DNA from: Natrinema salifodinae | Lineage (GTDB): Archaea; Halobacteriota; Halobacteria; Halobacteriales; Natrialbaceae | Assembly (NCBI RefSeq): GCF_900110455.1 | Contig: NZ_FOIS01000003.1 | Span: forward strand, 1 to 64,000 | Direction: 5' to 3' | DNA: 64,000 nt | Translations under genes and position numbers: made by a program | Shown here: positions 1-64,000 of the stretch, piece after piece | Numbering within the stretch: position 1 is the first letter of the stretch | Layout: each line of letters starts with the position of its first letter | Notes under the pieces: generated by a model | What the model was told of the DNA's origin: nothing | What the model saw: only the letters and a program-made list of their open reading frames with translations | Databases searched by the model: none

Positions 1-24
1 TCGTCGTCGGTAGGTATCGAAAAA

Positions 25-95
25 TGCGCTGGCTGGGATTTGAACCCAGGTTGTGACCATGGCAAGGTCACGTGATACCACTACACTACCAGCGC
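25..95 (-). tRNA. tRNA-Gly (anticodon GCC)
   Basis: The minus strand folds as a full cloverleaf of 71 nt. The acceptor stem is GCGCTGG paired with CCAGCGC, the discriminator A is at base 25, and the anticodon stem TGACC/GGTCA encloses the loop TTGCCAT with anticodon GCC. The T arm contains the usual GGTTCAAATCC-type loop. There is no intron and no encoded CCA. A run of five T residues on the transcript strand follows immediately (bases 20-24), as expected for archaeal termination. Confidence 0.96.
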
Positions 96-126
96 CCTGC
101 TGCACTCATACCTACTGCCGGAAGGA

Positions 127-134
127 TGTATAAG
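127..134 (-). promoter_or_regulatory. TATA box of the tRNA-Gly gene
   Basis: On the minus strand the octamer CTTATACA lies about 30-35 bases upstream of the mature 5' end of the tRNA at base 95. This is normal spacing for an archaeal TATA element with a start site near base 104. The call rests on position and composition only. Confidence 0.6.
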
Positions 135-335
135 CGTTGCGAATTAACCCGGTATCGATACGGGACACCATATCGCTCGCGGCGTGATCGACACGGCAAT
201 GCGCCGGCGACAACAGGCATTATTAACCGGATTTCGGGTGATCGCTTGCTGACTCGTTGCCGCCCACGAATGTGTCTCCGTTCGGCACGAATTCTCGGGT
301 GTGAGGGGTTCACAGCCGGAATCGAATCCGCTATT

Positions 336-343
336 CTTTTAAG
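336..343 (+). promoter_or_regulatory. Candidate TATA box of the ribosomal superoperon
   Basis: The sequence CTTTTAAG sits in an AT-rich patch of otherwise GC-rich DNA. It would place transcription start near 368, about 30 bases upstream of the ATG at 400. It is the best TATA-like element in the upstream region, but a leader of that length is longer than the leaderless pattern seen elsewhere in this window. Confidence 0.4.
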
Positions 344-399
344 ACCCTATCCGCAATACATCGCTACAGTCTAGTGACGCGGCGCCGAAGCGTCTCGGC

Positions 400-1278
400 A
401 TGACCGTCAGCGTACTCGTGCCGTCGTCGCTCACCCGGGAAGCCGAGGACAAACGCGAGGCCACTCGCAAACTCGGATACGTCGCCCGCGCGGCGACGAT
501 CTTCCGGGCCGATCGCCTGGTCGTCTACCCAGATCGGGACGGCGAAACCGGGCGATTCGACGGCGGGTTCGTAAGTACCGTCTTGCGGTATGCCGCAACC
601 CCTCCGTACCTCCGAAACGAGGTATGGGGGATGCGGGACGAACTGGAGTACGCGGGCGTCTTGCCGCCGCTCCGCGCCATGTCACAGACCGGCTCCGAAT
701 CTACCGGTTCGGGGTCGTCAAGACAAGGGATCGTGACCGAGGTCGGACCTGAAGGGCGCGTCCGGGTCAATTGCGGACTGCAACACCCGATCTCCCTCAA
801 TGTCCCTCCGAAAATGGAGGTCGACGAGGGGGAGCGCGTGACCGTCAGGATCTCTTCGCGACGACCGGTCCGGGCGAAGCTCGTCGATCGGCCCCTTCCG
901 GGGCTATCGATTGAGCAGACGGACCTTTCGGCAGCACTCGGCCGTGAGGACGCCGGCGTCCGTATCGCCGCCTCCCGTTACGGTGAAGAACTCACCGTGG
1001 GGCGGCTCGAGACGCTGGCCGGGCGCGTCGAGCGTGACGGTATGACCGTCGCGTTCGGGGCGCCCGAGAGAGGGCTGCCGGACATCCTCGGAATCGAGGC
1101 ATCGGCCGTCACCGCGTCGGACGACTCCGACGACGGGGTGGACGATGACGGAGTCGAACCCACAGCCGATCCGGGGTTCGACCTCTGGCTAAACACGGTT
1201 CCGAACCAGGGAAGCGAGGTCGTGCGAACGGAGGAGGCTCTGTTCGCCACCCTCGCTCCCCTCTCACTGAGAGAGTGA
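400..1278 (+). CDS. Putative SPOUT RNA methyltransferase (first gene of L3 operon)
   Basis: The 292-residue protein belongs by sequence and position to the archaeal/eukaryotic C9orf114 (SPOUT1)-type putative RNA methyltransferase family (Methyltrn_RNA_3), which commonly precedes rpl3 in archaea. It opens with a short strand and the segment RADRLVVYPDR, then a PPYLR motif near residue 65, an inserted OB-like segment (about 105-165) and a C-terminal part ending LWLNTVPNQGSEVVRTEEAL that carries the SPOUT knot signature. The gene ends 4 bases before rpl3, so it is co-transcribed. The substrate RNA is not known to me. The ATG start is the first in the open frame after the upstream stops and matches the expected N terminus. 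Confidence 0.8.
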   Translation: MTVSVLVPSSLTREAEDKREATRKLGYVARAATIFRADRLVVYPDRDGETGRFDGGFVSTVLRYAATPPYLRNEVWGMRDELEYAGVLPPLRAMSQTGSESTGSGSSRQGIVTEVGPEGRVRVNCGLQHPISLNVPPKMEVDEGERVTVRISSRRPVRAKLVDRPLPGLSIEQTDLSAALGREDAGVRIAASRYGEELTVGRLETLAGRVERDGMTVAFGAPERGLPDILGIEASAVTASDDSDDGVDDDGVEPTADPGFDLWLNTVPNQGSEVVRTEEALFATLAPLSLRE

Positions 1279-1282
1279 TAGA

Positions 1283-2305
1283 ATGCCACAGTCAAACGCA
1301 CCACGCAAAGGCTCACTCGGGTTCGGCCCACGGAAGCGCGCCTCCTCGGAGGTGCCGCGCTTCAACTCGTGGCCGGACGACGACGGACAGCCGACGCTCC
1401 AGGGCTTCGCGGGCTACAAGGCCGGCATGACCCACGTCGTCATGGTCGACGACCAAGCGAACTCGCCGACCGAGGGGATGGAACAGACCGTCCCCGTGAC
1501 GATCGTGGAGACGCCGCCGATGCGCGCAGTCGCGCTGCGAGCGTACGAAGATACCCCATACGGGAAGAAGCCGGTCACCGAGGTCTGGACCGACGAGTTC
1601 GTTCCTGAACTCGATCGTGTCCTCGACCTCCCCGGTGACGACTACGACACCGACGCCGCCACGGACGAGCTCCGTGGCCTCCTCGAAGAGGGTCGCGTCG
1701 ACGACGTGCGAGTCATCACGCACACGGTTCCGGCCGAGGTTCCCTCGGTCCCGAAGAAGAAACCGGACGTGATGGAGACGCGCGTCGGCGGCGGCAACTC
1801 CGTCGAGGATCGCGTCGACTTCGCCCTCGAACTGCTCGAGGACGGCGGCGAGCACGTCATGAACGACGTGTTCCGCGCCGGCGAGTACGTCGACGCCAGC
1901 GGTGTCACGAAAGGGAAAGGGACTCAGGGCCCCGTCAAGCGGTGGGGCGTCCAGAAACGCAAGGGCAAGCACGCCCGGCAGGGCTGGCGCCGCCGCATCG
2001 GGAACCTCGGTCCGTGGAACCCGTCCCGCGTTCGGTCGACGGTCCCCCAGCAGGGGCAGACCGGCTACCACCAGCGGACGGAACTGAACAAGCGCCTCGT
2101 CGACATCGGCGACGGCGCAGACGCGACGGTCGACGGCGGCTTCGTCAACTACGGCGAAGTCGACGGACCGCACGCGCTGATCAAGGGCTCGCTCCCCGGG
2201 CCGGAACAGCGCCTCGTGCGCTTCCGCCCGGCGATCCGACCCGGAGACCAGCCGCGCCTCGATCCCGAGGTGCGCTACGTCTCCACCGCATCCAACCAGG
2301 GATAA
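1283..2305 (+). CDS. rpl3: 50S ribosomal protein L3 (uL3)
   Basis: The 340-residue product is a full-length archaeal uL3. Its N terminus (APRKGSLGFGPRKRA) and the loop around residues 215-265 (WGVQKRKGKHARQGWRR, GNLGPWNPSRVRSTVPQQGQ) are the parts that reach the peptidyl-transferase centre. Haloarchaeal acidic surface segments lie between these basic elements. It follows the SPOUT gene by 4 bases and precedes rpl4 by 3 bases. Confidence 0.98.
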   Translation: MPQSNAPRKGSLGFGPRKRASSEVPRFNSWPDDDGQPTLQGFAGYKAGMTHVVMVDDQANSPTEGMEQTVPVTIVETPPMRAVALRAYEDTPYGKKPVTEVWTDEFVPELDRVLDLPGDDYDTDAATDELRGLLEEGRVDDVRVITHTVPAEVPSVPKKKPDVMETRVGGGNSVEDRVDFALELLEDGGEHVMNDVFRAGEYVDASGVTKGKGTQGPVKRWGVQKRKGKHARQGWRRRIGNLGPWNPSRVRSTVPQQGQTGYHQRTELNKRLVDIGDGADATVDGGFVNYGEVDGPHALIKGSLPGPEQRLVRFRPAIRPGDQPRLDPEVRYVSTASNQG

Positions 2306-2308
2306 CAC

Positions 2309-3061
2309 ATGGACGCAACAGTACGCGACCTGGACGGCTCGGACGCGGGCTCGGTCGAGCTCCCGGCGGTCTTCGAGACCCAGTACCGCCCGGATCTGAT
2401 CGCCCGCGCCGTTCGCGCCGCCCAGGCAAACCGGAAACAGGACTACGGCTCCGACGAATTCGCCGGCCTCCGAACGCCGGCCGAATCGTTCGGTAGCGGC
2501 CGCGGGATGGCCCACGTCCCACGACAGGAGGGACGCGGTCGCCGCGTTCCCCAGACGGTCAAGGGACGCAAGGCCCACCCGCCAAAAGCCGAGAAGGACT
2601 GGACTGAATCAATCAACACGAAAGAGAAAAAACTGGCCGTCCGCAGCGCCATCGCTGCGACGACCGACGCCGAACTCGTCGCCGATCGCGGCCACGAGTT
2701 CGACGGCGATACCGAACTGCCCGTTGTCGTCTCCGACGAGTTCGAGGACCTCCAGAAGACCAAGGAGGTCGTCGAGTTCCTCGAGGCCGCCGGCCTCGCG
2801 GACGACGTCGAGCGCGCAGACGAGGGCCGCAGCGTCCGCTCGGGTCGCGGGAAGACCCGCGGTCGCAAGTACAAACAGCCCAAGTCGATCCTCTTCGTCA
2901 CCTCGAGCGAGACCGGCCCGTCCCGTGCGGCCCGGAACCTCGCCGGCGCGGACGTCGCAACGGCCGCCGAGGTCGACGCGGAGGAGCTCGCACCCGGCGC
3001 ACAGCCCGGACGGCTGACCATCTGGACCGAGAGCGCACTCGAAGAGGTGGCCGACCGATGA
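2309..3061 (+). CDS. rpl4: 50S ribosomal protein L4 (uL4)
   Basis: This 250-residue protein is archaeal uL4. The long basic loop near residues 60-110 and the motif RSGRGKTRGRKYK near residues 175-190 are the family hallmarks; the loop lines the exit tunnel. The stop codon overlaps the ATG of rpl23 by 4 bases, typical translational coupling in this operon. Confidence 0.98.
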   Translation: MDATVRDLDGSDAGSVELPAVFETQYRPDLIARAVRAAQANRKQDYGSDEFAGLRTPAESFGSGRGMAHVPRQEGRGRRVPQTVKGRKAHPPKAEKDWTESINTKEKKLAVRSAIAATTDAELVADRGHEFDGDTELPVVVSDEFEDLQKTKEVVEFLEAAGLADDVERADEGRSVRSGRGKTRGRKYKQPKSILFVTSSETGPSRAARNLAGADVATAAEVDAEELAPGAQPGRLTIWTESALEEVADR

Positions 3062-3309
3062 GCGTCATCGAACACCCGCTGGTCACCGAGAAGGCCATGA
3101 ACGACATGGACTTCGAGAACAAGCTCCAGTTCGTCGTCACTCCGGACGCCGCCAAGCCGGAGATCCGCGACGAAGTCGAGGAGCGTTTCGAGATCTCGGT
3201 TCAGAACATCAACACGCAGGTTACGATGAACGGCAAGAAGAAGGCCGTCGTCCGCCTCTCCGAGGAGGACGACGCGCAGGAAGTTGCTTCGCGAATCGGG
3301 GTGTTCTAA
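3058..3309 (+). CDS. rpl23: 50S ribosomal protein L23 (uL23)
   Basis: The 83-residue product starts at the ATG overlapping the end of rpl4 and has the archaeal uL23 pattern: IEHPLVTEKAMNDM at the N terminus and a central NINTQVTMNGKKKAVVRL hairpin. In the ribosome it lies at the exit tunnel and docks SRP and the translocon. Length matches other haloarchaeal L23 proteins. Confidence 0.98.
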   Translation: MSVIEHPLVTEKAMNDMDFENKLQFVVTPDAAKPEIRDEVEERFEISVQNINTQVTMNGKKKAVVRLSEEDDAQEVASRIGVF

Positions 3310-3312
3310 TCC

Positions 3313-4035
3313 ATGGGACGACGCATTCTCGGTCAACGACGCGGCCGCGGGACCTCCACGTTCCGTGCCCCGTCGCACCGCTACAAGGCGAAGCTCGACC
3401 ACAAGAAAGAAGAGGACGACGACATCGTCCGCGGGACTGTCGTGGATATCGAACACGACCCCGCGCGGTCGGCACCGGTCGCCGCCGTCGAGTTCGAGGA
3501 CGATGACCAGCGACTCGTCCTCGCGCCCGAAGGCATCACCGTCGGCGAAGAGCTGCAGGTCGGTGTCAGCGCGGAGATCAAGCCCGGCAACACGCTCCCG
3601 CTCGCGGAGATCCCCGAAGGTGTGCCGGTCTGTAACGTCGAAGCAAACCCCGGCGACGGCGGCAAGTTCGCCCGCGCCTCGGGGACCAACGCCGACCTGA
3701 TCACCCACGACCGCAACGCTGCGGTCATCCAGCTTCCCAGCGGCGAGGTCAAGCGCCTCGATCCGCAGTGTCGCGCCACCATCGGCGTCGTCGCCGGTGG
3801 CGGTCGCACGGAGAAGCCGATGGTCAAGGCCGGCAACAAGTACCACAAGATGAAAGCCCGGGGCACGAAGTGGCCCCGCGTCCGCGGTGTTGCAATGAAC
3901 GCCGTCGACCACCCGTTCGGTGGCGGCGGCCGCCAGCACCCCGGCAAACCGAAGTCCGTCTCGCGGGACGCCCCGCCGGGACGGAAGGTCGGTGACATCT
4001 CCTCCCGACGCACCGGTCGAGGTGGAAACAAATGA
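3313..4035 (+). CDS. rpl2: 50S ribosomal protein L2 (uL2)
   Basis: The 240-residue protein is uL2, which binds 23S rRNA and supports peptidyl transfer. The C-terminal segment [19 protein letters not shown] contains the conserved His of the family. The N terminus ([19 protein letters not shown]) is basic, as usual. The stop overlaps the rps19 ATG. Confidence 0.98.
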
Positions 4036-4454
4036 GTCAGGAGTACCGAACCGGCCGCGAAGGTGAGTTCACCTACCGCGGCTACACGCTCGAGGAGCTG
4101 CAGGATCTGGAGCTCGACGAGGTTGCGGAACTGCTACCCGCGCGCCAGCGGCGAAGTATCGAACGCGGCCTCGCCGTCGAGAAGCAGAAGCTTCTCGAAG
4201 AGGCCCGCGAGAAGGGCGAGGAAGAGACGGCGAACGCGCCGATCCGAACGCACCTCCGGGACATGCCGATCCTGCCGGAGTTCGTCGGCCTGACCTTCGA
4301 GGTCTACAACGGCCAGGCGTTCGAGCGCGTACGCGTCGAACCTGAGATGATCGGACACTATCTCGGCGAGTTCCAGCTGACCCGCACGTCCGTCGAACAC
4401 GGCCAGGCGGGGATCGGCGCAACTCGTTCCTCGAAGTTCGTCCCACTGAAGTGA
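4032..4454 (+). CDS. rps19: 30S ribosomal protein S19 (uS19)
   Basis: The 140-residue uS19 has the archaeal N-terminal extension ([18 protein letters not shown]) followed by the conserved core [20 protein letters not shown] and the C-terminal YLGEFQLTR segment. It acts in the head of the small subunit near S13. It starts inside the end of rpl2. Confidence 0.98.
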
Positions 4455-4461
4455 TCAACGC

Positions 4462-4944
4462 ATGGGAATCAACTACTCAGTCGACGCGGATCCGGACGCC
4501 ACCGCGAAAGCGATGCTCCGGGAGCGTCATATGAGCCACAAGCACAGCAAGGAGGTCGCCCGCGAGATCAAGGGCCGAACCATCGGGGACGCCCAGGCGT
4601 ACCTTCAGGACGTGATCGACGAAGTGCAGTCGGTGCCCTTCAAGTCGCACAACGCCGGGGCGGGCCACCGCTCCGACGTCGAGGGCTGGGACGCCGGCAA
4701 GTACCCGGAGAAGGTCTCCGAGGCGTTCCTCGACCTGCTCGAGAACGTCGAGGGCAATGCCGACCACCAGGGCTTCGACGGCGAGTCGATGGAGATCGTC
4801 CACGTCGCCGCCCACAAGGTCGGCGAGTCCGTCGGCCGCAAGCCCCGCGCGATGGGGCGGGCGTCGTCGTGGAACACGCCGCAGGTCGACGTCGAGATCG
4901 TCGTCGAGGAACCAGAGGACGAGATAGACGAGGGTGATACCTAA
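4462..4944 (+). CDS. rpl22: 50S ribosomal protein L22 (uL22)
   Basis: The 160-residue uL22 starts [18 protein letters not shown] and carries the conserved [18 protein letters not shown] segment (residues about 117-135) that forms the tunnel-lining hairpin. The tail is acidic. The TAA stop shares a base with the rps3 ATG. Confidence 0.98.
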
Positions 4945-5897
4945 TGGCTGACGAACAACAGTTCATCGAAAACGGCCTGCAGCGGTCGCAGATCGACGAG
5001 TTCTTCCAGGAAGAACTCGGTCGTGCAGGCTACGGTGGTATGGACGTCGCCAAGACGCCGATGGGTACCCAGATCGTCCTCAAGGCCGAGAAGCCGGGGA
5101 TGGTCATCGGCAAGGGCGGCGAGAACATCCGGAAGGTCACGACGGCTCTCGAGGAGAAGTTCGACCTCGAGGACCCCCAGATCGACGTGCAGGAGGTCGA
5201 AGAACCCGACCTCAACGCGCGGATCGTGGCCGACCGCCTGGCCAACGCGCTCGAACGCGGCTGGTACTTCCGCAAGGCCGGTCACACGACGATCGACCGG
5301 ATTATGGAAGCCGGCGCGCTCGGCGCCGAGATCGTCCTTTCGGGGAAGGTCACGGGCGCTCGATCGCGCGTTGAGAAGTTCAACCGCGGCTACATCAAGC
5401 ACAACGGCGAGCCCGCCGAAGAGGTCGTCGACCACGGCCAGGGCGTCGCGGTGATGAAGCTCGGCACCATCGGTGTCGACGTCAAGATCATCCCGCCAGG
5501 CGCCGAGTTGCCCGACGACTTCCAGATCAACGAGGACATGGATCCAGAAGAGGTCGTCCCCGATGCCGTCGAGGCCAACGAGGCCGAGGGCGTCGAGGAA
5601 CTCCTCGAGGGCGAACCCGAGGAGGCCGAGGCCGCCGACGCCGGCGCCGAGGCTGCGGCCGACGAGGCCGTCGAGACCGAACCCGAACTCGACGAGGAAG
5701 ACGTCGAGGAGGTCATCGAAGAGGAAGTCGAGGCTGACGCCGACGAAGAGTTCGAGGAAGTCGACGTCCCCGAAGGCGACGAGGACGTCGAAGAAGAACT
5801 CGACGAACTCGAGGAGGACGTCGAGGCGGAAGCCGAAGAGCTCGTCGAGGAGATGGAAGCCGAGGATGCGGACGAAGACGAGGGAGGTGACGCCTGA
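4944..5897 (+). CDS. rps3: 30S ribosomal protein S3 (uS3) with long acidic tail
   Basis: The 317-residue product has a type II KH domain with the GXXG loop in [14 protein letters not shown] (about residues 52-65), then the conserved [14 protein letters not shown] segment and the core end near residue 205. About 110 further residues are almost entirely Glu, Asp, Val and Ala (for example [18 protein letters not shown]). Acidic S3 tails are usual in haloarchaea; this one is long. It overlaps rpl29 by one base. Confidence 0.97.
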
Positions 5898-6118
5898 TGG
5901 CGATCCTGCACGTCGAAGAGATCCGCGACATGACCCCTGCCGAACGGCAGGAGGAACTCGAGGAGCTCGAGACCGAGCTGCTGAACGCGAAGTCCGTCCT
6001 GGCCGCCGGCGGGGCCCCGGAGAACCCGGGCCGCATCGGTGAGCTGCGTCGCACCATCGCGCGGATCAAGACGGTCCAGCGCGAGGAAGGCGACCTCGAG
6101 GACGAAGCGGACGAATAA
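5897..6118 (+). CDS. rpl29: 50S ribosomal protein L29 (uL29)
   Basis: The 73-residue protein is a helical hairpin with the sequence [20 protein letters not shown] and a central [20 protein letters not shown] motif characteristic of archaeal uL29. It lies at the exit tunnel. The start overlaps the rps3 stop. Confidence 0.97.
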
Positions 6119-6140
6119 CCACACCCTACACACCAACACC

Positions 6141-6605
6141 ATGGCACTGACACCCGAGACCCTGCCGCGACACGAACTCAACGGCCTCCCCGTGCGGGTC
6201 GTCGAGAGCGACGACGCCTCGCGGGAGGGCCTGGCGGGTCGCGTCGTCATCGAGACGACGAAGACCCTCTCGATCGAGATTCGCGATAACGGCGAGTCTC
6301 GGGTCGTCATGGTGCCGAAATCGGGCTCGACGTTCGAGTTCGCGATCACAGATGACGCCGCCGACCTCGCAAAGAGGTCGGGGACCGCGTCCAAACTGGC
6401 CGACACTGAACCCGACTCCGCCGAGTCATCGGACGAGTCGGACCGAGCCGGCGGCGACGCCGCCGGCTGTCGTGGCGATGGTCCCTCGCGGGACCACCGC
6501 CACGCTGCTGGCGAGGACGTGGCCTACGTTACGGTCGATGGATCGCGCTTGCTCTCACGACCCGCCCGACGCACGGAAACGAGTGGTGACTCACCATGGC
6601 AATAG
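6141..6605 (+). CDS. rnp1: Ribonuclease P protein component 1 (Rpp29/Pop4), with in-frame palindromic insertion
   Basis: The ATG at 6141 gives a 154-residue protein that begins MALTPETLPRHELNGLPVRVVES, the archaeal Rnp1 N terminus. The Sm-like barrel follows (GRVVIETTKTLSIE, VMVPKSGSTFEF) and the C terminus GEDVAYVTVDGSRLLSRPARRTE is the usual family end. Between these, residues about 85-128 are a non-conserved stretch encoded partly by two adjacent perfect or near-perfect hairpins at 6446-6503. It binds RNase P RNA and helps 5' maturation of tRNA. It overlaps rps17 by 10 bases. The longer open frame upstream has no Rnp1 similarity. Confidence 0.93.
   Translation: MALTPETLPRHELNGLPVRVVESDDASREGLAGRVVIETTKTLSIEIRDNGESRVVMVPKSGSTFEFAITDDAADLAKRSGTASKLADTEPDSAESSDESDRAGGDAAGCRGDGPSRDHRHAAGEDVAYVTVDGSRLLSRPARRTETSGDSPWQ
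6446..6503. repeat. Two adjacent palindromes inside rnp1
   Basis: Bases 6446-6468 form a perfect 10-bp stem with a 3-base loop (AGCCGGCGGC, GAC, GCCGCCGGCT). Bases 6472-6503 form a 14-bp stem with one mismatch and a 4-base loop (GTGGCGATGGTCCC, TCGC, GGGACCACCGCCAC). They lie in frame within the linker of Rnp1 and look like an inserted mobile palindromic cassette. Confidence 0.8.
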
Positions 6606-7039
6606 GACTAGACGTTGAAACCCCTCCGGAACCAGAAAACCCGGAGGAATACGACTACGAGAAGTGTCCGTTCTACGGCGAGCTCTCCGTTCGAGGCCAA
6701 GTCCTCGAGGGGACCGTCGTCTCGACGGACATGGACAAGACCGTGGTCGTCGAGCGAGAGTACGACGTGGCGGTTCCGAAATACGACCGCCACATGAAGC
6801 GACGCTCGCGCGTCCCGGCTCACGTGCCGGGCGTGCTCGAGCCGCTCTCGGTCGGTGACACGGTCAAGATCGCAGAGACCCGACCACTGTCGAAGACCAA
6901 ATCGCACGTGGTCGTCGAAGTAACCGAAGAAGCAACCGCGGCGGACGTCGCCGAGCTCACGGGCCAGGCCGAGCCTGAGCCGGAGCTCTCCGACGAGGAC
7001 CTCGCCGCGGCTGCAGACGAAGACGAAGGTGATCAGTGA
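6596..7039 (+). CDS. rps17: 30S ribosomal protein S17 (uS17)
   Basis: The 147-residue uS17 has the archaeal N-terminal extension [13 protein letters not shown] then [20 protein letters not shown] and the conserved OB-fold strand pair [14 protein letters not shown]. The last 35 residues are acidic. It starts within the last codons of rnp1 and ends over the rpl14 start. Confidence 0.97.
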
Positions 7040-7437
7040 TGGAGGCGATGAAAGCCGACGTCACGCAGGGCCTCAAGAAAGGCTCGCTGGTCACGTGCGC
7101 CGACAACACCGGCGCGCGTGAGTTGAAGGTCATCAGTGTCTCGGGCTACCACGGCACCAAGAACCGCCAGCCGAAGGCGGGGATCGGTGACAAGGTGACC
7201 GTCTCGGTCACGAAGGGTACCCCCGAGATGCGCCGCCAGGTCCTCGAAGCCGTCATCGTCCGCCAGCGGAAGTCGATCCGCCGACCGGACGGCACGCGGC
7301 TGAAGTTCGAGGACAACGCGGCGGTCATCATCGACGAGAACGAAGAGCCCCGCGGCACGGAGATCAAGGGGCCGATCGCTCGCGAAGTCGCAGAGCGCTT
7401 CGGTGCAATCGCCTCTACCGCGACGATGATCGTATAG
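7039..7437 (+). CDS. rpl14: 50S ribosomal protein L14 (uL14)
   Basis: The ATG at 7039 gives [16 protein letters not shown] and 132 residues, matching the known haloarchaeal L14 N terminus; a GTG one codon earlier is less likely. Core motifs are [16 protein letters not shown] and [24 protein letters not shown]. It lies at the subunit interface. The start overlaps the rps17 stop codon. Confidence 0.97.
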
Positions 7438-7439
7438 AT

Positions 7440-7796
7440 ATGAGCAAGCAACCACACAAACAGCGAACGCAGACGGAGCGTGCGCCGCTGCACAAGCGGC
7501 AGAAGCAGCTCCACGCGACGCTGTCCGACGAGCTCCGCGAGGAGTACGACACCCGTCGCACCCGCGTCAACGCGGGCGACACGGTCGAGATCATGCGCGG
7601 CGACCACGCCGGCGAGCAAGGCGAGGTCATGCGCGCGATTCTCGAAGACGGGACGATCCACGTCGAGGACGTGACCGTCGAGACGGCCGACGGCGAAGAA
7701 GTGCCGCGGCCGCTCGACCCGTCGAACGTCCGGATCACGGAGCTCGACCTCGAGGACGAGCGTCGCGAGGCACGCCTCGAAGGTGATAACGAATGA
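7440..7796 (+). CDS. rpl24: 50S ribosomal protein L24 (uL24)
   Basis: The 118-residue protein contains the KOW motif ([20 protein letters not shown]) at residues about 41-60, as in archaeal uL24. It helps initiate large-subunit assembly. It begins 2 bases after rpl14 and overlaps rps4e by 4 bases. Confidence 0.97.
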
Positions 7797-8494
7797 CGAA
7801 ACACCAGAAACGACTGTCGGTCCCGAAGTCCTGGCCGGTCGAGCGGAAGACCGAGACCTTCACGGTGAAGGCCGGTGCCGGCCCGCACGGTAAGGAGGGC
7901 GTCCCGCTCGTCGTCCTCCTGCGGGACGTGCTCGGCTACGTGGACTCGCGCAAGGAAGCCCGGTACGCCCTCTCCGAGGATGCGATCCTCATCAACGGGG
8001 ACGCGATCAACGACGAACAGCGCCCGATCGGCATGTTCGACATCGTTGCCTTCCCCGGGCGCGAGGAGTACTACCGCGTCTTCCCCGACGAGGGCGGTCA
8101 GCTCGCGCTGACCGGGATCAACGAGGACGCGGCCCAGAGCCGCCTCGGCAAGATCGAGAGCAAGCAGCAGGTGCCCGGCGGCCAGACGCAGCTGACGCTG
8201 CACGACGGGACGAACGTCCTCGTCGAGGACGACGAGTACAGCACCAACGACTCGATCGTCGTCGATAACGAGGACAAGTCGGTCGTCGCCCACTTCCCCT
8301 ACGAAGAGGGCGCGCTCGTCACCGCCGTCCGCGGCAACCACGGCGGCAAGGTCGGCGAGATCAACGCGATCGACGTCACGCCAGGCAGCGGCTCGAACAC
8401 CGTCGGCGTCTCCACGGACGACGGCGGCTTCGAGACGGTCGAGGAGTACGTCGTCGTGATCGACGAGAACTTCGTCGGAGGTGACGACGAATGA
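7793..8494 (+). CDS. rps4e: 30S ribosomal protein S4e (eS4)
   Basis: The 233-residue product is eS4, found only in archaea and eukaryotes. It begins [19 protein letters not shown], has an S4-type RNA-binding segment ([19 protein letters not shown]) and a C-terminal KOW-like element ([13 protein letters not shown]). It is translationally coupled to both neighbours by 4-base overlaps. Confidence 0.97.
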
Positions 8495-9030
8495 GCGAAG
8501 CCGACTCCGCCGACTTCCACGAGATGCGCGAACCGCGCGTCGAGAAGGTCGTCGTCCACATGGGCGTCGGTCAGGGCGGTCGTGAACTCGGCCGCGCCGA
8601 GGACATCATCGAGGAGGTCACGGGCCAGGAAAGCGTCCGTACGCAGGCAAAGCGGACCGAGCCCGACTTCGGCATCCGTCAGGGTGACCCGATCGGTGCG
8701 AAGGTGACTCTCCGCGGCAACGACGCCTACGATTTCCTCGAGACGGCGCTGCCGCTCGCCGACGTCTCGGCGTCGCAGTTCGACAACACGGGGAACTTCA
8801 GCTTCGGTGTCGAGGAACACACCGACTTCCCCAGCCAGGAGTACGACCCGAACGTCGGGATCTACGGGCTGGACGTCACCGTCAACCTGGTGCGTCCGGG
8901 CTACCGCGTCTCCAAGCGCGACAAGGCCACCCGCTCGATCCCGTCGAAGCACCGTCTGATCCCCGAGGACGCCATCGAGTTCCTCGAGGCGAACTTCGAC
9001 GTCAGCGTGGAGGGCACGGACGATGAGTGA
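8491..9030 (+). CDS. rpl5: 50S ribosomal protein L5 (uL5)
   Basis: The 179-residue uL5 contains the conserved segment [18 protein letters not shown] at the N terminus and a central part rich in family residues ([16 protein letters not shown]). It binds 5S rRNA and contacts P-site tRNA. The next gene starts 8 bases before its stop. Confidence 0.97.
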
Positions 9031-9223
9031 AAGCGAAACCGAAACTGAAACCGAAACCAACGCCGACCGCACGGGCGAGCACGCGGCAAAGCGGACGGGA
9101 CAGATCGAGTCCTGTCAGCGCTGTGGCCGCGAGCAAGGGCTCGTCGGCAAGTACGATATCAACCTTTGTCGACAGTGCTTCCGAGAGATCGCCCGCGACA
9201 TGGGATTCAAGAAGTACCGATAA
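9023..9223 (+). CDS. rps14: 30S ribosomal protein S14 (uS14), zinc-binding
   Basis: The 66-residue product ends with the zinc-type uS14 motif: [22 protein letters not shown], with two CxxC pairs, then [14 protein letters not shown]. The N terminus has a Glu-Thr repeat ([11 protein letters not shown]), a haloarchaeal extension. It overlaps rpl5 by 8 bases. Confidence 0.97.
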
Positions 9224-9224
9224 C

Positions 9225-9617
9225 ATGACCGGGAACGATCCACTCAGCAACGCGCTCTCGGGTCTCGACAACGCCGAGAGTGTCGGACACCTGAGCCACG
9301 AGGTAACGCCCGCCTCGAACGAGATCGGCAGCGTGCTCGAGGTCTTCTACGACCGCGGGTACATCGACGGCTTCGAGTACGTCGATGACGGCAAAGCCGG
9401 TCGGTTCGAGATCGAACTGAAAGGAGCGATCAACGAGTGCGGCCCCATCAAGCCCCGCTACGCCGCCGGTGCCGACGACTTCGAGAAGTGGGAGAAGCGC
9501 TATCTCCCCGCTCGAGACTTCGGCGCTCTCGTCGTTACGACGAGCAGTGGCATCATGAGCCACTACGAGGCGCGCGAACAGGGTATTGGGGGCCAGGTGA
9601 TCGCATACGTCTACTAA
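9225..9617 (+). CDS. rps8: 30S ribosomal protein S8 (uS8)
   Basis: The ATG at 9225, one base after the rps14 stop, gives a 130-residue uS8 ([19 protein letters not shown]) with the C-terminal signature [15 protein letters not shown]. It binds the central domain of 16S rRNA. The longer open frame upstream is only an extension through rps14. Confidence 0.97.
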
Positions 9618-9619
9618 CC

Positions 9620-10153
9620 ATGCGAGTTGAACTGGAAATCCCCGAAAACGTATCCGTCGAGGTCGATCGATTCGACGTGACCGTCGAGGGTCCGGAAGGC
9701 AGCGTCACGCGCCGCCTCTGGTACCCCGACGTGACCGTCGAGGCCGACGACGACCAGGTGGTCATCGAGAGCGGTACCGAGGACGCGAAGACGAACGCGA
9801 CCGTCGGCACCTTCGAGAGCCACATCGAGAACGCGTTCCACGGCGTGACCGAGGGCTGGGAGTACGAGATGGAAGTCTTCTACTCTCACTTCCCGATGCA
9901 GGTCCGCGCGGAAGGCGACGAGGTCGTCATCGAGAACTTCCTCGGCGAGAAGGCAGCGCGACGAACGACTATCCACGGTGAGACGGAGGTCTCCGTCGAC
10001 GACGAGCAGCTCGTCCTGTCCGGCCCCGACAAGGAGGACGTCGGACAGACGGCGGCCGACATCGAGCAGCTGACCCGTGTCAGCGGCAAGGACACCCGTA
10101 TCTTCCAGGACGGGGTCTACATCACCAACAAACCCGCCAAGGGAGGTGTCTGA
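9620..10153 (+). CDS. rpl6: 50S ribosomal protein L6 (uL6)
   Basis: The ATG at 9620 gives a 177-residue uL6 (MRVELEIPENVSVEVDRFDV). The C-terminal half carries the archaeal signature around GPDKEDVGQTAADIEQLTRV. It lies near the sarcin-ricin loop. Two bases separate it from rps8 and three from rpl32e. Confidence 0.97.
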   Translation: MRVELEIPENVSVEVDRFDVTVEGPEGSVTRRLWYPDVTVEADDDQVVIESGTEDAKTNATVGTFESHIENAFHGVTEGWEYEMEVFYSHFPMQVRAEGDEVVIENFLGEKAARRTTIHGETEVSVDDEQLVLSGPDKEDVGQTAADIEQLTRVSGKDTRIFQDGVYITNKPAKGGV

Positions 10154-10156
10154 TAG

Positions 10157-10876
10157 ATGGCAGACGAGCAAGACGAACCCCAGGAACTCGAGGATATCAG
10201 CGGTGTCGGCGAAAGCAAGGCCGAAGCGCTGCGCGAGGCCGGCTTCGAGTCCATTCAGGACGTCAAGGAAGCCGACCAGGACGACCTGGCCAATGCTGAC
10301 GGTATCGGGAACGCACTCGCGGCCCGTATCAAGGCCGACGTCGGTGACCTCGAGGTCTCCGAGGAGACCGAGGCCGAGATCGAAGACGAAGGCGTCGAGG
10401 AAGAAGCCGAAGCCGACGAAGACGTCGAGACGGAGCTTCGACCGCGCGGGCTGACCGAGAAGACGCCCGAGCTGACCGACGAGGAACAGCGGCTGCTCAC
10501 CCGACGCAAGAGCGAGGGCAAGCCGCAGTTCAACCGGCAGGATTACCACAAGAAGAAGCGGACGCCGGAATCGTGGCGTCGTCCCCGCGGCACGCTGTCC
10601 AAACAGCGCCGCAGCGTCAAGGGCAAGGGCCCGAAAGTGGGAGCCGGCTACCGAACGCCCACCGAAGTCCGGGGGAAACACCCCAGCGGCTTCGAGGAGG
10701 TCTACGTCGAGAACACGGACGACCTCGAGGGCGTCGACGGCGACCGCGAAGCGGTCCGGATCGCCTCCTCAGTCGGCGCGCGCAAGCGCGAACGGATCGA
10801 GGAGCAGGCAGAGGAGCAGGACATTCGCGTCCTGAACCCGACCTACGAAGAAGTCGAGGTGGAAGCCAATGACTGA
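10157..10876 (+). CDS. rpl32e: 50S ribosomal protein L32e (eL32) with N-terminal helix-hairpin-helix domain
   Basis: The 239-residue protein has an N-terminal helix-hairpin-helix region ([19 protein letters not shown], residues about 10-30), an acidic linker, then the eL32 core from about residue 115 ([37 protein letters not shown]). The helix-hairpin-helix extension is known in haloarchaeal eL32. The gene overlaps rpl19e by 8 bases. Confidence 0.97.
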
Positions 10877-11318
10877 TCTCTCCGCACAGAAGCGACTGGC
10901 GGCCGACGTCTTAGACGTCGGCAAGAATCGCGTCTGGCTCGACCCCGACGCCCAGGGTGAGATCGCCGAAGCGATCACGCGCGACGAGATCCGCGAACTC
11001 GTCGACGACGGCCGTATCCAGGCCGCCGACCCGAAGGGCAACTCCCGCGGCCGCGCCCGAGAGCGCAACGAAAAGCGTGCCTACGGCCACCAGAACGGTC
11101 AGGGTAAGCGCCGCGGCAAGAAGGGCGCCCGCCAGAACGAGAAAGACGAATGGCAGAACAAGATTCGCGCACAGCGCCGGAAGCTGCGCGAACTCCGCGA
11201 CAAGGGCGAAATCACGCCCACGCAGTACCGCGAGCTCTACAAGAAGGCTGGCGGCGGGGAGTTCCGTAGCGTCCGGTACCTGTTGAACTACATCGACGAC
11301 AACTACGGTGACCAATAA
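10869..11318 (+). CDS. rpl19e: 50S ribosomal protein L19e (eL19)
   Basis: The 149-residue eL19 begins [20 protein letters not shown] and contains the basic archaeal core [20 protein letters not shown]. It spans the large subunit surface. The TAA stop shares its last base with the rpl18 start. Confidence 0.97.
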
Positions 11319-11866
11319 TGGCGACAGGACCACGATACAAAGTGCCGATGCGGCGTCGCCGTGAGGTCCGGACGGACTACCACCAGAGGTTGCGCCTGCT
11401 GAAATCGGGCAAGCCCCGCCTCGTCGCTCGCAAGAGCAACAAGCACACTACGGCGCAGCTGGTCACTCCCGGACCTCAGGGAGACGAGACGCTCGCAAGC
11501 GCACACTCGAGCGACCTCGAGGAGTACGGCTGGGAAGCCCCCACGAGTAACATTTCCGCGGCTTACCTGACCGGCCTGCTGGCCGGCAAACGGGCGGTCG
11601 ACGCCGGCCTCGAAGAGGCCGTCCTCGACATCGGCCTCAACACGGCCACGCCTGGCAACAAGGTGTTCGCGGTGCAGGAGGGCGCGATTGACGCCGGCCT
11701 CGAGATCCCGCATAACGACAGCGTGCTCGCGGACTGGTCGCGTACGCGCGGCGAGCACATCGCCGAGTACGCCGAACAGCTCGACGAGCCGTTGTACAGC
11801 GGCGACTTCGACGCAACTGACCTCCCCGAACACTTCGATGAGGTACGAGAGGCGATTCTAGAATGA
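11318..11866 (+). CDS. rpl18: 50S ribosomal protein L18 (uL18)
   Basis: The 182-residue uL18 begins [20 protein letters not shown] and has the 5S rRNA-binding core ([33 protein letters not shown]). It forms the 5S particle with L5. It overlaps rps5 by 4 bases. Confidence 0.97.
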
Positions 11867-12519
11867 GCGCAAACGACTACAACGACGACGGTTGGCAGCC
11901 CGTCACCCGTCTCGGCCGCATGGTTCAGGAGGGCGAAATCGACACCATGGACGCTGCCCTCAACTCGGGTCTCCCGCTGAAGGAGCCCGAACTCGTCGAT
12001 CAGCTCCTGCCGGGGCTGGAAGACGAGGTTCTGGACATCAACATGGTCCAGCGGATGACCGACTCCGGACGACGCGTGAAGTTCCGGTGCGTCGTCGCCG
12101 TCGGCGACCGTGACGGCTTCATCGGCTACGCCGAGGGCCGGGACGACCAGGTCGGGTCTGCCATCCAGAAGGCGATCGGTATCGCGAAGCTGAACATGAT
12201 CAAGGTGCCCCGCGGCTCCGGGTCGTGGGAGGACCGCTCGGACCGACCCCACTCGCTGACCCGACGGACGACCGGCAAAGCCGGCTCCGTCGAGGTCGAG
12301 GTCATCCCCGCCCCCGAAGGGCTGGGCCTGGCCGCCAGCGACACGGTCCGCGCCGTCCTCGAACTGGCCGGGATCGAAAACGCCTGGACCAAGAGCCACG
12401 GCAACACCCGGACCACGGTGAACCTCGCAAAGGCGACGTTCAACGCGCTCGAGAACGCCTCGCAGTCGCGCCAGCCGCGACGGAACCGAGAGAGCGAACG
12501 CGAGGTGGCTGACCAATGA
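11863..12519 (+). CDS. rps5: 30S ribosomal protein S5 (uS5)
   Basis: The 218-residue uS5 has the double-stranded-RNA-binding-like N domain ([20 protein letters not shown], residues about 70-88) and the conserved C domain ending in a basic tail. It acts in decoding accuracy. It overlaps rpl18 and rpl30 by 4 bases each. Confidence 0.97.
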
Positions 12520-12983
12520 AGGCAGTCGTCCAGGTCCGCGGTGAGGTAAACCGCCAGGAGGACGTCCAGGATACCCTGGAGATGCTGAACATCCACAACG
12601 TCAACCACTGCGCACTCGTCCCCGAGACCGACACCTACACGGGGATGGTCAACAAGGTCAACGATTACGTCGCTCACGGCGAACCCAGTGCCGAGGTGCT
12701 CGCGACGCTGCTCGAGCGCCGTGCGGAGCCGCTTGAGGGCAAGCAGTCCGACGTCGACGAAGCGTGGCTCGCCGACAACAGCGAGTACGGCGGCTTCGAC
12801 GAGCTCGCCGAGGCGCTGCTCGACGAGGAGACGACGCTCCGCGACGAGGGGCTGTCGCCGACGCTCCGGCTTCACCCGCCACGCGGTGGCCACGAGGGCA
12901 TCAAGAAGCCGACCGCCGAGGGCGGTCAACTCGGAAAGCATACAACAGGGGAAATCAACGACCTCTTAGAATCGATGCGATAA
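12516..12983 (+). CDS. rpl30: 50S ribosomal protein L30 (uL30)
   Basis: The 155-residue archaeal-length uL30 opens [20 protein letters not shown] and ends with the archaeal C-terminal part [19 protein letters not shown]. It binds 23S rRNA domain II. It starts within the end of rps5. Confidence 0.97.
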
Positions 12984-12985
12984 CC

Positions 12986-13480
12986 ATGACGAGCAAAAAA
13001 CGACGCCAGCGCGGATCGCGGACCCACAGCGGCGGCTCCCACAAGAATCGACGCGGGGCCGGTCACCGCGGTGGTCGCGGCCGCGCCGGGCGAAGCAAAC
13101 ACGAGTTCCACAACTACGAACCGAAGGGCAAACACGGCTTCAAGCGACCGCAGGACATCCGCGAGGAGGTCGCCGAGATCGACGTCCAGAAGCTCGACGA
13201 GGACGCGATCCTCTACGCCGCCGAAGGACTGGCCGAGGAGACCGACGACGGCTACCGCCTCGACGCACGCGACATCGTCGAGGACGGCCACGAGGTCGAC
13301 GTCGTCAAGGTCCTCGGCTCGGGGCAGGTTCGCAACGCCCTTGAGGTAACGGCGGACGCCTTCTCCGACGCGGCCGAGGAGAAACTCGAGACCGCCGACG
13401 GCGAGGCGATCCTCTCCGAGCGCGGTCAGGAGCGAGCGGCCGACGCTGAATCCGACGCCGAAGAACAGGACGAGGAGTAA
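12986..13480 (+). CDS. rpl15: 50S ribosomal protein L15 (uL15)
   Basis: The ATG at 12986, 2 bases after rpl30, gives a 164-residue uL15 with the Gly/Arg/His-rich N terminus (GSRTHSGGSHKNRRGAGHRG) followed by KHEFHNYEPKGKHGF. The C-terminal end is acidic. It immediately precedes secY, the classic arrangement. Confidence 0.97.
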   Translation: MTSKKRRQRGSRTHSGGSHKNRRGAGHRGGRGRAGRSKHEFHNYEPKGKHGFKRPQDIREEVAEIDVQKLDEDAILYAAEGLAEETDDGYRLDARDIVEDGHEVDVVKVLGSGQVRNALEVTADAFSDAAEEKLETADGEAILSERGQERAADAESDAEEQDEE

Positions 13481-13483
13481 TAT

Positions 13484-14947
13484 ATGGGATGGAAGGAAGC
13501 CGCTGAACCGGTCCTGACGCGGATGCCAGCAGTGCGCCGTCCGGAGGGGCACGTCCCCTTCAAGCGCAAGCTGATGTGGACGGCCGGCATCCTCATGTTG
13601 TACTTCTTCCTGACGAACATCACGCTGCTCGGGATGCAGTCCGGCGGCGCGAACGACCTCTTCGGGGAGTTCCGTGCGATCCTCGCTGGGTCGCACGGCT
13701 CGGTGCTGCAGGTCGGTATCGGACCGATCGTCACCGCGAGCATCGTCTTACAGTTGCTCGGCGGTGCGAACCTGCTCGGACTCGACACGGACGATCCGCG
13801 CGATCAGGTCCTCTACCAGGGCCTCCAGAAGCTGCTGGTCGTCATCATGGTGACGCTGACCGGACTCCCGATGGTGTTCGCCGGCGGCTTCCTCCCAGCC
13901 CAGCCATCGCTGCAACTCGGGGGACTGACCCTCGATCAGTCGCAGGTCCAACTCCTGATGTTCGCCCAGATCTTCGTTGGCGGGATCCTCATCCTCTATA
14001 TGGACGAGGTCGTCAGCAAGTGGGGCGTCGGCAGCGGGATCGGCCTGTTCATCATCGCCGGCGTGAGCCAGCGCCTGGTCACCGGGCTCGTCCAGCCCGC
14101 GACCGGCGGGTTCTTCTACGACTGGTACCGGATCCTGACCGGTCAGGTCGAGATGGGCTCGCTCGCGTCCGCCGACGGCCTGCAGACGCTGCTGATCAAC
14201 GAGGGGCACATCATCGCCCTGCTGACGACGGTCCTGATCTTCGGGATCGTCGTCTACGCCGAGTCGGTGCGTGTCGAGATCCCGCTGAGCCACGCTCGGG
14301 TCAAGGGCGCACGCGGTCGCTTCCCCGTGAAGCTCATCTACGCGAGCGTCCTGCCGATGATCCTCGTCCGCGCGGTCCAGGCGAACGTCCAGTTCATGGG
14401 CCAGATCCTGCAGGGCCAGTGGGCCGGGATGCCCGCCTGGCTCGGCACCTACTCGTCGCAGGGCCAGCCCACCGGTGGGTTCTTCTACTACGTGGCCCCG
14501 ATCTATTCGCCGGAGGATTGGATGTGGTGGACTGCGAACGTCGCCCAGGAGTGGTGGCAGGTGATGATCCGGATCGGCATCGACGTCACGTTCATGGTCG
14601 TCGGTGGTGCGATCTTCGCCATCTTCTGGGTCGAGACCACGGACATGGGGCCCGAAGCGACGGCCCAGCAGATCCAAAATTCGGGGATGCAGATCCCCGG
14701 GTTCCGACAGAACGTCGGCGTCATCGAGAAGGTCATGGAGCGGTACATCCCGCAGGTGACCGTCATCGGCGGCGCCTTAGTCGGACTGCTGGCCGTCTGG
14801 GCGAACATGCTCGGCACCATCGGGTCCGTCACCGGAACCGGGCTGCTGCTGGCCGTCTCCATCACGTACAAGCTGTACGAGGAGATCGCCGAGGAGCAGC
14901 TCATGGAGATGCACCCGATGATGCGCCAGATGTTCGGCAATGAGTGA
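13484..14947 (+). CDS. secY: Preprotein translocase subunit SecY
   Basis: The 487-residue protein is the channel subunit of the Sec61/SecYEG translocon. Ten hydrophobic segments are visible; the plug region follows the first segment, and the cytoplasmic loop SVRVEIPLSHARVKGARGRF marks the ribosome-binding loop between segments 6 and 7. It is the last gene of the ribosomal operon, 3 bases after rpl15. A perfect palindrome overlaps its stop codon. Confidence 0.97.
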   Translation: MGWKEAAEPVLTRMPAVRRPEGHVPFKRKLMWTAGILMLYFFLTNITLLGMQSGGANDLFGEFRAILAGSHGSVLQVGIGPIVTASIVLQLLGGANLLGLDTDDPRDQVLYQGLQKLLVVIMVTLTGLPMVFAGGFLPAQPSLQLGGLTLDQSQVQLLMFAQIFVGGILILYMDEVVSKWGVGSGIGLFIIAGVSQRLVTGLVQPATGGFFYDWYRILTGQVEMGSLASADGLQTLLINEGHIIALLTTVLIFGIVVYAESVRVEIPLSHARVKGARGRFPVKLIYASVLPMILVRAVQANVQFMGQILQGQWAGMPAWLGTYSSQGQPTGGFFYYVAPIYSPEDWMWWTANVAQEWWQVMIRIGIDVTFMVVGGAIFAIFWVETTDMGPEATAQQIQNSGMQIPGFRQNVGVIEKVMERYIPQVTVIGGALVGLLAVWANMLGTIGSVTGTGLLLAVSITYKLYEEIAEEQLMEMHPMMRQMFGNE

Positions 14948-15001
14948 CCACATTGTGGTCACAAGTTAGCAGACCCGCATCTCACGGTTCTCTTATTTTA
15001 T
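14944..15001 (+). terminator. Palindrome plus T-rich tract ending the ribosomal operon
   Basis: Bases 14944-14962 are a perfect inverted repeat (GTGACCACA, T, TGTGGTCAC) that overlaps the secY stop codon at 14945-14947. A T-rich tract (TTCTCTTATTTTATC) follows near 14988-15002. Archaeal terminators mainly need the T tract; the hairpin may stabilise the 3' end or be a protein-binding site. Confidence 0.55.
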
Positions 15002-15069
15002 CGGACAAAGAGTGACGACTCCGGATTACTGATAACGAATCTCGTACACCGTGTCCGCAGTCGCCGTAT

Positions 15070-15426
15070 CTACTCCGGCGGATGGGTGGTCACGGTGGAG
15101 TCGACGGAGGCAGGGAGAGGAGTTGCCACAACCGATGCGGTCGGAGCGTTGACGGTCATCTTCCTACCCACGGAGACCAGTCTGTGCGCGATGAGGATAG
15201 CGAGCGAGACTAAGCAGAACGTGAACGTAAGTCCCAGTTCTTGAATCGTGAGGGCGATCTCCTTGACCTCGTTCCACACTGCGGGGGTAGATCCGCCGAA
15301 GACCCTGACGATGTCGCGAACATTGCCAATGACACTAGCGAAACTCATGACAGTGTCATAAAGCCAACTTTCTAACTGAATGTGGAGGCGACCGTTTTTC
15401 GTGCCGGCCTTGATCAAATCGGCCAT
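15070..15426 (-). CDS. Hypothetical membrane protein
   Basis: The 118-residue product has one hydrophobic segment (LGLTFTFCLVSLAILIAHRL) in its C-terminal half and an amphipathic N-terminal half. I recognise no family. The ATG at 15426 is preferred over one five codons upstream because AAGAGG lies five bases before it. The gene sits in the lower-GC stretch after the ribosomal operon and points back toward it. A real but orphan gene is likely; function unknown. Confidence 0.5.
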   Translation of the reverse strand: MADLIKAGTKNGRLHIQLESWLYDTVMSFASVIGNVRDIVRVFGGSTPAVWNEVKEIALTIQELGLTFTFCLVSLAILIAHRLVSVGRKMTVNAPTASVVATPLPASVDSTVTTHPPE

Positions 15427-15638
15427 GAGAACCTCTTTCATGGGCGTTCACTGTCGATTAGTGGTCGTAGGATTGATAAATCCTTCGGCAGTATTTGCTG
15501 GGAAGCATTTTCGATTCAGACGAAGACGAGGATGCGGATGAAGATGAGGTCGAGGTTGAGCTATATGAGGACCGATCCTGATCCAGCGGACGAAGACGTG
15601 AATTCTGTCACTCTTGACCACAATTCAGGCCCCCATTC

Positions 15639-15830
15639 CTATCCTCCTTCTTGTACTTCCTCAAGTTTCGCGGCTAGCAGGGTGGGGTTGTCGTATGCAA
15701 GTTGGAAGATTGCTGTGTATATTTTGTTTGGGCGGGCGGTGAGGAAGAGGTCGTATTTGACCTCGAGACGCCGCCGTTCGCGTTCGATTTCTTGTTTATC
15801 TTTGACACGGATCGTCATTTGGTCGCTCAT
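15639..15830 (-). CDS. Small hypothetical protein
   Basis: The 63-residue product (MSDQMTIRVKDKQEIERERR at its N terminus) has a charged helical first half and a second half with a plausible hydrophobic core (IYTAIFQLAYDNPTLLAAKL). Composition is protein-like and differs from the Arg/Ser-rich shadow frames on the other strand. No family recognised. It lies in the lower-GC island. Confidence 0.45.
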   Translation of the reverse strand: MSDQMTIRVKDKQEIERERRRLEVKYDLFLTARPNKIYTAIFQLAYDNPTLLAAKLEEVQEGG

Positions 15831-16375
15831 AGTCGTTCATGTGAAGGACTACAACTTCTTTATTCAGAGCGGGCTACGAAACTCGCGTTTAGTATATGCC
15901 GCGTAGTGAACAGTGCCGAAGCAGTCTGCGTGCAAAAGTGAGTGAAGACGAGCCGTACGACGGTGAATGCGCCGATCAGAGTCAGCGAGTAAAGGGTGAG
16001 ACGATCACGTTCCGGTCTCGCTGGCCGGACGTGAAGCGCCGAGAGAAAATCGACGTTGACGGCGATGGCAAATGGATGGGCCCGTCAAAGATGTAAACGG
16101 CTACACGGACCTCGGCGTTCCGTACGTTGATGCACAAGTACAGTGATCGAATTCCGGTAGCACGGTTCTGCCTAGTGGCAACGCTATCGAATTATTTCAT
16201 TCCGATCTTCCATTCGGGATAACTCCTGTTTAGAGCCCTAGAATAGGTTCTACAAGGGTAATAACTAGTAGCATCGCGAAGAGAAAAAGACGGAAGCAGT
16301 AAATGTGATTTTATCGCCGTGTACAACGGGAACATTAATAGGATCGTTCGGACTGGTCTTAGGGGGAGGGTGGTA
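15831..16375. other. AT-richer gap upstream of the DUF302 gene
   Basis: This stretch of about 545 bases has visibly lower GC than the flanks. One plus-strand frame of 66 codons at 15896-16096 has a mixed charged composition and might be a small gene, but I see no promoter, ribosome-binding site or family match. The rest shows no tRNA, repeat or insertion-sequence ends that I can identify. The promoter of the DUF302 gene should lie near its 3' end. Confidence 0.5.
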
Positions 16376-17386
16376 ATGACTAACAAGACTATCTATCAAC
16401 TCACCCGTGAGACGATCAAGAAGGGGCTCTATCCGGTGATCGAGCGTCTCGGGATCGAAACGGCGATTCGCGTTGCGACGCCAGTCTCGGTTGCGGACGC
16501 CGAAGCGGCCCTCCGCGAGGCACTCGCCGAGGAGGAACTCGAGGTAGTGGCGGTCGTAGACGTCCAGGCCATCCACCACCACTACAACCTCGAATATCCC
16601 GAGTTCAAGATCCTCTGTGTGGGCGACCGAGCGGAGACAGAGGCGGGAATGAAGATCGATCCCGGCCTAGGTGCGTTCGTCCCCCTATCGGTGATCTGCT
16701 ATGATCTCGACGGGGAGACCCGGGTGAGCGCAATTCGTCCGACCACGCTGCTGGCGCTGTTCACCGACGACGAACTCCAGCAAGTCATTCAGGAGACCGA
16801 GGTAGCGCTCTGGCGGGCTCTCACGGAGGGCGTCCCGCAGGCCGAACTCCTCAGCGAGGAGCCGGCGCTAGCGCCCGGCGAGGAACGTACCCGGACGCGG
16901 ATCAAGATGGCACTCAACCTCGTACTCGCGCTGGTTGACGCCGAGTACAGTATCCACGTCTCGAGTCCACTGCCGCGAGCGCAGATCGAGACCGACGTAC
17001 GAAACGCGCTCGATCGCCGCGGCCAGAAGGTCCTCGGCGAGGTCGGTGACACGCTGCTGGTCGGCAACCCCGGCCAGGCGCACAAGGCGCTTGCGATCGA
17101 ACCAGATATCGGCGTCTTCATCCCTCTCTCAGTGACGATCACCGAGGAGGATGGCGAGACGCACGTCCGAACCGTGCGACCCTCTACGCTGCTGGCGTTC
17201 TACGATGATCCCAACCTTCGTGACGTCCTTCAGGAGATGGAGCTGCTGCTCTGGAACGCACTCGTCGACGGCGTACCGGAGGCAACGGTCCACAGCAGAC
17301 AACCCCCGCTCCCGCCGAGTGGTGGCCAGCGGACTACTGCGGCCAATCTTCCGGGAAAATTAGGGTCGGTCCGCCCATCCAAGTGA
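16376..17386 (+). CDS. Tandem DUF302 protein
   Basis: The ATG at 16376 gives 336 residues with two copies of a DUF302-type domain (about residues 10-150 and 180-310). Each copy has the same pattern: a helix with RRxALDR/AEAALREAL spacing, a strand pair, a CVGDRAE or LVGNPGQ turn, then a P-L-S-V strand and a V-R-x-T-T/S-L-L-A segment. DUF302 proteins are small alpha/beta proteins of unknown biochemical role. Single-domain forms are the norm, so the internal duplication is the point of interest. The gene follows an AT-rich gap and is transcribed alone toward a convergent gene. Confidence 0.75.
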   Translation: MTNKTIYQLTRETIKKGLYPVIERLGIETAIRVATPVSVADAEAALREALAEEELEVVAVVDVQAIHHHYNLEYPEFKILCVGDRAETEAGMKIDPGLGAFVPLSVICYDLDGETRVSAIRPTTLLALFTDDELQQVIQETEVALWRALTEGVPQAELLSEEPALAPGEERTRTRIKMALNLVLALVDAEYSIHVSSPLPRAQIETDVRNALDRRGQKVLGEVGDTLLVGNPGQAHKALAIEPDIGVFIPLSVTITEEDGETHVRTVRPSTLLAFYDDPNLRDVLQEMELLLWNALVDGVPEATVHSRQPPLPPSGGQRTTAANLPGKLGSVRPSK

Positions 17387-17392
17387 CATGGG

Positions 17393-17809
17393 TCACGTCG
17401 GCCGTCGCTTCCCGCCTTCGAAGCCGACCCATCCGACGACGGCGGCGAGCAGGAGGTGAAACGCGTTAGTTTCCCAGTTAATGCTATCGCGTCCGATCAG
17501 AACGCCGATCGTGCCGCCGAGGGATACCACTAGGTAGAGGACACCCCCCACCTTGTTGAACAGCGTTGCGCCACCCGCGTAGCGGGTCAGAAACAGGCCG
17601 AGGAGCCCGGTCAGGACGTGGACGACGTTGACGGACGGCGGAATCCGGAAGACGCCGAGGAGGCGATCTTCGTTCGACAGAACGCCGCTGGCGTCAACGA
17701 CGCCCAACGCCACCAGTATCGTACCGAACAGGGTCGCCAGTTTCTTCTGGGGATCCCGTGGCTCGCCCGCGTTCGCCATCCCCGTTCCCGTCGTCGTCGC
17801 GGTCGACAT
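17393..17809 (-). CDS. DUF4383-like integral membrane protein
   Basis: The ATG at 17809 gives 138 residues with four hydrophobic segments: LATLFGTILVALGVVDA, a second near VVHVLTGLLGLFLTRYAGG, a third around GGVLYLVVSLGGTIGVLIG and a fourth HLLLAAVVGWVGFEGG. The pattern, including the HVLTGLLGL motif, matches DUF4383 membrane proteins as I remember them. Function unknown. It is convergent with the tandem DUF302 gene, 6 bases apart. The long frame upstream of this ATG is antisense to the next gene. Confidence 0.7.
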   Translation of the reverse strand: MSTATTTGTGMANAGEPRDPQKKLATLFGTILVALGVVDASGVLSNEDRLLGVFRIPPSVNVVHVLTGLLGLFLTRYAGGATLFNKVGGVLYLVVSLGGTIGVLIGRDSINWETNAFHLLLAAVVGWVGFEGGKRRPT

Positions 17810-17912
17810 GACATGTGATGGGCCAACGTACATCTCGAAAAGGATTGTGCCGGCCGGAGTGTCGAGGCGAACCCACCCGTGACGTTTTGCGTGCGTCGAA
17901 CCGAATACCGGT

Positions 17913-18290
17913 ATGGACGGCGAGGGCGGGCGCGGCGAGATGACGCTCGTAATCACGGTTGCCGCGCTCGAGCGAGTCTCGGATCCGGAGACAGTCGTCG
18001 ACGACGCTCGCCAGTGGAGTACGCGGGTCGGCGTCGTCGGCGACGCCGCTCCCGACGAGATAACGACCGCGCTCGAGCGGGCGGGCATCGACCCCGACTT
18101 CGTTTCCGGGAAGAAAGGGGTGACGGGTAGCCTCGCGGCCGTCCGACAACGGTTCCCGACGGATCGGTACGTCGTCGTCGGAACGGACGACGCGGTTCGA
18201 ACGACCGCCCAGGCCCTCGGCTGGGAGTACCTCTCGCTCGAGGAGGCGGCTGCAAAGGCCGAGTGGGAACTCGAGACGTCGAGTGAATAG
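17913..18290 (+). CDS. Small conserved haloarchaeal protein (DUF7124-like)
   Basis: The 125-residue product has an alpha/beta pattern (LVITVAALERVSDPETVVDD, RVGVVGDAA, RYVVVGTDDAVRTTAQALGW) that resembles the haloarchaeal DUF7124 family from memory. The last third (GWEYLSLEEAAAKAEWEL) is the best match. An internal ATG at 17940 is an alternative start. No catalytic motif is evident. It is convergent with the hydrogenase operon, 6 bases from its last gene. Confidence 0.65.
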   Translation: MDGEGGRGEMTLVITVAALERVSDPETVVDDARQWSTRVGVVGDAAPDEITTALERAGIDPDFVSGKKGVTGSLAAVRQRFPTDRYVVVGTDDAVRTTAQALGWEYLSLEEAAAKAEWELETSSE

Positions 18291-18296
18291 TCTATC

Positions 18297-18983
18297 TTAG
18301 GATTCGGCCAGCGCCGCCTCTAGGTGGCTGAGAACCCGCTCAAGGACATCCTCGAGCGCGATCGCGACGGGATCGGTGAACTCGTCGACGGTCATCCCCC
18401 AAGAATCGTAGCCGGGTTCGACGGTGATGATCCGCGTGTCGTCGGAGAGATCGCCGAACGCCGCCGCGATCGCGAGGACGTTCTCGACGGTGTTCGATCC
18501 CATCGCGCTCTCGCCGATGCGTTCGACGAGTTCGTCTTCGGGTATCTCGTACTCACTGGCACCGTACTCGTGGATGGCGCCGGGATTTTCGGAGGGAATC
18601 CCATCGTTCAGTTCGCCGCCCCGTTTCTCGGCGCCGACGAGGAACACGGTCTCGTACTCGCCCGCCGTGATCGTCTGGTAGGCCGCCACAGGGGTGTGAC
18701 TGCAGTCGGCGACCGCGACACCGGGGGGATCCCACTCACAGACGCGGTAGGCGACGACGGTTCCGACCGCCAGGTCGCCGAGCAGCGGATAGCCGACGCC
18801 GGCGACCAGCACGGGATCGTCGCGACTCCCCGCGACAAGGCCCGCTCCGTCGCCCGCCTGGCCGGGCCGGTACGCGTCGTCGAACAGCGGCCCCGACTCG
18901 GCCGCGTCTCGGAGCGCCGCGGCGCGTCCGTCGAAGAGCGGGTCGGTTTCGTCTCCGTTCTCGTCAGCGTGGTCGGGCGTCAT
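18297..18983 (-). CDS. Divergent hydrogenase maturation protease-like protein
   Basis: The 228-residue protein has an acidic N-terminal extension of about 55 residues, then VLVAGVGYPLLGDLAVGTVV, which resembles the GxGNxLxGDDGVG start of M52 maturation proteases. Later strands (VAVADCSHTPVA, YETVFLVGAEKRGGE) and the ending DPVAIALEDVLERVL also fit that fold. The usual second Asp of the DDG motif is Leu here, so metal binding may be altered. It is the last gene of the hydrogenase operon, 50 bases after the large subunit. It may be a specific endopeptidase for the large subunit or a degenerate paralogue used as a chaperone. Confidence 0.6.
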   Translation of the reverse strand: MTPDHADENGDETDPLFDGRAAALRDAAESGPLFDDAYRPGQAGDGAGLVAGSRDDPVLVAGVGYPLLGDLAVGTVVAYRVCEWDPPGVAVADCSHTPVAAYQTITAGEYETVFLVGAEKRGGELNDGIPSENPGAIHEYGASEYEIPEDELVERIGESAMGSNTVENVLAIAAAFGDLSDDTRIITVEPGYDSWGMTVDEFTDPVAIALEDVLERVLSHLEAALAES

Positions 18984-19033
18984 CGTTTGGAGAGATCGTG
19001 GCTGTCATCGTTCGAAACGCGACCGTCACCGAG

Positions 19034-21007
19034 TCAGTCGCCGGAGATGATGTCGCGAATGGCTTCCTCGGCGGGCTGATCGCCGTCGGTGAACGAGCAG
19101 CCACAGGAGGTGACGTCCTCCGTGATCACGTCGCGCTGGCGGTCGGTGTGAAGATGGACCGTACACGGCATGCAGGGGTCGAAGCTCCTGATCGACCGGA
19201 GGATGTCCATACCGGAGAAATCCTCCTCGTCGGTGAAGTCCTCGAGCAGCGGCGTGTTCAACGCGGCCTCCTCGTAGGGACCGGGATTGCCGAAGGGATC
19301 AGTCGGCGATGCCATCCACGTACTCGGCGTGAGGATCTGGTAGGTGTCGATCACGCCGTCCTCGATGACGACGTGGTGTGTGAGGTAGCCGCGACCGGCC
19401 TCCCAGAAACCGACGCCGCGTTGGGTACCCGACGAGGGGACGTCGAACGGTGCGTGGATGTCAGACGCTCCCTGTTTCAGGCGGTCGAGCGCCTCAACGA
19501 ACCCGGTGTAGCAGACGAGCGCGCAGTACGCGATGTGGTAGGCCTTCGCGCGCATCCGCTCGGCGGCGTTCAGCCGCTCAGGGATGTCCCACCGCAGCGT
19601 CATCTCGGGCAGTTCGGTCTCGGGCAGGTGGAGGTTCAGCCCGTCGCCAGTCGGCTCGATGTACGGGTTATCGACCTCCTTGGCCATCGCGGTGATCCAG
19701 TGGCGGGAGTGGGGGCCGGTCTCCATCACCTGCCGGTCCCACCGGGGCGAGGTCCCCCACGTGTACTTCTCACGCCAGGACGTTCCCTCGGGCTTTGGAC
19801 GCGTCTCCTTATTCCAGGGGTGGTACGGGCTGATCGGTCCGCCCGCCGGCGTCTCCGAAAAGCGTGGCCCCTCGTCGTCGGTCCAGTCTTCGTAGAAGGA
19901 GTGGTCGACGAACTCCTCGACGCCCATGTCGATCTCTGTCAAATTCGTCGTCACGAGTTCGCCGTCGATGATGACGCCAGGCGTCGACAACCGGGCCAGC
20001 CCCCACTCGTCGGCGTCCTCGTAGCGGGCGTTGTACGCGTCGGGGTCGTCCCAGATGCCCGTTCCGATGAGGTTCACGGGGCGCTCGCCGACGTGTTCGT
20101 AGTCCTCCAGCTCCGCAAGCAGGAAGTCCAGCAAGTCATCCCAGACGAACGCGATCTTCTTCGCGTAGTCGAAGAAGTGGTTGAGTCGCGTGTAGAATTG
20201 CTGGAACGACGTCCGCGTCAGCGTCGTCGTCAGCCCGCCAGGCGCGATGGTTGAGGGGTGGGGATACTTCCCCAGCATGAGCGACGCCGCCGACCGCGCT
20301 TCGCGGGTGTTCTCGAGCGCCTCGAGGTAGAGTTCTCCCTCCAGCGGGTTCATCGCGGTCATGATCTCGCCGATCGTCTCGTAGCCGTGGACGTCGGCGT
20401 GGGGCGCGCTCGTCTCCATCGCCTGCTCGACCACGTCGGGATTGCTCTGTGAGAGCAGCGATTCCGAGTAGTCCGGGCCGGCGAGCAGGAACAGGTGCAG
20501 CGAGTGGTCGTAGAGGAACGCCGCCGCCTGGCCCATGTTGCGCGCCCAGACGCCCATCGGCGGTGGTTCGACGGGGAATGCCATCTCGAGGGCCATCGAC
20601 GAACACAGCGAGTGGACGGCCCCGCAGACGCCGCAGGCGCGACTCGAGAGGTCGATTGCGTCTCGCGGATCGCGCCCTTCGAGGATGATCTCGTACCCAC
20701 GGAACAGTGTCGCCTGGGAGTGTGCCTCGAGTACCTCCTCGTTCTCGAGATCGGCCTTTGCGTGGAACGCCAGCGCGCCGGCGATACGCGTCACCGGATC
20801 GATGTTCACATCCTTGACGCCCTCGCTCGGTTCCCTCCCACGCTGCGCTTCCTCTTCGGCCACCCGTTCGCCGCCGTTGGTTTCCTGTTTGCCGAGACCG
20901 TTCACTGCCACGCCGTCGTGTTCACCGGGTACGTCGAAGCCCCGCTCTTCGGATCGGATCGGATTTCCGTCGTCGTCGAACTCGATCGGCAGGTTGTCGA
21001 ACGTCAT
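19034..21007 (-). CDS. [NiFe]-hydrogenase large subunit
   Basis: The 657-residue product holds both nickel-binding motifs: RACGVCGAVH with C125, C128 and H132, and DPCMPCTVH with C612, C615 and H618. Internal segments such as FRGYEIILEGRDPRDAI, KYPHPSTIAPGGL, TPGVIIDGELV and DPFGNPGPYEEA resemble the actinobacterial group 1h and related Huc lineage as I remember them. The first 62 residues precede the canonical start (DVNIDPVTRIAG) and open with FDNLPIEFDDDGNP, also present in the preceding small gene. After H618 comes a 39-residue tail containing CGC, longer than usual, presumably removed on maturation. It oxidises or evolves H2 with the small subunit. Confidence 0.95.
   Translation of the reverse strand: MTFDNLPIEFDDDGNPIRSEERGFDVPGEHDGVAVNGLGKQETNGGERVAEEEAQRGREPSEGVKDVNIDPVTRIAGALAFHAKADLENEEVLEAHSQATLFRGYEIILEGRDPRDAIDLSSRACGVCGAVHSLCSSMALEMAFPVEPPPMGVWARNMGQAAAFLYDHSLHLFLLAGPDYSESLLSQSNPDVVEQAMETSAPHADVHGYETIGEIMTAMNPLEGELYLEALENTREARSAASLMLGKYPHPSTIAPGGLTTTLTRTSFQQFYTRLNHFFDYAKKIAFVWDDLLDFLLAELEDYEHVGERPVNLIGTGIWDDPDAYNARYEDADEWGLARLSTPGVIIDGELVTTNLTEIDMGVEEFVDHSFYEDWTDDEGPRFSETPAGGPISPYHPWNKETRPKPEGTSWREKYTWGTSPRWDRQVMETGPHSRHWITAMAKEVDNPYIEPTGDGLNLHLPETELPEMTLRWDIPERLNAAERMRAKAYHIAYCALVCYTGFVEALDRLKQGASDIHAPFDVPSSGTQRGVGFWEAGRGYLTHHVVIEDGVIDTYQILTPSTWMASPTDPFGNPGPYEEAALNTPLLEDFTDEEDFSGMDILRSIRSFDPCMPCTVHLHTDRQRDVITEDVTSCGCSFTDGDQPAEEAIRDIISGD
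20961..20996 (-). repeat. Copy 2 of a 36-base duplicated segment (start of large subunit)
   Basis: These bases encode NLPIEFDDDGNP at the N terminus of the large subunit. They match 34 of 36 bases with the segment at 21258-21293 in the preceding gene, differing only at the 6th and 18th base of the plus-strand reading. The two copies are in the same orientation and both lie at the start of their genes. Confidence 0.9.
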
Positions 21008-21013
21008 GCCATT

Positions 21014-21310
21014 TTAGTTCGTATGTCCGGGTTTCGGTCGTTCGCGTTCGCCGACTCGGCCGGGTCGTTCATCCGAATCGGTAAGTTGCTCGCGGACATC
21101 GCTGGGCATCGTCTCCAAAATCTCCTCGTAGATCGCTTCGGGATCCGATTCGTCCAGCGCCACGTCGTCCGTCACGTCCGCATACCCGCACGCTGACGGG
21201 TGGTCTTCGTCGGCATCCGACGGCCGGTCGACGTCGTCGGCCTCATCCGCGAGGTACGGATTGCCGTCGTCGTCAAACTCGATCGGCAGGTTGCTGAAAC
21301 ACATTTTCAT
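21014..21310 (-). CDS. Small acidic hydrogenase-linked protein of unknown function
   Basis: The ATG at 21310 overlaps the small-subunit stop (ATGA) and gives 98 residues; an ATG two codons later is possible. After MKMC it reads FSNLPIEFDDDGNP, then a very acidic middle with one Cys (SACGYADV) and a C-terminal helix (DPEAIYEEILETMPSDVREQL) ending in a basic tail. I recognise no family. Position between the two catalytic subunits, translational coupling and the shared N-terminal peptide argue for a subunit, scaffold or assembly factor. The actinobacterial Huc enzyme has an extra non-catalytic subunit (HucM), an analogy rather than a homology claim. Confidence 0.75.
   Translation of the reverse strand: MKMCFSNLPIEFDDDGNPYLADEADDVDRPSDADEDHPSACGYADVTDDVALDESDPEAIYEEILETMPSDVREQLTDSDERPGRVGERERPKPGHTN
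21258..21293 (-). repeat. Copy 1 of a 36-base duplicated segment (start of small acidic gene)
   Basis: These bases encode NLPIEFDDDGNP at the start of the 98-residue protein and match the segment at 20961-20996 in 34 of 36 positions. One of the two differences is at a third codon position in a run of otherwise identical codons, so this looks like a duplication rather than convergent protein similarity. Confidence 0.9.
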
Positions 21311-22524
21311 CCACCCCACGTCGGTTCGGGTTGCTCCTCCTCCGCGTAGTTCGAGTCGCGCATGTGCCACCACCGGTAGACGCGCTCTTCGACGCCCGGC
21401 GACTCGTCCCAACGGACCTCGCGGTCCGTCTTCTTGATCGTCCGCTGACGGAGCCTACGCATGACGCCGCCGAGGATCTTCGAGCCGGTCGACGAGATCA
21501 TCGAGCCCGGTGGCGCCTTGAAGTACGGGGTAAACTTGTCCGGGAAGCCGGGCATCGTACAGCCGATGCACTTCCCGCCCATGTTCATGCAGCCGCCGAT
21601 CCCGCCGCTGTTGCGCCGCGACGGCATGTTACACTTCACAACCGGCCCCCAGCAGCCGGGTACCTCGACGAGACACTTTTCGCTGCCGTACTCCTCAGCG
21701 AAGTCGCCCTCTTCGTAGTAGGATCCGCGTTCGCAATTTCGGTGGACGGTCTCGCCGAACAGCCACTTCGGCCGTCCGAGTTCGTCGAGTTCGGGCAACG
21801 GTCCAATATCCTCGACGTAGAACAGGAGGTGCGCCACGGTCTCGATGAAGTTATCTCCGATCGGCGCACAGCCGGGGACGTTGACGACGGGGAGTCCGAG
21901 AACGCTCCGATAGTCCCGTCCGAGGTAGTCCATCGTTCCCATCGCGTCGGTGGCGTTCCCCTTCGCCGCCGGGATGCCGCCCCAGGTGGCACAGGTTCCG
22001 ATCGCGATGACCGCGGCCGCGCCCGGTGCGAGCCGATCGAGCCAGTCGACCATCTTGATTGGCTCGCCCTCCTCCTCGCCGAGGGAGATCCAGTAGCCGT
22101 CGCCGTCGATGAGCCGCTCGTTCGGGACGCTTCCCTCCACGATCACCACGTACGGATCGCGTTCGCCGTTCACGGCCGCCTCGAACTCCTTGACGTACTC
22201 ATCGCCCCACTCAACGGACAGGACGGGGTGGTGGAGTTCGATTCTGGGCAGGTTCGGAATGTCACCCCGCAGCAGGTGCTCGAGCCCCGGTTCCGTCGCC
22301 GAGAGCGCCGCAACCGAACAGCCGTCGCAGCTCTCGCCCGCGAGCCAGTAGGCGTGCAGGACGTCCTCCTCCTCTTTCACTGCCTCGCCTTCTCCGGCCC
22401 GTAATCCCTCCGCTCCCTCCTCGGGTTCCTCGGGCCAGAGAGCGTCCGCTTCCGACTCCGAATCGACGTCTCCTTCACCCGACGGGTCGGACTTCGGGGC
22501 CAGATCGTCTGGAATGCCACTCAT
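21307..22524 (-). CDS. [NiFe]-hydrogenase small subunit
   Basis: The ATG at 22524 (TTG two codons upstream is less likely) gives 405 residues. Twelve ligands for three [4Fe-4S] clusters are visible: proximal C66 and C69 (SCDGC), C178 (GTCATWGG), C219 (PGCAPIGD); distal H261, C264, C284, C291; medial C298, C312, C319, C322. Group 1h enzymes, as I recall, have Asp in place of the second proximal Cys; here it is Cys. The N terminus is a 55-residue acidic extension with no twin-Arg signal, and there is no C-terminal membrane anchor, so the enzyme is predicted cytoplasmic. It is the first gene of its operon. Confidence 0.95.
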   Translation of the reverse strand: MSGIPDDLAPKSDPSGEGDVDSESEADALWPEEPEEGAEGLRAGEGEAVKEEEDVLHAYWLAGESCDGCSVAALSATEPGLEHLLRGDIPNLPRIELHHPVLSVEWGDEYVKEFEAAVNGERDPYVVIVEGSVPNERLIDGDGYWISLGEEEGEPIKMVDWLDRLAPGAAAVIAIGTCATWGGIPAAKGNATDAMGTMDYLGRDYRSVLGLPVVNVPGCAPIGDNFIETVAHLLFYVEDIGPLPELDELGRPKWLFGETVHRNCERGSYYEEGDFAEEYGSEKCLVEVPGCWGPVVKCNMPSRRNSGGIGGCMNMGGKCIGCTMPGFPDKFTPYFKAPPGSMISSTGSKILGGVMRRLRQRTIKKTDREVRWDESPGVEERVYRWWHMRDSNYAEEEQPEPTWGG

Positions 22525-22556
22525 TACCAAACACTAGTGTGGCTGACGGCTGCCAC

Positions 22557-22566
22557 GTTGATAAAG
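22557..22566 (-). promoter_or_regulatory. TATA box of the hydrogenase operon
   Basis: On the minus strand CTTTATCAAC lies about 30-40 bases upstream of the small-subunit ATG at 22524, placing the transcription start near 22535 with a leader of about 10 bases. A perfect palindrome (22572-22587) lies directly upstream, where a regulator or TFB would bind. Confidence 0.6.
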
Positions 22567-22571
22567 ATCCG

Positions 22572-22587
22572 CTTCGGGAAACCGAAG
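22572..22587. promoter_or_regulatory. Palindrome CTTCGG-GAAA-CCGAAG upstream of hydrogenase TATA box
   Basis: A perfect 6-bp inverted repeat with a 4-base spacer lies immediately upstream of the TATA box of the hydrogenase operon. The same arms with spacer CGAA occur at 37385-37400 in the leader of a membrane-protein gene. A dimeric regulator site is possible; this is inference. Confidence 0.4.
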
Positions 22588-22653
22588 TAATAGTGGCACG
22601 GCGGGCGTAAGAGCGACTTAACAGAGCGATAGGGTCTTTCACGTTCCCTCGAG

Positions 22654-23163
22654 TCATCCGTCGACCGACCCGTTCGACCTGAGCTTGTCGATGACCAGTT
22701 CGATATGTTCGACGGCCCGTGGAACCGCCGCGCAAACGGGATCGCTCAATTGGTCCTCGAGATCGTCCGTCTCGTACGGTTCGCAGCCGACCAGCACCGT
22801 CGGTTCCGGCAGCACGTCGAGCGCCTCCCCGAGGACGAGCACCTTCGACGGATCGGTCTGGTGCATGTCGGCCGCGAAGCCGCCGATCTCGCGCTTCGAG
22901 TACCCATCAAGGTCCGGCACGTCCGCGCGTTCGACGTAGAGCGTCCCGGGTTCCTCGTTGCGTTCCATCGCGTCGACCAGAACGAGCGCGTCGTACTCGT
23001 CGAGCAGTTCCTGGGCCATGCTCACGCCGGAGATGCCGACCTCCACGACCTCGACGTCAGAGGGGAGGTCTCGGTCCTCGAGCGCGTCCGCGACCGCGAC
23101 GCCAAAGCCGTCGTCTCCACGCAACAGGTTCCCCATACACGCGACGAGGATCCGTCCGGTCAC
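22654..23163 (-). CDS. [NiFe]-hydrogenase maturation protease (HyaD/HycI family, M52)
   Basis: The GTG at 23163 gives 169 residues: ILVACMGNLLRGDDGFGVAV with the nickel-sensing acidic residue of GDDG, then ALVLVDAME with the second acidic ligand, and DMHQTDPSKVL with the His ligand. The end (PYETDDLEDQLSDPVCAAV) matches M52 peptidases. It should remove the C-terminal tail of the large subunit after nickel insertion. A TATA-like GTTAATAG (plus reading 23188-23195) puts the start of transcription at about the GTG, supporting a leaderless start. The gene lies 123 bases upstream of the small subunit with its own promoter. Confidence 0.9.
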   Translation of the reverse strand: MTGRILVACMGNLLRGDDGFGVAVADALEDRDLPSDVEVVEVGISGVSMAQELLDEYDALVLVDAMERNEEPGTLYVERADVPDLDGYSKREIGGFAADMHQTDPSKVLVLGEALDVLPEPTVLVGCEPYETDDLEDQLSDPVCAAVPRAVEHIELVIDKLRSNGSVDG

Positions 23164-23187
23164 GCGTTCCACTCCGCGAACGTGAGA

Positions 23188-23225
23188 GTTAATAGTTGCG
23201 CTACCAAGGAACACACGTTTATCAG
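23188..23225. promoter_or_regulatory. Divergent leaderless promoters
   Basis: Two TATA-like elements lie back to back: CTATTAAC on the minus strand (23188-23195) about 27 bases from the protease GTG at 23163, and CGTTTATCAG on the plus strand (23216-23225) about 27 bases from the ATG at 23248. Both predict transcripts starting at the start codon. Confidence 0.55.
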
Positions 23226-23247
23226 TCCGGGCGAGGTAATTCGCGTA

Positions 23248-23742
23248 ATGGCTCACGACTCCGCCACGGCCGACGACGGAGACGGCGAGACGCCGAAGGA
23301 GTCTCGTGAAGACGACGATAGCGCGGAGCTTCGCTCCGCGGCCCATTTGAGCGGGCAACGCCCGCGGGAAGAAGCCGTCGACGACGAACTGTTCTGGCGC
23401 GACGAGGTGCTGGAGGCGATGTACTGGATGATCGGCGAGGGGATCGAAGAGGCCGTCGCTCCGTCGGATCTCCGCGGCTTCCTCGACGCGTCGGCCGACG
23501 TCGTCGAGCGGACGTTCTCCGACCTCGAGGCGCGCGATCACGTCCGCGAGACGTTTCGAGGGTACGTGTTCACGGATCACGGCGAGCGAGAGGCTAAACG
23601 CCGGTTCGCAGACGAGTTCGCCGACGTGCAGGGTTTCACCGCCTCGCACACCGACTGCGGCCCGGACTGCTGGTGTCACGACCCCGATCACGCCGAGGAC
23701 GAGTGTCCCTCCGAGGACGATCACCGGCACGCCCACCACTGA
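23248..23742 (+). CDS. Winged-helix-like protein with Cys/His-rich C terminus
   Basis: The 164-residue protein has an acidic N terminus, a central region with winged-helix character (DEVLEAMYWMIGEGI to SDLEARDHVRETFRGYVFTDHGERE, about residues 50-120) and a C-terminal 35 residues rich in metal ligands: HTDCGPDCWCHDPDH, then CPSEDDHRHAHH. Four Cys and seven or so His fall in that tail. A palindromic cassette encodes residues about 26-40. It is divergent from the maturation protease, so a metal-responsive regulator or a nickel-storage role is possible, but I recall similar CGPDCWC ends in haloarchaeal proteins of unknown function, so the link to hydrogenase is unproven. Confidence 0.65.
   Translation: MAHDSATADDGDGETPKESREDDDSAELRSAAHLSGQRPREEAVDDELFWRDEVLEAMYWMIGEGIEEAVAPSDLRGFLDASADVVERTFSDLEARDHVRETFRGYVFTDHGEREAKRRFADEFADVQGFTASHTDCGPDCWCHDPDHAEDECPSEDDHRHAHH
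23323..23365. repeat. Two adjacent palindromes inside the Cys/His-rich gene
   Basis: Bases 23323-23339 are a perfect 7-bp stem with a 3-base loop (GCGGAGC, TTC, GCTCCGC). Bases 23351-23365 are a 6-bp stem with a 3-base loop (GCGGGC, AAC, GCCCGC). They are read in frame as part of a low-complexity linker, the same arrangement as in rnp1. Confidence 0.75.
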
Positions 23743-23844
23743 CTCGAGCGACACCCAACCCGCTGCTGGTCGGATCGAACGAGGTCGATGGATCGCCGTG
23801 ATTTGTCGAGACTGCTGGAGACAATACCTTGTGCATTGGACTCG

Positions 23845-25212
23845 ATGGCTTACCCGATGACGGACGACGCCGGCGACCGGGTCTATTACGTGATCAGCGA
23901 CCTCCACATCGGCGGCGACGAGCAACTCGGACAGGTCGATTTCCTCGACGAATTGCTCGACTTCCTCGAGCGGTTGGAAACGACCGACGAGGACGCGGAA
24001 CTGATCATCAACGGGGACGCGTTCGGCCTCTGGGAGTTCACTGAGATCGAGGGACTGGAAAAGTTCGACGTCCTGGTCGAGAAGTATCCGGCACTGTTCG
24101 AACAGTTCCACGCGACCGGCGAGTCAATTCCGATCACGCTGCAACCGGGCAACCACGACCACGAACTCGCCGCCTACGACGAGTACGTCGAACGCCTCGC
24201 CGAGTACAACGTCGACCTCGTCCGGTCCGAGTCGATTACCCGGTCAGTCGGCGACCGAACGATCTGGTTCGAACACGGCCACCAGCGGGATCTCAACAAT
24301 CGAATTGAGGACTTCGGCAATCCGCACGCGACGCCGATGGGATACTTCTACAACACGCACGTGACGAGCCGGGCCGGCCAGCTGTCCGACCGGGGCCGGT
24401 ACAACTGGTTGAAAGACGTGCAGGCGGTCACACCGACCGAGCGGATGCCGCGCTGGCTCGTCTCGAAGTACTTCTACCGCGAGATGAACCCCTTCCTGCG
24501 GTACGCCGCGGTCCCGTTCCTGTTGCTGTTCAACGCCAGCGTCGTCCTCGCGATGCTCGCGGGGCTCGATCTGGCCGGCGTCTGGACGATGCCGGTCGAA
24601 ACGGCCGACGCATTCCTCGATCGGTTCGGTCTGGCAGGCGCGGCCGTTCACCTGCTACTCACGATCAACGCGGTGATCGTCGGATTGCTATTGCTCGTCG
24701 GGATTCCCGTCTATTTCCTGCTTCGGGATGTCAGGGAGACGGTCGACCGGTTCGGAATCGCCGAGACGGACCTCACGGTCGATCCCGAAGCGCCGTACGA
24801 GCGAGCCGCCCGCGAGGTCTTTGCCGACCATCCGGACACGGCCGTCTTCTGCTACGGGCATACCCACCGACCGTCGATGCGGGAAGTCGAGGACAGGCTG
24901 GTCGTCAACACCGGGACCTGGCTGAAGCGGCTCCACCGCCGGGACGTCGTCACCGGGCACCTCCCCCCGGTCTTCTATCCGTCGTATCAGCTGTGTGTCG
25001 TCCGCATCGAAGCCAACCCCGAGGGCGTCGCGGTCGAATTCGAGGAGATCGAGAAATCGAGTCCGACCGCGACAGAACTCACGCTCACGGAGCGGCTGCT
25101 CACGCTGGGTCGGGCGCCGGATCCTGAATTACCCGACCGAGCGGTCGTCGAGGAAGCGGTGGATGAGTCGGCCCTCGAGCGCTCGAGTGAGCGGTCCGAT
25201 GCGGTCTCGTAA
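23845..25212 (+). CDS. Metallophosphoesterase with membrane segments
   Basis: About 455 residues. The calcineurin-like motifs are clear: VISDLHIGG near residue 15, NGDAFGLWEF near 60, QPGNHDHE near 103 and a late YGHTHRPS with VVNTGTW. Between the catalytic halves two hydrophobic segments (AAVPFLLLFNASVVLAMLAG and HLLLTINAVIVGLLLLVGIP) suggest membrane attachment. Substrate unknown; UDP-diacylglucosamine-type or nucleotide phosphodiesters are family possibilities. An ATG four codons later (23857) is an alternative start. It is followed by a minus-strand gene, so it is probably monocistronic. Confidence 0.85.
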   Translation: MAYPMTDDAGDRVYYVISDLHIGGDEQLGQVDFLDELLDFLERLETTDEDAELIINGDAFGLWEFTEIEGLEKFDVLVEKYPALFEQFHATGESIPITLQPGNHDHELAAYDEYVERLAEYNVDLVRSESITRSVGDRTIWFEHGHQRDLNNRIEDFGNPHATPMGYFYNTHVTSRAGQLSDRGRYNWLKDVQAVTPTERMPRWLVSKYFYREMNPFLRYAAVPFLLLFNASVVLAMLAGLDLAGVWTMPVETADAFLDRFGLAGAAVHLLLTINAVIVGLLLLVGIPVYFLLRDVRETVDRFGIAETDLTVDPEAPYERAAREVFADHPDTAVFCYGHTHRPSMREVEDRLVVNTGTWLKRLHRRDVVTGHLPPVFYPSYQLCVVRIEANPEGVAVEFEEIEKSSPTATELTLTERLLTLGRAPDPELPDRAVVEEAVDESALERSSERSDAVS

Positions 25213-25331
25213 TGACGGGAAGCGACCTCGTGAAGCGTACGGTTGTTTCTCAGACTATTTTCGGGGAACCGTTCCGTCACCGTTACGCCCCCGCTAGCGG
25301 GGGAGACAATATCGATATCGCCGCGGCTCCC

Positions 25332-26123
25332 CTAGAAGAGCCCCTCGAGACGCTGGAGCGCGTGCTCGCGGATCTCGTCCGGATCGAGGTCGGCGAACGC
25401 GTCGGGCGAAATTCCGAGCCGGAGGCGCATCCAGATCTCGTCGTCGGCTTCGTCGAACGACAGCGTCTCGACTGAAGGCCTCGCCGTTTCGAACTCGGCG
25501 GCGGCGAAGGCCCGAATGTCCTCCTCGAGTTCGGCCTCGACGGCCACCGGGACGAGGTCTGCCGCCTCATCGGGGAGTCGAACGTCGTCGGGGAGCCGCG
25601 CGCAGATCTCGAGCGCGACGATATAGCCCTCGGTACCTCCCTGTTTGATACGGGACTGACCGGGACTTCGCGCCGTGTTCGGTCGGCCCGCCGTCGGATC
25701 GGTCGCCTGGTCGTTCGTCGTCGTGGCGTCCCGATCGTTCCCGTCCGCGTCGTCCGTCGATCCGTCGACGCCCACCGGCTGGTCTGCGTGTATCTCGAAC
25801 TCGGGAATGTCGTCCGGATCGATTCGCTCCCATCTCGGCTCTGCAGGCTCTGCCTCGCCCGGTTCCGCGACGTCGACGTTCGACGCGTCGACTTCGGTCT
25901 CTATGCCGGTATCCGCTTCAGCCGTTCCGTTCACGTCCGCCGCGTCTTCGTCCGTCTCGGTCGCGTTTTTCCCCTTCCCCTCTTCGTCCGCGCTCTCGTC
26001 ACGATCACGCCGCTCGCCCCCGTCGGTTCGGAGTCGGTCGGTGTGCGACTGCGCTTCGGCGGCGACTGTGTTCCCTCCGCACGACCGGCCCGCGATCCGC
26101 TGCAGCCGCGTCCAGAGACACAT
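25332..26123 (-). CDS. Conserved haloarchaeal protein of unknown function
   Basis: The ATG at 26123 gives 263 residues starting MCLWTRLQRIAGRSCGGN. Residues 25-150 are an Asp/Glu/Thr-rich low-complexity region; the C-terminal half has a folded look: GYIVALEICARLPDDVRLPD, AVEAELEEDIRAFAAAEF and ISPDAFADLDPDEIREHALQ. I recognise no catalytic motif. A start at 26150 is possible. It is convergent with the metallophosphoesterase. Confidence 0.6.
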   Translation of the reverse strand: MCLWTRLQRIAGRSCGGNTVAAEAQSHTDRLRTDGGERRDRDESADEEGKGKNATETDEDAADVNGTAEADTGIETEVDASNVDVAEPGEAEPAEPRWERIDPDDIPEFEIHADQPVGVDGSTDDADGNDRDATTTNDQATDPTAGRPNTARSPGQSRIKQGGTEGYIVALEICARLPDDVRLPDEAADLVPVAVEAELEEDIRAFAAAEFETARPSVETLSFDEADDEIWMRLRLGISPDAFADLDPDEIREHALQRLEGLF

Positions 26124-26211
26124 GACCGATAATCCGACGGGAACACGCATAAAACCGAGAGCGGCGCTGTTTCTCACGATACTGTCGATAGCTATGCCAA
26201 ATAGTACGTAT

Positions 26212-26589
26212 TCAGTTATTGCTGCTACCTGTCCCCGGAAGCGGCTCGACTCGAAACACGTAGTCCGCGTAGACCCCATCGAGATTTGCGGGGCTCTCTT
26301 CGGCGGTGTGCTTTCGACACAGGCGGGCCTCTGCCTCGACGGCCCCCTTACCGGTTTCTTCCTGATACCGTTCAAGGACGACGAACGCCGCCCGCTCGTC
26401 GCAGCCGCGCCGATGACACTCGCGAGCGTCCGGATCGTCATCGCGTTTGGTCTCGTCCGTCTCAGTCCCTCTGCCGGGTGGTGGTTCGGCTTCGTGGGCA
26501 CGGTCACGCGTTCGGTCGAGTTCCGACTCTCGCTGGCGGTTCTCTGCGTCGCGGGCCCGCTCGTCTCGGCTCTTTTTCACGTTTGTCAT
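26212..26589 (-). CDS. Small Cys/His protein of unknown function
   Basis: The ATG at 26589 gives 125 residues. The first half is highly charged and helical; the second half has CHRRGCDERAAFVVLERY and later ARLCRKHTAEESPANL, a C-x4-C and C-x2-H arrangement that could bind zinc. The C-terminal segment VYADYVFRVEPLPG looks conserved. Function unknown. It is divergent from the CooC-like gene. Confidence 0.6.
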   Translation of the reverse strand: MTNVKKSRDERARDAENRQRESELDRTRDRAHEAEPPPGRGTETDETKRDDDPDARECHRRGCDERAAFVVLERYQEETGKGAVEAEARLCRKHTAEESPANLDGVYADYVFRVEPLPGTGSSNN

Positions 26590-26730
26590 ATTGTACCACA
26601 GTAGGAGGATAGGAATAACGCTGTGCCTGCTACACGGTATCGAGCCTGAACGCATCGCCCTCTGACATCGCCACTAATGTGATGTGTGCCCCCAACCATC
26701 ATAGTGCGCGGCGACGAACTCAACTCGAGC

Positions 26731-27501
26731 ATGAAGATCGCAGTCTCGGGTAAGGGCGGTTCCGGAAAGACTACCGTCTCGGGAACGCTCGCACGGGCAT
26801 TCGCCGCGGACGGATACGACGTATTGGCGATCGACGACGATGAGAACCCGAACCTCGCGCTTACGCTGGGTATCCCGCGCGAACGCGAGGTCGCACCGAT
26901 CCCCGGCGACCTGCTCGAGCGGGTCCAGACACCGGACGGTGAGACGGAACTCGAACTCGCGAAGACGCCGGGTGAGATCATCGACGACTACGGCGTCGAG
27001 GCACCTGACGGGATCCAGTTGCTCAAGATGGGTGAGGTCGAGCACGCGGGCAGCGGTTGCATGTGCCGCGCCCACTCGACCGCCCGCGAAGTGCTCTCCG
27101 AGGTCGTCGAGGACCGCGACGAGGTGACCGTGATGGACATGGTCGCCGGCGTCGAGCACCTGGGCCGGGGTACGGCAAAGGACGTGGATACGCTGCTAGT
27201 CGTCGTCGAACCGTACTACAAGTCGCTCGAGACGGGCCAGCGGACCCGCGACCTCGCCGACGAACTCGACATTCCCGACGTTCGCGTCGTCGCGAACAAG
27301 GTGCGCGACGACCACGATCGAGAGGCCATCGAGGAGTTCTGCGCTGAGAACGGCCTCGAGATCGCCACCGTCGTCCCGTACGACGACGCCATCCGCCGCG
27401 CGGATCAGGAAGGGGCCGCGCCGATCGATCAGGATCCCGACGCGCCGGGGGCCAGCGCCATCCGAGAGCTGGCCGACGACCTGCTCGAGACTTACACCTG
27501 A
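26731..27501 (+). CDS. CooC-like nickel-insertion ATPase
   Basis: The ATG at 26731 gives 256 residues beginning MKIAVSGKGGSGKTTVSGTL, the deviant Walker A of the MinD/CooC family with its signature Lys. A CxC motif (C110, C112 in GSGCMCRAHS) matches the metal-binding CxC of CooC, which matures carbon monoxide dehydrogenase by nickel delivery. Other motifs are VTVMDMVAGVEHLGRG (Walker B-type) and VVANKVRD. No carbon monoxide dehydrogenase gene is in the window, while hydrogenase genes flank it, so it may serve the hydrogenase; CooC-like genes do occur elsewhere without either enzyme. It is 2 bases upstream of the next gene. Confidence 0.85.
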   Translation: MKIAVSGKGGSGKTTVSGTLARAFAADGYDVLAIDDDENPNLALTLGIPREREVAPIPGDLLERVQTPDGETELELAKTPGEIIDDYGVEAPDGIQLLKMGEVEHAGSGCMCRAHSTAREVLSEVVEDRDEVTVMDMVAGVEHLGRGTAKDVDTLLVVVEPYYKSLETGQRTRDLADELDIPDVRVVANKVRDDHDREAIEEFCAENGLEIATVVPYDDAIRRADQEGAAPIDQDPDAPGASAIRELADDLLETYT

Positions 27502-27503
27502 CG

Positions 27504-28094
27504 ATGGCCGAGCGAGAGCGGTTGTATCACCTGCCCGAGTTCCTCGCGCGGGTTCGCGAAGGAGGCGTCCACGACGTCCGCGAGAACCTGGGCGAGGACG
27601 TCAGCGGTGTGCTCTACCACCACCGTGGCGTCCGGGTTCCGGGCCACAACGCGACGTTTATCTGGCACGAAGCGGGCGGCACGTTCAAACTCGTAGTCGA
27701 CGGCGTCGGTGATCGGGGCGCGTGGACGACGTTCGACGCCGACCGGTCGTGGGACGTCTTCTTCGTTCGGCCGCCGGATGACGCGCCGTACCTGGCCTGG
27801 ATGACCGACGCCGAGTTCGAGAGCGACGAGGCCGACCGGTTCGACGAGAAGTCGGCTGCCGTCGGGGCGGGACGATTCTCTTTCGGACTCTATCTCCAAC
27901 CGGTTGCCGTGTGGCAGGAACTCGAGGAACGCGCTCACAAGGCCGATGTCCCCTGCTTCATCTACCGTCCCAGCGGGCGGACGCTCGTTCCCGAGGGAGA
28001 CGTAGCCGACTACGAACACGCGCTTCCACCCGAACTGATCGGCGACGATCCGCCCGACTACCTCGGGCTGGTAGACGCCAACGTCGGTCTGTAA
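27504..28094 (+). CDS. Uncharacterised protein in an operon with the CooC-like gene
   Basis: The 196-residue protein begins MAERERLYHLPEFLARVREG and starts 2 bases after the CooC-like gene, so it is co-transcribed. It has a well-folded composition with conserved-looking segments (YHHRGVRVPGHNATFIWHEA, SWDVFFVRPPDDAPYLAWMT, CFIYRPSGRTLVPEGDVADY) and few low-complexity stretches. No signal peptide, membrane segment or catalytic motif is evident. Its role is unknown; association with nickel maturation is inferred from operon context alone. Confidence 0.6.
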   Translation: MAERERLYHLPEFLARVREGGVHDVRENLGEDVSGVLYHHRGVRVPGHNATFIWHEAGGTFKLVVDGVGDRGAWTTFDADRSWDVFFVRPPDDAPYLAWMTDAEFESDEADRFDEKSAAVGAGRFSFGLYLQPVAVWQELEERAHKADVPCFIYRPSGRTLVPEGDVADYEHALPPELIGDDPPDYLGLVDANVGL

Positions 28095-28311
28095 ACGGCC
28101 CTCCCGTCACCTTCAGTTCGGTCTGCGCCTGGATGAAGTGAATGCGGAACGTGAAGATAGTTCGAACGGCAGAGTCCATTGATACCGGTGAATGTCCGGC
28201 TGACCGACGGACGGTGATCTCGTGGCATCGAGCGCCTTATGCTACCACGTATCTTAACCCCAGGTGAACCAAGCGACGGCACAGCGAGGTGGCCGTTGCG
28301 AACGAGATCGA

Positions 28312-29295
28312 ATGAGTGCTCCTACCACGTTCAAACAGCTGTATCGCGAAACGATCCCGTCGATAGCGTCGGTATATGTCGATTCGCATCACCGCCGACC
28401 GGGCGGAACGGGATCTGGATTCGTCTACGATACCGAACACGTGATCACGAACCAGCACGTCGTCGGCGGCGCCGGAGAGGTCGATCTCCGGTTTAACGAC
28501 GATTCGTGGGGTTCGGATCGAGTTATCGGCACTGACGCCCACACGGACCTCGCGGTAATTCGGACCGACGACCTGCCGGCGGATGCAGACCCGTTGTCGA
28601 TCGCAGACCGGACCCCGACGCCTGGCGAGCCAGTCGCGGCGCTTGGAAACCCGATGGGGTTGGACGGAACGATCACAACGGGAATCGTCAGCGGCGTGAA
28701 TCGGTCGTCACCGACGGACAATGGATTCACCATTCCGGACACCGTCCAGACCGATGCGCCGATCAATCCCGGCAATAGCGGCGGCCCGCTCGTCACGCTC
28801 GACAGCGAGGTGGTCGGAGTTAACAGGGCGAAGGCCGGAGAGAATATCGGGTTCGCTATTTCCGCCGCGGTCGTCGCCCGAGTCGTTCCGGAACTCGTCA
28901 CGCACGGTCGATTCAGGCATCCGTACCTGCGGATTCGGACGGTAGACGTCTCCCCCACCGTCGCCGAGGCCAACGACCTGGCGAACCCCCGAGGCGTGCT
29001 CGTCGTAGGCGCCCCGCTCGGCCCCGCGAGCGCCGCGTTGCGAGAGTGTCGCGGAGTCCGCCGGATTCGCGGCCGCGAAGTCCCCGTCGGCGGCGACGTA
29101 ATCGTGGGCATCGACGGCCACGAGATCGACTCCCACGAGGAACTACAACGCTATCTGCTGACCGAAACGCGTCCCGGGCAGACGATCGAGATCGAGGTGC
29201 TCCGAGAGGGACGAGAAACGACCGAGGAGATCGCGCTCGCCGAACGTCCCAGCCGCACTACCGACCCGGCCGAAACCCGCGTTCGGATCGAGTGA
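28312..29295 (+). CDS. HtrA/DegP-like serine protease with PDZ domain
   Basis: The ATG at 28312 gives 327 residues. The catalytic triad is visible: H49 in VITNQHVVGG, D79 in DAHTDLAVI and S156 in NPGNSGGPL. A C-terminal PDZ domain starts near residue 200 (HPYLRIRTVDVSP) and contains VGGDVIVGIDGHEIDSHEEL. There is no signal peptide or membrane segment, so it is probably cytoplasmic or secreted by an unrecognised route. It may act in protein quality control. It stands alone between the CooC-like pair and hypE. Confidence 0.88.
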   Translation: MSAPTTFKQLYRETIPSIASVYVDSHHRRPGGTGSGFVYDTEHVITNQHVVGGAGEVDLRFNDDSWGSDRVIGTDAHTDLAVIRTDDLPADADPLSIADRTPTPGEPVAALGNPMGLDGTITTGIVSGVNRSSPTDNGFTIPDTVQTDAPINPGNSGGPLVTLDSEVVGVNRAKAGENIGFAISAAVVARVVPELVTHGRFRHPYLRIRTVDVSPTVAEANDLANPRGVLVVGAPLGPASAALRECRGVRRIRGREVPVGGDVIVGIDGHEIDSHEELQRYLLTETRPGQTIEIEVLREGRETTEEIALAERPSRTTDPAETRVRIE

Positions 29296-29426
29296 GTCGC
29301 GACCCCTCCGGTTCGATACGGTCGTGATCGCGTGATCGATGAGTTGGCATGAAGATGGGGAACGCAGGTGTGGATACTGAAATAGTCCGGAACGGGGCTG
29401 CGCTGATTATCCTTTGGACGCCGTCG

Positions 29427-30491
29427 CTAGCAGATCCGCGGCGCGGGCTCGCTCGCGGGCTCGCGGAGGTAGCGGTTACCGATTCCGGTGTCGAGAACTA
29501 CTCTGCCGCGGTGGTCGTCGATGGCCTTCCCGATCGCTGCTGCGTTCGTTCCCTTCGGGTGGTCACGTAGTGCGGTGAGGACGTCCTCGGCCGCCGTCGG
29601 GGCGACGCCGAGCACGGCTACGCCTTCGTTGGCGATCTGGAAGGGATCGAGGCCGAGCATCTCGCCGGTGCCCTTCACGTCGCTGGTGACCGGGACGCGC
29701 TCCTCGCGGATCTCGATCCCGACGCCGCTCTTCCTGGCCAGCTCGTTGAGCGCCCCTGCCAGTCCCATCCGGGTCGGATCCTTCATCGCGGTCACGCCCT
29801 CTCCGGCCGTCTCAAGGGCGGCGGCGAGCAGTCCGTTGAGCGGTTTCACGTCCGACTCGAGGTCGCTTCCGAACTCGATCCCCTCGCGTTCGGCGAGCAG
29901 CGAGATACCGTGTTCGCCGACGGAATCGGTGACGATGACGACGTCGTTCGGGGAGAGGCCGGCGTCGGGTGTGACGTGTTCAGCGATGCCGACGCCGGCC
30001 GTATTGACGATTACACCGTCGAGTTCCCCGTTCCCCATCACTTTGGTGTCGCCGGTGACGACCGGCGCGTCTGCCTCCGCGCAGGTCGCCGCCATCGAGT
30101 CGGCGATCCGCTCGAGATTCGCGACCGGGTAGTTCGCCTCGACAACGACCGCACTCGTTAGCCCCCGGACGTCCGTCGCGCCCATCACTGCGAGGTCGTT
30201 GACGGTACCGGAGACGGCGAGGCGACCGATGTCGCCGCCGGGGAAGAACGGCGGATCGATCACGTGGGTGTCGGTCGTCACTACGAGGTTCGCATCGCCG
30301 ATTGGCACGACGGCGCCGTCGTCCATGTCGGCGAGGCAGACGAGCGCGTCAGCGGGGTCCGAAAAATTCGCTGCGAGCGTCTCGTTCACTAGATCCCGCA
30401 TCGCCGTTCCGCCAGCCCCGTGTTTCAGTTCGATTCGCCGCTCATCCTCGCCTTCGGTCTCGTCTGTCGACGGGTCTGTGACATCGCTCAT
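29427..30491 (-). CDS. hypE: Hydrogenase maturation protein HypE
   Basis: The 354-residue protein dehydrates the thiocarboxamide on its own C-terminal Cys to make the cyanide ligands of the NiFe centre. The sequence ends PRIC, the family-specific C terminus with the reactive Cys. The AIR-synthase-like domains are clear: GAGGTAMRDLV, MDDGAVVPIGDANLVVTTD, VSGTVNDLAVMGA and VVTGDTKVMGNGELD. It follows hypD by 19 bases in the hypCDE operon and precedes a divergently placed HtrA gene. Confidence 0.96.
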   Translation of the reverse strand: MSDVTDPSTDETEGEDERRIELKHGAGGTAMRDLVNETLAANFSDPADALVCLADMDDGAVVPIGDANLVVTTDTHVIDPPFFPGGDIGRLAVSGTVNDLAVMGATDVRGLTSAVVVEANYPVANLERIADSMAATCAEADAPVVTGDTKVMGNGELDGVIVNTAGVGIAEHVTPDAGLSPNDVVIVTDSVGEHGISLLAEREGIEFGSDLESDVKPLNGLLAAALETAGEGVTAMKDPTRMGLAGALNELARKSGVGIEIREERVPVTSDVKGTGEMLGLDPFQIANEGVAVLGVAPTAAEDVLTALRDHPKGTNAAAIGKAIDDHRGRVVLDTGIGNRYLREPASEPAPRIC

Positions 30492-30510
30492 CTGTCGGCC
30501 CTCGTATCGA

Positions 30511-31671
30511 TCATATATCCGGTCGACCCCCGTACTCGTGCCAGATCTTGCAGGTTCCCTCGCTGCTCACCATACAGGCTCCGACGGGATCGTCCGGGGT
30601 ACACTCCTCGCCGAACATGTCGCAGTCGGTCGGCTCGGCTGTCCCGGACATGATGTCGCCGCAGATGCAATCGTCAGCGAGTCGCGATGTATCATCGTCT
30701 TCGAGGTGGCCGGTGTCGATATCGAACCGCTCGCGAGCGTTACACTCGGCGTACTCGTCGCGGAGGACGAGGTTGGCACCCGGAATGTCAGCGATGCCGC
30801 GCCACTGGCCGCCGACGGCTTCGAACACCTCCCAGAGCTGTTCCTGAGCGGGCCGGTTCCCCTCCCGCGTCACGCACCGGGGATAGGCGTTCTCGACTGC
30901 CGCCTCGCCGTCGCTGATCATCTCGACCAACTTGGCGATGCCGGCGAGAATATCGAGCGGTTCGAATCCACCGACGACGACCGGCAGCTCGTGGCGGTCG
31001 ACCAAATCCTCGAAGATCCCAGAGCCGGTGATGATCGCGGCGTTGCCCGCGGCGAGGTAGCCCTGAATGTCGGTGTCGGGCATCTCCGCGACGATTTCCA
31101 TCGCCGGCGGGACGTACTTGTGCGCCGAGAGGATCGACAGGTTCGCCGGCGGATCGTCGAGCACGACCGCCGCGGTCGGGGCGGCCGTCGTCTCGAACCC
31201 GGTAGCGAAGAAGACCACCTCGCCGTCTTCCTCTTCAGCGATATCGACGACGTCGGCGGCGCTGTAAACGATTCGGACGTCGGTCCCTTCGGCGCGCGCA
31301 TCGTCGAGCGACTTCGTCGTCCCCGGCACTTTCAGCATGTCGCCGTACGTCGCAACCGTGACGCCGGACTCGGCGAGCGCGACCGCCTCGTCGACCTCCG
31401 GCATATCGGTGATACAGACTGGACAGCCCGGTCCCATGATGAGTCGGACCGAGTTCGGTAGCATACTGCGGATGCCGAACTTGGCGATCGATTGTTCGTG
31501 GCTGCCACAGACGTGCATGATGGTCGCCGGCGGATCCTCGAGACCCTCGCCCAGTTCCTCGAGCGCGTCGGCGATCGCTCGTGCCTTCTCCGGGTCGCGG
31601 AACTCGAGTTCGTTCTCGCCGTCGCCGGTCGGAACGTCCCCCGTCGGACCTCCTGGTGGCGTCTCAGACAT
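30511..31671 (-). CDS. hypD: Hydrogenase maturation protein HypD
   Basis: The ATG at 31671 gives 386 residues. HypD is an Fe-S scaffold for assembly of Fe(CN)2CO with HypC. Motifs seen are MHVCGSHEQSIAKFGIR, MGPGCPVCITDMPEVD, FFATGFETTAAPTAA and the C-terminal Cys set (ECNARERF, CICGDIMSG, CKIWHEYGG) that binds the [4Fe-4S] cluster. The N-terminal 25 residues are an acidic extension. The start overlaps the 3' end of hypC by 8 bases. Confidence 0.96.
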   Translation of the reverse strand: MSETPPGGPTGDVPTGDGENELEFRDPEKARAIADALEELGEGLEDPPATIMHVCGSHEQSIAKFGIRSMLPNSVRLIMGPGCPVCITDMPEVDEAVALAESGVTVATYGDMLKVPGTTKSLDDARAEGTDVRIVYSAADVVDIAEEEDGEVVFFATGFETTAAPTAAVVLDDPPANLSILSAHKYVPPAMEIVAEMPDTDIQGYLAAGNAAIITGSGIFEDLVDRHELPVVVGGFEPLDILAGIAKLVEMISDGEAAVENAYPRCVTREGNRPAQEQLWEVFEAVGGQWRGIADIPGANLVLRDEYAECNARERFDIDTGHLEDDDTSRLADDCICGDIMSGTAEPTDCDMFGEECTPDDPVGACMVSSEGTCKIWHEYGGRPDI

Positions 31672-32068
31672 CGATATCCAACTCCTCGAGGAGGTCTTCG
31701 GCGTCGTCCGCGTCGGCCGGTTCCGCGTCGTCCGCTGTACCGGTGGTCTCTGCCGTGCCAGCGGCGAGTGTTCCGTCGACTGCGTTCGGCGGCACTGTGC
31801 CGCCGGCTTCGAGTTCGTCGGCGACATCCTCGTGCAGCATATCGTCGGGATCACCATCCATGAACGACTCGTACAGCGCCATCGTCTCGTCGATCTCGTC
31901 ATCCGGGATCCGGCGGATAGCGAACCCGACGTGGTTCAGGATGTGATCCCCCGGCTCGACGGGCGCGTCGACCGTGTCGAGCCGCACTTCCTTCTGTACC
32001 CCCCAGAAGTCGACGATCGCCCGCAACCCATCGACCGATTTCACTTCGCCAGGTACTCCGAGACACAT
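31664..32068 (-). CDS. hypC: Hydrogenase assembly chaperone HypC with long acidic tail
   Basis: The 134-residue protein starts MCLGVPGEVKSVDG with the functional N-terminal Cys2 of HypC/HupF and has the barrel segment VQKEVRLDTV and HVGFAIRRI. HypC carries the Fe(CN)2CO intermediate between HypD and the large subunit. The family is usually 75-95 residues; here about 50 extra C-terminal residues are Asp, Glu, Ala and Thr rich. It is first in the hypCDE operon. Confidence 0.95.
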   Translation of the reverse strand: MCLGVPGEVKSVDGLRAIVDFWGVQKEVRLDTVDAPVEPGDHILNHVGFAIRRIPDDEIDETMALYESFMDGDPDDMLHEDVADELEAGGTVPPNAVDGTLAAGTAETTGTADDAEPADADDAEDLLEELDIDV

Positions 32069-32226
32069 GGGCCTGTGTTAGTTAGTACCACGCGAACAAA
32101 GTAGTTTGCCGTGAGCGGGTTGACGCGTCTCTCCGAAACAAGAAACTTCGATCAAATTCAGCCCGTAGGACGTAGTCTGTAGGTGATACGCTATTCTTCT
32201 CCCCCTCGTTTTTCAGCCGGCGTGTG

Positions 32227-33222
32227 ATGCCGACTAGCATGGTGGACGCGAATTCGACCGAATCACCGCTCGAGGCGGCCGCCGGCACCGCTGGCCCTCA
32301 CGTGATCGACGCGTTCAAAGTACTAAGCGACGAGACCCGTCTGGCCATCTTGCTAGCGCTGTGGGATGGCTACGAGCCGTTCGCCGGCGACGACGCGCTG
32401 TCGTTCTCGGAGTTGCTCGACCGAGTGGACTACGACACCTCCGGGAACTTCAGCTATCATCTCCAAAAGTTGGAGGATCACTTCGTGGAGTCGACGCCCG
32501 AAGGGTATCGGTTGAAGCAGGCCGGCCACAAGATCGTCCGTGCGGTAATCGCTGGCAGGGGACTCACGGACGCCACACTCGAACCGACCGAAATCGACGC
32601 CGACTGCACGATATGCGGCGAACCGCTCGCTATCGCGTACGAGGACGAGCACCTATACACAATCTGTAGCGGGTGCGGCGGGAAATTCGGCGCTGACAGC
32701 GAGAAACTTCCGGGGACAGTCATGGGGTTCGCGTTTGATCCGGCCGGCCTAGCACGTCCGACCGCCGAGGAAATCTTCGCCGCCTCGGTATTCCGCGCGA
32801 TGCAGAAGTTCACCATGCAGATGGGCGGCCTGTGCCCCGACTGCTCTGGGCCGGTCGATAGTTCGATGAACATCTGTGAGGAACACTCACCGAACGGAAT
32901 TTGTTCGAACTGCGGACGAAGAGACCAGGTCCAAGCACGTTGGGTCTGTACCGTCTGCAAGAATTCCGGACACGGTCCACCGGGGGGAAACCTGGTTTTG
33001 CATCCGCGCGTCGTGGCGTTCTATGCGGACCGCGGACTCGATATCGGATACGACGCGACCGATTTCGAGACGATCGTCGAGGTTCTGGAAGCGATGTCGA
33101 ATCACGATCAAGAGGTCGTTTCCGCGGAACCGCCACGCGTCCGCGTCACCGTCCGCTACAGGGGCGACGAACTACGACTACTGATCGACGAATCGATGAA
33201 CGTGATAACGGTCGAAGACTAG
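32227..33222 (+). CDS. ArsR-type winged-helix regulator with zinc-ribbon-like motifs
   Basis: About 331 residues. The N-terminal winged helix is clear (IDAFKVLSDETRLAILLALW, SELLDRVDYDTSGNFSYHLQ, residues about 24-95). Three or more Cys pairs follow: DCTICGEP, ICSGCGGK, LCPDCSGP, ICSNCGRR and VCTVCKNSGH, suggesting two or three zinc sites. The C-terminal part has VRVTVRYRGDELRLLID. This architecture is common in haloarchaea. It is divergent from hypC, so it could regulate hydrogenase maturation, which is inference from position. The ATG at 32239 is an alternative start. Confidence 0.8.
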   Translation: MPTSMVDANSTESPLEAAAGTAGPHVIDAFKVLSDETRLAILLALWDGYEPFAGDDALSFSELLDRVDYDTSGNFSYHLQKLEDHFVESTPEGYRLKQAGHKIVRAVIAGRGLTDATLEPTEIDADCTICGEPLAIAYEDEHLYTICSGCGGKFGADSEKLPGTVMGFAFDPAGLARPTAEEIFAASVFRAMQKFTMQMGGLCPDCSGPVDSSMNICEEHSPNGICSNCGRRDQVQARWVCTVCKNSGHGPPGGNLVLHPRVVAFYADRGLDIGYDATDFETIVEVLEAMSNHDQEVVSAEPPRVRVTVRYRGDELRLLIDESMNVITVED

Positions 33223-33441
33223 TCGACGAGATCTATCGCGCCTGGTTCACGAACCCAGCCGTGACGAGCGTCCGTGCTCGTCCGACGGCAACTCGGCGAT
33301 TCTCCCGGATCGTCTACTAGAATTTCGTATAGATAACAATTATTGTCGAGGCTGCCAAACTCTCTTGCGTCCGTCGCAAACGATCGGGGGTGTCGGGTCA
33401 CGACGAGTACCCGTCACGCGGCGGTGGAGGGATACGTACTA

Positions 33442-33738
33442 ATGCCAACCTATATCGCGCTTCACAATCACCGAAAGGAGGGTTCGCAGACGATCAAACA
33501 GCTGCCTGAGCGACTCGAGCAGGCCACGGAAATCGCACACTCGATGGACTGCGACGTCGAGTACTACCTCACCAACGGCCAGTACGACTCCGCAGTCATC
33601 GTTGATGCGCCCGACGAACGGACTGCGAAACAATTAGCGCTCGGTGTCACCAGTACCGGAACTGTGACGACCGAGTTCCAGCGGGCATTTCACGAATCCG
33701 AACTCGAGGATTTAACCAACGGAATCCCCACGCCGTGA
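33442..33738 (+). CDS. GYD-domain protein
   Basis: The ATG at 33442 gives 98 residues with the GYD family pattern: PTYIALHNHRKEGSQTIKQL, a CDVEYYLTNGQYDSAVIVDA hairpin containing GxYD, and ALGVTSTGTVTTEFQRAF. GYD proteins are small ferredoxin-like-fold proteins without a firm biochemical role. GGAGG lies about 11 bases upstream of the ATG. It sits between the ArsR-type regulator and hypF. Confidence 0.82.
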   Translation: MPTYIALHNHRKEGSQTIKQLPERLEQATEIAHSMDCDVEYYLTNGQYDSAVIVDAPDERTAKQLALGVTSTGTVTTEFQRAFHESELEDLTNGIPTP

Positions 33739-33831
33739 AGTGGCCTCACTCGATTTTTTGGAATTGGCCAGTCACCTAGTTCGAACCGGTTCTCGTCCGT
33801 ATTCGACCCCTAAAACGTGGTAGATAGTACC

Positions 33832-36306
33832 ATGATTATGAGGATGGACGGCGAACTCGTCCGTATGGAACGCGCCACCGTCCGCGTGACCGGCGTCGTC
33901 CAGAGCGTCGGGTTTCGGCCGTTCATCTACCGACGAGCGGTCGACCACGACCTGCGGGGAACGGTCCGCAACCTCGGTGATGCCGGCGTTCGCATCGAAC
34001 TCGAAGGATCGGTCGAGGGGGTCGACGCGTTTCTCGCGGATCTACGGGAGCGCTCGCCGCCGCTCGCGAGCGTGGAAACGGTCCGCGTCGATCGGGAGTC
34101 GGTTGTCGATCCCGCGTTCGGGACCTTCGAGATCGTCGACTCCGCCGACGGCGGTAGTGACGCCGCCGGTGGTGGTACGATCCCGCCGGACACGGCCACC
34201 TGCGAGCGGTGCCTCGCCGACATTCGCGATCCGGATTCGCGGTATCACGATTACTGGGCGACCTCCTGCGTCGACTGCGGGCCACGGTTCACCGTCGTCG
34301 AGTCGTTGCCGTTCGACCGGCCGACGTCGTCAATGGCGGCGTTTCCGATGTGCGACGCCTGCCGCGAGGAGTACGAGGATCCGGCCGACCGCCGATATCA
34401 CGCTCAGACGATCGCGTGTCCGAACTGCGGTCCGACGCTCCGCTACGGCCGATTTCCCGTCGATACCGGCACCGTCGATGTCTCGTCGACCGACTCGAGC
34501 GCGCCGGCTGAGGGACGCGATCCGTTTCCCGACGAACTCGATGCGCCGACCGACGACCGCGCGGCGATCGAGAGCGCCGCCGAGGCGCTCGGTCGCGGGG
34601 AAACGGTCGTGCTGAAGGGGATCGGCGGAGCGCACCTCGCCTGCGACGCGACCGACGCCGACGCGGTCGAACGGCTCCGCAAGCGGACCGGCCGTCCCGC
34701 GAAACCGTTCGCCGTCATGGCGCCGGACGCCGGCGCGGCCGCCTCGTTCGTGGACCTCTCGGAGACCGAACGGGCGGCGCTCGAATCACCTCGCCGGCCG
34801 ATCCTGCTGGTCGAACGGAACCGATCTCGATCGCCGGCTGATTCGAACGGCGATGACGACCGGCTCGCGTCCGGCATTGCACCCGGGCTCCACACCGTCG
34901 GCGTGATGCTTCCGTACTCGGGCGTCCACCACCTCCTGTTCGATGCGATCGACGGGCCGCTGGTGATGACCTCCGCGAACCACCCGGGAAAGCCGATGCT
35001 GACCGCCAACGGACCGCTGGTCGACGGCCTCGCCGACGTCGCCGACGGCGCTCTCCTCCACGATCGGCGCATCGTCGCCCGCTGTGACGATACCGTCGCC
35101 CGCGTCGTCGACGGCGACCGACGCCTCGTTCGACGGTCACGCGGGTTTACCCCGGTACCCGTTCCCCTCGACCTCGAGGGCGTCGAGCCGGGATCGACTT
35201 CCGTCCTCGGAACAGGGCCGGAACTCGACGTGACCGCTGGCGTCCTCCACGAGGGCGACTGCTATCTCACTCAGTATATCGGAGACGTCGACGATCTCGA
35301 CACCTTCGCGTATTTCGAGGACGCAGTCGATCACCTGCTCGACGTCACGGGGTTGGAATGTCCGTCGATCATCGCCCACGACTCCCACCCCGAGTTCAAC
35401 ACCACCGACTACGCGAGCCGGTTGATCGCAGACGGGACCGTCGACCGCAGTGTCGCGGTCCAGCACCACCACGCTCACGCCGCGAGCGTGCTCGCCGAAC
35501 ACGGTCGCGAGCGCGCGATCGCACTGACGCTCGACGGCGCGGGCTACGGCCCGGACGGCACCGTCTGGGGCGGCGAGGTGCTGGACACGTCGGTGGCGAA
35601 CTACGAACGAGTCGCCGGGTTGACCCCGGTGCCGATGCCGGGCGGCGATCGGGCGACGCGCCACCCCGGTCGGTTGACCGCGGGGCTGCTGTACGCGAAC
35701 AGGACGGATACGGATGCCGTCGAACGGACGCTCGTTCGACGCGACGTGCCGTTTCCCGGTGGTTTCGAGGAACGTAACCTCGTGTGCCAACAGCTCGCAG
35801 CCGGCGTCAACACCCCCGCGACGAGCAGCGCCGGACGCTTCCTCGACGCCGTTAGCGCCCTGCTCGGCGTCTGTAGCGAACGGCGCTACGAGGGCGAACC
35901 GGCGATGGAACTCGAGGCGGTCGCGGCCGGCGGAACGGCGATTGACGTCGACGTCCCGTTCGCGCGGGTCGACGATCGACCGGCGGTGGACACGCCGGTG
36001 CTCTTCGACGACCTCGTCGAACTGATCGAGGAGGGACGACCTCCAGCGGACGTCGCGGCCACCGCCCAGGCCGCGCTGGCGCGGGGCCTGGCGACCCTCG
36101 CCGTCGACGCGGCGAGCAATCGAAATCGGGACGCGGTCGCGCTGACCGGGGGCGTCGCGTACAACGATCGTATCGCGACGCGGATCCGCGAGCGGGTCAC
36201 CGAGGCGGGGCTCGCGTTTCTCGGCAACGAGCGCGTCCCGCCAGGCGACGGCGGGATCGCCTACGGACAGGTCGCGGTAGCCACTGCCCGGGCATCTCAG
36301 GAGTGA
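33832..36306 (+). CDS. hypF: Carbamoyltransferase HypF
   Basis: About 824 residues with the full HypF order: acylphosphatase domain (RVTGVVQSVGFRPFIYRRA at the start), two zinc fingers (CERCLADI with CVDCGPRF; CDACREEY with CPNCGPTL), a YrdC-like domain (VVLKGIGGAHLACDATD, RPAKPFAVMA) and a Kae1-like domain (HHHAHAASVLAEHG, TGGVAYNDRI). It converts carbamoyl phosphate to the thiocarboxamide on HypE. Alternative ATGs at 33838, 33844 and 33865 all keep the acylphosphatase domain. A TATA-like CCTAAAAC near 33809-33816 points to a start near 33838. It is transcribed opposite to hypCDE. Confidence 0.95.
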   Translation: MIMRMDGELVRMERATVRVTGVVQSVGFRPFIYRRAVDHDLRGTVRNLGDAGVRIELEGSVEGVDAFLADLRERSPPLASVETVRVDRESVVDPAFGTFEIVDSADGGSDAAGGGTIPPDTATCERCLADIRDPDSRYHDYWATSCVDCGPRFTVVESLPFDRPTSSMAAFPMCDACREEYEDPADRRYHAQTIACPNCGPTLRYGRFPVDTGTVDVSSTDSSAPAEGRDPFPDELDAPTDDRAAIESAAEALGRGETVVLKGIGGAHLACDATDADAVERLRKRTGRPAKPFAVMAPDAGAAASFVDLSETERAALESPRRPILLVERNRSRSPADSNGDDDRLASGIAPGLHTVGVMLPYSGVHHLLFDAIDGPLVMTSANHPGKPMLTANGPLVDGLADVADGALLHDRRIVARCDDTVARVVDGDRRLVRRSRGFTPVPVPLDLEGVEPGSTSVLGTGPELDVTAGVLHEGDCYLTQYIGDVDDLDTFAYFEDAVDHLLDVTGLECPSIIAHDSHPEFNTTDYASRLIADGTVDRSVAVQHHHAHAASVLAEHGRERAIALTLDGAGYGPDGTVWGGEVLDTSVANYERVAGLTPVPMPGGDRATRHPGRLTAGLLYANRTDTDAVERTLVRRDVPFPGGFEERNLVCQQLAAGVNTPATSSAGRFLDAVSALLGVCSERRYEGEPAMELEAVAAGGTAIDVDVPFARVDDRPAVDTPVLFDDLVELIEEGRPPADVAATAQAALARGLATLAVDAASNRNRDAVALTGGVAYNDRIATRIRERVTEAGLAFLGNERVPPGDGGIAYGQVAVATARASQE

Positions 36307-36419
36307 CGCCAGTCGCCGGACCGACACACCTCTCCGTCGGGTCCGGTCTGCGAAGTCGTCGAACGCGACGGGGAGCCGTCGGTCGGTGCCGCGAGTGGTC
36401 CGACTCGATCACACGAAAT

Positions 36420-36890
36420 TCAGCGTATATTCGCCGACAGCGCGCGGATTTTCGACGCTCCCGAACGCGAGGACCACCTCCCGTTCGCGACGAAGCGGAG
36501 GTCGCCCGCGTTCACCCACCCGCACCACTCGCTTTGCACGACCACGACGGTGTCGACGTCCCCGAGGACGACTGCGGTCACGGTCTTCGACCGGAGTCCG
36601 ACGGCGACGCAAGCGCGTTCGGTCGTCGGTATGTACTCGCGGCGACAAACCGAGAGGAAACTGCCTCCGATGAAGAGTGCGAGACTCGCCAGCATGGCAA
36701 GAATCACGCGCCGCCCGACGTCGATGGCTCCGACGGCGGCGAAACCGTTCGATCCGACGACGAGCACCGCAAACCCCGCGGCGATACCGGCAAGCAGAAC
36801 GTTCGACGACGGATCCGCCCGGAACCGCATCCGCTCGGCCGGTGCCAGCGTCAACCAATTCGGCGTTCGAACGGACTGCGGGTCGTTCAT
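36420..36890 (-). CDS. Membrane protein with PH-like (bPH2) domain
   Basis: The 156-residue protein begins MNDPQSVRTPNWLTLAPAER, has two hydrophobic segments (NVLLAGIAAGFAVLVVGSNG and VILAMLASLALFIGGSFLSV, residues about 29-75) and then a beta-rich domain (YIPTTERACVAVGLRSKTVT, VDTVVVVQSEWCGWVNAGDL) consistent with the bacterial PH-like fold found in haloarchaeal membrane proteins. Function unknown. It is convergent with hypF. Confidence 0.65.
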   Translation of the reverse strand: MNDPQSVRTPNWLTLAPAERMRFRADPSSNVLLAGIAAGFAVLVVGSNGFAAVGAIDVGRRVILAMLASLALFIGGSFLSVCRREYIPTTERACVAVGLRSKTVTAVVLGDVDTVVVVQSEWCGWVNAGDLRFVANGRWSSRSGASKIRALSANIR

Positions 36891-37016
36891 CGGCCGTTCG
36901 GGTACATTTCACCGGCCAGCAGAAAGAGGTGGCAGGTATCTCTTCGCACCGAACGGCGGTGACGATGGTCGTTCCCGAGAGTGATTTATGAGCGAGGGCG
37001 GTGATACACCCACGAA

Positions 37017-37304
37017 ATGACGGAGTCGGACCGGCTCGTCGGCGACCGACGGTGCTGGCCCTGTACTCTCGCTAACGCGGTCGCCGCGGCCATCATCACT
37101 GGCGTACCGCTGCTGGCAGCGGTTCTCAGCGGCGAACCGGTACTCGTCGTCGTGACCGTCGTCTGGGCTGTCGCGGTGTTCGGTTACACCGTCTACCGAC
37201 TCCTAACACTCGGTTACCTGCCCGGTTCGGAGTCCGTCGCGAAGGCGACCGGTCTGCACGACCGAATCGGACCCGAAACTTCGGAATCGGCAGAGGAACC
37301 CTGA
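37017..37304 (+). CDS. Small membrane protein
   Basis: The 95-residue protein starts MTESDRLVGDRRCWPCTLAN, has a CxxC next to the first of two hydrophobic segments (AAAIITGVPLLAAVLSG and PVLVVVTVVWAVAVFGYTVY) and a charged C-terminal tail. No family recognised, but composition, position and ATG start support a real gene. Confidence 0.6.
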   Translation: MTESDRLVGDRRCWPCTLANAVAAAIITGVPLLAAVLSGEPVLVVVTVVWAVAVFGYTVYRLLTLGYLPGSESVAKATGLHDRIGPETSESAEEP

Positions 37305-37347
37305 GATCATACCGGTAACGACGAACTGTGAGTTAAACGACTCTCCT

Positions 37348-37356
37348 ATTTTAAAT
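37348..37356 (+). promoter_or_regulatory. TATA box of the 37427 membrane-protein gene
   Basis: ATTTTAAAT lies in a short AT-rich patch and predicts a start near 37379, giving a leader of about 48 bases that contains the palindrome at 37384-37412 and a ribosome-binding site (GGAGGG, 37416-37421). Confidence 0.5.
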
Positions 37357-37383
37357 CGTTACCCCGCTAGCATATCGTAGCCG

Positions 37384-37412
37384 GCTTCGGCGAACCGAAG
37401 CTGGTTCGGAAG
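37384..37412. promoter_or_regulatory. Nested palindromes in a 5' leader
   Basis: GCTTCGG-CGAA-CCGAAGC (37384-37401) is a perfect 7-bp inverted repeat with a 4-base spacer. It overlaps a second repeat, CGAACC-GAAGCT-GGTTCG. The two are mutually exclusive as RNA hairpins, which could act as a switch just upstream of the ribosome-binding site GGAGGG. The arms CTTCGG/CCGAAG are shared with the hydrogenase promoter palindrome. Confidence 0.45.
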
Positions 37413-37426
37413 ACCGGAGGGAACAC

Positions 37427-37939
37427 ATGTCAGGAGTAGATGCGAACCGCATCGGACCCGGATGGCGCCTGTTTCAGATCGTGGCATTGATAAGCGCGAT
37501 CTCGTGGCTGTTCAGTTACCTCCTGTTTGGGGATCCGCTCGGCCGGCTCGAGCCGGCCTGGGGATCGATCGTATGGGTACTCTCGCCGATCATCTCAATC
37601 TTCATTATTGGTATCGCGGTTGCGCCGGAGCGGCTCTCTTTCCTCCAGGAGAGCGATGCGAAAGGGATTGCCGCGAGGAGCGGGCTCTTGCTCGTCGCGG
37701 GCCTGTGGATGGTCAATGTCTTCGTCGGCACGCCGATGGTCGACAAGCTATTCGCCGAACCGCTCGCGGCCTCAGGGGTAATTCCGGCGTTCGGCGGCGT
37801 GTTTCTGCACGTTGTTTTCCAGCACTGGTTCCAGGCGCTGGCGGCGATCACGCTGGCGCTCGTGCCCGCGAAGTTCTCGACGATCACCGACTCGCCGACC
37901 CCGGCCGGCGTCCAGTGCGCTGTAGTCGAGTGCGCCTGA
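37427..37939 (+). CDS. Four-segment membrane protein of unknown function
   Basis: The 170-residue protein has four hydrophobic stretches (LFQIVALISAISWLFSYLLF, IVWVLSPIISIFIIGIAVAP, GLLLVAGLWMVNVFVGTPMV and VIPAFGGVFLHVVFQHWFQA). No family recognised. The leader contains a Shine-Dalgarno sequence and overlapping palindromes, so translational control is possible. It precedes a frameshifted trmO copy by 19 bases. Confidence 0.6.
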   Translation: MSGVDANRIGPGWRLFQIVALISAISWLFSYLLFGDPLGRLEPAWGSIVWVLSPIISIFIIGIAVAPERLSFLQESDAKGIAARSGLLLVAGLWMVNVFVGTPMVDKLFAEPLAASGVIPAFGGVFLHVVFQHWFQALAAITLALVPAKFSTITDSPTPAGVQCAVVECA

Positions 37940-37958
37940 GTACGCATCGATTTTTTCG

Positions 37959-38353
37959 ATGCCGTCCGACATCGAATCGGCCACGATCGACCCCATCGGA
38001 ATCGCTCACACGCCCTACGAGTCGTCCGAGGACGCTCCGCACCAGGGATTCGCCGACGACGCCGAGGCGACGAACGAGGTCTTCGAACCGTACGCGGCGG
38101 CGCTGGCCGGCATCGAGGAGTGCCATCGACCGACCGTCGTCTACTGGGCCGATCGCGCCGACCGCGATGCGCTCGTCGGCGGGACGGTATCGGTGCGTTC
38201 GCGACGCGGACGCCGCACCGGCCGAATCCGCTTCATATCTGTACCCGTCTACTGCTGGATCGGACGGACTGGGAACTCCGTGTCCGCGGACTCGACGCGC
38301 TCGACGGCTCGCCGGTCGTGGACCCCAAGCCAGCGCTGCAGGCGGAGCAATGA
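37959..38353 (+). pseudogene. Frameshifted TrmO/TsaA-like tRNA methyltransferase
   Basis: Residues from the ATG at 37959 (DPIGIAHTPYESSEDAPHQG, RPTVVYWADRADRDALVG) match the N-terminal half of TrmO/TsaA, which modifies tRNA-Thr at N6-threonylcarbamoyladenosine. The C-terminal half (GAFATRTPHRPNPL, RVRGLDALDGSPVVDPKPAL) continues in another frame, the shift being near 38177-38182 and equivalent to loss of one base. The rest of both halves is intact with a normal stop at 38351-38353. Either a recent disabling mutation, a sequencing error, or recoding; no slippery heptamer is visible. Confidence 0.75.
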
Positions 38354-38415
38354 CCGGGATCAACGCCGTTCGGAGCAGCCGAGTCATTATCCCGTTTGAC
38401 CGTGTACGGCAAGAT

Positions 38416-38790
38416 ATGGCAAAACAGGGGAGTTGTGACTGCTGTTCGCCGTCGGCTGCGGAGACCGCGGTGCCGTCGGACGACGAGGCCGTGTGTTACT
38501 GCCCGGTGAACGGCGTCATCGAGACGATCAGTAAAAAGTATGCGCTCCAGATTATCAGCCTGCTGGGCGCCCACGGTCCGATGCGCTACGGCGGCCTCGA
38601 GGACCGACTCGAGGTGACGAGTTCGTCGCTCTTATCGGCGCGGTTGGACGAATTGACCGAGGAGGGGCTGATCGAACGCCGGAGCTTCGACGAGATACCG
38701 CCCCGCGTCGAGTACTCGCTGACGCCCCGCGGTCGGGAACTCGAGATGCGAATCCAGCCGTTGCTGGAGTGGGCCGCCGACGAAGAATGA
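38416..38790 (+). CDS. HxlR-type transcription regulator with N-terminal Cys cluster
   Basis: The ATG at 38416 gives 124 residues. The winged helix matches the HxlR family (CPVNGVIETISKKYALQIIS, GPMRYGGLEDRLEVTSSSLL, ELTEEGLIERR, VEYSLTPRGREL). The N terminus has CDCC and CYCP, five Cys within about 27 residues, an arrangement suited to redox or metal sensing. It lies 55 bases upstream of an ABC transporter ATPase gene on the same strand and probably regulates it; this is inferred. Confidence 0.85.
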   Translation: MAKQGSCDCCSPSAAETAVPSDDEAVCYCPVNGVIETISKKYALQIISLLGAHGPMRYGGLEDRLEVTSSSLLSARLDELTEEGLIERRSFDEIPPRVEYSLTPRGRELEMRIQPLLEWAADEE

Positions 38791-38845
38791 CTCGCGAAAG
38801 CGCGCTTCGAACCGATCGCCAAGGGTCACAACCGAAACGACAACT

Positions 38846-39604
38846 ATGGAATCGATTCGGATAGCCGACCTCTCGAAGGCCTACCGGACCGCGGACGGCG
38901 AGGTGCTTCGCGTCCTCGACGGGATATCGCTCTCGGTCCCCACCGGGTCGTTCTTCTCGCTGCTCGGTCCGTCCGGCTGTGGCAAGAGTACACTCCTGAA
39001 CGTCGTCGCCGGCCTGACCGACGCCGACGGCGGGACGGTCGCGATTCCGGACGACGACCGTCTCGGTTTCGTCTTCCAGGAACCGCGCCTGCTCGAGTGG
39101 AAGACCGTCGAAGCGAACCTCGCGTTCGCGCTCGATGGGACCGACATTCCGAACGGCGAGTACGACCGGCGTATCGAGGACGTGCTGACACGCGTCGGCC
39201 TCCAGAACGTGCGAACGGAGTACCCCCGATCGCTATCCCGGGGGATGCAACAGCGGGTCGCGATCGCCCGCGCGTTCTGCATCGAACCCGACGTGTTGCT
39301 GATGGACGAACCCTTCGCCAGCGTCGACGAGATCACTGCGCGCGAACTCAGGGCCGACCTGCTCGATCTCTGGCGGTTGAACGAGGTGACCGTACTTTTC
39401 GTCACCCACGATATCCAGGAGGCAGTCACGCTCTCAGACGTCGTCGCCGTCCTGTCGCCGAAGCCAGCGGCCATCGATGCGACAGTGGAGATCGAAACGC
39501 CGCGGCCGCGCGAGCCCGACGACGAAGCGACGTGGCGCTACTACGAGCGAATTCTCTCGCTGCTGGACGGGACATCTAGAACGTCTCCAGAGGACCGTCG
39601 GTGA
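38846..39604 (+). CDS. ABC transporter ATP-binding protein (nitrate/sulfonate/taurine family)
   Basis: The 252-residue ATPase has Walker A (LLGPSGCGKSTLLNVVAGL), Q-loop (FVFQEPRLLEW), signature (LSRGMQQRVAIARAF), Walker B (VLLMDEPFASVDE) and the H-loop (VTHDIQEAVTLSD). The sequence falls in the SsuB/TauB/NrtD group. The permease and binding protein for the same type of importer lie immediately downstream on the opposite strand, so the three genes are convergent. Confidence 0.92.
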   Translation: MESIRIADLSKAYRTADGEVLRVLDGISLSVPTGSFFSLLGPSGCGKSTLLNVVAGLTDADGGTVAIPDDDRLGFVFQEPRLLEWKTVEANLAFALDGTDIPNGEYDRRIEDVLTRVGLQNVRTEYPRSLSRGMQQRVAIARAFCIEPDVLLMDEPFASVDEITARELRADLLDLWRLNEVTVLFVTHDIQEAVTLSDVVAVLSPKPAAIDATVEIETPRPREPDDEATWRYYERILSLLDGTSRTSPEDRR

Positions 39605-39619
39605 GATCGCTTGCCCGGA

Positions 39620-40465
39620 TCACGTCTGAAACAGCGAGACACCGATCCGCTCGCTCCCCTCGTCTCCGCGCCACTGCGTCAGCCGTTTCTCGACTTGCTT
39701 GATGATACCGAACTCGATGATCGTCATGAGGATCACGAACGACAGCGTCCACGCGAGAACACCCGAGAGCGAGAACAATTCGAACGACTCGTTGATCTTG
39801 TAGCCGATACCGTCACCGAGTCCGAAGAACTCCGCGATGACCACGATCTTCCAGGCGGCACCGAGCCCGAACCGACTCGCCGCCAATACGTACGGCACGA
39901 GCTGTGGCAACACGACCGACCGCAGCACCGCTGGCCACGAGGGGTTGAATACTTGCGCCATCTGGACGAGGTCGCGATCGATGTTTTTCGTCCCTTCCCA
40001 GATGTTCTCGGTCATCAGCGGCGTGATAACGAAGACGATCGTAGCAATCGCCGCGGTGTTGTTCATCCCGAGTACCATGAGCATGATGACGGTGACCGCG
40101 ACGGCTGGCATCGTGAGCCCGACAATGACGAACGTCTCGAAGAACTGTTCGCCCGTCTTACTCACCCCCATCACGATACCGATCGCGACCGCCAGCATCA
40201 GCCCGATACCGAACGCGATCACCACTCGAGTTAACGTTTGTGCGAGATGCGTGATGAAGGCGTCGTACCGAACGATGTACACGACCTCTGTAACTACCTC
40301 CCGCGGTCCGGGCAAGAAGAACGGATCGTAGAACAGCGAGATAGCCCACCAGAGCCCGAGAAACGCGACAACGGAGCACGCCCGGACGAAATGCGTCCGT
40401 CGCAACGACGAGACCCGTTCGAACAGCCACTCGCCGACGAAACGATCGGAAACTCCCGAACTCAT
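39620..40465 (-). CDS. ABC transporter permease (nitrate/sulfonate/taurine family)
   Basis: The 281-residue protein has six hydrophobic segments and the coupling-helix region typical of SsuC/TauC permeases (TENIWEGTKNIDRDLVQMAQ and LPQLVPYVLAASRFGLGAAW). It overlaps the binding-protein gene by 4 bases. It is convergent with the ATPase gene, with 15 bases between the stops. Confidence 0.92.
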   Translation of the reverse strand: MSSGVSDRFVGEWLFERVSSLRRTHFVRACSVVAFLGLWWAISLFYDPFFLPGPREVVTEVVYIVRYDAFITHLAQTLTRVVIAFGIGLMLAVAIGIVMGVSKTGEQFFETFVIVGLTMPAVAVTVIMLMVLGMNNTAAIATIVFVITPLMTENIWEGTKNIDRDLVQMAQVFNPSWPAVLRSVVLPQLVPYVLAASRFGLGAAWKIVVIAEFFGLGDGIGYKINESFELFSLSGVLAWTLSFVILMTIIEFGIIKQVEKRLTQWRGDEGSERIGVSLFQT

Positions 40466-41469
40466 AGCTTGTCGGGCCGGCGGAACATCGTGTCGGACGG
40501 ATCGCCATCAACGAGTCCCTCCTCGCTCGCTCGATTGACGACTTCCGCACCCGACTCCCGGAGTTCCTCGTCGAACTCGCCGGGATATATGTGGCCGATT
40601 CGCTCCTCGACCAGATCGAACTCCTCGTCCGTCTCGAGGCCGAGTTCGTCGTCGTATTCCTCGATGACCGCTCGCGGATTATCGCCGATGTGCGCTCCGG
40701 CGTCGAACATGGTTTCCATCAGTCCCTGCACTGCGTCGGGTTTCTCGTCGATCGTCTCCTGATAGGTTGCGACCTCGACCAGCGGCATCCGATTGCCCGT
40801 CTGTTCCTCCCAGCGGTCGGTGAACACGTACGGTTCCTCGAAGTCGCCCGTCGCGAGCAGCCGCGAAGAGAAGGGTTCGACGCCGATCATCGCATCGAGA
40901 TCACCTTGCTGGATCGCGCCGAACAGCGTCGCCGGCGGCCCGAATCGAGTGTCGAAGTCGTCGGGGTCGTAGCCCTCTAGACTGGCCAGCACGGCGAAGT
41001 GTGTCCACGGTGCGGAGGTGCGTGGCATCGACCCCAGTGTTACGTCTTGGAGATCCCCGAGGTCGTCGACGCCGGCATCCTCGTGAACGATGATCGAGTT
41101 GAACGACTGGCAGACCGGTCCAAGTAGCCGAATATCTTGATCCTTATTCGCCAACCGCACTCCCGAGATAACCGGAAACGTCCCGGATTCGACCTCTTTG
41201 GCGGCGATCGCCTGCTGGATGGCTGGGGGCGGCATCAACTCGAGGGCGAGATCGAGTCCGCGATCAGCGGCGAAGTCCTCGTCGCGGATGAGCCGGGTCG
41301 GTAGCGTCATCGCGGCTCCCTGCGGCCCAGCGAACTGAATCTGGTGTTCCTCGGCTCCGTCTTCGCCGTTGCCTCCTCCGAGACAACCGACCAGCGTAAC
41401 GCCGCCGATCACAGCCGTCGTTCGGAGGACGTTTCGCCGCGTTTGTTCTTCATTAAATGTCCGAGTCAT
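40462..41469 (-). CDS. ABC transporter substrate-binding lipoprotein (NMT1/SsuA-like)
   Basis: The ATG at 41469 gives 335 residues. The N terminus (EEQTRRNVLRTTAVIGGVTL, then VGCLGGGNG) has a twin-Arg motif and a haloarchaeal lipobox with the modified Cys. The body has the periplasmic-binding-protein pattern of the NMT1/SsuA/TauA group (LALELMPPPAIQQAIAAKEV, LGDLQDVTLGSMPRTSA, GDLDAMIGVEPFSSRL). It binds an organic sulfonate, nitrate or thiamine-precursor-like ligand; which one cannot be told from reading. Confidence 0.9.
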   Translation of the reverse strand: MTRTFNEEQTRRNVLRTTAVIGGVTLVGCLGGGNGEDGAEEHQIQFAGPQGAAMTLPTRLIRDEDFAADRGLDLALELMPPPAIQQAIAAKEVESGTFPVISGVRLANKDQDIRLLGPVCQSFNSIIVHEDAGVDDLGDLQDVTLGSMPRTSAPWTHFAVLASLEGYDPDDFDTRFGPPATLFGAIQQGDLDAMIGVEPFSSRLLATGDFEEPYVFTDRWEEQTGNRMPLVEVATYQETIDEKPDAVQGLMETMFDAGAHIGDNPRAVIEEYDDELGLETDEEFDLVEERIGHIYPGEFDEELRESGAEVVNRASEEGLVDGDPSDTMFRRPDKL

Positions 41470-41837
41470 AACTTCTTGCAACTTCCTATTTCCGAAGCCG
41501 CTTCTCGATACAGAAGAAACGTATATTATTAGAGGTTCGGGTGGTAACACACCTCACTCCAATATCCTCTTCATCCGACGAGATCCTCAAGCAGATCTAC
41601 CGCTTATTGTAATCCGCCGTGGTAAAATACACTATCAATTCGCCAAAACAACGATGGATTTGAAGACGCGTAGTAGGCCGCTTTGGACGAAGATGCGTCA
41701 ACTGTTCGGCAACAAGTAACCGACGGCTCGCCAGTCTCCCGTTCTCTCCGTCTTCTCTTTCCGTTCTCACGTCCGTGAGCGGCTGCGCTCGCGGGCGTTG
41801 TTGAGCGGTGCGCGGCCACGATCCCCGTTCGTCGCAC
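41470..41837. other. Intergenic region upstream of the ABC binding protein
   Basis: About 370 bases with clearly lower GC between 41500 and 41700. It contains the binding-protein promoter (TATA-like TAATAATATACG, minus strand, 41519-41533) and the end of the antiporter gene. Short frames on both strands have no recognisable product. No tRNA or insertion-sequence ends seen. Confidence 0.5.
41519..41533 (-). promoter_or_regulatory. TATA region of the ABC binding-protein gene
   Basis: The minus-strand sequence CTAATAATATACG, about 55 bases upstream of the ATG at 41469, is the strongest AT-rich element before the gene and predicts a leader of about 25 bases. Confidence 0.5.
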
Positions 41838-43130
41838 TCAGCCATCGGAGAACGATGACGACGCGTCGCTCTCCGTCGACTGCGACTGTCGCTGCGTTCG
41901 CGCGCGCCCGCTTCGTCGCCCGTACAGTTTCGTGAACGGCGTCGCCGTGACGCCGTGGACCAGCACCGAACTCGCGACGACCAGGCTGGCCGCGGGCCAG
42001 ACGAGCTCGAGCCCGAGGACCCGGTGGGCGACGGTCGCGTAGAAGATGGCCGCGATACCGATCGGCCCGAACCACCCCGCGAACAGGGCGTCGCGCGCCC
42101 CATCGATCGGGTCGACGAACCGTCGGAACACGACGAGCATCGGAAGGCGCCGCAAGAGCAGGACGCTCGCAGCGAGGGCGACCCCCGCCCAGCCCAGCGC
42201 GATCCATTCCGCGACCGGCAGCGCCAGGCCGAAGCAGACGAAGATCGGGAAGGTAAACAGCCGGAGCACCGTCTCCTGGATCTTCTGTTCGTCGGCCTCG
42301 TCGGTGGCGTCGGCGAACTGGTTGAACAGCAAACCGGCGACGAAGGCCGCGAGGATGCCGTCGCTGCCGAGCAGTTTGACGCCGCCCAGTACGGCGAAGG
42401 TGAACGCGACGGTCACGCTGAGTAGCGACGTCTCCTCGAGGAAGTGGTGCTCTTTGGACTCCCGTTCGACCCAGCCGGCGGCCGCACCGATCGTTGCGCC
42501 GATCACGACGGCCGCACCGACTTCCCAGAGGAGCGTCGAGAGCAGCCAGTCGGTGAGCGCTCGCCCGGGCGGGTGCTGAAGCATCAGAATCGGGAGGAAG
42601 ACCAGCGGGTACGCCAGGCCGTCGTTGGCGCCCGACTCGCCCGACAGGAGGTTCCGGATCGGCATCGGGATGTGCTGTTCCGCCGCGCTTCCCGTGACGA
42701 TGGTCCCGGCGAGAACCGGGTCAGTTGGCGTGACGATCGCTCCGATGAGCAGGCCGACCCAGAGCGGGACGTCCAACAGGACGTACACGAGCGCGCCGCT
42801 GACGAGCCACATCCCGATCATCCCCGGAACGAGGACGGCCGCCATCGCGCGGGCGTGCTCGCGGACGTACCGCTGGGGGAGCCGGAGCGCGGCGGCCATG
42901 ACGGCCAGGCCGACCGTGAGGCGGGCGAACTGCTCCATGATCGTAAACGGGTCACCCCACGCGGCCAAGTGAAGGAGATCGAGTCCGAGCGACCCGATCA
43001 CGACGCCGAGCAAGACTGCCAGAATCGGTTCCGAGAGGACGTACACCCTGTTTCGAAGCAGCCCCGCGATCAGGCTCAAGACCAGCGTCAACCCGCCGAT
43101 CGTAACGAGCGCGATGTTCAACTCCTGCAT
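41838..43130 (-). CDS. Cation/proton antiporter (CPA1, NhaP type)
   Basis: The 430-residue protein has about 12 hydrophobic segments. The transport-site motifs are VTPTDPVLAGTIVTG (near residue 135) and LLSGESGANDGLAYPLVFLP, with the Asn-Asp pair of electroneutral CPA1 antiporters. It exchanges Na+ for H+, a core function in halophiles. The last 20 residues are polar. It is transcribed alone toward the ABC binding-protein gene. Confidence 0.92.
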   Translation of the reverse strand: MQELNIALVTIGGLTLVLSLIAGLLRNRVYVLSEPILAVLLGVVIGSLGLDLLHLAAWGDPFTIMEQFARLTVGLAVMAAALRLPQRYVREHARAMAAVLVPGMIGMWLVSGALVYVLLDVPLWVGLLIGAIVTPTDPVLAGTIVTGSAAEQHIPMPIRNLLSGESGANDGLAYPLVFLPILMLQHPPGRALTDWLLSTLLWEVGAAVVIGATIGAAAGWVERESKEHHFLEETSLLSVTVAFTFAVLGGVKLLGSDGILAAFVAGLLFNQFADATDEADEQKIQETVLRLFTFPIFVCFGLALPVAEWIALGWAGVALAASVLLLRRLPMLVVFRRFVDPIDGARDALFAGWFGPIGIAAIFYATVAHRVLGLELVWPAASLVVASSVLVHGVTATPFTKLYGRRSGRARTQRQSQSTESDASSSFSDG

Positions 43131-43502
43131 TCGTATCGAGCGTGTCGGTTCGGACCGAACGCGCCGGGAGCGCTCGGTGAACGACTAGCCGTGTCGGACG
43201 TTTCGCGGACCGGAGAATAGGGGTTCGGCCTGCGTGCTCCGTACGGACGTCGCGCATGCGGTCGCGCTATGGTCGCGTCCGAACGGGTGGTGAGAGCAGG
43301 CGGTACCTGCGCGACTACACCGACGCGGCCCACGAGGGGTGGCGGTATCGGTGAGACCACGAGCCGACGGATCGCCACGGCTGCTGGGCGACGGTTCGCT
43401 CCCTGGACGACGCGATCGTTCGACATCCCTGAGCGACTCGTCGACGAGGTGTGAGCTCGAGACGGGGGAGAGACTTTCTACGTAGCCGTCATATCCGGCG
43501 GC
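43131..43502. other. Intergenic region between divergent antiporter and isomerase-like genes
   Basis: About 370 bases, high in GC. Open frames on both strands have Arg-rich composition and I do not believe them. It should contain two divergent promoters, but no strong TATA element stands out. No repeats or RNA genes recognised. Confidence 0.5.
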
Positions 43503-44246
43503 ATGGTTCGAACCGGAATCCAGCTGTACACGCTGCGCGACCTCGATGAACCGCTGCCGACGCTGCTCCGTCGCGTCGGCGAGACCGAGTTCGACGGCGT
43601 CGAGTTCGCCGGGTTCGACGAGACGACGCCGGAAGCGGCCGCCGACGTCCTCGACGAGACCGAACTGAACGTCGCCGGCGTCCACGTCGGGATCGAGTCG
43701 CTTGAGACCGATTCCGATCTCGACGCCGTCTCCGAGACCTGCACCGCCCTCGACTGCGAGCGCGTCGTCGTTCCGTATCTCGGTGTCGAGCACTTCGAGA
43801 CCGCAGCGGCGGTCCGCGAGACGGCGACCAGGCTCTCGGCGCTCGCCGATCGCCTGGCGGAGCGCGGCCTCGCGCTTAGCTATCACAACCACGACCACGA
43901 GTTCGTCGCGCTCGAGGGCGACGGGCGGAACGCGTTCGACCTGTTGCTCGACGAGACGGACGACTCTGTGCTGATCGAACTCGACGTCGGCTGGGCGGCC
44001 GCGGCGGGGGACGATCCGGTCGCGTTGCTCGAGCGACTCGAGGGACGCGCGCCGCTCGTCCACGTCAAAGACGTAGCCGACGGCCGGCCGGTCGAGCTCG
44101 GCGATGGCGAGGTGGCGCTCGACGCGTGCGCGACGGCCGCCCGCGACGCCGGCGCCGAATGGCTGCTCTACGAGCACGACGAACCGACCGATCCCGCGGC
44201 GTCGCTCGAGCGCGGGGCAGCGACGCTCGCGGAGCGCCGAGACTGA
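43503..44246 (+). CDS. Sugar phosphate isomerase/epimerase family protein (TIM barrel)
   Basis: The 247-residue protein fits the xylose-isomerase-like TIM barrel: GIQLYTLRDLDEPLPTLLRR at the start, a metal site in EFDGVEFAGFDE and ALSYHNHDHEFVAL, then VLIELDVGWAAAAGDD and PLVHVKDVADG. These contain the usual Glu, His and Asp metal ligands. Substrate unknown. No operon partner on the same strand nearby. Confidence 0.88.
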   Translation: MVRTGIQLYTLRDLDEPLPTLLRRVGETEFDGVEFAGFDETTPEAAADVLDETELNVAGVHVGIESLETDSDLDAVSETCTALDCERVVVPYLGVEHFETAAAVRETATRLSALADRLAERGLALSYHNHDHEFVALEGDGRNAFDLLLDETDDSVLIELDVGWAAAAGDDPVALLERLEGRAPLVHVKDVADGRPVELGDGEVALDACATAARDAGAEWLLYEHDEPTDPAASLERGAATLAERRD

Positions 44247-44363
44247 GTTGGTCGCCCCGTTGGACGCGCTCGCTCGAGACCGGACTCGATTCCCGTCGCG
44301 ACCGGGCTACCGACGCGAGCGACTACGCTCGCACCGTCTTCCCACCGCAGGCCAGCCGATCGA

Positions 44364-44525
44364 TCAGTCCGACAGCGGCCGGATCTCGATCCGCTCGTTA
44401 AGGGCCGCGAGATACCGGGCGAGCTCGCGCTGCGTGTGAGCTCCGACGAGATGGTCTTCGAGCGTCCGATCAAGCGCCAGGGTCTCCCGACAGATCGGAC
44501 ACTCGACGGGCGGTTGGAACGTCAT
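44364..44525 (-). CDS. Small C2H2-type zinc-finger protein
   Basis: The ATG at 44525 gives 53 residues containing CPICRETLALDRTLEDHLVG followed by AH, a C-x2-C and H-x4-H zinc site of the short haloarchaeal C2H2 type. The rest is a helix and a short tail. Such microproteins are abundant in haloarchaea and some act as regulators. The much longer frame upstream is antisense to the uracil-DNA glycosylase gene and is not real. Confidence 0.72.
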   Translation of the reverse strand: MTFQPPVECPICRETLALDRTLEDHLVGAHTQRELARYLAALNERIEIRPLSD

Positions 44526-44759
44526 TTCTTCTCCGTGTGCCCTTTCGAGTAAAAGCGATGCGGCATGCATATGCTCGCCGCGTTTTCCGTCCCGTTCGAT
44601 CTGGGCTCGCACATCGGTCGATCGGCCGGAGTACGCCGTCGAAGGGGCCGTCTCGCATCGGCCGTTCCTCCGGTATACCGTTGTTCCGTCGGAATACGAG
44701 ACTGTTCGGCGAGCTGGCCGGCGAAAGGGTGTTTCCCGAGACGGTCGTACCACCCCTCG

Positions 44760-45320
44760 ATGACCGACCAGCACGCGACCGACTGGGAGTTTGAGTCGGA
44801 GTTCGGTGACGTACTCGAGACAGTCCCCGACGACCAGTTCGATCCCGAGCGGTTCGTCCCCGGCGTCGGACCGCTGTCGGCCGACGTGATGCTCGTCGGC
44901 GAAGCCCCCGGCAAGCAGGAAGTCGATCAGGGCGAGCCGTTCGTCGGCCAGGCCGGCAAGCAACTCGACCGGGCGCTCGAGTCGATCGGCTACGACCGGC
45001 GGGACTGCTACATCACCAACCTCGTCAAGGTGCGACCACCGGAGAACCGCGACCCGTACGTCGACGAGATCGAGGCGTGGTGGCCCGTGCTGGAAGCCGA
45101 GATCGAACGGATCGATCCGACCGTGCTCGTTCCGCTGGGGAGTTTCGCGGCGGCAGAGATCCTCGACACCGACGAGACGATCACCGACCTGCACGGGCAG
45201 GAGTTCGAGCGAGACGGGCGGACCGTCATCCCGGCGTTCCACCCGGCCGCGGCGCTGTACGACCGCAGCAAGGTCGAGGCGATCGAGACCGATCTGGGGG
45301 CGGCCCTCGAGTTAGCGTAA
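44760..45320 (+). CDS. Uracil-DNA glycosylase family protein lacking Fe-S cysteines
   Basis: The ATG at 44760 gives 186 residues. Family 4-like motifs are clear: VGEAPGKQEVDQGEPFVGQA (motif 1 with substrate-pocket residues), CYITNLVKVRPPENRDP and HPAAALYDRSK. Family 4 enzymes hold a [4Fe-4S] cluster with four Cys; here the N-terminal pair is absent, the NVVKC Cys is Val and the later Cys is not present. It removes uracil from DNA in base-excision repair, presumably without the cluster. Confidence 0.88.
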   Translation: MTDQHATDWEFESEFGDVLETVPDDQFDPERFVPGVGPLSADVMLVGEAPGKQEVDQGEPFVGQAGKQLDRALESIGYDRRDCYITNLVKVRPPENRDPYVDEIEAWWPVLEAEIERIDPTVLVPLGSFAAAEILDTDETITDLHGQEFERDGRTVIPAFHPAAALYDRSKVEAIETDLGAALELA

Positions 45321-45425
45321 CCGAGCCGATACCGTCGGCCGGATGCCGAGTCCGCCCCTGACTCGGGACCGGCCGGGCCGTGCAGGCGTGAACGGCTTCC
45401 CGGCAACGACGCTACCGCCGATGAG

Positions 45426-46235
45426 ATGAGTCCGACCTTTACCGACGACGACATCGGCAAGACCGTCGAGAGCGCGGACGGCGAGCCGCTCGGGGCCGTC
45501 GTCGCGGTCGACGCCGAGACCGCGTACGTTGATCCGGAACCCGGCCTGGCGGACTCCGTCAGGGCCGTACTCGAGTGGGACGGCAGCGCCGACGACGCCG
45601 TGCCGCTCGGCGACGACGCCGTCGATCGAATCACCGAGGACGTGATCCGGCTCGACGCGGCGTTTCCGGACGAGAGCGTGACCACGGGCGACGAGTCCGA
45701 CCGCGCCGAGGCCGGCGACCGGACCGAATCCACCGAGGCCGACCGGCAGGACATCGGCCAGGCGCCAGGCGAGCCGGTGGAGTCGAACACAACCGAGACC
45801 GCGGCGGACGTCGACGGGACGGACCGCGGACTCGGCACTGGACGGCCCGACGAGTCGGAATCGCTCGCCGACGATGAGTACTACGACACTCGGGAGGGAG
45901 GAGCGCGAGTCGATTCCGAGGCGGAGATGGACGAGTACGAACCCGAGGAAGCGACTGGTCCGAACGCGGGCGAAGAGGCGGACGTCGCCGAACGGACAGC
46001 GCGGCGAACGAAAACGGCGGATACCGATGCCGACGCCGATGCTGACGCGGACGCGAACTCCGACGTCGACGTCGATCCGTCCGATGTCACCGACGGCGAT
46101 CCGGAGGCCGATATTCGAACCGGCGAGGATGTCGGTCAACGAACGGACGCTCCCGGGGCGAGCGCTCCGGCCGACGCTACGGAGGGAGAGTCCGATACCA
46201 CGGACGCGGACGAGCGGAATCGCGAGGAAGACTGA
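45426..46235 (+). CDS. PRC-barrel-like protein with long acidic tail
   Basis: The 269-residue product starts MSPTFTDDDIGKTVESADGE with a PRC-barrel-like fold (residues about 1-80: GEPLGAVVAVDAETAYVDPE and AVPLGDDAVDRITEDVIRLD). The remaining 190 residues are Asp, Glu, Thr and Ser rich, with the short repeat DADADADADAN, and probably disordered. PRC-barrel proteins in archaea occur in RNA processing and division contexts; the role here is unknown. Confidence 0.72.
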   Translation: MSPTFTDDDIGKTVESADGEPLGAVVAVDAETAYVDPEPGLADSVRAVLEWDGSADDAVPLGDDAVDRITEDVIRLDAAFPDESVTTGDESDRAEAGDRTESTEADRQDIGQAPGEPVESNTTETAADVDGTDRGLGTGRPDESESLADDEYYDTREGGARVDSEAEMDEYEPEEATGPNAGEEADVAERTARRTKTADTDADADADADANSDVDVDPSDVTDGDPEADIRTGEDVGQRTDAPGASAPADATEGESDTTDADERNREED

Positions 46236-46429
46236 TACCGAGACCGACGACGCGTCGGTCCCTGGTCGTCACCCCTCGTTCCTCGGTCTCAGATCGAAGG
46301 GGCGAAAGACAGCGTACAGAATCGAGATGGAGGTGCGAAAAGCGCGAGAAACCGGAACCGAATCGAGTCGAGTTGAATCGACGGTTCGAACGGCCGAACG
46401 TGGAACCGACGATCCGTGTCCGCAGGACC

Positions 46430-46696
46430 TTACTGGATCGAGTAGCCCGCGGCGAGGGTGAGCAGGAACACCATGAACACCGCCACGAGCATCAGGTAGG
46501 TGATCGACCGGGGCTCCTCCCGGAGGTGCTGGAAGTAGCCGGCGATCAGCGAGACCTTGATGACCGCCAGGATCATCGTGCCGCCGACTGCCATCTGGTA
46601 GGTAAAAATCTCCGGGAAGTGGAAGAAGACGAACTTCCCCGTTGCCAACAGGAGCAGTGCCACGTAAATCAGGCCGTAGGTCCGAAGGCTCGCCAT
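46430..46696 (-). CDS. Cytochrome c oxidase subunit IV-like protein
   Basis: The 88-residue protein has three hydrophobic segments (TYGLIYVALLLLATGKFVFF, MAVGGTMILAVIKVSLIAGY, ITYLMLVAVFMVFLLTLAAG) in the order of prokaryotic subunit IV (CyoD/CtaF type). The conserved AVIKVSLIAGYFQHLREE segment is diagnostic. It stabilises the CuB site of haem-copper oxidases. A TATA element about 28 bases upstream implies a leaderless mRNA. It lies about 2.2 kb from the CoxAC gene in the same orientation. Confidence 0.87.
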   Translation of the reverse strand: MASLRTYGLIYVALLLLATGKFVFFHFPEIFTYQMAVGGTMILAVIKVSLIAGYFQHLREEPRSITYLMLVAVFMVFLLTLAAGYSIQ

Positions 46697-46721
46697 TGGT
46701 GTGGAATGCGGGTGACGGATA

Positions 46722-46729
46722 CTTATACC
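46722..46729 (-). promoter_or_regulatory. TATA box of the oxidase subunit IV gene
   Basis: The minus-strand octamer GGTATAAG lies about 28 bases upstream of the ATG at 46696, so transcription should begin at or within three bases of the start codon. Confidence 0.65.
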
Positions 46730-46832
46730 TTCCTCATACGATCGTTCGGGCGTTTATACCGGCGTTGCCGCCGAACGGTCGGGACGCTAGCGAAGCGATA
46801 CGTAGATGGATCGCCAGCCCTAACGGTCGGCA

Positions 46833-48236
46833 ATGAGTGGACGTTCGGCCGTCGTTCGCCGAACCGGTATCGTTCTCGCGCTCGGGTTCGCGGTCCTCGC
46901 GACGAGCGCCGGCGTCGTCGCCGCGAGCAACGTCGCCGCCGGCCTTTCGGGGGGCGGCGACGACGTCTCCGTCCCGACGTGGCTGTATCTCGCGACGGGC
47001 GGCGGTGCCGTCGGCGCTTCGGCCCTGTTGACGATGCTAGTCACCGACCGCGACGTGATCGACACCTATCACGACCACGCACTCGAGGCGTCCGTCGAAC
47101 GGCTACTGTCGGCCGGTTCGCTCCTGTTCGGCGCGATCGGTGTCCTCGGACTCGCGCTGATTGTCGTCGTCGGGATCGTTGGTCCGAACATCGGCCTGGT
47201 CAGCGCGACCGTCCTGGTGACGTTCGTCGGCGGGCGCGCGCTGTTGACGATCGTCACCTACACCGTCGGCAATCCGTGGCCGGCGCTCAACCCCTGGCGA
47301 CGGATCGCCACGGCGCTGCCGAACGGCGACGAGTCCTACCCGTCGGCCTTCGGCTCCTGGCCCGCCGTCGTGGCCCTGCTGACGTTCGTCTGGCTCGAGG
47401 TCATCGCCCCCCTGACGGCGTCGCCGACCGCACTGCTGGCCGTGCTCGTCATGTACTCGCTGTTTACGATCTCGAGCGCGGTCGTCTTCTCGACGGAGAC
47501 GTGGTTCCGCCGCGGCGATCCCCTCTCGCTGTGGTTCCGTCTCTACGGTGCCGTCGCGCCGATCCAGCGGACCGACGACGGCTTCGAACTCCGCTACCCC
47601 GGCTCGCGGCTGAGCGACGCCGATCTCATCACCGACACCTCGATCGTGGCCTTCGTGCTCGCGCTCGTCTGGGAACTGACCTACAGCGGCTTCATCGTCA
47701 CGCCGGCCGGCGTTCGGACGATCGAGTTCCTCGTCGGCCTCGGCCTGCCGCCGGCGCTCGTCTACCTGGCGTTGCTCGTCGGCGGATTCCTCCTGTTTTG
47801 GAAGGTGTACTGGGTCGCCATCGACCGGACCCGCGAGCGGGCCGAAACGTACCTTTCGCGTCGCTACCTCGGTCTCAGATTCGCGGCGCCGCTGCTGGCG
47901 ATCGCGGCCGGCTACCACCTCGCCCACTACATCGGGTTCGGGCTCTCGCTGTGGCCCTCGCTGGTCGACGCGCTGGCGATGCCGCTGGACCCGCCGACGA
48001 ACCCGACTAGGTACGCGCTGCCGGGCTGGTTCGGCTACGTCGAGATCGCCGGCATCCTGCTCGGGCACATCCTTGCGGTGTGGATCGCACACACCGTTTC
48101 CTTCGAGCTGTTCCCCGGGAAGCTTCAGGCGATCAGGAGTCAGTATCCGCTCATCATCGTGATGGTCTTCTTCACGATGGCGAGCCTCTATCTGGTCTCC
48201 CAGGGAACGATGAGTCCGCCGTACGTGCCGAGCTAA
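46833..48236 (+). CDS. Polytopic membrane protein next to the oxidase genes
   Basis: The 467-residue protein has about 11 hydrophobic segments (for example GIVLALGFAVLATSAGVVAA at the N terminus, SLLFGAIGVLGLALIVVVGI, PLIIVMVFFTMASLYLVSQG near the C terminus). Conserved-looking loops include NPWPALNPWRRIATALP and YPSAFGSWPAVVALL. I do not recognise the family; I believe similar proteins occur beside haloarchaeal oxidase genes. It is divergent from the subunit IV gene. A role in electron transfer or oxidase assembly is inference. Confidence 0.7.
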   Translation: MSGRSAVVRRTGIVLALGFAVLATSAGVVAASNVAAGLSGGGDDVSVPTWLYLATGGGAVGASALLTMLVTDRDVIDTYHDHALEASVERLLSAGSLLFGAIGVLGLALIVVVGIVGPNIGLVSATVLVTFVGGRALLTIVTYTVGNPWPALNPWRRIATALPNGDESYPSAFGSWPAVVALLTFVWLEVIAPLTASPTALLAVLVMYSLFTISSAVVFSTETWFRRGDPLSLWFRLYGAVAPIQRTDDGFELRYPGSRLSDADLITDTSIVAFVLALVWELTYSGFIVTPAGVRTIEFLVGLGLPPALVYLALLVGGFLLFWKVYWVAIDRTRERAETYLSRRYLGLRFAAPLLAIAAGYHLAHYIGFGLSLWPSLVDALAMPLDPPTNPTRYALPGWFGYVEIAGILLGHILAVWIAHTVSFELFPGKLQAIRSQYPLIIVMVFFTMASLYLVSQGTMSPPYVPS

Positions 48237-48325
48237 CGGATCGTAGCGGTTCGGTCGCGAGCGAACGGACGGATGAAAGCCATCGAACCGGCAAACACTT
48301 CCTCGCGCCGCCGTAACCGGTGATA

Positions 48326-48613
48326 ATGGCGACCGAGCGCGCGCTCGAGCGAGAGTACGAGGTGCCCGCCGACGAACCGCCGGCCGCGACCTGTCCCTAC
48401 TGCGGTCGACCGTTTCGCTCGGAGCGATACGCCACGTTCCACGTCGGCGTCGAGCACGCCGAGGTGTGTTCCGAAGCCGAACGGGACGCCTTCGACGAGG
48501 AACGCGACGACGAGGAGTACGAGCTGTTCACCTTCCACTTCAAGGCGGCCGTCACCGTATTTCTGGTCTACTTTTTGTTTACGTTCATCTACGCGCTGGT
48601 CTGGTCCAGTTAA
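48326..48613 (+). CDS. Membrane-anchored C2H2 zinc-finger protein
   Basis: The ATG at 48326 gives 95 residues. Residues about 20-45 contain TCPYCGRPFRSERYATFHVG followed by VEH, a C-x2-C and H-x4-H zinc site; the C terminus is one hydrophobic segment (AAVTVFLVYFLFTFIYALVW). Short zinc-plus-membrane proteins of this type (DUF7410-like) accompany oxidase genes in haloarchaea as I recall. It might help copper or haem assembly; not established. Confidence 0.68.
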   Translation: MATERALEREYEVPADEPPAATCPYCGRPFRSERYATFHVGVEHAEVCSEAERDAFDEERDDEEYELFTFHFKAAVTVFLVYFLFTFIYALVWSS

Positions 48614-48842
48614 CGAGGTGGGCCGGAGACCGTCACGTGCGAGGAGAACGGTGCCATCGTAGCTGAACGCCGATACCTCACTCTGTGCGATTCGCGCGGT
48701 TCGGACGGTGGCGTCCGGACCCTAAATCGGCCGTGAGAGACGGAGCTATTTCTGGCGCGGGTTCAATCGAATAGCAGCGAAAACGTTCGCAATCGCGAAA
48801 CAGCGGATACCGAACCGCGTGAAACCCGTGTAGCGGAGTCCG

Positions 48843-51329
48843 CTACATCAGGTAGAACAGCGGGAAGAGGAAGACCCAGACGATGTCGACGAAGTGCCAG
48901 TAGAGGCCGAAGTACTCGACCGGCAGGTGGTCTTCCAGATACGCGTCGACGCTCACGATCCGGTAGAGCATGAACACGGCGATGAGCAGGCCGAGGAACA
49001 CGTGCAGCGCGTGCAACCCGGTCGTCACGAAGTACAGCGAATATTCGAGCTCGCTGAACCAGTAGTGACCGTCAGCGAACTTGCTGCTGTACTCGAAGGC
49101 CTTGACGCTCATGAACACGAGGCCCAGCAGGACCGTGGCACTGAGCGAGCCGAGCAGGCCCTTCTTGTTCCCGCGCTCGGCCATCACGTGGGCGAGCACG
49201 ACCGCGAAGCTGGAGGTCAACAGGACGTAGGTGTTGACCAGGCCGGCCTCAGTGATGGCGTCGAGGTGCCAGGCGTCCCAGCCCATGTGGATCCGCATGA
49301 ACACGTACGCGCCGATCGCGGCGCCGAAGACGACGACGTCCGAGGCCAGGAAGACCCAGACACCCATCTTCGTGTTGTTGATGCCTTCGAACGGCCAGCG
49401 CTCGGCGACGGCCATTTCGGGCGCGGTGAACTGTTCGCGGCCGAACTGGAACAGCGAGACGCCGAGCATCGCGATCCCGAGAGCCGTCAGGATCGGATAG
49501 ACGATGCTCTGCTCGGGCGCACCGGCCAGGCTCACGAAGTCGCCGACCTCGCTGTGGATGTTGGACTCGACGAACGAGTAGATGTACGCCGTCATGCCGC
49601 TGAGTCCGAGGAAGAAGACGAACGTGGAAACGCCGATGCCGAACGGCCAGATGCTGGCGTGGTCGGCGTGTTCCTCCTCGTGAGCTGCGGTCGCCATCGC
49701 ACCGGTCGTTCCCTGTGCGACGCCGCCGTCGGTCGCGGTCGCGGCGTCGTCGACGAACTCCAGCGAGCCGCTGGCGTAGCTGGGCCGATCCGGCCAGTTC
49801 TCAAGCGGCGGCGGCGAGGGGATCGCCCACTCCGCGGTCCGCGAGTACGTCCACGGGTTGTCGGGCGCCTCGGGGCCGGAAACCCAGCTCTTCGCGAGCG
49901 TGTAGAACATAATCAAGAACGACGCGCCGAGGATGAACGCCCCGACGGTCGCCAGCTGGTGGTAGATCTGAGCGCTCTCGCCGTAGTGGAAGACACGCCG
50001 GGGCGTCTCCCAGGCGAGGAACATCGGGAAGTACAGCAGATTGAACCCGAGGAAGTAGACGGCGAAGTTGAGCTTGCCGAGGCGCTCAGAGTACATCTTC
50101 CCGGAGATCTTGGGCCACCAGTAGTAGATGCCACCGACCAACGCGGTGACGCCGGAGACCATCACGTAGTGGAAGTGCGCGACGACCCAGTAGGTGCCCC
50201 GGAACTCGTAGTCGAGCACGACGGCGCCGAGGAAGACCCCGGTGATGCCGCCGAGGATGAACAGCACGAGTGCGCCGAGACACCACAGGAATGGCGTCGT
50301 AAAGCGCACCCGACCCTTGACCATCGTGTAGATCAGCGAGAACACCATCAGGTCGAAGGGCAGCGAGATCCCGATCGTCGTCGCCATGAACAGCGTCTTG
50401 ATCGGGAGGTTGATCGTCGACAGGAACATGTGGTGCATCCAGACGAGGAACGACTGGACCGCGACCAGAACCATCGCGATGATGACCCACTTCCGGCCGA
50501 CGAGACGTCGTCCGGTGAACGTCTGGAATACCTCGAACATGATCCCCAGTGCGGGGAAGAAGACGATGTACACCTCTGGGTGACCGAAGAACCAGAACAT
50601 GTGGGCCCACAGCAGGCTCGACCCCTGGTTGGTCGCGAAGTACTGCGTGAGGAACAGCCGGTCGACGGACAGCAGCAACAGCACGGCCAGCAGCGCCGCG
50701 AACGCGAACAGCATCATCCAGATCGTCAGCAGCCACGACCAGGAGAACATCGGCATGTTCCACAGGCCGAGGCCCTCGGCGCGGGACCGGTGGAGCGTCA
50801 CGAGGAAGTTCACTGACCCGATCGTGATGGAGATGACGAAGAGGGTCAACGCCAGCACCGTCGCGTTGCCCCCAGCCGCCGCCTCCATCGCCGAGTTATA
50901 CATGGGCACGTTCAGCGGCGCGTACATCGTCCAGCCGCCGGAGAACGAGCCGCCCTGGAAGAACGAGATGCCCATGAGGACACCCGAGAACAGGTAGAAC
51001 CAGTAACTCAGCGCGTTCAGCCGCGGGAACGCGAGGTCCTTCGCACCGATCTGGAGCGGGACGAAGTAGTTCGCGAATCCACTCGCGATCGGTGACAGGA
51101 ACCAGAAGACCATCAAGAGCCCGTGGCCCGTGACCGACTGGTAGTACTGGTCGTTAGTCAGCAGGTCGATTCCACCCGCTTCCCACAGGTGGGCGCGGAA
51201 TAACAGCGCCAGGACGCCGCCGAACAGCAGGAAGAACAGCGACGTCGCGATATAGAGGATACCGACATCCTTGTGATTGGTCGTGACCAGCCACCGCTTG
51301 ACCGACCGCATCGGCGGCAGATCACTCAT
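48843..51329 (-). CDS. coxAC: Cytochrome c oxidase subunits I and III fused (CoxAC)
   Basis: The ATG at 51329 (a TTG codon precedes it) gives 828 residues. The subunit I part has the haem and copper ligands in [39 protein letters not shown] and VVAHFHYVM; the Glu in GHPEVY and the following Tyr mark an A1-type oxidase with K- and D-channel features. A linker rich in His and acidic residues (about 555-610) joins subunit III ([40 protein letters not shown]). It reduces O2 to water with proton pumping. CoxB overlaps it by one base. Confidence 0.95.
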
Positions 51330-52366
51330 CAATTCTCACCTCCGTCGCCGGATTCGCTTTCGCTTTCAGTTTCACTGTCGCTTTCGTTACCATCAGATCC
51401 ATCGGATTCGTTACCTTCGTCTTCCGCTGCGCCCGTCTCGATCGTGTAGGTCTCGTCGACCGGACCGGTCATGTCGAACTCCTCTTCGACCGGTTCGAAC
51501 TGATCGTTGGTGGGCGTGATCGTCACGTTGTACTCACCACCCTGTTCGATGTCGTTGATCTCGATCGAGCCGTTCTCGAAGTCGTCTGCCGTGTAACTCC
51601 GCTCGAAGTCCGTCTCCTGGTGTTCGAGGGTCATTTCGTAGCCCTCCGTCACCCGCTCTTCGTTCTCGTCTTCGAGCGTGAACGTCATGGTCAGCTGATC
51701 GTCCATCCACTGATCGAACTCTTCGGGCTCCATGACTTCGACCGTCCCGGTCATCTGCGTGTGATACTCGCCACAGAGCTCGTAACACTTGATGTCGTAC
51801 TGACCAGGTTCGTCGGCCTCGAACCACGTCTCGTCGTACTCGCCCGGAATCGCGTCGGCTTTCACCCGTTGATCGGGTATACCGAACGTGTGCCAGACGT
51901 CGCCCGAAGTCACCTGTAGCCAGACCCGCTCGCCGGCGGGGACCCGGAGGTTACTCGGTTCGATCCCGTTGTCGTACTCGAAGAACCAGGCGAAGCTGTC
52001 GCCGGTGACTTCGACTTCGAGCGCCTCCTCCTGTGCGGTGTCGCCGTCGCCGGGATCCTCGACGTACAGGAGCATCCCGTACGTCCAGATCACCAGCGAG
52101 ATGACGATAACGGCGCTGATGCCGAACGAGAGGAACAGTTTCTTGCCGCCCTTTCCGCCTGTCGGTAGCTCCCCGACGGATGGCAGATCCTCGTCGTCGC
52201 CGGCGTCGCCGGTGTCTCGGTACTTGTACGCGTTGTACAAGGTATACGAGACCACGACGATGCCGACGAGAGTGCCGAGTCCGAGGAAGACCAGAAAGAT
52301 CTCCTCGAACACGTCGACGCGGGTCTGCTGCATCGGGGCGATGAGTGCGCTGAAGATTGTATTCAT
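51329..52366 (-). CDS. coxB: Cytochrome c oxidase subunit II (CoxB)
   Basis: The ATG at 52366 gives 345 residues. Two N-terminal hydrophobic segments ([20 protein letters not shown] and [20 protein letters not shown]) anchor an extracellular cupredoxin domain with the CuA site [12 protein letters not shown] and the His of WHTFGIPDQ. After the CuA domain an unusual 110-residue acidic extension follows, ending in a Glu-Ser repeat. It accepts electrons from a blue copper or cytochrome donor. Confidence 0.94.
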
Positions 52367-52718
52367 CTCTTTTTGAAGGCCGGTTATATGTCGGACGATG
52401 GTTGCTGGGTGCACTTATCTATTTGGAAACCGCCCGGACGAGGCCGTACGTCGTCTGCTAGGGCGCGAATCGCGCTGACTCCCTCGTCGTCGGTCTCCGT
52501 CGATGCTACTCCATCACCGTGTCGTTAGCGTGGACGACCTTTTCTTTATCGTTGTGCCGCTCAAACCGGTCCCCTCGACGGACGATCCGCTCGATATTGC
52601 GGCGAACGTGTTCGTCTGGACGGTCGGATGGCGGCCGAAAGCGCGCGGACTTCACGCGGATGCGGCGGGTGTTTCGGACGATCCATCGGCGCCCGACACC
52701 TCGCGCGCACAGCACGTG
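52367..52718. other. Intergenic region upstream of coxB
   Basis: About 350 bases. TATA-like candidates on the minus strand are CATATAACC (near 52385-52394) and AAATAGATAAG (near 52417-52428), giving either a near-leaderless or a 30-base-leader transcript for coxB. Short frames in all phases are Arg-rich and overlapping, and I reject them. No structured RNA recognised. Confidence 0.5.
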
Positions 52719-53171
52719 TTAGAGTTCGACGATCCAGACGCGCACCGTCGACGGAAGGTCGTACACGTCGAGAAAGACCGCGTCGATGAACTGGGCGATC
52801 CGGTTCGGATCCGCTTTTGCGCTGATCCGGACGTTGACTCCGTCGGCCTCCTCGGGACGAGTCAGGTCGTCGATCTTGAAGGCGGGGAACTCTCCTAAGG
52901 CGTCCTTTAGCGCGTCGAGTTCGTCGTCCGTACAGTCGAGGTTGATCGTTCCGTCGGCGAACTGGATCCAGGGGATTCCCACCTCGGCTGCCGAATCCGA
53001 TTCGTCGTCGGATTCGAGGGTCGCGCCCTCGTCGTCCGCATCTCCGTCGCCGAGTACATCGGCGTCGACCTCGAGCGTCAGGAATCCGCTGCCGCGCTTT
53101 CGGTGAGCGGTGATAGCGTCGACGTACAGTTTCCGTCGTTCGGCGGGGTCGGCCGCGTCGAAGCGAGTCAT
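52719..53171 (-). CDS. Conserved haloarchaeal protein of unknown function
   Basis: The 150-residue protein begins MTRFDAADPAERRKLYVDAI and has an acidic middle (residues about 40-65) between two folded parts: GSGFLTLEVDADVL and TINLDCTDDELDALKDALGE, EADGVNVRISAKADPNRIAQ, VRVWIVEL. No motif recognised. It is divergent from adk and shares a promoter region with it. Confidence 0.65.
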   Translation of the reverse strand: MTRFDAADPAERRKLYVDAITAHRKRGSGFLTLEVDADVLGDGDADDEGATLESDDESDSAAEVGIPWIQFADGTINLDCTDDELDALKDALGEFPAFKIDDLTRPEEADGVNVRISAKADPNRIAQFIDAVFLDVYDLPSTVRVWIVEL

Positions 53172-53193
53172 ACTCGGACGGATGTGCCCGATT

Positions 53194-53207
53194 CTTTAAG
53201 CCTTTAT
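53194..53207. promoter_or_regulatory. Shared divergent promoter of adk and the 52719 gene
   Basis: The stretch CTTTAAGCCTTTAT contains TATA-like elements on both strands. It lies about 28 bases upstream of the adk ATG at 53231 and about 25 bases upstream of the divergent ATG at 53171, so both genes should be transcribed without leaders. Confidence 0.55.
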
Positions 53208-53230
53208 GTGCCGCCCATGAACGCCTCCGT

Positions 53231-53866
53231 ATGGCACAGCCACGAATCCTGATCCTGGGTGCGCCCGGCGCAGGAAAGGGGACCCAGAGCGCAAAGATCA
53301 TCGAGGAGTTCGACGTCGACCACATCACCACCGGCGACGCCTTGCGGTCGAACAAGGAGATGGACATCTCCGACATGGACACCGAGTACGACACGCCAGG
53401 CGAGTACATGGACCGCGGCGAACTCGTCCCCGACGACGTCGTCAACGCCATCGTCGACGAGGCGCTCAGCCAGGCCGACGGCTTCGTCCTCGACGGCTAC
53501 CCGCGCAACTTAGACCAGGCCGAAGAGCTCGAGGACATGACCGACCTCAACATCGTGCTCTACCTCGACGTCACCGAGGAGGAACTCGTCCACCGACTGA
53601 CGGGCCGCCGACTCGACCCCGAAACGGGCGATATCTACCACGTCGAGTACAATCCGCCGGAGGACCCTGAGGTCGAGGAACGACTCGTCCAGCGCGACGA
53701 CGACACCGAAGAGACGGTCAAAGAACGCCTGTCGGTCTTCCGCGAGAACACCGAACCGGTCATCGAGTACTACGAGGACCAGGGCGACCTCGAGCGAGTC
53801 GACGGCGACCAGGCGCCCAACGAGGTCTGGGAGGACGTGAAGGCGACGATCGAAGACGCCGCGTAA
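53231..53866 (+). CDS. adk: Adenylate kinase
   Basis: The 211-residue protein has the P-loop ILGAPGAGKGTQSAKIIEEF, the AMP-binding segments HITTGDALRSNKEM and DGYPRNLDQAEEL, and the lid region (GRRLDPETGDIYHVEYNPPE). It catalyses AMP + ATP to 2 ADP. Long-type adenylate kinase normally has a Cys-bound zinc lid; here the lid lacks Cys. Confidence 0.97.
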   Translation: MAQPRILILGAPGAGKGTQSAKIIEEFDVDHITTGDALRSNKEMDISDMDTEYDTPGEYMDRGELVPDDVVNAIVDEALSQADGFVLDGYPRNLDQAEELEDMTDLNIVLYLDVTEEELVHRLTGRRLDPETGDIYHVEYNPPEDPEVEERLVQRDDDTEETVKERLSVFRENTEPVIEYYEDQGDLERVDGDQAPNEVWEDVKATIEDAA

Positions 53867-53873
53867 TCTGCTG

Positions 53874-55406
53874 TTAATTGTTTTTGACGTCGACTTTGTG
53901 TTCGGCGATATTGAGGTACGTGAGCTGCGGTGGGAGGCTGCTTGGGTCGGGATACACATCTATGTCGGCGTCTTGAAGGTCTTCATCGTATTCGAAGTCG
54001 ATACTGCCGCCGCCTCCCTGGAGGTCCACAGAAGACGCGACTAACGAACCGTAGAAACTGGGGTTCGAATGGAAGCACACTTGGTCCTTACAGCTGCTAC
54101 GTTTCGACCAATTTTCGTCGGTTCCTCCTGCGTAGAGCACGCCTTCGAATCTCGCCTTTCCGCCGGATCCGAAGTCGATTTCCGAATTTGAAGAGACGGT
54201 CATCTGTATTACGGTTGCATCTTCGTTCACTTCACATCCCTCTACCGTCACACAGGTTTTCCCACCGTTCCGAGCATTGTAATCGCCTTTCACATAAACC
54301 CGTAAACTGTTCCCGTCCTCGTAATCACTTACGGTTATCATTTTCTCCTTATCGTCCGAGGAGATACTTCCGTTAACAACGAGCGTCGCGTTCCCCTCAG
54401 AAAGAGAGAAATCGAGATGGCCGTTTTCCTTTATCTCTTCGGCAAAGTAAACCCCGTCACTGACGCTATCGTTTCGCTCAGTTACTTCACCGAGATATGT
54501 GACCTTCTCCCCGTCCAATTCGCCGTCCGGCGGCGCCGTTTCATTTATCAATCGATCTATCTCTTCAGATAGTGGCGGGAAAGCCGCCTGTTCGGTCATG
54601 TTCTCGTCGATATCGACACCGTTTGACGCGTTGAAATCGTTAGCGTAGATAGCACCCGTTCTAAATGCGTCCGAAATATCTCGGTATCCAAATTCGGCTC
54701 TTACAACACCAGTGTCGTTATTTGGGTACGTTTTGACGTCTCGAACCGCCGTCGGACCACCCTGTTGCTCGAAGTATTCCTCCCACCCCCGATAGTATTG
54801 GCTCGTAACTGTGATCGTCACCGAGTCATTTTCGACGAGCGTAGCGTCGTGGAGCGGATCCGTTTTATTGTGATTGATATAGACATCGCCGGAATGGAGA
54901 TCCTCTTCGTCACCGATGTTAACTACCGGTAGCGTTAGCGTTTCCGTCTCAGCGCTGTAGGTGATCGGCGGTGCGGAGACGACTCGCGTTTCTTCACCCG
55001 TTTCGCTGAAGACACCGCCCGCCTGATAAGCAATTCTGCTTCCGTCGTTTCCTTCGTATTCGATCGCACCAATAGATATGTTTTCGCTTACATTACCGCC
55101 TTCAATCTGGAGCTTTCCTGTATCGGTCATCACGACTGCTCCGTTTTGACCGACTGCGAGATCCATCGCCTGAGGAACGTCGTCGTTTGTCGAGGTTGTC
55201 GACATTTTCTGGCTCAACTCGACGAACGATTGCTCAACCTGTTCTCGTTCGGATTGTTGTTCTGCAGCAGACATGGCGTCCCCAGCGAAAAGAAGAACGC
55301 CAACGCTGATGGTTGCAACCATTCCAATTAACAACACGACGCCGATCAGCGTCGACTGGCCCCGTGCCGACAATAGAGATGATGTGTCATCCTGGCGAAA
55401 ACCCAT
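53874..55406 (-). CDS. Type IV pilin-like secreted protein with polymer-type C terminus (DUF7289/DUF7305-like)
   Basis: The 510-residue protein has an N-terminal hydrophobic segment (RGQSTLIGVVLLIGMVATIS) directly after a short basic stretch, as in haloarchaeal pilin-like DUF7289 proteins. The long middle is beta-rich and the C terminus (GKARFEGVLYAGGTDENW, FYGSLVASSVDLQGGG) resembles DUF7305 repeats. GC is well below its neighbours and codon use differs, suggesting transfer. It lies on the strand opposite to adk and the DUF106 gene, between two genes that are adjacent in many archaea. It is probably a surface component. Confidence 0.72.
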   Translation of the reverse strand: MGFRQDDTSSLLSARGQSTLIGVVLLIGMVATISVGVLLFAGDAMSAAEQQSEREQVEQSFVELSQKMSTTSTNDDVPQAMDLAVGQNGAVVMTDTGKLQIEGGNVSENISIGAIEYEGNDGSRIAYQAGGVFSETGEETRVVSAPPITYSAETETLTLPVVNIGDEEDLHSGDVYINHNKTDPLHDATLVENDSVTITVTSQYYRGWEEYFEQQGGPTAVRDVKTYPNNDTGVVRAEFGYRDISDAFRTGAIYANDFNASNGVDIDENMTEQAAFPPLSEEIDRLINETAPPDGELDGEKVTYLGEVTERNDSVSDGVYFAEEIKENGHLDFSLSEGNATLVVNGSISSDDKEKMITVSDYEDGNSLRVYVKGDYNARNGGKTCVTVEGCEVNEDATVIQMTVSSNSEIDFGSGGKARFEGVLYAGGTDENWSKRSSCKDQVCFHSNPSFYGSLVASSVDLQGGGGSIDFEYDEDLQDADIDVYPDPSSLPPQLTYLNIAEHKVDVKNN

Positions 55407-55430
55407 GTTCTCGCTATTGAAATAATTCCC

Positions 55431-55440
55431 TATAAATTGT
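55431..55440 (-). promoter_or_regulatory. TATA box of the pilin-like gene
   Basis: The minus-strand sequence ACAATTTATA lies about 28 bases upstream of the ATG at 55406, predicting a leaderless transcript. Confidence 0.6.
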
Positions 55441-55635
55441 TCGGCTGATTCAACACTTCAAGATCGTTCGTTTCAAATGGTCAAGAGGATGGGCTGAAAC
55501 AGTGGACCAACATCATATTCGATGAAATAGAGAACAGCAAAGAGTCTCGGTCGAAATACCAATAAATTATCAATTCCTATTACTACCGTGACTTAGCTCG
55601 ATCGGACGCGTGCTCGTTTCCATCGAAGAAAACAC

Positions 55636-55643
55636 TTGTATAC
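55636..55643 (+). promoter_or_regulatory. TATA box of the EMC3/DUF106 gene
   Basis: TTGTATAC lies about 27 bases upstream of the ATG at 55667, predicting a leaderless transcript. Confidence 0.6.
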
Positions 55644-55666
55644 CGGACGCCGCCTAGCACAAGCAG

Positions 55667-56620
55667 ATGACGCGTACAGCCGAGAAGATCGACGCCCTGG
55701 TCCGCGAGGATTCCTCGATGGCGGATGCGCTCGAGTCCATCCGCGAGGAAGCCGACAGGAACGGCGGTGAGGTCCAGTGGGCCGACGTCAGCGACGAGTT
55801 AACCAGCGGACAGTGGGGGCGGCTGATCGAGAAGGGTGTGTTAGTCGACGGCGACGAGGGATTCGAGATCGCCGATCGCGAGGCCTACGACCAGGCCTTG
55901 GACGGCGACGGGAGCGGAACGAGTGCCGCCACCGACATCGACATCGACGAAGATGAATCGAGTTGGTCCCAGTGGGACAAGATCGCCGGCGTCGCCGCGC
56001 TGTTGTTGATGCCCGGCTACTGGTTCGACTCGGTCCAGAACGTCGTCGGCAGCACGGTCAACACCGTCCTCGGTCCGCTCGACGCGGCGCTCCCGTTCTA
56101 CGCCGTGATCCTTTCGGTCGCGCTGATCACCGGTCTCTACTCGTCGCTGCTCCAGGCGAATCTGATGGACGCCGATCGGATGGCCAAGTACCAAGAGCGG
56201 ATGAAGGCCGTCCAGGAGGAGCAACAGGAGATCCGCGAACGAAAGAAGGAAGCCGAGGAGCGCGGCGCGAGCGACGCCGAAATCGAGCGCATCGAGAACG
56301 AACTCGAACGCGCCCGCGAGGAACAGATGGAGGCCATGGCGGACAACCTCGGGATGTTCAAAGAGCAGTTCCGTCCGATGGTCTGGATCATGCTCCTGAC
56401 GATCCCGCTGTTCCTCTGGATGTACTGGAAGATCCGGACGGGCGGGATCGGCGGCGCCGAACAGATCGTCGTGATGCCCCTCGTCGGCGAGATCCAGTGG
56501 CAGGAAGGGGTGCTCGGTCCGATGCAGGCGTGGATCGTTTGGTACTTCCTGTGCTCGATGGGCTTCTCCCAGCTGCTGCGTAAATCGCTGAACATCGACA
56601 TGTCGCCGTCGACCGCCTGA
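55667..56620 (+). CDS. EMC3/TMCO1-type membrane insertase (DUF106)
   Basis: The 317-residue protein has an N-terminal acidic region, then three hydrophobic segments separated by a long coiled-coil hairpin: the segment [20 protein letters not shown], a Glu/Arg-rich coiled coil (residues about 170-230, [20 protein letters not shown]), and [18 protein letters not shown] with a final segment [17 protein letters not shown]. This is the archaeal Oxa1-superfamily insertase (DUF106) found beside adk and cmk in archaea. It assists membrane protein insertion alongside SecY. Confidence 0.93.
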
Positions 56621-56769
56621 TCAGGCAGTTGGGATCGACCCGCCGATCGGCGACGTGCCGATCGCCGTCCGACTTTCCTCGCTCACGTCGACTTCGTCGC
56701 CGCGGCCGCGGTCAGCGTCCGCGCTCACGGATTCAAAACCCATTTTACCCGCCCGGTCGCAGAGCGAGT

Positions 56770-57345
56770 ATGTTACTCACCGTCTCCGGCCCGCCGGGAA
56801 GCGGGAAGAGCACGACCGCGGAGTTGCTCGCCGACGCCTTCGATCTCGACCACGTCAGCGGCGGTGACATCTTCCGCGAGCTAGCCGACGAGCGCGGCTA
56901 CACGCCGCTGGAGTTCAACAAGCTCGCCGAGGAAAACGACCAGATCGATCGCGATCTCGATCGGCGGCTTCGCGAAATCGCCGTCGAGGAGGACGACTTG
57001 GTCCTCGAATCGCGACTCGCCGGCTGGCTCGCGGGCGACCAGGCGGACTTTCGCTTCTGGCTGGACGCGCCGGCACGGGTCCGCGGCGAGCGGATCGCCG
57101 AGCGCGAGGACAAGGACCCCGAGCGGGCGACCGAGGAGACCAAAGCCCGCGAGGCCAGCGAAGCCCAGCGCTACGAGGAGTACTACGGGATCGATATTCG
57201 CGATCTGACGATCTACGACCTGTCGGTGAACACGGCCCGCTGGGAGCCCGCCGCCGTCCTCGACATGCTCGTCACCGCCGTCGAGCGCTACGAGGCCGAC
57301 GGCGACGAAGGGCAGGCCCTCGTCAACACCGACTACGAGTTCTAA
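56770..57345 (+). CDS. cmk: Cytidylate kinase
   Basis: The ATG at 56770 gives 191 residues with P-loop [20 protein letters not shown], then [20 protein letters not shown] and [20 protein letters not shown]. The product phosphorylates CMP and dCMP. It ends at the base where the cbf5 ATG begins and follows the DUF106 gene, the conserved archaeal order. Confidence 0.95.
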
Positions 57346-58277
57346 TGTCCCGGTCCCCGTCCCCGTCGCCGACCCTGCGCGGTCCACCGGCGGAGCGCTC
57401 GCCCGCGGAACTACTCACCTTCGGGGTCGTCAACCTCGACAAGCCGCCCGGCCCTTCCTCGCATCAGGTCAGCGGCTGGCTGCGCGACATCGTCGCCGAG
57501 ACGCTGGCCGACGCCGGCGCCGACGCGACGATCGACCGCGCCGCCCACGCGGGCACGCTCGACCCGAAGGTGACCGGCTGTCTCCCGGTCATGCTGGGCG
57601 ACGCGACCAGGCTCGCGCAGGTCTTCCTCGAGGGCGGGAAGGAGTACGTCGCCGTCCTCGAATGTCACGCGCCGGTGCCCGCCGACGCCGAGTCGGTCGT
57701 CGCCGAGTTCGAGGGGCCGATCTACCAGAAGCCGCCGCGCAAGAGCGCGGTGTCCCGTCGCCTGCGCGTGCGCGAGATTTACGATTTGGAAGTGCTCGAA
57801 GCCGAGGAGCGACGGCTCCTCCTGCGGATCCGCTGCGAGAGCGGCACCTACGTCCGGAAGCTCTGTCACGACCTGGGCCTGGCGCTTGGCACCGGCGCCC
57901 ATATGGGCCACCTGCGCCGGACGGCGACGGATCCCTTCGACGACCGAACGCTCCACAGCGCCCACGAGTTTGTCGACGCCCTGGAATTCTGGCTCGAGGA
58001 CGACGATCCTGAGCCGCTGTACGACGTCGTCGATCCCGCCGAGCGGATTCTCGAGGGCATCCCGAGCGTCGTGATCGCCGAGAGCGCGGCCCGCCAGGTG
58101 GCCGAAGGCGCGCCGGTCTACGCGCCAGGCGTGCTCGAAGTCGACGACGCAATCGACCGGGGATCGCTGGTGGCCTGCTACACGCCGAACGGCGCAGCGA
58201 TCTGCCTCGGCGAGGTGGTCGGATCGCCGGACGCCGACAGCGGCGTCGTGGTCGATCTGGAGCGCGTGTTGGTCTGA
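57345..58277 (+). CDS. cbf5: tRNA/rRNA pseudouridine synthase Cbf5 (TruB family)
   Basis: The 310-residue protein has the catalytic Asp motif AAHAGTLDPKVTGCLP (residues about 66-81), the segment FEGPIYQKPPRKSAVSRRL, and a C-terminal PUA domain (residues about 230-310, EGIPSVVIAESAARQVAEGA). In archaea it guides pseudouridylation with H/ACA RNAs and also makes pseudouridine 55 in tRNA. It overlaps cmk by one base. Confidence 0.95.
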   Translation: MSRSPSPSPTLRGPPAERSPAELLTFGVVNLDKPPGPSSHQVSGWLRDIVAETLADAGADATIDRAAHAGTLDPKVTGCLPVMLGDATRLAQVFLEGGKEYVAVLECHAPVPADAESVVAEFEGPIYQKPPRKSAVSRRLRVREIYDLEVLEAEERRLLLRIRCESGTYVRKLCHDLGLALGTGAHMGHLRRTATDPFDDRTLHSAHEFVDALEFWLEDDDPEPLYDVVDPAERILEGIPSVVIAESAARQVAEGAPVYAPGVLEVDDAIDRGSLVACYTPNGAAICLGEVVGSPDADSGVVVDLERVLV

Positions 58278-58353
58278 GCCATCAGGCGTTCGAAGGATGG
58301 AGAACGATCGAGTGCGGTTCGGAACCTGATGCCACACCGCTATCGAAACGACA

Positions 58354-58362
58354 CCCTTAAAC
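58354..58362 (+). promoter_or_regulatory. TATA box of the tRNA-Pro gene
   Basis: CCCTTAAAC lies about 30 bases upstream of the tRNA-Pro 5' end at 58388. Confidence 0.55.
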
Positions 58363-58387
58363 GGAAGACGGGCATTGATCAACGTAC

Positions 58388-58458
58388 GGGACCGTGGGGT
58401 AGTGGTATCCTCTGCGGATGGGGTCCGTAGGACCCGAGTTCAATTCTCGGCGGTCCCA
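58388..58458 (+). tRNA. tRNA-Pro (anticodon GGG)
   Basis: A 71-nt cloverleaf: acceptor GGGACCG paired with CGGTCCC, discriminator A at 58458, anticodon stem TGCGG/CCGTA (one G-U pair) and loop ATGGGGT with anticodon GGG. The T arm CCGAG-TTCAATT-CTCGG is perfect. No intron and no encoded CCA. Confidence 0.95.
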
Positions 58459-58649
58459 CTCCAAATTCTCTAAGCATTCAACTCTTAGCCGCTCAGCCAT
58501 CTGAAACACCCGTAGATCTGATTCTCGAGTTTGGGTCGACCTGAATAGCCGACCGGCTACCGTGGGAGAGACGGCGTCGCGCCTACTTCAGACCGATACT
58601 CGACCGTTCTCCGCTTTCCTAAGGCACAACCGCAGAAAGACGCTTCCGG

Positions 58650-59936
58650 TCACCCGTCGACGGTGACCTGCGACGTCGACGGGGTGAACAGGTGCTCGTC
58701 GAGATAGGCCCAGTCGTCGAAGTCCGCCGAGCGGGTGCCTGACGAGTACCCGTAGTAGTCCGCCGGCGCGTTGTAGTTCATGACGCTCGGATACTGCCAG
58801 AAGCGGTACTCGCGGGAGTCGACGCCCTCGAAATCGGTATTCGACAGGCCGAGCGAGTGCCCCAGTTCGTGCATCACGGTTGTCCCCGTCGCGTCGGGAC
58901 GGGCCTGATCCTCGACCATCATCGTCCCGAGTCCGGCCTTACCGATGACGTTCGTCGTCCCCGAGTCGCCGGCGACGTCCTCGACGATGACCAGGTAGTG
59001 ATAGCCTTGGCCGGCGCGATCGAAGTACTGCGATCGGTAGCGGGCCAGTTCGCCGGCGTCGGTCGAGGAGTCCCACGGAATCGACTCATCGAATTCGAAG
59101 TGAAGGGCCGCGCCGGTCGAACCGTCCGGGTTTTCGAGGGGCGCGTCTGCGAACGCCGAGACGATTTCGTCGACCTCGTCGCGGTCGAAGTCGGTCCGTT
59201 CCATGGTGTCGACTTCGACGTAGATGTTCGTCCTGAGCGGATCGGCGTCGGGAAAGAGGTTTCGTCGGTGGACCTCCGTCCCGTCCGAGAGGCCGTCGCC
59301 GTCGGTGTCCGCGACCGCCGGATCGGTGCCGTGCTCGTGGACCTCCGCGCCGTCCGCCAGGCCGTCGTCGTCCGTATCCGAGTCGGTCGGATCGGTCTCG
59401 TGCTCGCGGAGTTCGACCCCGTCGTCAAGCCCGTCCTCGTCGGTATCCGCGATCGCGGGATCGGTGCCGTACTCGTCGAGTTCGTTGCCGTCTGCGAGCC
59501 CGTCGCGGTCGGAATCGGCCGCGGTCGGGTCGGTGTCGTGCCTGCGGACTTCAGCGCGATCGGAGAGCCCATCGCCGTCCGTATCGGAGTCGGTCGGATC
59601 GGTCCCGTACTCGTCGACCTCGACCCCGTCCGCTACGCCGTCCCCGTCCGTATCAGAGTCGAGCGGGTCCGTCCCGAGATCGAGCACTTCCCGGCCGTCC
59701 GCCAGGCCGTCGCCGTCGCTGTCGGCCGCGGTCGGATCGGTTCCGAACCGAGCTTCGTTGCCGTCGTCGAGCCCGTCGCCGTCGGTGTCGGCGTCGAAAA
59801 CGGCAGTTCCGTCGCGCACTTCGGTCACTGTCGCCACCCCGTCGCCGTCCGGATCGGCGATCGGTTCCACACCGACGATGCCCGCCGCGAGGAGGCCGAC
59901 GACGAGCACGATCGCGACGAGGGAAATGGATCGCAT
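58650..59936 (-). CDS. Secreted zinc metalloprotease with TSP3-type calcium repeats
   Basis: The ATG at 59936 gives 428 residues. A hydrophobic segment (ISLVAIVLVVGLLAAGIVGV) acts as signal peptide or anchor. Residues about 30-225 hold nine Asp-rich repeats of the form DTDGDGLDDG spaced 17-18 residues, the thrombospondin type 3 / dockerin-like calcium motif. The catalytic part has HELGHSLGLSN near residue 355-365, a metzincin-type HExxHxxGxx(N/D), and a Met-turn SVMNYN. It should act outside the cell on proteins. The same long open frame continuing through the neighbouring Lhr gene is antisense artefact. Confidence 0.85.
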   Translation of the reverse strand: MRSISLVAIVLVVGLLAAGIVGVEPIADPDGDGVATVTEVRDGTAVFDADTDGDGLDDGNEARFGTDPTAADSDGDGLADGREVLDLGTDPLDSDTDGDGVADGVEVDEYGTDPTDSDTDGDGLSDRAEVRRHDTDPTAADSDRDGLADGNELDEYGTDPAIADTDEDGLDDGVELREHETDPTDSDTDDDGLADGAEVHEHGTDPAVADTDGDGLSDGTEVHRRNLFPDADPLRTNIYVEVDTMERTDFDRDEVDEIVSAFADAPLENPDGSTGAALHFEFDESIPWDSSTDAGELARYRSQYFDRAGQGYHYLVIVEDVAGDSGTTNVIGKAGLGTMMVEDQARPDATGTTVMHELGHSLGLSNTDFEGVDSREYRFWQYPSVMNYNAPADYYGYSSGTRSADFDDWAYLDEHLFTPSTSQVTVDG

Positions 59937-60122
59937 TTCCCGAACGTCGCGAACGCAGGGATAACTACGTTGTGGCTCTCGTGACTGTTCCCCGATGTGG
60001 TAGTTCCGGTACTGCGAGGGTATCGAATCGCGCTCCGTTAGGCCGCGGCCCGCTCGAGGGGGGCGTTCACTTTCACCCCGCTGTCCAAACCCTCTTACAC
60101 GCCGGTCCCCCAGCCAACGATA

Positions 60123-62903
60123 ATGGACGGGAACGAGTCCCTCGAGTTGCCGATCGCGGACGGGTCCCTGCCGTTCGATCCGACCGCCGCGACGATCGAG
60201 GACGGCGACGCGTTCGAACTCCTCGAGCCCGCGGTTCAGGAGTGGTGGCTCGAGGAGTTCGGCGAGTTCGTTCCCGAGAACGGCGGCTTCTTTACGCCGC
60301 CGCAACGAGGCGCGATTCCGAAGATCCACGAGGGGACGAACACGCTGATCTGCGCCCCGACGGGGTCGGGAAAGACGCTCGCGAGCTTCACGTCGATCAT
60401 CGACGAACTCTACAAGCGCGACCGCGAGTCCGAAGACGGGCTCGAGAACTCCGTCTACTGCCTCTACGTCTCGCCGCTCAAATCCCTCGCCAACGACATC
60501 CACCGCAACCTCGAGGTTCCTCTCGACGGCATCGAAGAGATCGTCGGCCGGCGCGACGGCGACGAGACGATGGGCGAGATCCGCCACGCCATCCGCCACG
60601 GCGACACCGCCTCCAGCGAGCGCCAGGCGATGCTCGAGGAGACGCCTCACATCCTCAATACGACCCCCGAGACGCTCGCGATTCTGTTGAATTCGCCGAA
60701 GTTCCGCGAGAAGCTCCGGACCGTCGAGTACGTCATCGTCGACGAGATTCACTCGCTGGCGGCGGGCAAGCGCGGAACCCACCTCTCGGTCAGCCTCGAG
60801 CGGCTCGAGGCGATGGCCGACGGCGAACTCACGAGAATCGGCTGCTCGGCGACGATCGATCCGTTGTCCCGCGTCGCGGAGTTTCTCGTCGGGTGCGAGG
60901 TGCCTGGCGGTTCGCCTCGAGAGTACGAGATCGTCGATGCCCGCTTCGCCCGGGAGTTCGATCTCGAACTCGAATGTCCCACCGACGACCTGATCAACAC
61001 GTCCCGCGACGTCGTTCAGGACCGGTTCTACCGGATGCTTCACGAGCACATCCAGGAGCACACGAACACGCTGGTCTTTACCAACACGCGGTCGGGCGCC
61101 GAGCGGGTCCTCCACAACCTCCGGGAACGCTTCGACGCCTACGACGAGGCCAACTCGGGCTGTCATCACGGGAGCCTCTCGAAGGACGTCCGTCAGGACA
61201 TCGAGGGCCGACTGAAGGACGGCGACCTCGACGTCGTCACCTCCTCGACGAGCCTCGAACTCGGGATCGACATGCCCCACGTCGACCTGGTCGTTCAGGT
61301 CGGCTCGCCGAAGTCCGTCGCGGCCCTGCTCCAGCGGGTCGGGCGGGCGGGCCACCGCGTCGGCCAGACCGTCACGGGCCGAGTGATCGCGCTCGACCGC
61401 GACGAACTGATCGAGTGCGCCGTGATGCTCAAGACCGCCGCGGAGGGGTTCGTCGACTCGGTGTCGATCCCCGAGAACGCCCAGGACGTCGCCGCCCAGC
61501 ACGTCTACGGGATGGCGATCGCCGAGATCAGACCCGAGTCCGAAGTGAAAGCGATCCTCCGGCGGGCCTATCCCTACCGCGACTACTCCGAAGCGGAGTA
61601 CGAGTCGCTCATGCGGTATCTCACCGCCGAGTACGCCGGCCTCGAGGATAAGAACGTCTACGCGAAGGTCTGGTGCGACGAGAACGATCCGCCCAGCGGC
61701 CAGCACCACCACGAGGAGTATCCGGTTGGTAAGCCGTTGGTCGGCAAGCGCGGCCGGCTCGCGCGGGTCATCTACATGACCAACATCGGGACGATCCCCG
61801 ATTCGTTCACCTGTGACGTTTCCACGCGCGCGAGCGACGAGTGGGTCGGCCAATTGGACGAGTCGTACCTCGATACCTTAGAGAAGGGTGACGTCTTCGT
61901 CCTCGGCGGCGACCGCTTCGAGTACCGCTACCGGCGCGGCTCGAAGGTCTACGTCGACCGCACGAGCGCCAGGCCGACCGTCCCCTCGTGGTACTCCGAG
62001 CGGCTCCCGCTGTCGTACGATCTGGGACGGGAGATCCTCGACTTTCAGGGCGAACTCGTCGAGCGCTACGAGGACGGCGGCCCGCCGCGGGTCCGCGCCT
62101 GGCTGCGGCAGTTCCCGCTGGACGACGACAGCGTCCGCGCCATCGCCCGGCTGTTCGATCACCAGTGTCGCTACGCCGGGACGGAGAGCGTGAGCGCGCC
62201 CGATCGCCTGGCGATCGAGGTCGTCCGGGACCGCGAGGAGTACGAGCGCCACTACTACGTTCACTCGAACTACGGCCGGAAGTTCAACGACGGGCTCTCC
62301 CGGCTGCTCGCCTATCGCTGCGCGCAAGCGGCAACGGCGAACGTCCGGATCGCGGTCGCTGACAACGGCTTCGTCCTCTCGATGCCCCTGAACCGGAAGG
62401 TCGACATCGAGGGGATCGTCGACGACCTCGAGCCGGACCAGGTCCGCGCGGACCTCCGGGCGGCCCTCTCGGGGACCGACCTGCTCCAGCGGTACTTCCG
62501 GATCAACGCGACCAGGTCGCTGATGATCCTCAAGCGCTACAAGGGCTACGAGAAGTCCGCCAGCGAGCAGCAGGTCTCCAGCGAGATGTTGCTCGGCTTC
62601 GCCGAGGACCTAGAAGAGTTCGCGGTGATCGAGGAGACCTACCGCGAGATCTTAGAGGACAAGCTGAACGTCGACGAGATCGAGGACGTCGTCGGCGCGA
62701 TCGAATCGGGCGACGTGGAAGTCTCCCGACAGCTTCTCGATTCGCCGACGCCGCGGGCGTTCGGCCTGGCGACCCTGTCGGCCAGCGACGTGGTGTTGGC
62801 CGAAGACGAGAGCGCTGCACTCCAGTCGTTCCACGAGCACGTTTTAGAAGAGATCGGCGACGAGTCGTTGGCGGGCCTTGCAGCAGGGTCAGACGACGAA
62901 TAG
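60123..62903 (+). CDS. lhr: Lhr-type ATP-dependent helicase
   Basis: The 926-residue protein has the superfamily 2 motifs: ICAPTGSGKTLASFTS (motif I), SPLKSLANDIHRNL (Ia), ILNTTPETLAILL, VDEIHSLAAGKRGTHLS (II, DEIH), GCSATI (III), TNTRSGAERVLHNL (IV), SSTSLELGIDMPHVD (V) and QRVGRAGHR (VI). The C-terminal 500 residues are the Lhr-core extension with winged-helix and DUF1998-like parts. It unwinds DNA and RNA-DNA hybrids in repair. Confidence 0.95.
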   Translation: MDGNESLELPIADGSLPFDPTAATIEDGDAFELLEPAVQEWWLEEFGEFVPENGGFFTPPQRGAIPKIHEGTNTLICAPTGSGKTLASFTSIIDELYKRDRESEDGLENSVYCLYVSPLKSLANDIHRNLEVPLDGIEEIVGRRDGDETMGEIRHAIRHGDTASSERQAMLEETPHILNTTPETLAILLNSPKFREKLRTVEYVIVDEIHSLAAGKRGTHLSVSLERLEAMADGELTRIGCSATIDPLSRVAEFLVGCEVPGGSPREYEIVDARFAREFDLELECPTDDLINTSRDVVQDRFYRMLHEHIQEHTNTLVFTNTRSGAERVLHNLRERFDAYDEANSGCHHGSLSKDVRQDIEGRLKDGDLDVVTSSTSLELGIDMPHVDLVVQVGSPKSVAALLQRVGRAGHRVGQTVTGRVIALDRDELIECAVMLKTAAEGFVDSVSIPENAQDVAAQHVYGMAIAEIRPESEVKAILRRAYPYRDYSEAEYESLMRYLTAEYAGLEDKNVYAKVWCDENDPPSGQHHHEEYPVGKPLVGKRGRLARVIYMTNIGTIPDSFTCDVSTRASDEWVGQLDESYLDTLEKGDVFVLGGDRFEYRYRRGSKVYVDRTSARPTVPSWYSERLPLSYDLGREILDFQGELVERYEDGGPPRVRAWLRQFPLDDDSVRAIARLFDHQCRYAGTESVSAPDRLAIEVVRDREEYERHYYVHSNYGRKFNDGLSRLLAYRCAQAATANVRIAVADNGFVLSMPLNRKVDIEGIVDDLEPDQVRADLRAALSGTDLLQRYFRINATRSLMILKRYKGYEKSASEQQVSSEMLLGFAEDLEEFAVIEETYREILEDKLNVDEIEDVVGAIESGDVEVSRQLLDSPTPRAFGLATLSASDVVLAEDESAALQSFHEHVLEEIGDESLAGLAAGSDDE

Positions 62904-63005
62904 CGACCGGACGCCGACGCGATCTCTCCCGATCCGTCGGAACCGATGGTTAACATCGGTAGCGTTCTCCCAAACTGACTTTGTGTTGGAAACTGAACGG
63001 ACGGT

Positions 63006-63125
63006 ATGTTACCGATGCGAGTGCGCTACTTCAGTTCGCAAGAGTACGACGACCGACCAGGCGAAGCCGCGCGCCGGCGACCGGCTGGCGTCGGCGCGGT
63101 TCCGACTTCGGCGGAGGGGATCTAG
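63006..63125 (+). CDS. Possible 39-codon micro-ORF upstream of the hydrolase
   Basis: The frame starts MLPMRVRYFSSQEYDDRPGE and ends at the base before the hydrolase ATG. It may be a leader peptide or random. No ribosome-binding site or family match is seen, and Arg/Ala-rich composition is that of the shadow frames. Confidence 0.15.
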   Translation: MLPMRVRYFSSQEYDDRPGEAARRRPAGVGAVPTSAEGI

Positions 63126-64000
63126 ATGGTCGATCACGAGACCTGGAGCGACCGGCAGTCGACGACGACGGTCACGGTCGACGGGCACGACCTCGCGGTC
63201 GCCTACCGCGAGGCCGGTCCCGACGAGCGTGACGGGGTCGACGAGAGCGATGGGGGCGACGAGTCGGACGACCCGCCGGTCGTCTTCCTCCACGGTATCC
63301 CGACCTGGTCGTTCCTCTGGCGAGACATCGTCCCGACAGTCGCCGAGGATCGACGGACGATCGCACCGGACCTGGTCGGCTACGGTAACTCGGCGATGCG
63401 CGACGGCTTCGACCGGTCGATCCGCGCCCAGGAGATCGTGCTCGAGGAGCTACTCGACGAGCTCGGGATCGATCGGGTCGCGCTCGTCGCCCATGACATC
63501 GGCGGCGGCGTTGCCCTGCGCTTTGCGGCGCACAACCCCGACGTCGTCGACCAGTTGGTGCTGTCGAACGCGATCTGTTACGACTCCTGGCCCGTCGAGT
63601 TCGTCTCGGATCTGGGGTTGCCCTCGACCGCCGACCTCGATCGCGACGACCTCGAAGACCGACTTGAAGCGGCGTTCGTCAAGGGGGCCTACGGCGAGGC
63701 CGACCCCGAGTTCGTCGCGGGGATGAAAGCCCCGTGGCTGAGCGACGAGGGACAACTCTCGCTGGTCCGTGACGCCGTCGCCACGAACACGAACCACACG
63801 ACCGAGATCGACTACGGCTCGATCAGCGCCGAAACGCTGCTCCTCTGGGGGACGGACGACGTCATGCAGCCGTACGAGTACGCCGAACGCCTGGCTGACG
63901 ATATCCCCGCGGCCGAACTCGCGCCGCTTTCGGACGCCTACCACTGGGTGCCCGAGGACCGGTCGGACGCCTACGCGAAGCGGCTTCGCGAGTTTTTAGC
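63126..64000 (+). CDS. Alpha/beta hydrolase with Asp nucleophile, haloalkane-dehalogenase/epoxide-hydrolase-like (3' truncated by window)
   Basis: The 291 codons visible are open to the window edge. The oxyanion segment is LHGIPTWSFLWRD (residues about 55-67), the nucleophile elbow is VAHDIGGG with Asp124 instead of Ser, the acid is probably D in LLWGTDDVMQP, and the catalytic His is in SDAYHWVPED. Asp nucleophiles mark haloalkane dehalogenases, fluoroacetate dehalogenases and epoxide hydrolases. An acidic insert (residues about 33-49) is haloarchaeal. The last few residues lie beyond the window. Confidence 0.85.
   Translation, partial: MVDHETWSDRQSTTTVTVDGHDLAVAYREAGPDERDGVDESDGGDESDDPPVVFLHGIPTWSFLWRDIVPTVAEDRRTIAPDLVGYGNSAMRDGFDRSIRAQEIVLEELLDELGIDRVALVAHDIGGGVALRFAAHNPDVVDQLVLSNAICYDSWPVEFVSDLGLPSTADLDRDDLEDRLEAAFVKGAYGEADPEFVAGMKAPWLSDEGQLSLVRDAVATNTNHTTEIDYGSISAETLLLWGTDDVMQPYEYAERLADDIPAAELAPLSDAYHWVPEDRSDAYAKRLREFL

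Follow-up and report, generated by a model that had tools for sequence, protein, structure and literature searches.

A complete [NiFe]-hydrogenase locus in a haloarchaeal genome

The window, the whole stretch of 64,000 nucleotides analysed here, corresponds to positions 1-64000 on contig 3 in a haloarchaeal genome of 4.27 Mb. It carries a [NiFe]-hydrogenase locus, which raises the question of the branch of hydrogenases to which the enzyme belongs and of the use to which its host may put it. The structural genes are:

19034-21007, minus strand: large subunit (HylL-like), 657 aa, complete; NiFeSe_Hases Pfam match, E 1e-72
21307-22530, minus strand: small subunit (HylS-like), complete; Oxidored_q6 and NiFe_hyd_SSU_C matches; probable start ATG at 22524

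The large subunit is the single match to PF00374 in the genome. Both of its nickel motifs, RxCGxC and DPCMPCTVH, are intact, and a conserved CxC is found in the C-terminal tail, past the DPCMPCTVH cleavage motif. Its N-terminal peptide, MTFDNLPIEFDDDGNP, has no cysteine at position 2 (Cys2). The small subunit has CDGC as its proximal motif, and all 12 Fe-S ligands were found (C68, C71, C180, C221, H263, C266, C286, C293, C300, C314, C321 and C324). Only C71 differs from the group 1h rows of the alignment, suggesting that the protein carries three [4Fe-4S] clusters. The RRxF motif of Tat signals was absent from the first 60 residues of the small subunits, both haloarchaeal (0/9) and bacterial group 1l (0/45), and no gene for a cytochrome b partner was found at the locus. 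The maturation genes are:

29427-30491, minus strand: hypE, C-terminal Cys present
30511-31671, minus strand: hypD, equivalog/Pfam match
31664-32068, minus strand: hypC, equivalog/Pfam match
33817-36306, plus strand: hypF, equivalog/Pfam match
22654-23172, minus strand: maturation endopeptidase of the HycI/HupD family, D/D/H metal ligands
18297-18983, minus strand: endopeptidase paralogue, L/G/G at the ligand positions, predicted to be inactive

HypC, HypD, HypE and HypF are intact, with equivalog or Pfam scores well over the cut-off. The locus is thus complete, with both subunits, the four Hyp proteins and a maturation protease. A preliminary description of the same DNA had listed both nickel motifs, the 12 ligands, the four hyp genes and the lack of a Tat signal and of a cytochrome b, all of which we found as described. 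It had also counted protease genes, of which there are two. The ligand columns of this family were taken from HybD; at these columns the product of 22654-23172, which is the C-terminal portion of a long ORF (22654-24111), shows D/D/H and stands as the true protease. The paralogue, conserved in 1l-type loci and in all the haloarchaeal loci, is probably not a protease, because all three metal-ligand positions of the family are lost.

Probable kinship with the group 1l enzymes of bacteria

The best solved relative of both subunits was HofKG, the group 1h enzyme of Cupriavidus necator (PDB 5aa5), with 500 bits for the large and 364 bits for the small subunit (next matches, 191 and 152 bits), which explains why the preliminary description proposed the actinobacterial 1h type. 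Kinship with group 2a, also proposed, was rejected, as the large subunit of Huc scored 115 bits against 500 for HofG. The F420-, NAD- and energy-converting groups were likewise rejected, on solved-structure matches, profile scores and the tree. Assignment of the enzyme to the cytosolic group 1 uptake hydrogenases of the 1h/1l branch is supported.

We used the subunit alignment to scan a collection of 84,980 species' genomes, and the gene families of the loci were counted with seeded profiles. A near set of sequences showed 48-55% identity to the large subunit (residues 1-640), and group 1h followed at 41-45%. The near set came from Chloroflexota, Gemmatimonadota, Bacteroidota, SAR324, Acidobacteriota, Pseudomonadota and Actinomycetota, together with one Aeropyrum MAG. 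Because published carriers of group 1l come from taxa of this set, namely Bacteroidota, SAR324 and Rhodobacteraceae (PMC10305171) and desert Actinobacteriota (PMC7677003), we infer, by agreement of taxa, that the near set is group 1l. Two further genes of the locus bear on this assignment:

26731-27501, plus strand: CooC-type ATPase, predicted to insert nickel; CxC aligned to CooC1
23248-23742, plus strand: winged-helix-like protein with a Cys-rich C terminus, conserved in 1l-type loci

The features used below to separate the groups, i.e., CDGC, DPCMPC with a CxC tail, and a set of five membrane proteins, are those found in common here and not a published definition of 1l. Of the small subunits, 9/9 haloarchaeal and 44/45 bacterial 1l sequences had CDGC, and all 23 testable 1h sequences had CDGD; the proximal-cluster Asp that marks 1h is thus a Cys in each haloarchaeal protein. 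DPCMPC with the CxC tail was found in all nine haloarchaeal and all 56 near-set large subunits but in none of the 25 from 1h, which have DPCLPC and no CxC; the 1h marker DPCLPCGVHMY is absent from the window. The loci differ in the same way. Those of 1h carry DUF5947, a NifU-like gene and mostly DUF6084 and HypA/HypB (the latter in about 20 of 25), and are devoid of the CooC-type ATPase, the inactive protease paralogue and the winged-helix Cys gene. Near-set loci have these last three genes and lack DUF5947 and HypA/HypB, and the haloarchaeal loci match them in gene content. The winged-helix Cys gene, for instance, was found in 46 non-haloarchaeal 1l-type loci, in seven haloarchaeal loci and in no 1h locus. 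DUF5947, DUF6084, HypA and HypB were not found at the locus in the window.

Thus, the enzyme resembles those of bacterial group 1l from desert, Antarctic and marine habitats (PMC10305171; PMC7677003) in large-subunit identity, in CDGC, in DPCMPC with the CxC tail, in an NLPIEFD leader, and in a locus with a CooC-type ATPase, an inactive protease paralogue and a winged-helix Cys gene but no HypA/HypB. Like HofKG (41-42% large-subunit identity), it is a heterodimer of the cytosol that lacks a Tat signal and has 12 ligands for its three clusters; HofKG, however, has the Asp proximal ligand, DUF5947, DUF6084 and NifU-like genes and both HypA and HypB, and it lacks the CooC-type ATPase, the paralogue and the CxC tail. 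That the window encodes a genuine 1h enzyme of the actinobacterial high-affinity type is therefore very improbable in spite of the match to HofKG (364 and 500 bits): no 1l structure is among the solved matches, making HofKG simply the nearest solved relative, and the exchange of the proximal Asp for Cys, the missing DUF5947/DUF6084 and HypA/HypB genes, the lower identity and the position of the haloarchaeal sequences outside a separate 1h clade (see below) all argue against it. A more distant comparison is HydABC of the sulfur-respiring natronoarchaea (Natrarchaeobaculum sulfurireducens), a group 1a enzyme (PMC6176080). It too is an uptake enzyme of group 1 from haloarchaea, and its hyp genes lie in a compact cluster, but it has a cytochrome b subunit and HypA/HypB, and its identity to the window's enzyme is about 32%; the natronoarchaeal strains showed no aerobic H2 use (PMC6176080).

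Haloarchaeal loci lack the membrane proteins and encode a Cys leader peptide outside the large subunit

Bacterial 1l loci encode five consecutive proteins of about 100 aa with one membrane helix each. This set lies between or just beside the small and large subunit genes in 49 of the 55 non-haloarchaeal 1l-type loci, with fewer distinct membrane-protein families resolved in some actinobacterial ones. A helical-domain protein with a terminal Rieske or NifU-like domain is encoded in 42 non-haloarchaeal 1l-type loci. In contrast, the five membrane proteins are missing from all nine haloarchaeal loci, none of which has the Rieske/NifU-like relay gene either. A genome-wide search of the seven haloarchaeal genomes for three of the membrane-protein families, TM1, TM3 and TM4, gave a single marginal match (E 0.005, genome G263); among bacterial controls outside the models, TM1 and TM3 were recovered in 3/3 and TM4 in 2/3. 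Since Rieske proteins occur elsewhere in haloarchaeal genomes, away from the cluster, the electron relay may be encoded in trans. This difference from the bacterial 1l loci makes the role of the five membrane proteins and of the Rieske/NifU-like protein testable, as haloarchaea manage without both.

The interval between the small and large genes that holds the membrane set in bacteria is occupied in 9/9 haloarchaeal loci by a gene for a 96-aa protein:

21014-21304, minus strand: 96-aa protein MCFSNLPIEFDDDGNPYL..., the N terminus of which copies the large-subunit leader peptide, Cys2 kept
20945-21001, minus strand: direct repeat, copy 1, 57 nt, coding for the leader peptide, in the 5' end of the large subunit gene
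21242-21298, minus strand: direct repeat, copy 2, 57 nt, in the 5' end of the gene for the 96-aa protein

Bacterial 1l large subunits start with MCF(K/E)NLP(I/V)EFD and have Cys2 in 54/55 cases, the exception being the Aeropyrum MAG sequence as cut, whose full ORF starts with MC too. The nine haloarchaeal large subunits all retain the ..LP.. leader, but Cys2 is gone; it is the preceding gene that, in 9/9, encodes MC(F/L/M)..(L/F/I)P(I/V)EFD. Cys2 has thus moved from the large subunit to the 96-aa protein. In the window the two repeat copies share 81% identity, and the simplest reading is that the leader peptide was duplicated and that the Cys was then lost from one copy. The MC start of the 96-aa protein also resembles that of HypC, which is only a lead.

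Two more genes accompany the haloarchaeal enzyme, the first of which has no counterpart in bacterial 1l loci:

25332-25934, minus strand: private accessory protein, start approximate
27504-28094, plus strand: 196-aa protein, conserved neighbour, member of a broader Natrialbaceae family

The gene at 25332-25934 was found in exactly the seven of 391 Halobacteria genomes that have the enzyme, and not in the other 384; it is also present in both haloarchaeal MAG loci. The locus copies of 27504-28094 form a separate subfamily, specific to the locus. AlphaFold2 models built from two-sequence alignments had mean pLDDT values of 52 (25332-25934) and 45 (27504-28094). When compared by profile with the families of DUF5947, DUF6084, the NifU-like, the membrane and the winged-helix proteins, the haloarchaeal accessory proteins gave no match, and so they show no sign of being diverged substitutes for them. 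Four of the conserved genes, 21014-21304, 23248-23742 (plus strand), 26731-27501 (plus strand) and 25332-25934 (minus strand), had escaped the gene list of the preliminary description.

Phylogenetic position of the haloarchaeal enzymes

In a tree of 58 large subunits with a very long outgroup branch, the nine haloarchaeal sequences formed one clade (98/92) and group 1h another (100/100). The haloarchaeal clade lies outside bacterial 1l plus 1h (support 89/78) and not within 1h. Constraining 1l and the haloarchaea to a single clade cost 1.25 log units (AU p 0.33). Given an outside position with 89/78 support, yet so low a cost of joining 1l, the haloarchaeal sequences appear to branch off deeply, about where 1l and 1h part, and the label "1l-type" is supported by shared features, not by the tree.

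The outside position could also mean that these enzymes form a new, deeply branching subgroup distinct from both 1l and 1h, with ancestral features (the Cys proximal ligand and no membrane proteins), the Aeropyrum form being a second such lineage. The Aeropyrum genome is likewise without the membrane proteins, apart from one marginal TM3 match, and its locus combines 1l marks with a DUF6084-like gene, as this idea would have it. We nevertheless regard it as rather unlikely: the leader peptide, the CxC tail, the CooC-type ATPase, the inactive protease and the winged-helix Cys gene are all shared with bacterial 1l, a grouping of 1l with the haloarchaea is not rejected, and the root depends on the very long outgroup branch. 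We think it reasonably likely that the locus encodes a cytosolic, group 1l-type [NiFe] uptake hydrogenase in a distinct haloarchaeal variant.

A CooC-type ATPase may replace HypA and HypB

Among solved structures, the ATPase encoded at 26731-27501 matched CooC1, of the CO dehydrogenase pathway, most strongly (140 bits; next match, 58 bits). HypA was not found in the complete genome that contains the window, and HypB gave only sub-threshold matches there (28.5 bits against a cut-off of 121); neither was found in any 1l-type locus. Because most bacterial 1l loci carry the CooC-type gene, without HypA/HypB, the ATPase likely replaces these two proteins across the whole 1l-type branch. Whether a CooC-type ATPase can stand in for HypA/HypB in [NiFe]-hydrogenase maturation is testable with this locus.

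Distribution and genomic site

The enzyme is present in seven of the 391 Halobacteria genomes and in none of the 20 congeners listed, in keeping with the earlier statement that [NiFe]-hydrogenases are uncommon in this class; the scan of species' genomes added two haloarchaeal MAGs. The nearest homologues (91%) belong to another genus of the same family. Halopiger salifodinae and certain other halophiles have been stated to encode hydrogenases that cluster with the high-affinity 1h/1l enzymes (PMC11018855, 2024), so that haloarchaea were already credited with an enzyme of this kind. Going by that mention, the Halopiger salifodinae hydrogenase plausibly belongs to the clade of the window's enzyme; we found no gene-level or functional analysis of it in PMC11018855, and no description of the variant anatomy (separate leader, no membrane set, private gene) in the searchable literature.

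The whole cluster lies in one segment of the window:

14961-44400, about 29 kb: segment with the whole cluster, adjoining secY; ends approximate

At the equivalent secY site of the three congeners compared the segment is missing, their sequence jumping from window base ~14960 to ~44400 or beyond. The distance from secY to adk is 38 kb in the window's genome and about 8-19 kb in congeners with both genes on one contig. Since the congener sites run straight past it, the segment that holds the cluster appears to be lineage-specific, the result either of a gain here or of a loss in relatives. Its ends showed no apparent signature of a mobile element.

Possible function of the enzyme

We propose that the heterodimer of large and small subunits oxidises H2, and that electrons cross the three [4Fe-4S] clusters and probably enter the aerobic respiratory chain, in growing or starving cells. 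Assembly of the Fe(CN)2CO centre would fall to HypCDEF and nickel insertion, in place of HypA/HypB, to the CooC-type ATPase, and the endopeptidase encoded at 22654-23172 would trim the C terminus of the large subunit. Judging from its kin, the enzyme would be likely to oxidise H2 with high affinity and would be expected to tolerate oxygen. Some desert, Antarctic and marine bacteria with such enzymes live on trace atmospheric H2, although two bacterial isolates with 1l enzymes showed no substantial H2 consumption (PMC10305171).

The absence of a membrane tether and of a relay gene from the cluster, together with the patchy distribution, might instead point to some other purpose, such as fermentative H2 release or H2 sensing, or to an unused import in decay. 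This seems improbable to us, as the catalytic and cluster ligands are all intact and the maturation set is full, the kin are respiratory uptake enzymes, and the gene set is kept in six other genomes and two MAGs from at least three families, at 67-91% large-subunit identity. As an uptake enzyme, the haloarchaeal variant has neither membrane set nor relay gene in its cluster, carries the leader peptide with Cys2 as the 96-aa protein and has the private accessory protein in addition. Somewhat tentatively, we suggest a free-standing, untethered trace-gas hydrogenase, in which the Cys peptide, having been split off, would act in trans and electrons would leave by a new exit, i.e., the private accessory protein, a soluble carrier or quinone. 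Archaeal oxidation of atmospheric H2 was shown only recently, in Thermoproteota (PMC11018855), and the locus provides a gene set and strains with which H2 scavenging by aerobic haloarchaea, and the electron acceptor, can be tested. As to that acceptor, COX2 (51329-52414) of the CoxABC oxidase placed at 48-52 kb by the preliminary description was confirmed; it lies outside the hydrogenase segment, in a core region common to the congeners.

Neither HypA nor HypB was found in any of the bacterial 1l-type hydrogenase loci from other genomes (L049-L103), and most of these loci encode a CooC-type ATPase. The two observations suggest that nickel insertion was changed across the whole 1l-type branch. 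In one such set of genes, from an Acidimicrobiia MAG (locus L071), we found two large-subunit-like starts, MCFKNLPIEFD and VCFKNLPVEFD, at 10001 and 1912; possibly, this locus codes for two 1l-type hydrogenases.

L095, 9887-13880: hydrogenase locus of an Aeropyrum MAG

This locus combines features of the 1l side (CDGC, the CxC tail, a CooC-type ATPase and an inactive protease) with a DUF6084-like gene, and matches to membrane-protein families in it were absent or marginal. With this mixture, it appears to stand between 1l and 1h.

Window 32224-33738: winged-helix regulator (DUF7347/DUF7351) and GYD-domain gene, between hypC and hypF

Neither gene had a match in the other haloarchaeal hydrogenase loci, some of which are incomplete in extent. 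Among congeners, the secY-adk interval, to which the window segment 14961-44400 belongs, differs in length, at roughly 8 to 38 kb; it has the appearance of a hotspot for insertions within a housekeeping gene neighbourhood.
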